From Sistotremastrum niveocremeum HHB9708 (taxonomy: Eukaryota; Basidiomycota; Agaricomycetes; Sistotremastrales; Sistotremastraceae), in assembly GCA_001630475.1 (NCBI GenBank), contig KV419461.1, positions 62,880-89,697 on the forward strand: a DNA stretch of 26,818 nt, read 5' to 3'. The notes under the pieces were generated by a model. The model saw only the letters and a program-made list of their open reading frames with translations, was not told the DNA's origin and did not search any database. Every line of letters begins with the position of its first letter. The stretch's first letter is position 1. Position numbers and translations under genes: made by a program. This document shows, piece by piece, positions 1 to 26,818 of this stretch.

Positions 1-449
1 ATATGTAGTTAGCTTCGTTGCCCGGTTTCCTCATAGATACCGGTGCCTTCGTACCTGACTCATCGCTCAGACTCTCGAATATGACTCATACTTAGCACTT
101 CGCATTCATGTATATATCAAATATTCAAGGACTCTATCTAGTATAAATACGCCTGTAAACTACCCCTAAGAACATCGAAATATACCTCAGTTTACCCCTT
201 ATTTGATTCTCGCCTGCGAAGCAACTTGTGCCTCAAGATCGACGAGTACCTTATCGAGCTCACTTGGAGTTCCTTTGTTGACAGTCTTTCGCTTGAGTCT
301 TTGTAGATTCTTGGATCGACTTGTATATTGAATATATTGTAACTTTTGACTACTACACTCTTTCTATATTCTCTACAGACATTGTTTGCATTAAGTACTG
401 CACTTACTGGGGGGATCGTAGTGCATCTTGTATTGTAGTCTTGATAAGC
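1..449 (+). other. Tail of unit 0 (partial at window edge)
   Basis: No protein-coding frame is convincing here. The stretch is assigned to the 3' part of an array unit only because it ends in the same motif that closes the other units (427-449). A TATAAATA sits at 142-149, but no CYATCT initiator follows at the usual distance, so it is probably not the core promoter of this unit. The 5' part of the unit would lie outside the window. Confidence 0.35.
427..449 (+). terminator. Unit 0 end motif (putative 3'-end signal)
   Basis: The sequence TTGTATTGTAGTCTTGATAA matches the motif that recurs at the end of the array units. The UUGUA and GAUAA parts would suit a fungal cleavage and polyadenylation region, but that role is inferred from position and recurrence. 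Confidence 0.4.
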
Positions 450-1137
450 ATCCGAGAAAGTTTTCTGAAATTGTCAGAGTGATTTTTGAGTCCATGAAAG
501 CCTTGTTGAGATGTACGTCGCACTGTCGTTATGTCGGAGTTGTTACTGAACATCATACTTCTTTTCAAGGTGTTGGATGAATTGACTGAGCTTCTTCTCT
601 CTGGGACGCACAGGCAGTCTGTTTCTCATTGTCAAAATCAGAGTCTATACCTGACTATCCATTAATGTCCAGATTATGCTCAGTCATTCTTGAACAACCG
701 CTTCAGGTTGCGTGAGTGATCCTCGTTGTAAGTTATTTTTTTTTTTGCCGCTCAATTGGTCTCATGCTTACTCTCTGCTTGATTTTTCGTCAGGTTCTGG
801 CAAATATCCAGATTCTGGACGACGTGCGTTTGTCCTGTCTTTGTCTTCACCTCATTGGCTGATAATTTGATTAGTTTTTCATGCTAGGAGATCTGCGTGT
901 GGGAATTTGAGTCGGTGTTCCGTCTGTAGTTTAGGCTCTTCTTGAATAAATTCATATTTGTTTGTCTGAATTCCGACGTGGACTCGGGTATATCTATTGT
1001 TCGGCGTGAGCTAAAAAATTTGCCCGACGCTTTTCATATTTGCATAACCTATCACTCCTCAATCGATTCGAGCTATGTCCAGCTTCGCCTGAGAAGAGAA
1101 CCTAAATAACACACAGTTTCAAGTTGGAAAGCGAAGC
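450..1137. other. Inter-unit spacer, no gene seen
   Basis: About 690 bp between the unit 0 end motif and the unit 1 CRE-like box, longer than the usual 130-310 bp. Stops are frequent in all frames. I see no repeat or RNA gene. A short T-tract lies near 735. Confidence 0.5.
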
Positions 1138-1156
1138 GATGTTACGTCACGTCACT
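1138..1156 (+). promoter_or_regulatory. CRE-like box of unit 1
   Basis: The core GTTACGTCACGTCAC (1141-1155) is identical to the core in units 2, 3 and 6, but the flanking GCG and CGC are degraded here. ACGTCA/TGACGT is the recognition core of ATF/CREB-type bZIP factors, so this is probably a tandem bZIP site. Which factor binds is not known. Confidence 0.6.
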
Positions 1157-2161
1157 CATTTTCTCCTTCCCCAATGCCAGCAACATCTCTCGCATCCGTG
1201 AAACATCCAGCGGACCATGCTCTCAATCGAATCACTGGATTTCTTCAACACAAGGTGCTGGGATAATATTGAAAGCTCTTTCTGAAAGCCCACCTCACTC
1301 GGTGGCCCAATGAAATATTAGCTTACGCGTCTACGTTGAAGATGGCAGGACGACTGAACGTGTTTCATCCCTTTCCCTCTCACACGCCCTGCTTAGATAT
1401 CAAGATGGAATCATAGTCATTCTATCGCTGATGTTCAGCAAGGCCGCCCGTCTGGTCTTCCGTCCTCCCTGAGAATTGCGGCTGCAAGATCTAGATGACG
1501 CGTCTCTCGCCATCCTTCTAGGATCGTCTATCTTTGGCGGAGCGTGACTAGGGCTGTGATGAGAGAAGGATGAGGACGAGGGCTGTGCTGTTGCGCTTCT
1601 GGGATTGGGTGGAAGATGAGGCTCGCGTGATCATTTGGTCTGGGAACTCGATGTGGAGGTACGTCTCGGACGATGCAAAATGAATTTACCTGAGCGTGCT
1701 CTCCCCAGAACTCCTTGTCGTGCATCTTCAGGTTTGCCCTATAGACACCTTGACTGCGCTCTGCTATCGATTATCTGGGCAGTTAATTGCATTCATATTG
1801 TTTGAATATGTCATCCCGAATATTCATGCGTGTGGCGGGGCTCAAGATATTGAATCGAGACTCGTATATTTTCATTTGATCGTGTCTTCTGCCATCTATC
1901 GAACGCTGTCGATCTTGATCGTTATATTCTGGCTTGGCTCGATGCTCTCTCATCGCAGATCCACTCCGGTTCAAACGCGATGCCTCCGCGTGCTTCGGCG
2001 AAGTTGATCACCTCGATCGATCGATCCGATCAATTTGCTCCCGATCCATGTCCGATCGATGTACCTATCCCCAAGTTCAAAAGCTTGGCATCCTTCTCCT
2101 CCCGTCCTTCTCCTCTTCATCATTCTCGATCGCTCGCAACTCAATTCAATCCGTTCAGATC
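1157..2161. other. Unit 1 upstream promoter region, no gene seen
   Basis: About 1 kb between the CRE-like box and the proximal box. Only short overlapping open frames occur on both strands. From about 2010 there are runs of GATC/TCGA, also found upstream of units 2, 3, 6 and 7. Confidence 0.45.
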
Positions 2162-2300
2162 GCCAAGACGTTCCCAAAATAGATTCCGATTCTCTCCATC
2201 CATTCAGTTCCATTGCCGCTTCTTTTCTGTCTGGACCGTTGACCTGCGGATATAAAAGCAGCGCAGGTTGGGAGGGTGATGCCCCATCTACACCCCATCT
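2162..2300 (+). promoter_or_regulatory. Unit 1 core promoter: GCCAAGA box, TATA box, CYATCT initiator
   Basis: The GCCAAGA box at 2162 is followed by TTCCCAAAATAGATTCCGAT. TATAAAAG lies at 2251-2258 and two CCCCATCT motifs at 2282-2300. Spacing is 89 bp from box to TATA and about 31 bp from TATA to the CATCT repeats, as in units 2-4. The upstream box differs from its unit 2 counterpart by a one-base indel, so it is conserved as DNA rather than as codons. Confidence 0.7.
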
Positions 2301-2893
2301 CTCGCTATCTACGACTGTCGCCCCTCGGCAATTTCTTGGTTCGCTCTCTGACATCTCGTCCTTCATTTCGCTCGCGCTTGTCATTATTCTTGACTGCGTC
2401 CTAGAAAATCCTCGTGATCTCTCGTATTGCAGTTCTGAAGTGCCGTCCGCGTGATACGATCAGTCTCTACATGTTTTGACGGGTACTGGTCGCTAAACGA
2501 TATGGCCCATGGTGTGTCAATTTTCCGTTTTCCATGCTTTTGTGGTTTTCTATTGACTGTTTGATAGGTTTGTTTGAACCAAACACTTGATGCTCCGCGC
2601 TCCAAATGCCATCCGGGCTCTTTGCATCTGGCTACCTCGACGGTGCGCTCCATACTTGTCGTGTATTTCTATCTATCAAAACCGTTCATTTAGACCCGTC
2701 GGTGGCCGATTGAGAGTTTGCGGGCTGTGAAAAATCGTTCCATGTAAGGCTTTCTCTTCACATCGTTTTTGCTCCGAGTTAACACTACATTCAGACACTG
2801 AGCCCGACGGCCATGTTTGCTGGTGGTCCCAGTAGAAGGTGGACGTGGTGCAATGAGGCTCGTCAGGTAGTTGCGAATGGGTTTGGTAAGTTG

Positions 2894-3192
2894 TAGGGAT
2901 AGCAACGAATACCACAAAAATACAGGTACTCGTGGGTACTCAAGTACAGGTACCTGCTTACTAAGCAAACACGAGTCCAGATACAGCCCGCTCTGGGAAA
3001 ATTTTTGAAAATACAGGTACCCGTAGGCAGGTACCTGTGTTTTTTGGCAGAGGGACTCGCGGGTACCTGAGTACGAGTCCAGCATTTTGGCCCAAAATCA
3101 GAGGCAGATACGAGTCCACGGCCTGAAAAAAAACCGCAGGTACCTGCGCACAGGTACCTGAGTCCACAAGTATATACTCGTTGCTATCCTTA
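2894..3192. mobile_element. Non-autonomous hAT-like MITE, GGTACC family copy 1
   Basis: A 299-bp element. Its left end TAGGGATAGCAACGA pairs with the right end TCGTTGCTATCCTTA. It is flanked by a perfect 8-bp target duplication GTAAGTTG (2886-2893 and 3193-3200). YARNG-type ends with an 8-bp duplication are diagnostic of hAT transposons. The interior is made largely of short palindromic variants of CAGGTACCTG and encodes nothing. A second copy lies at 21446-21745. The duplicated target is itself a 5' splice-site sequence. Confidence 0.9.
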
Positions 3193-3704
3193 GTAAGTTG
3201 TTTGTTAGATCATCTTCACGATCTTCATCGCTTATGTCAACGATCCTACAAGACGGTTATACAAGGTGTTGTCAAATGAGCCTTTGAAGAGAGTCTGTCC
3301 TAGGTGAACGTCCAATTATTCGTTCTTCTCTCTATCGCTGATCTAATTATCTTCCAGTCTCCGTCTATTGCATCGTCACCACCATCATCACCGCTCCATG
3401 AGGGCTATGGGCTTCAGATGCTCATGCAACCTCTCGCAGTGCCATGTCGACCCATACTTCATGAACTGTAAGTCTGCATCGATCTGTCCTCGACGCTTCT
3501 GACGAGATTTAGCTATCTACACTGGACCATACGAGCGGAGCAACATCTCACATGTCTGATGTGATAATCATTCGTTGACGGACGAGTCCACGTGATCATG
3601 TCACAGATGTCGCGAGGAGAACAGTCAGCATGAGGCGAGGAAGTGCCTGCGAGATACTCGTGAATCTTGTTCGGTAAAGCGTACTACACGTATGACGAGG
3701 GATT

Positions 3705-3730
3705 TTTGTATTTTAGTTTTGGATAATAAA
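3705..3730 (+). terminator. Unit 1 end motif
   Basis: TTTTGTATTTTAG is followed by TTTTGGATAATAAA. This matches the repeated end motif and includes an AATAAA-type hexamer. It lies 310 bp before the next CRE-like box. Confidence 0.5.
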
Positions 3731-4039
3731 GCCCCAATTCCTTCTGAAATCCTCGGCGTGATACCATTATATCGAATCTCAATCTCAGGTATGGTACGCC
3801 TGTATACTATCCGTATTCGAAACATGGGGAGACTGGCGAATAAAAGTCATAAAACCAACGTGCCAATCAGGGGATCGGCCTTTTGAAGACGCAAGATATT
3901 CTGATTAAAATATCGATATTTGTGCTGGAGATCATCTTTTTTTCTGATCAGGTGTCCCGGGTTTCTGAAGACTCCAGCCGACAGATCAGTAAATTCCCTT
4001 TCGAACGCAAGCCATAAACAAACTCCGAAACTGAAGAAC
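3731..4039. other. Spacer between units 1 and 2
   Basis: No gene seen. Just before the box is an AAACAAAC tract (about 4015), which also precedes the CRE-like box in units 3, 5, 6 and 9. Confidence 0.45.
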
Positions 4040-4058
4040 GCGTTACGTCACGTCACGC
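4040..4058 (+). promoter_or_regulatory. CRE-like box of unit 2
   Basis: GCGTTACGTCACGTCACGC, the full 19-bp form with GCG and CGC at its borders. It is identical to the unit 3 box and probably a tandem bZIP site. It lies 520 bp before the TATA box. Confidence 0.7.
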
Positions 4059-4490
4059 TCTGTTCTTTTTCTCTCTTCGTCTCTCGAAGCCTGTTCGTCA
4101 CGACGCTCTGAAGCATCATCCGAGTCCTATACCCACTTTTCCGAGGCTTGAAATGGATAGATAGCGCATTGGATGAGGCGACTCAGCCCGTTCTTCGTCA
4201 ATCCGCCGATGCTCGATAGAATCTGTCAAAAGTTCTCCCGCGAGATGCGGTATGATCTTCCTTTGATCTATCAGACGCGTGAACTCATCGTCGGCCATCT
4301 AAGTATCTCGATCTCAAGCCAGTCTTCCGGCCCTTTTGGAAAAGTCCAATCCGTCGATCGATCGATCGATCGTGTCCAACCAAATCGGGAGAGGAGCTTT
4401 CCGTCTAGAACGCGCATGGCACGTCTTCTCCTTCCGAATCCTTCCCGTCTTTCTCGATCCCTACCGAACTCAAATCGATCCGCGCAGATT
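4059..4490. other. Unit 2 upstream promoter region
   Basis: Pyrimidine-rich plus strand with no supported gene. A run of GATCGATC lies at about 4353-4372. The sequence TTCGTCAATCCGC near 4195 recurs near 6196 in unit 3, suggesting a shared upstream element. Confidence 0.45.
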
Positions 4491-4627
4491 GCCAAGACCT
4501 TCCCAAAAATGACTTCCGAATCGTTCCATACATTCAGTTCTTTTCCGTCTCGTCGGTCTGTCTTCGTGATCTCGGGGTATAAAAGGAGGGAGACTTGCTT
4601 CAAGACACCCCATCTACTCCCCCATCT
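4491..4627 (+). promoter_or_regulatory. Unit 2 core promoter
   Basis: GCCAAGACCTTCCC at 4491 is followed by AAAAATGACTTCCGAATC. TATAAAAG is at 4578-4585 and the CCCATCT repeats at about 4608-4627. Box-to-TATA spacing is 87 bp and TATA-to-initiator about 31 bp. This copy is the best match to the consensus of the array. Confidence 0.75.
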
Positions 4628-4924
4628 GTCGTCATGTGCATGTCTGGGTCTTGTGTTACTTCTTGATCTCTCATTCCGTACCTCTTCTATAAATTTATCT
4701 CCTCCTGTGCTTTGATATCCCCACTTCCGAACGCCGTCTCATGATAATTCCTAACCTGTTTTGAGGTCAAGGCTGCACTCCGTCACCTGAACCCAAGTCC
4801 GTTGGTGACATTGGATTTTGCGACGCAATTCTGCTAAGGTACGCGTCTATCCGATGCTTCTTCAATGTACACTAACAGTTGTTTAGCCTCTTGATCGGGC
4901 ACTGCTAGCTTTCTCTCGGCTATA

Positions 4925-5643
4925 ATGGAGCAGGACTGTTCCCTCGACATCAACCATACGGTGCGATTTCCACTCCTGATCTTTTCTGTCGTCTTATTTA
5001 TTTGATCGTTTTAGCCGTGGATACAATCCCCGATACCTTGTGCAATTGTGGATAGCCCTCATTGGCCGTGGAAGTATCATACTAGTGAGTTCGGCTTTTG
5101 ACCGTCTTGATTTGGATTTATAATGATTCAGACACGACTGAACGACGTGGGTCGGTTTGAAACCGAAACGGAGGCGGCTCTGACCCTCTTGCAGTATGAA
5201 ATGGTCGAGAAGACCCACTGCGAGTTTCCGTAAGTAGCTCATTTTACTGGCTGCTGATTCCCGATTTACTCAATCCGGCTATCGAGCAGGTCTTTGTACA
5301 AGCCACGATCAGGAAATTCCGCTGCTGTAAAATCTTCCGTGAGCGTCCCAGATATTCTTGCTTTGGCTGAATTGCTAATTCGAAGGTCTCCAAAGCTCGC
5401 CTCCGTAGTGTACATGTCGATCGAGGAAAGCTGGAGCTTCGGAGATGTCTCAGGACCATGGCATATCTATCTACGGTCTCATGTTGGTGATGCTGAGTCG
5501 CGTGTGAGTCTTTCTTGATATTCTTTCTGAATCTTACTGATCAAATCCAGGCGATCATTACATCCGCTTGTAGACCTATTGCGTATCCTCAGAGAGCGGT
5601 AGACGAGCTGACTCACCGGTCATCGGAAGGTAGTTGCATGTGA
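4925..5643 (+). CDS. Unit 2 candidate small protein (six-exon model)
   Basis: I do not recognise this product. One splice model gives 115 residues: exons 4925-4960, 5056-5084, 5195-5229, 5290-5326, 5386-5503 and 5551-5643, with the stop TGA at 5641. The best-supported part is the last two exons (31 codons in the final one), joined by a clean GTGAGT...CAG intron at 5504-5550 and containing the motif ESWSFGDVSGPW. The first junctions are weak: the acceptor at 5055 and the GTAAAA donor at 5327 were chosen to keep the frame open. No signal peptide or known domain is visible. The leader has a 10-codon upstream ORF at 4634. A spliced non-coding RNA is a real alternative. Confidence 0.25.
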
Positions 5644-5743
5644 AGTGCCCCATCCCTTCAGTGAACTTTTCGTCTCCGACATTACTGCGAGATGATGACA
5701 GAGTAGCATGATGCTTGGGTATATCGGATCAGTGCCAGACATT

Positions 5744-5765
5744 TTTGTATTATTATTTTGGATAC
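5744..5765 (+). terminator. Unit 2 end motif
   Basis: TTTTTGTATTATTATTTTGG followed by ATA, about 100 bp after the candidate stop and 274 bp before the next CRE-like box. It matches the motif at the ends of the other units. Confidence 0.5.
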
Positions 5766-6038
5766 AGGTGAATAACTTCCATCAGAAATTTTGTGTGTGA
5801 GTCCGGGATCATAAGTCACTTCCCATTGAACGCGATCAGCGGCTTCAAGAGGGGCTGCAAGGACGGAGAGAACCGACTGCAGCGCAGAGATCATTGGTAA
5901 AAAGATCTTACTCATTTCAAGGAAACTACGAAAATTGATTGAGTAGCTCATTCAAACCTTTCCCTTGATGCTTCAGAAAGCAAACCGATAGAACACAGCT
6001 CGAACGCCAGAAACAAACAAACTCTTGAAGTGGAGAAC

Positions 6039-6057
6039 GCGTTACGTCACGTCACGC
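6039..6057 (+). promoter_or_regulatory. CRE-like box of unit 3
   Basis: GCGTTACGTCACGTCACGC, identical over 19 bp to the unit 2 box. It is preceded by AAACAAACAAAC at about 6011. Confidence 0.7.
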
Positions 6058-7560
6058 TCTCTTCTCCGCCGCAGCCTCATCGAGGCTACATCCTGCTCGC
6101 CATGAAGGCCCAGACGCGCCATCCAATCCTCAAACCACTGTTTCGAGGTCTGTTATGAATAAAGAAGATACTGAGCGAGGTGATTTCCGCTGATATTCGT
6201 CAATCCGCTCGTCATCTGATCTATAAATTTTCAAGCATTGGCTGCAGGTGCAGCTGCGTCGTGCCTCTCATGATCAATGACGCCGAAGATTCAACATGAA
6301 GATGTATCGGCACCCCCTCTCATCAATATTCTCACTCCTCGATGCCCTTCCGTCGGTTCAGCTTGCTCAGACTCATCTGTGAATGACGTGTCGATCCGTC
6401 TCAAGAAGCAACCATCCGTCATCCTCCAACCTGTCCTGATGATAAAGCGTCATCTCTTGACAATCAGCACACGACATTCCATCCATCACTAAATGAAAAC
6501 GTGGCATTGAGCCGAATAGAGGACGAATAGAGGACGAAGGGAGCGATAAGAGACTTGATGCAGGACTGTGAGTGATTTGATGACACATCTCTTATCGACC
6601 CCCCATCATTCATACCTGTCTAAGCCTTCTCCGCTTATATCTTAATCCTCCACCTGCCATGATCGCTCCTCAATCGTTGTGATCGCCTTATTCGGTCTCT
6701 CGTCGTCGGGCGCCTATCACGAATCCAAGCTGAAGCAAGCCAGCGAATGCTGGACACGGGAGCTTGGTCCTTATTCTTCGCCTCCAGAAGTCGAATTTAA
6801 GCTGTTCAGGTCTTCTGCGATTGTCATGTCGAGGCCTCCCGATAAATCCTTGATAAACGTGGGCGGAAAGCAGTCTGGAATGGATGCGATGCTTAGTGTG
6901 ATACTGGCGGAGAAGATAGAGTACTGAAATCGGATCATACCTCGTGAGTAATCTGCATGCACGTTGTCAGCTCACTGACTCATTACCCTCAAAGGTACAC
7001 AAAACAGACGATAGAACATGTACACTGTGTCGAAGACCAAGTGCGCTGTCGTCTCTGGGATTCAATCGATACTCTCCATCTACTGATAATTCTCTTTTGA
7101 CTTCTTTCTCTATCGTCCGCGTGGCTCGACGTTCCAATTTTTGTCAACGGATTTTCTCCGTCCCAGTCGTTCCACATTTGTATAGGGCTTTGATACACAA
7201 GTCTCCTTTCGATAATGATACAAGCCTCGGCCAATAATAGAATAGCTGCTTTATAGCTCTACTTCGATCGTTTCCCGCTCGATCAGACACCCCCGTGGAT
7301 CTCGGGAGACACATATTCTCTTCCCCTTCCGAATCTGAGTACTCCACATCGATCTCCGGAGCCTCATTGTGATCTGCGGTCTTCTTTCTGTCGATCGTCG
7401 AAACCATACGATCGATCCGCTTTTGGAGCCCGTTCGGCGGCTAATTTCCCTTGTCGATCTCGATTGAAAGCTTCCCTACCTCGTATATGCGCCTTCCTTC
7501 CTTCCGAGTCCTTCCAATGACACATCGCAAGGAGTTGTCTTGCCAGATCTCTCCCCAATT
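6058..7560. other. Unit 3 long upstream region, no gene seen
   Basis: About 1.5 kb between CRE-like box and proximal box, the longest such gap without a recognised insertion. Several frames of 60-100 codons overlap on both strands, but none has codon regularity or recognisable motifs. An undetected element or a decayed gene could lie here. Confidence 0.4.
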
Positions 7561-7713
7561 GCCAAGAATTTCTCCAAGAATAACCTCCGGATCGACCCAC
7601 ATGTCCCGTCCTACTTCTTCCCGTTCTCCGGAGTTTCGATTGAGCGAGTGGGAGTATAAAAGGACGAGAGCAGCCTGTGCGTTCTCCCATCTATTCTCCA
7701 TCTACCCCCATCT
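7561..7713 (+). promoter_or_regulatory. Unit 3 core promoter
   Basis: GCCAAGAATTTCTCCAAGAA at 7561, TATAAAAG at 7655-7662, then three (C)CATCT repeats from 7686 to 7713. Box-to-TATA distance is 94 bp and TATA-to-initiator about 31 bp. Confidence 0.72.
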
Positions 7714-7988
7714 GCTGCGTTACGTTCGGCTGTCGTGTTACGCCCCCCTCTTGGATATTGACCCTTGTAAACCACTGCCTTCTACCGATCCTAACCACTT
7801 TTGGATTTTCTGTTTCTCTTCACTGTCATGCCTTCCACATCTCCAGGGCCGAATCCTCCCTCGCTGGCTGCATGATTCGGTATAACTTTTGGTCGTCAGT
7901 ACTTCGTGCGATTGTCAGTCGACTCTCTCTTGCTATTTTGAGCCATTTCTGAGGTAGCATCACAGGGTTCTGTCGTGGAAGTCTGGGA

Positions 7989-8689
7989 ATGGATTGGATT
8001 GTTCTTGGTTTAGTGATTTTTCTTGTTTTGCTTCTGTGGCCGTCCCTGGGTAAGCATTATTAATAATCCAATCTCATCCTAATTCGAGGCTGGAAATTCT
8101 CATTCCGTCGCAGACTCAGTCCTCTTCTGCCGCGGGGAGTACGAAAACCCATTACCTCGCCGTGAGCATCGTTTCGCTGATTCAACATCATGACTCAAAC
8201 ATCGATGGTATGCTAGGTCATATCAGGGTTCGAGACTACAAGCCGATGGAAGGACCACTTTGTCGTTGCATAGCATGTATTCGCGATCAAGAGGAATGGT
8301 GCTCCCCGTAAGCTATCTCATTCGCAATATCTCTTCTCCGAGAGTCATTGTAAATTTGACAGGATCTTAACGACCTTTGCCCGGTCGCCGAGGAAACATA
8401 CATGCCGGTACGTGTCTTCAAGGGTCGAGTTCGATTCTGTCTAATTTCGAGTGATCTCTAGTCGAATGGCGTGGTAGCGGCGGAGACTTCCTTCCCTTTC
8501 CAGGAAATTATGCCCAGTGAATGGAGTTATATCGGGGGATTCCAGCCGTCTCAAACCATCCCATTGCGGTGAGACCTCATTTGCTCGAAATGTATCTCGT
8601 TTCGTCGTTTTGCACCGTGGTGTGTTTTGTCTCGCATCGACTTTTACAGTTTTCTTACCCTTTTATCAGTTGGAATGCGCGGGATCTGA
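7989..8689 (+). CDS. Unit 3 candidate small secreted or membrane protein
   Basis: No recognised family. The model has exons 7989-8049, 8114-8138, 8217-8307, 8363-8407, 8462-8568 and 8650-8689 (stop TGA), giving 122 residues. It starts with a strongly hydrophobic stretch (MDWIVLGLVIFLVLLLWPSL) that would act as a signal peptide or membrane anchor, if the ATG at 7989 is used. Introns of 54-81 nt begin GTAAGC, GTACGA, GTAAGC, GTACGT and GTGAGA. The weakest point is the GTACGA donor at 8139: the more canonical GTGAGC donor at 8162 shifts the frame. Exons 4 and 5 are open together for about 50 codons and contain DLNDLCPVAEE. There is one earlier short ATG frame at 7826. A non-coding spliced RNA is not excluded. 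Confidence 0.3.
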
Positions 8690-8780
8690 TGTGTCACAGG
8701 CGTCGCTTTCTTCTGCATCGGAAGCCAACCTCTGGATCTCAGCTGGGCGAACAAAAGCTCTGCAAGAGTATAGATATATA

Positions 8781-8817
8781 TTTTGTATGACAGGATGGGT
8801 AGACACTTGGATAATCG
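8781..8817 (+). terminator. Unit 3 end motif (split form)
   Basis: TTTTGTATGACAGG and ACACTTGGATAATC are separated by about ten bases, where other units have one compact motif. It follows the candidate stop by about 100 bp. Confidence 0.4.
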
Positions 8818-8947
8818 AGCGTATTCGCTTCTGAAAATCTGCTTGCGATCAGTGAGATTTTTCCATTGACAATATGTCATTCAACCCAAGCTTCGTTGAG
8901 CAGAAGAAGAAACAAACGAAAAACCAAATTTCCGACACTCGTCCGCA

Positions 8948-8963
8948 ACGCTCACGCCAGCGC
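8948..8963 (+). promoter_or_regulatory. Degenerate CRE-like box of unit 4
   Basis: ACGCTCACGCCAGCGC resembles a decayed ACGTCACGTCACGC. It is placed here because AAACAAAC precedes it (about 8913) and it lies 131 bp after an end motif, the same distance as in unit 9. Unit 4 has no intact ACGTCA box. Confidence 0.2.
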
Positions 8964-9423
8964 ATCGACAGCTTACCAGCGCGCATGGCGCAACTTGCCA
9001 ACACTCACTGCTGATATCATGACACGGAAGACATCATACAGATCTTCTAGACGAATCACTGATGAATTAGACGACTCGCCTGCCTGAGCTGTGTCTCCGA
9101 CTAGGACGGATGACGAGGCCTCATTCCCCTCCTCCATCCTCTCAATTCTGGATCCCTCTTGACGGCTCTTCGTTCCGCATCTTGAGCTCTGCACCTGTCA
9201 ACACAACGCATGATATCAATCGATCTTCCCTCATCTTCCAATATTAATCTACGGGGCGTCTGCGAAACCAAAATTCTCGATCATCGGAATCCAACTGAGA
9301 TCGATCGGCGCCCCAGTGCGGAGTCCCCGAATCCTATGAACCAAAAGTACCCGCGTCTGAAATCGTCCCGAATCCTGCCACAGATCGAGTCTACTCAATG
9401 AGATCCTCATTTCTTCTCCCGAT
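8964..9423. other. Unit 4 upstream promoter region, no gene seen
   Basis: No supported gene on either strand. GATCGATC-like words occur near 9213 and 9299. Confidence 0.4.
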
Positions 9424-9571
9424 GCCAAGACCATTGTTCAAAAATAACTTCCGGATTCATCCTTCAATTCATTACTCCCATATCTTCTTTCGGTGTCCGT
9501 CGAGTTGCTGGACTATAAAAGACGGGCAGAACATCGTTGCTCTCCATCTATCCCCCATCTATCTCTTCATC
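9424..9571 (+). promoter_or_regulatory. Unit 4 core promoter
   Basis: GCCAAGACCATTGTTC at 9424 is followed by AAAAATAACTTCCGGATTC. TATAAAAG is at 9514-9521 and the CCATCTATCCCCCATCTATC initiator begins at 9543. Spacings are 90 bp and 29 bp. The upstream box contains an in-frame TAA, further evidence that it is not coding. Confidence 0.72.
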
Positions 9572-9827
9572 TTGTCTGTCTATCTCATCACCTGGATCGC
9601 TGGGAGAGCTGGTCTCACCCTTCACTACTATCTGCACTCGGGCCCTCCTCTCGAACGGACATCTATTCACCCTTACCGCACCACCCACCTTCCCGTCTCA
9701 GTGGAACACTGGTTGTCACTTACACCAGACGTGTTGCGAAGCCCGCCATTGTCATACACCATCCTAGCACAGTGAGTTTGACGAACCTTTCTCGTCTCCG
9801 AATTTTTGCTAATATTTTCAAGGCTGC

Positions 9828-10437
9828 ATGTCCCGATTCCGATATCGACAATTCGTTACGATCACGAATAGAGGTGATGTTCGTGATTTCCGGTTCCGGT
9901 GAGCGTCTCCCTCACTATTATATGCGGAATCCTAGAACTCACTTCGTCCTTGAAAGGTCTCTTTCGACCTAGCGGATATGACACTGCTAGATATGCGGGT
10001 CGAGGTGCGAGTGATATCTGAGCTCAATTTCTGAACCCGGCTGATCAGATTCGTAGTCCCAGATCATGACCCTGCAGCACTGCAGGAGAGAAGCTGCAAA
10101 GGTTCGTGTTGCGTGTCTTTGGGGATAATCCGGAAAGAATTGCGTGAGTCGTTGCATGCTATTCATCCACAAGGCTGAAACTCCAATACAAGCTCCGTGG
10201 ATTCTCGAGATCGTTGATACTGCAAGATTACTGTCCACGGCTCCGCCGGAGAGCATGATGAGTGAGTTCTCAAAAGTGATATGAATCAATTATCGTGGTG
10301 ATGTGGCTCTAGCACGCCATCGGCCTGTCAACTCTCTGATCTGGCGACTCTTCTCGGCTCCGAGTATCTACGATAACCCGCGCTGGCAAACCAATGTTTT
10401 CGCCAACCGGTTCGTTAGAGCTTCGAGTGCAGCGTAA
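9828..10437 (+). CDS. Unit 4 candidate small protein (five-exon model)
   Basis: This is the cleanest of the spliced models, with no recognised family. Exons 9828-9898, 9973-10004, 10057-10143, 10193-10261 and 10313-10437 join into 128 codons (127 residues) ending in TAA at 10435. The start is the first ATG after the initiator: the leader of about 285 nt has none. Introns are 49-74 nt, with GTGAGC, GTGCGA, GTGAGT and GTGAGT donors; the acceptors at 9972 and 10056 were preferred because upstream AGs shift the frame. Residues include SCKGSCCVS in exon 3 and a basic, tryptophan-containing last exon. The protein starts MSRFRYRQF, so no signal peptide. The end motif follows the stop by 165 bp. The longest contiguous open stretch is only about 42 codons, so chance is possible. 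Confidence 0.35.
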
Positions 10438-10601
10438 ATGCGTTACAGTGTATGGATTGGAGAGCTATCGTATCGGTTGTCCTTGTGGTGCATAGTTCAG
10501 GTGGTGCCTGAGTGTCGTTGGTGCTTCTCGGGTTTATCGGGACATTCATTACTGTACCGGTCTTTTGTCCAAGATTATTATCTACTAGTATTTAGGACAT
10601 G

Positions 10602-10624
10602 TTTGTATTGTAATCTTGGATGTA
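10602..10624 (+). terminator. Unit 4 end motif
   Basis: TTTGTATTGTAATCTTGGAT, the closest match to the consensus. It lies 261 bp before the unit 5 CRE-like box. Confidence 0.55.
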
Positions 10625-10884
10625 ACTGCTATTTTCTCTTCTGAAATCTACCGTGTGAGCTGAGCCGGAAGATTTCTTCACAGTGACACAGACAAACTTC
10701 CATTGATTAGGGAAAGACGTACATCACCTCGACGAGTCATACACGTCTCGTTCCAAGCCTCGTTCGAGGAGGAAAATCTTTACCAACGACATTCTCCCGC
10801 TTGCTAAAGCCCTCAAGCGGACCAATCACTATCTTTCATGTAATCAGTCCGTTCTCGACAAACAAATGGAAAGAAACAGAAATT

Positions 10885-10903
10885 GCGTGACGTCACATCA
10901 CGC
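10885..10903 (+). promoter_or_regulatory. CRE-like box of unit 5
   Basis: GCGTGACGTCACATCACGC, which contains a perfect palindromic TGACGTCA, the classical ATF/CREB site. ACAAACAAAT lies about 25 bp upstream. Confidence 0.7.
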
Positions 10904-11603
10904 TCCCCTCTTCATCCACGACATCGTAAACGAGAACACCTTATTGAACGCCAACATGAGATCTGAAGCCCTCGAGATAACATTTACACAAATCATGCCC
11001 AGCTCCACGTTTTGCACGAGCCTCTACCGATAGGATCCTGGCAATGAAAACAAAACGGAGTCCGCTTCAATTCTTGGGTGACTAGAAAGAGGGATGGAAC
11101 TTGATGCAAGAGAGGAGAGGATGTCTTGGGTACGTGCATTCTTATTTCAAAATGATCTTCAGTCTCTGATCTCGAATGCGAGACTAGGTTCTCAGATTGG
11201 CTGCTGGTTTATTTTATCTGGGGGACGACGTGGCCTCGACATCTGACTGGCATCATTTCTACCTCTGTCATCGCATGAACCTTTTCCCTCTTGCTCAGTC
11301 CATCCATCTCCGTCGCTGCGTCATCGAAGACGGCTCCGAGACCTTCCTTTTCTTACCGATCTGAAGGAACTGTCGATCTCAGGCATCAACCTCCGATTCT
11401 CCCGATCTCTGGCGCCCACGAGGATTCCTCTCAATCGCCTTTCCAGTTTCGGCTCTTCTCTCCCCTTATGAGTAATTTTGATGTCAGCTACTGAAGGTCG
11501 GGATCGAGACGGAATCTCATCTCAAGGAACGCACCGTCCGATCGACTCCTCTTCTCCCGGCTTCTTCGGCGCTAAAATCAAATTTACTTCCGCTCTCTGT
11601 TGT
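10904..11603. other. Unit 5 upstream promoter region, no gene seen
   Basis: No supported gene. ACCGATCTGAAGGAAC near 11357 recurs as ACCGATCTGAAGGCAC near 14312 upstream of unit 6, so the two promoters share an upstream segment. Confidence 0.4.
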
Positions 11604-12363
11604 TAGTGATGTGAAATATGATATGATATGATATTTTCCCCAAATTTTGGAATACTGATATCGTGATCGATATCGCAAATCCCAATATCTTGGAAATATC
11701 ATATCAATATCGCGATATCGATATTTTGTTTTCAAAATCAAAATATCGCATCGATTTAAATCGATTTTTATCACTTGTGTGATTTAAATCAGTTTGATAT
11801 CAGTTTTTATCAGTTTTTATTGCAATTTTTTCTCATAACCTTCTCTAATCCACATATACCCTCCAGTATATCATGATATNNNNNNNNNNNNNNNNNNNNN
11901 NNNNNNNNNNNNNNNNNNNNNNNNNNNNNNNNNNNNNNNNNNNNNNNNNNNNNNNNNNNNNNNNNNNNNNNNNNNNNNNNNNNNNNNNNNNNNNNNNNNN
12001 NNNNNNNNNNNNNNNNNNNNNNNNNNNNNNNNNNNNNNNNNNNNNNNNNNNNNNNNNNNNNNNNNNNNNNNTAGCATATAGGAGGCTATATATCACTTGG
12101 AAGGTGATATATACTGAGATATTGAGCCCCAAATACCCAAAATTGCACCCCAAAATGACCCCAGATAACCCCAAAATGACCTCAGTTTTTATCAGTTTTG
12201 ATCGATATTTTGCGATATCGCAAATTCTGGGAAGGGCGATATTATCATATCATGATCACCTCCAAAATCAGAATACTGATATCACATATCATATCACTTT
12301 GCGATATGATATGATATGATATGCGATATTTTGCGATATTTAATATCCGTTTTTGCAACACTA
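11604..12363. mobile_element. Non-autonomous hAT-like element, GATATC family
   Basis: A 760-bp element with TAGTG at the left end and CACTA at the right, flanked by a perfect 8-bp duplication TCTGTTGT (11596-11603 and 12364-12371). The interior is very AT-rich and built from GATATCGATAT, TTGCGATATCGCAA and ATGATATGAT words plus TTTTTATCAG repeats, with no coding capacity. The terminal inverted repeat beyond the first five bases is poor. It sits between the CRE-like box and the TATA box of unit 5, pushing them apart. Confidence 0.85.
11880..12071. other. Assembly gap (192 N)
   Basis: A run of undetermined bases inside the AT-rich element. The repeats on both sides suggest an assembly break in low-complexity palindromic sequence; the true length is unknown. 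Confidence 0.95.
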
Positions 12364-12515
12364 TCTGTTGTACCTCCAGAAATATCGCGCGATCTCTTCC
12401 GGTGTCAAGTACTTCTCGGAGCTCTCACCTCGATCTCGTCATGCGATCTTGTCATCGGAATCGAAACTAATTGAGACTCGATCTGGAAACTCCGTCCTTC
12501 GCGGACTTGAGATGG

Positions 12516-12575
12516 TATATAAGGAGGACCGACTTCAATGCCTTTCTTCATCTCCCCACCATCTGTGTCCATCTA
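12516..12575 (+). promoter_or_regulatory. Unit 5 core promoter
   Basis: TATATAAG at 12516-12523, then TTCATCTCCCCACCATCTG and CCATCTACG from about 12547, 31 bp downstream. The GCCAAGA box is not recognisable: only a weak ATCGGAATCGAAAC near 12455 may correspond to its second half. Confidence 0.65.
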
Positions 12576-12747
12576 CGCCGTTTCTCATCATGTTCTTATC
12601 TTGGATTCTTTTTTGTACTTGTGCCTGCTGCATGGATTTTCTTGTGTTTTTCCCCTCCCCGTTCAGTCGATACGACCGATTTCAAGTCTGCCTCGGATTG
12701 ATAAAGAACACCGGTCTGCATCGACGGATGCGTCATATGATCGTCCA

Positions 12748-13470
12748 ATGTTTCTGCGTTTCACTATCGCCTCGACGTGAGCCCATTCATTTATTGATTT
12801 CTGCTGGATGAAATTGATGTCTCTTCCAGAGCGATGTACATGGTAACAGATGTGATGTGTCTTCGACGGAGCGGACCACAACATCACCTCTCGAATGCCG
12901 AATCGGTAAGAGCTTTTCCATCAGAGTATCTGGTTCCGATTATTAATCCAGTCGAAGACACTTTGACATCCTCCATCCCCCTGGCTATCGATCATTGCTC
13001 CTCCACCAGAGTACATACTGTTCCTTCCTTCTCTTTCACTGACCATCTAATGTTCTATGTAGCAACAAACATGGCTAGATATGTCAAAGGGAACGCGATT
13101 GCTGTCCAGTGTCAGCACGGCATGAGGTGAGCTTTTGTTCAATGTTTTTTTTTGTAAAAATATTGAATAACGACTGTAGGATAATCGACCAGGGCGCGCA
13201 ATCAATGCTTCGCAAGCTGCCTACATGGTGCTCTACAATTGTGGCCGAGTTATGTTGGTAAGTTGGATATCAACGGGTCTGATCTTAGCCCTGGCTAATG
13301 TAAAAACAGATATTTGGTTATACGTATCCTGGCGAGAGCCAAAGGGAGTTTTCACAGCGCCAATCCTGCAGTGTGCGTGATTCAACGAAAGGGGGTAGGT
13401 TTCATTTCCTCAACGCCGTCGATGCGCCGCTGACTGATTTATTCGACAGAGGCGAGATCACTTCCGGTGA
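12748..13470 (+). CDS. Unit 5 candidate small protein (seven-exon model)
   Basis: No recognised family. Exons 12748-12776, 12832-12905, 12958-13010, 13079-13126, 13180-13257, 13310-13372 and 13450-13470 join to 122 codons, close in length to units 2-4. The middle exons give RDCCPVSARHE and AAYMVLYNCGRVML. Introns 13127-13179 and 13258-13309 are textbook fungal introns. Acceptors at 12831 and 13078 were picked because nearer AGs close the frame. Competing readings exist: an ATG at 12590, 74 bp after the TATA box, opens a Cys-rich hydrophobic N-terminus (MFLSWILFCTCACC) that runs to the first donor, and an unspliced frame spans 12834-13130. These conflict, so the product is uncertain. Confidence 0.25.
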
Positions 13471-13604
13471 CGTTGCTCAATTCTCCTCCTGCCGCTCCCT
13501 TCCCTCTATCTGAGAGGTCTGGCCTTGACATGAGTGAACTGTCAATTTTTCTGCGACCGCGCAATGTTTTTATAGTAACTCAAGTCCTCCTCATCTGTCT
13601 CTTA

Positions 13605-13636
13605 TTGTTTGTATATAGTCGGGTGATTCTTGGATG
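13605..13636 (+). terminator. Unit 5 end motif (expanded form)
   Basis: TTGTTTGTATATAGTC and GTGATTCTTGGATG, with a small insertion between the two halves. It lies 246 bp before the next CRE-like box. Confidence 0.4.
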
Positions 13637-13881
13637 TTCAGATGAGTCGTGGGGGCTGGATCTGTTACGGTATCTTGGATAATATATGCAGGCTTGTTTG
13701 TTCTGAAATGATCGCTGTGACGACCGTTCTGAGATGCTCCGAATTAGCCTACAATTCGAAATGCCGGAACTCAAGAGTCCACTGAAAGACCGCTTGACTG
13801 ATCACTATGCCAGACTTCCTCGATAAACTCCCTGCTGCTGAGCGTAAACGAACAAACTTTGCAATAATCCACACCCTGAAC

Positions 13882-13900
13882 GTGTTACGTCACGTCACGC
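13882..13900 (+). promoter_or_regulatory. CRE-like box of unit 6
   Basis: GTGTTACGTCACGTCACGC, one mismatch from the unit 2 and 3 form. ACGAACAAAC lies about 30 bp upstream. Confidence 0.7.
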
Positions 13901-14776
13901 AAATTCTCTTCTTCGCCTTCATCTGACGCGTCCACCGAGGCATAGCCCGTCCAAGACTTGATCATAAAGCAAATTGCAAGCAAGCCGATGGCCCGGAGTA
14001 CACCGGTTGGGTCCTCGAATATTGCCCGGATGCGGACCAAGCGTTGTGAGATTGGTGGATGACACGGCGGTGGGGGTGATAACTTTTGTCAAGAAGTTCG
14101 GATAAATTGTCTAGAATATGTTGGGCGATGAAGTCCGATTAAGGTCAGTCTTAGCATGAAGAATGCTCTATCAGTCCCTTCACTGAATAGTGAGGCGTCA
14201 TAGTTTGTCAAGGCAATGACCTGCCCGTCGCCTTCGATGACGTCGCACGGTTATCCTGCACGAATCACCCGCTACCATTTCTCACCTCTCCCGCCGATCA
14301 ACACAGCTTCCTCACCGATCTGAAGGCACTCTCGATCGCCAACGCTGGCTTCCTTCCGACCCCCTTGATCTCGTTCGATCAGCACGCGGTGCATGTGGAT
14401 CCCCTTTTCGATCGGCCTTCTCCCGGAACTCTCACAAGTCTTCTCGATGATCCAACGATCGACTTATTCACTGAAACTCCATTCGGCCATTGCGATCGAG
14501 ACGGGATCTTCAGACCCACGTTCCCTCTTCTCCCGCGAGCGCCTACTGAAAGACAGAATATGTTCTTTCGGGGAATTTCGTCCAGATGTGATGCCTTCTT
14601 CGTTGACAGATCGGAGGCCGATCCCACCTCGGTTTGTTGCTTCGTCGATCCCTTCACCTTCACGGAGCTTCCGAACCTTCTGAGAAGTGCGGTACCGAGC
14701 TCTGATCTCCGTTTGAATCCTCCAGATCGCTCGATTGCTCGATCTGTGCGATCGACATGCAGAAATCCTCCCGAAT
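13901..14776. other. Unit 6 upstream promoter region
   Basis: A pyrimidine-rich plus strand leaves a 200-codon frame open at 14365-14967. It runs through the GCCAAGA box, TATA box and initiator, so it is not accepted as a gene. A TGACGTC half-site lies near 14239. GATC-rich words occur from 14365 onward. Confidence 0.4.
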
Positions 14777-14917
14777 GCCAAGAGCTCTCTAAAATTAGGT
14801 TCCGATTCCCTCCTTCAATCCAATCCTTTCGTGAATGTCTCCGTACCGCAAAGGGCCAGTGTTCGGGTTATAAAGAGAGCGATACCTGCTCTCAGTTTCC
14901 CCCATCTACCACCATCT
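14777..14917 (+). promoter_or_regulatory. Unit 6 core promoter
   Basis: GCCAAGAGCTCTC at 14777 is followed by TAAAATTAGGTTCCGATTC. TATAAAG is at 14879-14885 and CCCATCTACCACCATCTC begins at about 14899. Box-to-TATA spacing is 102 bp and TATA-to-initiator about 22 bp, slightly different from units 1-4. Confidence 0.68.
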
Positions 14918-15758
14918 CTCTCATACCATTTTCTTGGATCCGCGTTCATTTGCCAGGTGGGAGATGAAGTTCCTTGTTCGTTCACTTCTTCTTGTACAAA
15001 ATGTATTGTTGATTCCGGTCCTTCCAGGATCAGTACCACCTCGGGTCCCAGAGTTGACGGCCTGGTAGTCATGTCCAAGCATCGGTCTAACCGCCTGCCC
15101 GTCCTTTCCGGTGAGCGTACTCCGGCTCTTCTCTCGAATGAATCGCATCCGAACCTCTCTCATAGTGGTTGCCTCTGCTTCAACGTAACATCCTCATCGT
15201 CAATTGCGAAGCTATGTCCTGGTGTTTTCTTCTTTTGTCTGGTGAGTAAAAGCTCATACTTGTTCGTCTTGGTTGATGCGTTGACTGACTTCGATTCCGA
15301 GATATTTTAGTCTGTTCAAGTTCCTGATGATCGGTGCTGAGATCGTCAGTTGTCTTTCTCGTCGGTCTCGCTTGTTCTCTTGATGATATTTGCCTCTCTC
15401 TGTCATAGTGTTCTTGTAACTTGCCACATGCTGGGAAGCGAACCGCAAAGTCTTTTGGCGACTAGAATCGGAATGGAATACCGGGTCAAGCTGTCGCTTC
15501 AGAGGAATTCCTGGTGAGCCTCGATGGATATCTTATCAGAGAATATATACTGAATCGGATTCAAAATTCCCCAGAAAGAAAAGGTTCGGCGAGAAACTAA
15601 GTGAGTCCGAAATTTATCACATCACATCCTGAAGCCGATTCGTCCTAGATTCTTCAGGGCGCACTCTCCCGGCTGAGATTGTATGCTATCGGATAGATTC
15701 TGTGAGACTGTATTGGGGTAATGTTTCTTTTGTCGGGGGATATGGAATCTTGTTGGGC
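14899..15758 (+). other. Unit 6 transcribed region with short signal-like ORF
   Basis: The first ATG after the initiator (14964) begins a frame with a typical signal peptide, MKFLVRSLLLVQNVLLIPVL, but it stops after 34 codons at 15068 unless spliced. Candidate introns are 15111-15165, 15242-15310, 15514-15574 and 15601-15648, all with GTGAG donors and AG acceptors. I found no frame that runs through the exons from that ATG. Possibilities are a very short secreted peptide, a decayed coding unit or a spliced RNA. The end region (TGTATTGGGGTAAT at 15708, GGAATCTTGTTGG at 15746) is a loose match to the end motif. Confidence 0.35.
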
Positions 15759-15986
15759 GTACTGATGTAGGGTGAATCATCGGTCACCTCCGTTAACCGT
15801 CTGCGAAGGAGAGCCCGTTTGCAACTGCCGGATTTGCGCGTGCAATGACTTGTCATTTTGAATATATTATGCATAAATTTGGTCTGAAAGCTTTGCGTGA
15901 CGTCCCAAGCATAGAAATGCGATCAGTGTCAAGTTGATCGCTCCAATCATTCGATCAACAAGCAGCAACGCTTGATGTGAGAAGGC

Positions 15987-16005
15987 GCGTTACGTCACAT
16001 AACGC
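15987..16005 (+). promoter_or_regulatory. CRE-like box of unit 7
   Basis: GCGTTACGTCACATAACGC. Here the outer arms GCGTTA and TAACGC form a perfect inverted repeat, so this copy is more symmetric than the others. It is followed by an unremarkable stretch to 16617 with no supported gene. Confidence 0.65.
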
Positions 16006-16617
16006 AGTCAATTTTCTCTCTCGCGACGATGCTACACTGACGTGCACCGGTCATGCATGATTGATTGCAGCCCTGAACACGCTTATTGAGATAGCCAGCT
16101 TCAACATCCCGTGAGCTCAAGACTGGCCGATGATTTTCTTGTAATTAGCAGGCTGGAACCCTGGCTGGATGATCTTGAGACTCAAAGGAGACCGGAAGGA
16201 GACAATGACAACGCTCAGGCAGATATTCTCGTATGTCCATGTCACTCATACAGTCAACTTGAGACTAATATCCGCTGATAGTGCGAGCGTCCTGAGAAAA
16301 CGAAACTCGTGACGGAGGCTGACGTGTCCCCTTGGTTAGCACTCAACGCGGCCCTCTTCGTTTTTAGATTGGAGGCAACAATCTGTACCATGAAGCTCTC
16401 TCAATGCCTTATTTGGCTTATCCAAACACGGATAGGGAAGGATCGAGAGTCGATCGCGATGGCATCTCGATCGATCACCGCGTCGGCCTGGTATATGGTC
16501 CAACTTCTTTTAATTCGTCTGGATTCGCAGATCTTCAGCTCTCGATCGTTCCCGCCCTTCTCTTTCAGCTTCTTCCCAGACGCTGGAGCTCCCGTCGATC
16601 AGACCCCTCAAGCTCCA
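16006..16617. other. Unit 7 upstream promoter region, no gene seen
   Basis: Overlapping open frames of 80-110 codons at 16309-16652 run into the MITE that follows and show no recognisable motifs. GATCGATC-like words occur at 16470-16480. Confidence 0.4.
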
Positions 16618-16745
16618 CTTCAGAAAAAATTAGGCCAGGTTTTATAGCCTAAATAGCATAAATAGCCTAATTTTTGGCTATTTTTCTGCTAAATAGCTGA
16701 AAAATAGCAAGAAATAGCAGAAATAGCAGCTAATTTTTTCTGAAG
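16618..16745. mobile_element. MITE with CTTCAGAAAAAATTAG ends, copy C
   Basis: A 128-bp element with 16-bp perfect terminal inverted repeats CTTCAGAAAAAATTAG, flanked by the 2-bp duplication CA. The interior consists of AAATAGC/GCTATTT words and differs completely from the two 98-bp copies at 21096 and 22716 that share its ends. The superfamily is uncertain: a 2-bp duplication of variable sequence would fit CACTA-like elements. It is inserted in the upstream promoter of unit 7. Confidence 0.8.
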
Positions 16746-17024
16746 CATTTGATCCCGCTCATTCCCCCGATCACCAATTCACTTCAGCGCCATCTGCCCA
16801 GCTCTTCCGATCTCCAGAAAGGCTTGACCCTCTTCATCCAGATTCTGAGCTCGATGAATGATTTGCCGCGCTCTTCGGGAAAAACACCTTCCATCCGTTC
16901 TCCATTCCGATTTCGTCGATCCTCCGCCTTCAATTCAAATTTGCCTCCGAATCCTTCCTTCACGAAACTACACGGCCTTGTCTCAATTGATCGATCGATC
17001 GAGCCCTGATGCGTTGGAAAATGG

Positions 17025-17080
17025 TATATAAGAGCGAAGAATTCCGCACGAAAGCCCTCATCTCCCTCTATCTATCTTGT
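17025..17080 (+). promoter_or_regulatory. Unit 7 core promoter
   Basis: TATATAAG at 17025-17032 and CTCATCTCCCTCTATCTATC from about 17058, 33 bp on, followed by CTTGTCTTGGATTG, which also appears in the unit 5 leader. The GCCAAGA box is not recognisable. A GATCGATCGATCGA run lies at 16988-17001. Confidence 0.65.
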
Positions 17081-17873
17081 ACTTGTCTTGGATTGTTTGG
17101 ACTTTTTTGCAAAAACTCCGCATTGCGGTTCCGGACTCTACCTATTGGCGTATAGACAATGCGACTAAATGGCCATCGACATCCACGTACCGCATTGATG
17201 CCTCTGCCTCCAAGGTCGTCTTTGGGAGCAGCTGATATTCGGGATGTGTGTTCTCGGCGGGGGTGCGTTTTTCTCTTGATACCAAAAATATCGTGACTTA
17301 TGTATCTCTCCCTCAGCCTCGTAGGCCCATTTTAGAGTGTGAGTCCTTGCATCTTCTGTCATCATTACCACTTTCCCTGACTGAAATCTCCTGACAACAG
17401 GTCGTCCATAAACCCCTTCCCGACCGTCTACCTGGGCTGAAATCATCGAGTCGTGAGTTGTATCTATTCTTTATATTTTTTGCGGTATTTACGTGATCTT
17501 TCTGTTCCTTACACAGGCGTAAAGGGCATCGTGGATTCCTATGTCGTGTCTTCGTGATAGCTGTCACAAGAGTTCGGTGGATGTGCGTGACCTTCCTGTC
17601 TGAAATTTCTTGTTCTGAGTCATGTCGCCTTTCGTTCGTGTTCACAGAATGTTTCTTTGCTACCTGAGCTATTGAGTGGATCGTCAGTGGCATGTGAGCG
17701 AATAGAGGTTGTGGTCATTGCTGACAATGACACCTTGGCTTCAGTCAATTCGGCGGCAGTTGATATTTTGTAATCTCCAGCGCGCTCGGTGCGAGAGGTG
17801 TACTCATTTTTCTTGGCGTATGATACGTCTGTCGTAATGGATCTTACCCTCTGTACTCTTGGATAATAATACG
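17058..17873 (+). other. Unit 7 transcribed region: clear introns, no open frame
   Basis: Four well-formed candidate introns: 17263-17316, 17339-17400, 17453-17516 and 17583-17647, each with a GTGNGT donor and CAG acceptor. The exons between them (22, 52 and 66 nt) close all three frames: two have TAG in the 22-nt exon and the third meets TAA in the next. The frame from the first ATG (17158) ends after about 40 codons. This unit therefore looks like a spliced non-coding transcript, or a pseudogene whose splice sites outlived its frame. Only RNA data can separate these. Confidence 0.4.
17851..17873 (+). terminator. Unit 7 end motif
   Basis: CTGTACTCTTGGATAATAAT, a good match in its second half. 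Confidence 0.45.
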
Positions 17874-18106
17874 ATCATTCTCATGCGAAGTTTCCGGTGC
17901 ACTAACAGAAGCCATTTTGAGCTTGAATGAGGGAATTAGATGACTGTTGATTATCATGGCCCGGTCATCGGCGTTTGTACTTGTATCGTCTCCGTATCAC
18001 GAAGCCTATAGATGGACAATTAAATAATAGTATGGATCCGATCGTAACCCGAGAACTCCGCAGTGCGATGGGAGGCACGAGTTCCTGGCATCGGATTCAC
18101 AACATC
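17874..18106. other. Spacer between units 7 and 8, CRE box absent
   Basis: No gene and no CRE-like box seen, although one would be expected by 18120. A hAT-like element begins at 18107. Neither flank carries a recognisable half of the box. Confidence 0.4.
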
Positions 18107-19339
18107 TAGGGCTCCTAACGGTTCGGCTAGCCGAACCGAACCGCCGGTTTTGTCGGTTCGGATGCCGGTTAGGTTCGAGCCTGGAGGCGTGTTCTGAACC
18201 GACGGTTTGGAACCGCGGTAACCGCAGCTATCCGCGGTTTGGGGGAGGCCACAGCCAGCGCGTCGTTTGGTCTCACTCTTCGTCCCATCTGTCCCTCTCC
18301 ATCCTTCTCCATGCTCTATCTGGATATCCGTCTGTCTATGCGACTCAACAGACTGTACAGTAACAGTCAAGCAAACAATCCCCGTGAGTGTCGCTGGGCG
18401 CTTAGAGTGCTCAATCCAGTCTGACGCGCATCCATCATCTCAGGTCGTCGATACCAAACGCCACAACCGAGTATCGATTATTCCTGACAAGAAGAGCCAT
18501 CCTAGCTCATGGAGATAGAGCAGTTTCAAGCGTCGGGATATCTTGGATGGCGTAGATCCGAATTGGGGTAATAGGTGCGTCGCCTCCTCCTCTGTTCTTT
18601 ATCGTGAACTTATCGTACGCCGTTCATCTTAAGGCAGGCTTCAAGTTCCGAGAACCTACATCGCAATACACCCACCTCCCACACCAACGAGTCCCACATG
18701 ACTGCTTCTGTTTGCCCATACTTTCTTCACCACGTCAACTCCTCCGCCGCAGAGTCTCGACCTACCCCACCCTCGCTCACCCACAAGGGGCCACGCCGTT
18801 GCCATCGATCTATCGTCATCTCGTCAATGTCTTCAAAAAGATTCAATGTTCCCTTCCTGAATATACCGATTCTTTCAAGTTGCTGCAGCGAGAGCAAGCG
18901 AAAGGATCTCTTGAGCCGGCTGCTACAACGACTTGGTGCATCTTGCAATGTCTTCATCATACCATCTTCGGTGGTATTGAACAACTATCTCTTCCCTTGA
19001 TCCAGGCTCGAACCTCGCCAATTCCACCCTCGAGGTCAGCCCTCGCTTAGTCAGACTTTGCCGATAAGCAAGACCAAGGGCCGATTTGGGTGCCGAAGCA
19101 GACGGGGATTCTCAGAGGAAGAAGAGGAAAGAGGGAACAGGCATATAATAGTGATATCCGCAACTTAGAGCGCACGGTGTTGTAAATTATTGTAGATATA
19201 TTCCTATCAAATCACAAACCGCGGTTAACAGCGAATATTCGCGGTTTCAAACCGACCGGTTCGGATCTGCACCTGCGACATTCGGTTTTCGCCGGTTTTC
19301 CCAACCGAACCGACCCGAACCGAACCGTTAGGAGCTCTA
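18107..19339. mobile_element. Non-autonomous hAT-like element, CGGTTCGG family
   Basis: A 1233-bp element. The left end TAGGGCTCCTAACGGTTCGG pairs with the right end CCGTTAGGAGCTCTA. It is flanked by a perfect 8-bp duplication ACAACATC (18099-18106 and 19340-19347). About 130 bp at each end consist of CGGTTCGG/CCGAACCG repeats. The central ~950 bp (about 18240-19200) is non-repetitive and includes a 148-codon open frame at 18604-19050 with no recognisable domain. No transposase is visible, so the centre is either captured host sequence or eroded element sequence. Confidence 0.9.
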
Positions 19340-19501
19340 ACAACATCCCCTTCTTGAGGTGTGACAGCAATTCTTCCCGATCGTTCCGTCCCCTTCACTC
19401 TATTCTTGGCTTTATCGGAATGTCGATCCTCGGGAAATGGCATGGTTTCTCTCTCCGACCGTCTTCTATCGAAGTGCAGATCAGTCCTGCTTCTTCCGAA
19501 C

Positions 19502-19662
19502 GCCAAGAGCTTCTTTGACATATGATCTTCCGAATCTTTCCTGCGATCGGGGTCTCGTGTGATCGAGTTCAATACAGATCTTCCGGTCCTGTCATGGAGT
19601 GGTATAAAGGGACGAGGGTTCGAACGTCCTGTCCCCCATCTTTCCCCCATCTTTCCCATCTA
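19502..19662 (+). promoter_or_regulatory. Unit 8 core promoter
   Basis: GCCAAGAGCTTC at 19502 is followed by CATATGATCTTCCGAATC. TATAAAGG is at 19603-19610 and three CCCATCT-type repeats at about 19632-19662. Spacings are 101 and about 30 bp. The promoter looks intact, but its body is interrupted from about 19690 by transposon sequence. Confidence 0.7.
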
Positions 19663-19782
19663 AGCCCTGTCTTGTCTTCTTTCTTACGATAGCGTTCGAT
19701 AATGGCACATCATCCAAGCACTCGGGGCTCATGTACCACAAGGAATCATCAGGAAACACCCCCCCGAAAGTGTAGTTGATTG

Positions 19783-20304
19783 CAAGGGGTTTTCGGAATC
19801 GCAAACACGGAACATACGCCACCTTACGCGGGGAAGGCCTCGGGACACACACACACACCTCTTAAGTCCGTTATCTCCGAGAGAATTTCCATTTTTGGAC
19901 GCTTCCGGAATATTTCCGACACCCGGGGATCCCTTTCGAGCTATGGTTTTGAACTCAGCTTTGCGTACACCCAGTTATCAAGGCCCCAGGAGATTCTATG
20001 AAGGATCCTTCTTTGAATAGTACACACCAATTTATATATAAAATGAATTAATATATAGATTTTTGGTCATATACAAGCCCCGGACCCTAGATACTGCTAT
20101 ATTGTATGATTTTTAGCTCTTGCAGAGGCCCAAACACATTTTTGAGGCTTTCAATATATACTGCAGCACTCCAAAACTCATATATAATTATTATAAAATT
20201 AATATATATATTATTTCTGGGTGGGCACTTACGTGTGGAAGGGCCCGAGACCCACACACACACCCCGGCCCAGGGTACGGATTTAAGGTTCCGAAAACCC
20301 CTTG
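19783..20304. mobile_element. Non-autonomous hAT-like element, ACAC family
   Basis: A 522-bp element with perfect 14-bp terminal inverted repeats CAAGGGGTTTTCGG, flanked by the 8-bp duplication GTTGATTG (19775-19782 and 20305-20312). It carries ACACACAC tracts near both ends in the same orientation (about 19848 and 20254) and an AT-rich centre. No coding capacity is seen. Confidence 0.9.
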
Positions 20305-20546
20305 GTTGATTGGTAGCAGTCTAGCCTCCGCAAGAGTCTGATAGTAGACCATAGCTGTCGCATAGCACCAGCGCACCGCAAGGTTTCTGTAGCGAGCCGT
20401 AGTCGCGCCATAGTCTCTCGGGAAGCTACTGCGCACTACATAGCTAACCTGTAGTTGTATTAGATAGGTAAACTAAATGTTTGTCAGGCCAGCAGAATTT
20501 GTGTGAGACAACTTCACAACAGGAGTCCTTGTAAGATCAATGTATA

Positions 20547-21007
20547 TAGTGTTTGCAAGTCAGGTCACTTAACCGCCAAATAACCGTGACTTAGCCGTAA
20601 CTTAACCATTTGTGACCTAACCATGGTTAATGGTCATGGCTCAGAGCTGGTGGTCAAGTCACAGTCATAGACCTCCCCGGAATCCTTAACCGCTTGCCTT
20701 GACCAACATGGGTAGATCCTTGTCTACAGCCTTCCCCAGGCCTTCTGGTGTGTTCTGCTTGTCATATACATCATATATGAGGACCAATAACCTAGATTAA
20801 GTAGTAAAAAGTGGAGATTTATGACTTTTTTGAGGTCATAACCGCAGTAACCGGTCAAAGTCAGGTCATGGTCACCCAATTTTGGCTTAACCGTGACCGT
20901 TGGCGGTTATAGGTTACAGCAAAACCTGTTAACCATAACCGTGGTTTGGTTACGGTTAGGGCCTCCGAGGGGCCCATAACCTAACTTAACCTGACTTTCA
21001 AACACTA
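20547..21007. mobile_element. Non-autonomous hAT-like element, TTAACCGTGAC family
   Basis: A 461-bp element. TAGTGTTTGCAAGTCAGGT pairs with ACCTGACTTTCAAACACTA with one mismatch. It is flanked by the 8-bp duplication AATGTATA (20539-20546 and 21008-21015). The interior is full of TAACCGTGACTTAACC-type words on both strands. It is inserted in the transposase remnant. Confidence 0.9.
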
Positions 21008-21095
21008 AATGTATAGAACTTGCGTGGCTGATGATCTGTAAGGGTGCCATTCGGGACCTTTGGGTAAACCATCGACCTTTTTCAAGAGGCTCCTC

Positions 21096-21193
21096 CTTCA
21101 GAAAAAATTAGACCTACTAATTGTACTTTTGAGTACTTTTTAGTACTCCTGAGCGCTCAAAAGTACAATTAGTAGGTCTAATTTTTTCTGAAG
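21096..21193. mobile_element. MITE with CTTCAGAAAAAATTAG ends, copy A
   Basis: A 98-bp near-perfect palindrome with ends CTTCAGAAAAAATTAG, a GAGTACTTTTTAGTACTC centre and the 2-bp duplication TC. It is nearly identical to copy B at 22716. It is inserted in the transposase remnant; removing it with one TC restores the reading frame. Confidence 0.88.
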
Positions 21194-21445
21194 TCACATT
21201 CTTATACGATAGATCAAGTTTTTGAATCTGGATACATCTGAGCATCACCTTCCAGGATTGTTCCAAAACACTTACGAGCGGAAGCTGTAAGAAATCTTTT
21301 ATCTTGTTTTGACTCGTCCCAGAGTTTACCAACCATCTAGCGAGTTCCCACTCCTCTTCGGTCTGAAAAGGATCCCAGACTCCCTTCCCCTCTGCTTTAA
21401 GCCTTGCCGTGTGCTTTTCGTAGACGGAGGGACGATCGGCGATAG

Positions 21446-21745
21446 TAAGGCTTCCAACGAGTATCGTCAATTTAAGGGTACCCGCAGGTATACCTGCGCA
21501 GGTACCTGCCAAAATTAGCGTGTGTGGGTATGAGTTTGGCCCTTGACCATTTTGGCAGGTACCTGCCTCCAACAAAGTGTTCTAATTTCACCATTTAACC
21601 ACAAAACAAGACAGTTTTGGCAGGTATACCTGCATGGGTACCTGTACTTGGCAAGTACGGGTATGGGATTTTGGCCCACAAAAACAGGCAGGTACCCGCA
21701 CGCAGGTACCTGAGTACCACAGGTACATACTCGTTGGAGGCCTTA
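21446..21745. mobile_element. Non-autonomous hAT-like MITE, GGTACC family copy 2
   Basis: A 300-bp element with ends TAAGGCTTCCAACGAGTA and TACTCGTTGGAGGCCTTA (one mismatch) and the 8-bp duplication GGCGATAG (21438-21445 and 21746-21753). It shares the AACGARTA end block, the CAGGTACCTG interior and almost the same length with copy 1 at 2894-3192. It splits the transposase remnant. Confidence 0.92.
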
Positions 21746-22147
21746 GGCGATAGGGTGGCCAGCACGCATGTTGGCGGGGAAATTTTCCACGAAATTGTGT
21801 TCGGAGTCAGGATCCGAATGGCCATGGGACCCGTTGGTGTCGTCCATATCCATTGCAGTGTTCTGATTATCAGAGGGTGCGGCGTTATCAAGACCATCCG
21901 TCACATTGTGATCGAGAACTGGGGTGTGTGGATTGGGAGGTGGCAAGGAAGCATTCGGGTCCATGTGTGCAGCATTTCCTGCTTGGAAAGTGAACTCGTC
22001 TTCGTCCGTGGGTTCATCAGAATTATCTTGCACTTTGTTAGCCAAACGTCGCTCCAGAGTGGTTCGGCACAACTTAGATCCTCGGACATGCTGTTTTAAA
22101 TAGCCATAATTTGAAACATATAGGTTACAGACACCGCATTTTGGCAT

Positions 22148-22441
22148 CGGTGGGAAGAACGAGCAATGTCCTGCAAGTTGGCAATCGTGCCAGTCAGTGA
22201 CTCAGTGCTTGGGTGGTGAGAATGACTTACGACGCGCTTGACATCAATCACGTGATACGATGAAACTATTTTCGTAATATGCCTTTCAAGTCCATTCTTT
22301 CAGGACTACCCTGCGCCCAACGAGTATATAGTGACTAGTGATAGCGGATCAGGCCGCTTTCGTTTCGAGCACGTTCCCTACGCTCAACTTTCTCCATCAT
22401 CGATCATTCCCATCATCTCAGCCATCCAAGTTGTCGCTGAC
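22148..22441. promoter_or_regulatory. Divergent intergenic region between transposase remnant and plus-strand ORF
   Basis: About 290 bp separate the two divergent starts. GTATATAG at about 22324 is a possible TATA box for the plus-strand gene. The unit-type promoter elements are absent. Confidence 0.3.
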
Positions 22442-22715
22442 ATGGCTTACAACAATCAAGGCTATCCCACTGAAAGCAATCCAGAGCAGCTGGGGCTTCA
22501 ATTCTCTCTCAATAGTCCTGAGCCTCGTCATCAGTCCACCCATCGTTCCAACGTTCACGCAGCTGCTCAGTCGTCTCAGAGCGCGGATCGGATGCAGATC
22601 GACGCAGGTTCTGCTTCGGCCCTCAGCGGTCTTCAACATGCACCCCCCTTTCTCAATAACCCAACCATCGGCGGGTCTCAAAACCCCCCGTTTCAGTTCG
22701 TCCATCCAAGCGATA

Positions 22716-22813
22716 CTTCTGAAAAAATTAGACCTACTAATTGTACTTTTGAGTACTTTTTAGTACTCCAGAGCGCTCAAAAGTACAATTAGTAGGTCTA
22801 ATTTTTTCAGAAG
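22716..22813. mobile_element. MITE with CTTCTGAAAAAATTAG ends, copy B
   Basis: 98 bp, near-identical to copy A, with a slightly changed outer end (CTTCTG...CAGAAG) and the 2-bp duplication TA. Element plus duplication (100 bp) accounts for the exact frame change in the ORF it interrupts. Confidence 0.88.
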
Positions 22814-23108
22814 TACGCAATACAACCCTCTCCTTGATAATCCACTCGACGACTCATACAACGTCGGCTCTGCCGTCGCTCAGAACTCGCCCCAACCACC
22901 CGTCCCTGGCGTGACATGGAATCAGAGCGGTGCTCAAGGACACAGCACTGCTGTTCCACCTCCTTACAATTTCCAACCACACGTTGCTGGTGTCCCAGCT
23001 GCTCCCATTAATAGCAACCCTCAACCCTATGCCCCTGACCTCCAACCTCCTTTTACCGGTCCGCAACCCGCGGAGGCCGCTGCTAATCCCCCGGACCACA
23101 CTAATCTT

Positions 23109-23528
23109 TAGGGTTTGAAGGTCCGGTCCGGTCCGGTCTTTGGCGTTTTTTGAGGCGGGACCAGGACTGATTTGCGGTCCTGGTCCTTGGGATTTGGTGG
23201 GACCAGCAACCAGGACCGGTCCTAAAAAGACTGGTCCTGGTCCGGTCCTTCGGTCTTTTTGATTATTTTTATTCATTTTCAGGGTTTTAACTATCTATAT
23301 CTACTCAGTTGCAGTTGTTCTACATATATAACATCAAAGACCACTGCCTAGATGCCTGTGGGAGGCTGTAGGGGCATCGGTCCACCAGTGGTCCTAAAGA
23401 CTGGTCCTAGATCAGTCCTAAATCTCAGCACAAGGTAGGACCAGGACTGACAGTCCGGTCCTAAACGGTCCAGTCCTGGTCCAGTCCTTGGTCTTTGGCG
23501 GTCCTTAGGACTGGACCTTCAAACTCTA
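23109..23528. mobile_element. Non-autonomous hAT-like element, GGTCCTGG family
   Basis: Ends TAGGGTTTGAAGGTCC and GGACCTTCAAACTCTA (one mismatch). The duplication is ATCTT if those ends are taken in full, or the 8-bp CTAATCTT (23101-23108 and 23526-23533) if the last CTA belongs to the target. The interior consists of GGTCCGGTCC, CCTGGTCC and AGGACCAGGACTG repeats. It interrupts the plus-strand ORF at 22442-23653. Confidence 0.85.
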
Positions 23529-23653
23529 ATCTTGGCTACCATGCTATATTGCGCTATCTCTGGCTATATGACTGCTACAATGTGGGGGTGGTGTTCCCTG
23601 ATGATGGCTATCCTAACGGCTCACCTTTTGATCTCATTTTCCATTTTGGGTGA

Positions 23654-24148
23654 GAATTTCCGCTGATAATCAATTTCCTGTCGCTGAAGATGCGATATCC
23701 GTTCCCGAAGAGGTTTCCTGAGCCATGAGGCCGCTAGGAGTTATCTCTTTGAGCGCTGATTCTTGTCAGTCTTCTTTGACTCGTAAAACTGATCCGAACT
23801 GAATGAACGCTAGGCGCATCCTACCTCTTCAGCAGTTGGGAGTTTACAGCGGGCACAGGTGAGTTTTCAAGTTTTTTTCGATCGCTGTGTCTTATTTACT
23901 TCGTCAGCCAGTAGTCCGTAACTGTAACTGAGTCAGGCGGGATAACCTGTCAATATCAAATATTTGGGGCTGAGCTTTGGCTGTCTTCTGCTTGCTTGTA
24001 AACCTAAGGCTATTCTTGTACGTCATGATGTTCGTTCGATCATTCGAAGACTAAGATTTTTCAGTTCTGCGTAGAGGAAACTTCGGACGAATTCCGAGAG
24101 TCGAGCTGCGAAGGTTTCAATGCCTATCGGTGTGTGGATGTTGGGGAA
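23654..24148. other. Remnant of unit 8 body, no gene seen
   Basis: Short exon-like and intron-like segments (GTGAGTTTTCAAG donor at about 23861) but no convincing frame. Its position before the end motif suggests the 3' part of unit 8 left after transposon insertion. Confidence 0.35.
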
Positions 24149-24179
24149 TTTTTTCTATCGTAATCTTGGCTGCAAATTG
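24149..24179 (+). terminator. Unit 8 end motif
   Basis: TTTTTTCTATCGTAATCTTGG, then CTGCAAATTG. It matches the GTAATCTTGG core and lies 131 bp before the next CRE-like box. Confidence 0.45.
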
Positions 24180-24309
24180 ATCTTTTGATTCCGAAAATGG
24201 GGTGCTTTTGGCCTTGAACTTTTTGGATGAGGATATTATGGGTGGATTCACTGACAGAAGCACCTTCGACGCTATAACCTGCGAAACAACAAACAGAGGA
24301 GAAGGATGT

Positions 24310-24328
24310 GCGTGACGTGACGTGACGC
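24310..24328 (+). promoter_or_regulatory. CRE-like box of unit 9
   Basis: GCGTGACGTGACGTGACGC. Here the TGACG repeats read on the plus strand, so this copy is in the opposite orientation to units 2, 3 and 6. AACAACAAAC lies about 25 bp upstream. Confidence 0.7.
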
Positions 24329-26322
24329 TTCATCTTTCAACCCTCGCTCTTGCCATCGTCTCAGCGTCTTGCACTATTGGAAGCCACTTGTATGGGTGTA
24401 GCAAAGCCACCATTTAGATGCGCCTCTCAAAATTCATAATTGATGGATGCTCGGAGATCTGCCATCGATCATCCGATAGACGAGAATCGTGGCTGGATGA
24501 AGCGAAGGAACGCCCTTGGATATGAACTTTTATGGTACGTCGCCGTTTCATGGACTCGAGAGCTCTCCTAACCAGATTCGCATCGACTATTTAGCTCATG
24601 ACAATCTGACGCGCGCGTCTGGATCGACTCATCGGCTCGCAGCGACGACACGTCAGCCATTCATCTCATTACCCCAACTCGACTGATCTTTCTTTCGGCT
24701 TCGAACTATCATAGAAGGATCCTTCTCAAACACAGCGTGCACTACTAGTAGAGGAAGCCGGTGTAATGGATCGCATCCCCAAAATACCTTCGCTGACTTC
24801 GTCGACAGTGTCACGATTCGCACTCCTGAACCCCCTCGATTGCACAGTTCGAAAGGGACTTGAAATCAGATCCAAGTCGCACTCACCATGTGCCTATCCG
24901 TCTTTTGAGGCCGAATTTGGGGCTCAATCAGTTGGCCCTCCAAGATCTGCATCAAAAATTTGTTAGGCGCTGGGTAGTCGTTGGAGGGAAGATTGAGACG
25001 GAAAAACGAGAGTTCTGTGGCTGGCTGAGCTGTTCATCGGATTCGTTTTTCTCAGCTGAAAAAATTGACGACAGTCAAGCTTCTCGAGCCTGAGCGGTCA
25101 CTACGAAATATTCATGCTTCCTGCTTCTTGTCACGCTCATCTCTACGTTTGTACCTTCTCAATTCCACGCGTATGCGATACTAATGACTCTTCTCCATTC
25201 TCAGTACGCTTCCGCCCATTTATCTTCATTCCTGCTCGAGCTATAGCTTGGGCGCTTCACGGACACGTTGCTCTTCGTTCACGTGGATGCCCAATAGGAT
25301 GGTACATCCCTCGTCTCTTCACTGGAAAGCTTCTGACAATATCTTACAGGCATCGTCTACGCCTCGCTTAGTCCCTACAATCTTCCGATGCTCTTTGCTC
25401 CTTCATCTCGACAACTCCTGTTTCGACTACACAATCGGCGTCGATCTGCAGTCAATGGTCAAGGCAGGATCTGTCAGATTCTTAATGAGCGCTATCTGCG
25501 TATCTGATCCCGCTTTCTTTACGGGATGTATAGATTTGGGATTTCCTGGCGATGATTTGAATTTTCTGGACCGCATTGATGGATGATCGACATCGGCCGA
25601 GGACGCCGAGAGATAGCATCCAGCCCAGAATATGTGACTTTGGACCCTATAGCAGCATTGATATATGCGTACGGTACTCTCGCTTATTCTGTCTTGTGCT
25701 CTTGCTACAGCCTCGTTGATCGTATGCGTTCCGACCTCTTGTTCTCCCTTACCTTCCACGAATGATTTCTCTTTCTCTCGGTAGCCAGGTCTTTGTCATC
25801 TCATTACTTCTTTTCTCGGGATGTTATGACTTCGGCGCTTTGCTTCATTGCCAATCAATTGGAATTCGAGACTGCTTACTATGAAGCTCCTACTATCAAA
25901 TAGATCGGATGGATATTTCTGATACGGTCCGATGTCCGGAAGTGGACCCCAATTCGCTTGGGATAAATTGACTCGGAGCGCACGGATCGTATATTCGAAT
26001 GATCGACGTGACTGAGTTGCGCAACATCTGTCAATCTCACTGCGAACCTCGATTGCCGGAAATGACGGAACTTCTTGGAGCACATGTTTGCTCCGAACGC
26101 CAACGCGATCGATCGGCTCCGTCTTCTGTACCCGAGTCCTCCCGAGGGTAAACGACTCGCGACACACTCACACTCGGCAAGATACTTCGGCATGCTCAGG
26201 CATGATTCTCCGCATGATCCCGGCCTTCACGAGACGGGCACGATAAGTACAAGTCAAAGCCAGACAAGAATTGATTTCGTATGCTAAACATTACAGTGGA
26301 ACATAGTTAGGGGTGTTATAAG
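24329..26322 (+). other. Unit 9 region, decayed or different gene
   Basis: No TATA box with a CYATCT initiator was found. CCAAGATCTGCATCAAAAAT near 24940 may be a decayed GCCAAGA box. Frames of 60-110 codons at 25114-25371 and 25248-25586 overlap each other, and short intron-like segments exist (for example GTATGCGATACTAATGACTC...CAG from 25169), but no model joins them. I see no known domain. Confidence 0.3.
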
Positions 26323-26345
26323 GACTCTATTGTAATTGGACACTG
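26323..26345 (+). terminator. Unit 9 end motif
   Basis: GACTCTATTGTAATTGGACA, matching TATTGTAATCTTGGA with a small deletion, 125 bp before the interrupted CRE-like box. Confidence 0.4.
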
Positions 26346-26469
26346 CACCAAATAACTGCAATATTTATTATTCCTCAACCATCAATATTCTCGGTGGTTT
26401 GTTTGGCTTACTGGTTCAGAGAATGATGTATAATCACCAATCTTTGCTTCAAGACGGCCAGAGATTGTG

Positions 26470-26479
26470 CGTCACGTCT
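26470..26479 (+). promoter_or_regulatory. Truncated CRE-like box of unit 10
   Basis: GCGTCACGTC, the left part of the 19-bp box, directly abuts the end of a transposon at 26480. Its distance from the end motif fits a unit 10 CRE-like box cut by the insertion. Confidence 0.45.
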
Positions 26480-26818
26480 AGAGTTCCAAAGTCCAGTCAC
26501 GACTGGACTTTTTCCAAAATTCCCTGTGACTGGCAACTGCGACCGGTTGCCAAATTCCAAATTTGCTGTGACTGGCAACTGCAACTGCAGTCACGGTCCG
26601 GCAACCAGTCATCAAATGACCAGTCATGACCAGTTGCCTGCCCTATAAATGTAATATTTTAATGATTAATATATTGTTTTACCCTCTTATATATAGTCTA
26701 TTGGTGTCTATTGATCACATACATACTGTATATACATCATATACCATGAATACATGCTCATACAGGGGGAAAATACCACTACATGACCCTCTGAACACCC
26801 TGTTTGGGGACCCTTAAG
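26480..26818. mobile_element. hAT-like element, partial, runs off the window
   Basis: It begins TAGAGTTCCAAAGTCCAGTC, a YARNG-type end, followed by dense CCAGTCACGACTGG and GACTGGCAACTGC repeats to about 26640 and then AT-rich sequence. No right end is in the window, so the target duplication (expected GTCACGTC) cannot be confirmed. Confidence 0.55.

Follow-up and report, generated by a model that had tools for sequence, protein, structure and literature searches.

The window analysed here, a stretch of 26,818 nucleotides from the basidiomycete Sistotremastrum niveocremeum HHB9708, most probably (with a probability of roughly 65%) represents a single cluster out of a family, spread over the genome and about 100 members strong, of co-regulated, mRNA-like, spliced and apparently non-coding predicted RNA genes. 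We observed a frame of promoter and end signals that recurs in constant order, the clustering of the units that carry it, splice signals on the sense strand and a lack of coding signal. From these features of the sequence we infer that the units would be transcribed, spliced and polyadenylated RNAs that are co-expressed through a common activator, for which the CRE boxes suggest a bZIP factor (ATF/CREB type). If transcribed as predicted, they constitute a large, co-regulated and intron-bearing non-coding family that retains its regulatory frame but not its product. This would open a concrete question to testing: what can selection keep in an RNA gene when it is neither the sequence, nor the fold, nor a protein?

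A shared frame of signals in the window and across the genome

The frame common to the units consists of a TATA box around -32, YCATCT repeats, a TTTCTTG box around +48, splice sites and TTGGATAATA toward the end. A sequence-only reading of this DNA had described about ten head-to-tail units that all carry the same ordered signals. The order itself is real: the named signals in the window all lie on the + strand in that order, and further matches were found on other contigs. The count came down to eight complete promoters, the rest being remnants at both ends. The core frame was likewise recovered, and the other signals are not present in every unit: the GCCAAGA box is found in 6/8 promoters (by alignment), a CRE lies upstream of the promoter in 6/8 units, and 7/8 bodies reach an END element, in one case only past intervening transposon debris. 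Coordinates below are window coordinates (those of contig C68 minus 62879), and the first YCATCT is taken as the predicted start.

2162-2168, +, GCCAAGA box of unit 1, directly upstream of its promoter
2171..2343, +, promoter of unit 1 (model R1, 75.6 bits, the sequence of unit 1 itself being in the model; first YCATCT 2284)
4501..4671, +, promoter of unit 2 (R1, 71.9 bits; first YCATCT 4610)
7571..7733, +, promoter of unit 3 (R1, 66.8 bits; first YCATCT 7687)
9437..9582, +, promoter of unit 4 (R1, 59 bits; first YCATCT 9544)
12438..12609, +, promoter of unit 5 (R1, 53.6 bits; first YCATCT 12548; GCCAAGA box not clear in the alignment)
14786..14946, +, promoter of unit 6 (R1, 61.6 bits; first YCATCT 14902)
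16935..17107, +, promoter of unit 7 (R1, 40.8 bits; first YCATCT 17058; GCCAAGA box not clear in the alignment)
19522..19685, +, promoter of unit 8 (R1, 64.8 bits; first YCATCT 19636)
1083..1194, +, CRE region (TTACGTCACGTCAC) upstream of unit 1 (match to the window-built nhmmer CRE model)
3973..4087, +, CRE region upstream of unit 2 (nhmmer CRE model and pattern match)
5972..6097, +, CRE region upstream of unit 3 (nhmmer CRE model and pattern match)
10823..10940, +, CRE region upstream of unit 5 (nhmmer CRE model)
13844..13929, +, CRE region upstream of unit 6 (nhmmer CRE model and pattern match)
15923..16039, +, CRE region upstream of unit 7 (nhmmer CRE model)
24257..24364, +, CRE region past unit 8 (nhmmer CRE model), with no complete promoter from there to the contig end
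424..488, +, weak END-like element (nhmmer E 0.027), belonging to a unit that starts ahead of the window
3688..3775, +, END element of unit 1 (TTTTTGTAT...TTGGATAATA...CTTCTGAAAT; nhmmer END model, built from the window, and motif listing)
5727..5814, +, END element of unit 2 (nhmmer END model)
8762..8857, +, END element of unit 3 (nhmmer END model and motif listing)
10582..10667, +, END element of unit 4 (nhmmer END model)
13650..13732, +, END element of unit 5 (nhmmer END model and motif listing)
17836..17920, +, END element of unit 7 (nhmmer END model and motif listing)
24139..24217, +, END element presumably of unit 8 (nhmmer END model; inferred assignment, with transposon debris between)

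The promoter, CRE and END models of the window were built from the window, so their scores within it are circular and independent support comes from matches on other contigs. Over 223 kb of searched DNA, the promoter sequence model picked out 47 distinct units, 41 of which built the model (two of 43 promoter-match rows were dropped for lacking TATA plus initiator), and 5 further units in 10 kb of contig C9. When searched against the genome, a 10-kb C9 stretch was found to hold a dispersed repeat; a Plavaka transposase was also noted, and transposon debris lies within the window's array. Across the genome, the pattern of a TATA box plus a double CATCT yielded 111 matches against 11 in the reversed control, and clusters on eight contigs hold 92 of the 100 listed matches. 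We estimate the family at about 100 units. In 34.7 Mb there are 8 exact copies of TTACGTCACGTCACG and none in the reversed control, and the GCCAAGA box pattern has 5 matches against 0. The shorter CRE pattern CGTYACGTMAYG is scattered (98 matches against 42 in the control) and not specific to the arrays. The proposed frame would have been contradicted by signals equally common, and in no fixed order, throughout the genome; this is not the case for the core promoter, although the short CRE pattern by itself is common.

The distance from TATA to the first YCATCT is 31-33 nt in 37/41 units and in 7/11 matches held out of the model. TTTCTTG is found between +30 and +80 in 13/41 units, as compared to 1.3 in the control. 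At one mismatch or fewer, the END motif was detected in 19/41 units (0.5 in shuffled sequences and 0 in antisense) and is missing from the other 22/41; at the same threshold it occurs in 0/8 full-length held-out units, which indicates that END is not universal. The units span about 0.6-1.4 kb from start to END.

Introns, bodies and coding potential

Splice signals are specific to the sense strand: predicted introns scoring at least 12 numbered 23 in sense, 0 in antisense and 2 in mononucleotide shuffles across 42 bodies. Unit 2 is a typical predicted transcription unit, with five predicted introns scoring at least 8.

4610..5814, +, unit 2, whole predicted transcription unit
4839..4886, +, intron 1 (predicted) of unit 2, whose donor lies 229 nt past the first YCATCT
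12777..12829, +, intron 1 (predicted) of unit 5, whose donor lies 229 nt past the first YCATCT
17339..17400, +, predicted intron of unit 7 (score 13.9, among the highest)

The first donor lies at 222-237 nt in 14/41 units, whereas other bins hold 1.56 on average and 4 at most. Only 1/8 full-length held-out units has its first donor near +228; the feature is therefore not universal, and a single first-exon length for all units was ruled out on these two counts. The distance shared by the 14 units may derive in part from common descent.

The bodies have little in common besides the frame, recent duplicates excepted. As the sequence-only reading had noted, their sequence is not shared: 7-mers common to different units fall to background level past about +60. 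At the protein level, six-frame fragments of at least 25 aa yielded only matches derived from promoters, CREs and repeats, and a few weak ones at E 0.002-0.01. The 7- and 8-mers over-represented in the 41 bodies (4/41 units were dropped from the composition table) consist mostly of 5' splice-site words, together with the END word and TTTTCTTG. The END word TTGGATAA was found 8 times in sense, 0 in antisense and 0.4 in shuffled bodies, and a few further enriched 8-mers correspond to no assigned signal, for example AATATCGT in 5 units and CCGCAAAG in 4. Inserted repeats aside, no body matched a transposon among the fetched stretches.

Two pairs of recent duplicates inform how the bodies diverged. 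Both pairs have bodies that can be aligned along their length with few gaps, at identities of 0.49-0.52 in the best pair (on contig C80) and 0.53-0.59 in the second, against 0.37-0.45 for unrelated bodies. Since they align with few gaps and exceed the range of unrelated bodies, these sequences point to accumulated substitutions rather than swapped bodies. In the best pair, identity is 0.65-0.77 in the near flanks and 0.478 farther upstream, between -650 and -250. Constraint on the near flanks could suffice to explain the contrast between body and flank, because this distal upstream stretch is as diverged as the body. For this reason we withdrew hyper-diversification of the bodies, and the pair does not demonstrate diversifying selection on the products, one of the explanations first put forward. 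Transition-biased hypermutation was also rejected: the ts/tv ratio in this pair is 0.80-1.25 in the body versus 0.44-1.08 in the near flanks, with no clear bias.

We found no coding signal in the units. Splice-aware ORFs had a longest length of 89.1 aa versus 89.6 in the controls, and 1/40 units exceeded all 20 controls (2/42 bodies were too short for this test). Repeating the test on 1500-nt stretches flagged 4/39 units in sense and 4/39 in antisense, against 11/46 strand-windows (10/23 windows) in the gene-bearing stretch C74:20-44 kb; 2/41 units were too short for this test and for a looser ORF test. The power of the ORF test is moderate: at kinesin loci it flagged 5/26 strand-windows, each of them on the coding strand, but the intact frame of L032 (1027 aa) escaped it, probably as the windows there hold no stop. 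Very short or highly unusual proteins could thus be missed. Codon scores averaged -0.140 in sense, -0.094 in antisense and -0.120 in shuffled sequences, as compared to +0.027 for kinesin genes. RNA folding of 41 spliced bodies (at most 500 nt each) gave no signal (mean z of +0.64 in sense and +0.61 in antisense). Rfam yielded 0 matches in the window at the gathering score, and neither a snoRNA host gene nor another Rfam RNA was indicated. ORFs beyond chance length, as expected of a tandem protein-coding family, were not observed. By their lack of coding signal, the predicted transcripts are apparently long non-coding RNAs. The sense-specific introns, this lack of coding signal and the shared promoter and end signals support the earlier suggestion of co-regulated, spliced non-coding RNAs.

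Possible functions and rival explanations

Each unit would be a dedicated RNA polymerase II gene, often with CRE and GCCAAGA boxes upstream, in which TATA stands about 32 nt ahead of the YCATCT start run and the TTTCTTG box follows near +48. Splicing would remove several introns per gene, each about 50 nt long, and many units also carry an end module (TTGGATAATA then TTCTGAAAT) that resembles a polyadenylation signal. The RNA sequence between start and end would be free to vary, while correct splicing and ending are seemingly kept; the likeliest fit may be an RNA whose sequence is meant to vary, or is irrelevant. It is possible that the units are small-RNA precursors because Piwi and RdRP genes exist: we found Piwi matches at 5 places and RdRP matches at 5 places, so that both argonaute and RdRP are present, and this machinery is the sole link to such a role. 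That the units are feedstock for RNA interference is a tentative suggestion, and an action of transcription and splicing as such on chromatin appears somewhat more doubtful. A more specific proposal, rather speculative, is that about 100 clustered "frame-only" genes form a renewable source of small RNAs, a fungal counterpart of piRNA/PHAS clusters. Common promoters would activate the units together, introns and RdRP/argonaute would pass the RNAs, whether spliced or stalled, on to RNA interference, and drifting bodies would keep the guide repertoire changing.

Several rival explanations share part of this evidence. The units might be tandem, fast-evolving small protein genes, for example for secreted peptides, with exons too short or too divergent for our tests; the tandem clusters, the intron-rich mRNA-like layout, the strong TATA promoters and the similar first-donor distance in 14/41 units would all fit, as would the longest spliced frame of unit 2 (137 aa versus a control maximum of 134). 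However, ORF lengths are the same as in shuffled and antisense sequences, the sense codon score is below antisense in 37/41 units, mismatches in the two duplicate pairs show no 3-base periodicity (p 0.54 and 0.85) and none of the 10 window ORFs compared with Pfam, from a set of 64 with at least 80 aa, scored above cut-off, which makes this explanation unlikely. ORFs no longer than chance and the transposon debris in the window's array would also agree with a dead family, i.e., arrays of pseudogenes whose coding part has gone. Decay would be expected to have the opposite outcome to what we see, namely that promoter spacing, splice signals and end signals persist while no coding part was found, and we consider this the most improbable reading.

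It is also conceivable, if fairly doubtful, that transcription itself is the function: the arrays would keep a region open, silent or recombining, with the RNA as a by-product. This agrees with bodies in which no sequence, structure or coding constraint was detected and with long runs in the same orientation (e.g., every listed promoter-pattern match in C9 218-327 kb has minus orientation). However, keeping splice signals and an end module would then be needless, two arrays on C74 flank ordinary genes, and C9 130-218 kb is without matches to RVT_1, a reverse transcriptase family, with no sign of a retrotransposon-rich centromere there. Indeed, such a centromere at the C9 cluster was rejected (0/30 RVT_1 matches in C9:94-327 kb). 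Finally, bodies might have been swapped as cassettes by gene conversion or recombination within a retained promoter and end frame, as the sequence-only reading also considered. Several neighbouring pairs are indeed alike in their promoter and END regions and not in their bodies. However, cassette replacement is unsupported in the two recent pairs, whose bodies still align, and searching the genome with 4121 bases spanning units 2-3 turned up CRE matches only and no second copy of either body; this reading is very unlikely.

Comparison with known systems

No fungal counterpart of a family of non-coding RNA genes with this layout appears among the literature matches listed. In Blumeria hordei, the cited text describes spliced lncRNAs antisense to transposons, and phased small RNAs at transposons (PMC10648671). 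The units resemble these fungal lncRNAs in their predicted splicing; in contrast, the bodies tested here are not transposon copies, and the units share a dedicated promoter frame. A route known from another basidiomycete, Cryptococcus neoformans, is SCANR, a spliceosome-coupled RNAi in which poorly spliced, intron-bearing transcripts give rise to siRNAs (PMC5851062). If it acted on the units, it would give a use to the introns of a non-coding RNA; the source, however, describes SCANR for transcripts derived from transposons.

Clusters of C. elegans type I piRNA (21U-RNA) genes are described as large; their genes are individually transcribed, have an upstream motif in common and differ in their products (PMC4015492, PMC6436959, PMC11262695). 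The units, as predicted here, are similar in all these respects. The nematode genes number more than 10,000 and have precursors of about 28 nt, whereas the predicted units are about 0.6-1.4 kb long, intron-bearing and about 100 in number. Plant reproductive 21-PHAS loci, the precursors of phasiRNAs, are described as many Pol II long non-coding loci that share no sequence bar one short motif. The bodies here are unrelated, and what the predicted transcripts have in common is chiefly words for splice sites, END and the TTTCTTG box around +48. The PHAS motif lies within the RNA, where it serves as a miRNA target, whereas the shared parts here are promoter, splice sites and end module, in a fungus and thus in another kingdom. 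By analogy of layout, plant PHAS loci and nematode piRNA clusters would be the nearest relatives of this family.

Promoter frame and extent of the family

Alignment of the eight window promoters revealed TATA and a repeated CCATCT, together with a GCCAAGA box that is clear in six of them. Profiles for the promoter, the CRE and the END element were built from the window elements, and searching with these profiles found the same elements on three other contigs (C54, C74 and C80). Where all elements were present, they followed the order CRE, promoter, body, END, which confirms the ordered cis-signals described by the sequence-only reading. We retained 41 of 43 promoter matches, each with TATA plus initiator, and the spacing from TATA to the first YCATCT was 31–33 nt in 37 of these. 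A sequence-only model derived from the 41 promoters yielded 47 units in the 223 kb searched (49 rows, two of which are duplicate entries), six of them outside the model, and 5 further units within 10 kb of contig C9. No match to the model was found in C68:1-62,880, in C74:20-40 kb or in L004, a piece of C54. Among the 11 held-out matches, TATA and YCATCT were separated by 31–33 nt in seven and by 41 and 52 nt in two; this spacing was not found in the other two. Ordinary genes (phosphorylase superfamily, HMG box, sugar transporter) occupy C74:34-44 kb, between two arrays pointing away from each other.

The window (C68:62880-89697) is the terminal stretch of its 89,697-base contig, and the whole genome comprises 34.7 Mb on 111 contigs. 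The pattern TATAWAN{20,30}CATCTN{3,7}CATCT, which recovers 33 of the 41 known units, matched the genome 111 times versus 11 times in the reversed control. Among the 100 matches listed, 92 were clustered on C9, C27, C42, C45, C54, C68, C74 and C80 (10 of these 92 being second counts of TATATAAA) and 8 were scattered; the listed clusters on C9 lie at 94-130 kb on the plus strand and 218-327 kb on the minus strand. We estimate the family at about 100 units. The exact sequence TTACGTCACGTCACG occurred 8 times genome-wide versus 0 in the control. The shorter CRE pattern is dispersed across the genome (98 versus 42 in the control), and the CRE alone is therefore no marker of the family. Two near-alike isolated matches to the promoter pattern were seen on different contigs (C33:41307 and C37:84605). 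Separately, CGTTACGTAACG or a near form occurs on C4, C22, C36 and C45, paired about 196–207 bases apart on several contigs; this dispersed element is apparently unrelated to the arrays.

Divergence of the bodies

The bodies were described from the sequence as not visibly shared, and this holds: a common 7-mer at like positions was present in a share of 0.84 of unit pairs at the initiator and at most 0.09 beyond +60. Comparison of six-frame fragments gave no protein similarity among bodies. Most of the words over-represented from +70 to +850 were 5' splice-site words or else TTGGATAA and TTTTCTTG; there were a few weak others, and the top 6-mer score barely exceeded that of one shuffle (5.4 versus 5.0). 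Only units that are recent neighbours, for example C80 5509/7399 and C74 44848/46502, were similar in DNA over the length of the body; what the remaining pairs share is repeats or parts of the promoter, upstream or END regions. The window also contains the following sequences:

Window 21096-21194 and 22716-22814: near-palindrome (MITE-like) of 99 nt, two copies 97% identical, 1620 bases apart
Window 21117-21575, minus strand: fragment with 61% identity over 44 aa to C80:49432-49680, a site adjoining an ORF that matches the Plavaka transposase family
Window 2925-3190: within the body of unit 1, an insert with many CAGGTACCTG repeats, to which sequences at 21.4-21.7 kb and at other sites on C68 are related

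The second of these is apparently part of the debris splitting unit 8. C80 carries a Plavaka transposase, and the Plavaka group of transposons is typical of mushroom-forming fungi. With this and its introns of about 50 nt, the genome resembles that of a basidiomycete-type fungus. By eye, the insert in unit 1 is bordered by an apparent short duplication. In unit 5, CRE and promoter are separated by a repeat-like stretch that includes a run of 192 N (window 11880-12071).

In the C80 pair, identity was 0.495 in exon 1, 0.486 in the intron region and 0.517 in the rest of the body, versus 0.762 in END, 0.772 in the proximal upstream part, 0.720 in the core promoter, 0.647 downstream and 0.478 in the distal upstream part; when the two copies are aligned, their first donors are in register, as are their copies of a branch-point-like CGATACTGAT. 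The C74 pair gave 0.727 for the core, 0.594 for exon 1, 0.531 for the rest, 0.674 for END, 0.639 downstream and 0.589 upstream. Unrelated bodies reached 0.37–0.45 (12 pairs). The bodies of duplicate pairs are homologous yet more diverged than their near flanks. Diversifying selection on the products, one explanation proposed from the sequence, is not demonstrated because the bodies are no more diverged than the distal upstream part.

Splice signals, ends and coding tests

Predicted introns, which are about 50 nt in this genome, were strongly biased to the sense strand of 42 bodies: 23 sense, 0 antisense and 2 shuffled at a score of at least 12, and 59, 8 and 8 at a score of at least 10. For 14 of 41 units the first donor lay at 222–237 nt, where other bins averaged 1.56; among the full-length held-out units, this was so for only 1 of 8. 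Exact TTTCTTG was found within +30 to +80 in 13 of 41 units versus 1.3 when shuffled. Allowing at most one mismatch, END was present in 19 of 41 units (0.5 shuffled, 0 antisense), 619–1435 nt past the start; T-rich sequence and a word resembling TTCTGAAAT tend to come after it. At the same threshold it was found in 0 of 8 held-out units, and the end module therefore differs between subfamilies or is missing in some.

The splice-aware longest ORF was 89.1 aa versus 89.6 aa when shuffled, with 1 of 40 exceeding all 20 controls. A repeat flagged 4 of 39 units in sense and 4 of 39 in antisense (about 1.9 by chance), and 11 of 46 strand-windows in a gene-bearing stretch. At kinesin loci, 5 of 26 strand-windows were flagged, all on the coding strand, the misses being partly explained by frames without a stop inside such a window. 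When the intron criteria were relaxed, all 8 controls were exceeded in 3 of 39 and in 1 of 39 cases (4.3 by chance). The codon score was −0.140 in sense, −0.094 in antisense, −0.120 when shuffled and +0.027 for kinesin, and sense exceeded antisense in only 4 of 41 units. Mismatches in the two duplicate pairs showed no 3-periodicity (p = 0.543 and 0.847). Taken together, the bodies look non-coding on these tests, which may overlook short or atypical peptides. There was also no excess of RNA folding (z = +0.64 sense, +0.61 antisense) and no Rfam match within the window.

Possible functions of the units

Our computations establish the frame, the clustering, the sense-strand splice signals and the absence of coding signal. 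We infer that the units would be co-regulated in transcription and that their transcripts would be spliced and polyadenylated. At a probability of roughly 0.3, the units may be RNAi precursors; Piwi matches were found at 5 places and RdRP matches at 5 places in the genome. The specific form of this reading, a renewable source of small RNAs with drifting bodies, is doubtful. It is tentatively conceivable that transcription as such is the function. Fast-evolving peptides appear unlikely.

Among the papers listed in our literature searches, we found no fungal family of this kind. Plant PHAS loci have only a target site in common (PMC8368212), and antisense transcripts with fast turnover are described in Pleurotus and Pterula (PMC8893723), which is relevant to lncRNAs in general only. 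A Cryptococcus pathway is reported to convert poorly spliced transcripts to siRNAs (PMC5851062).
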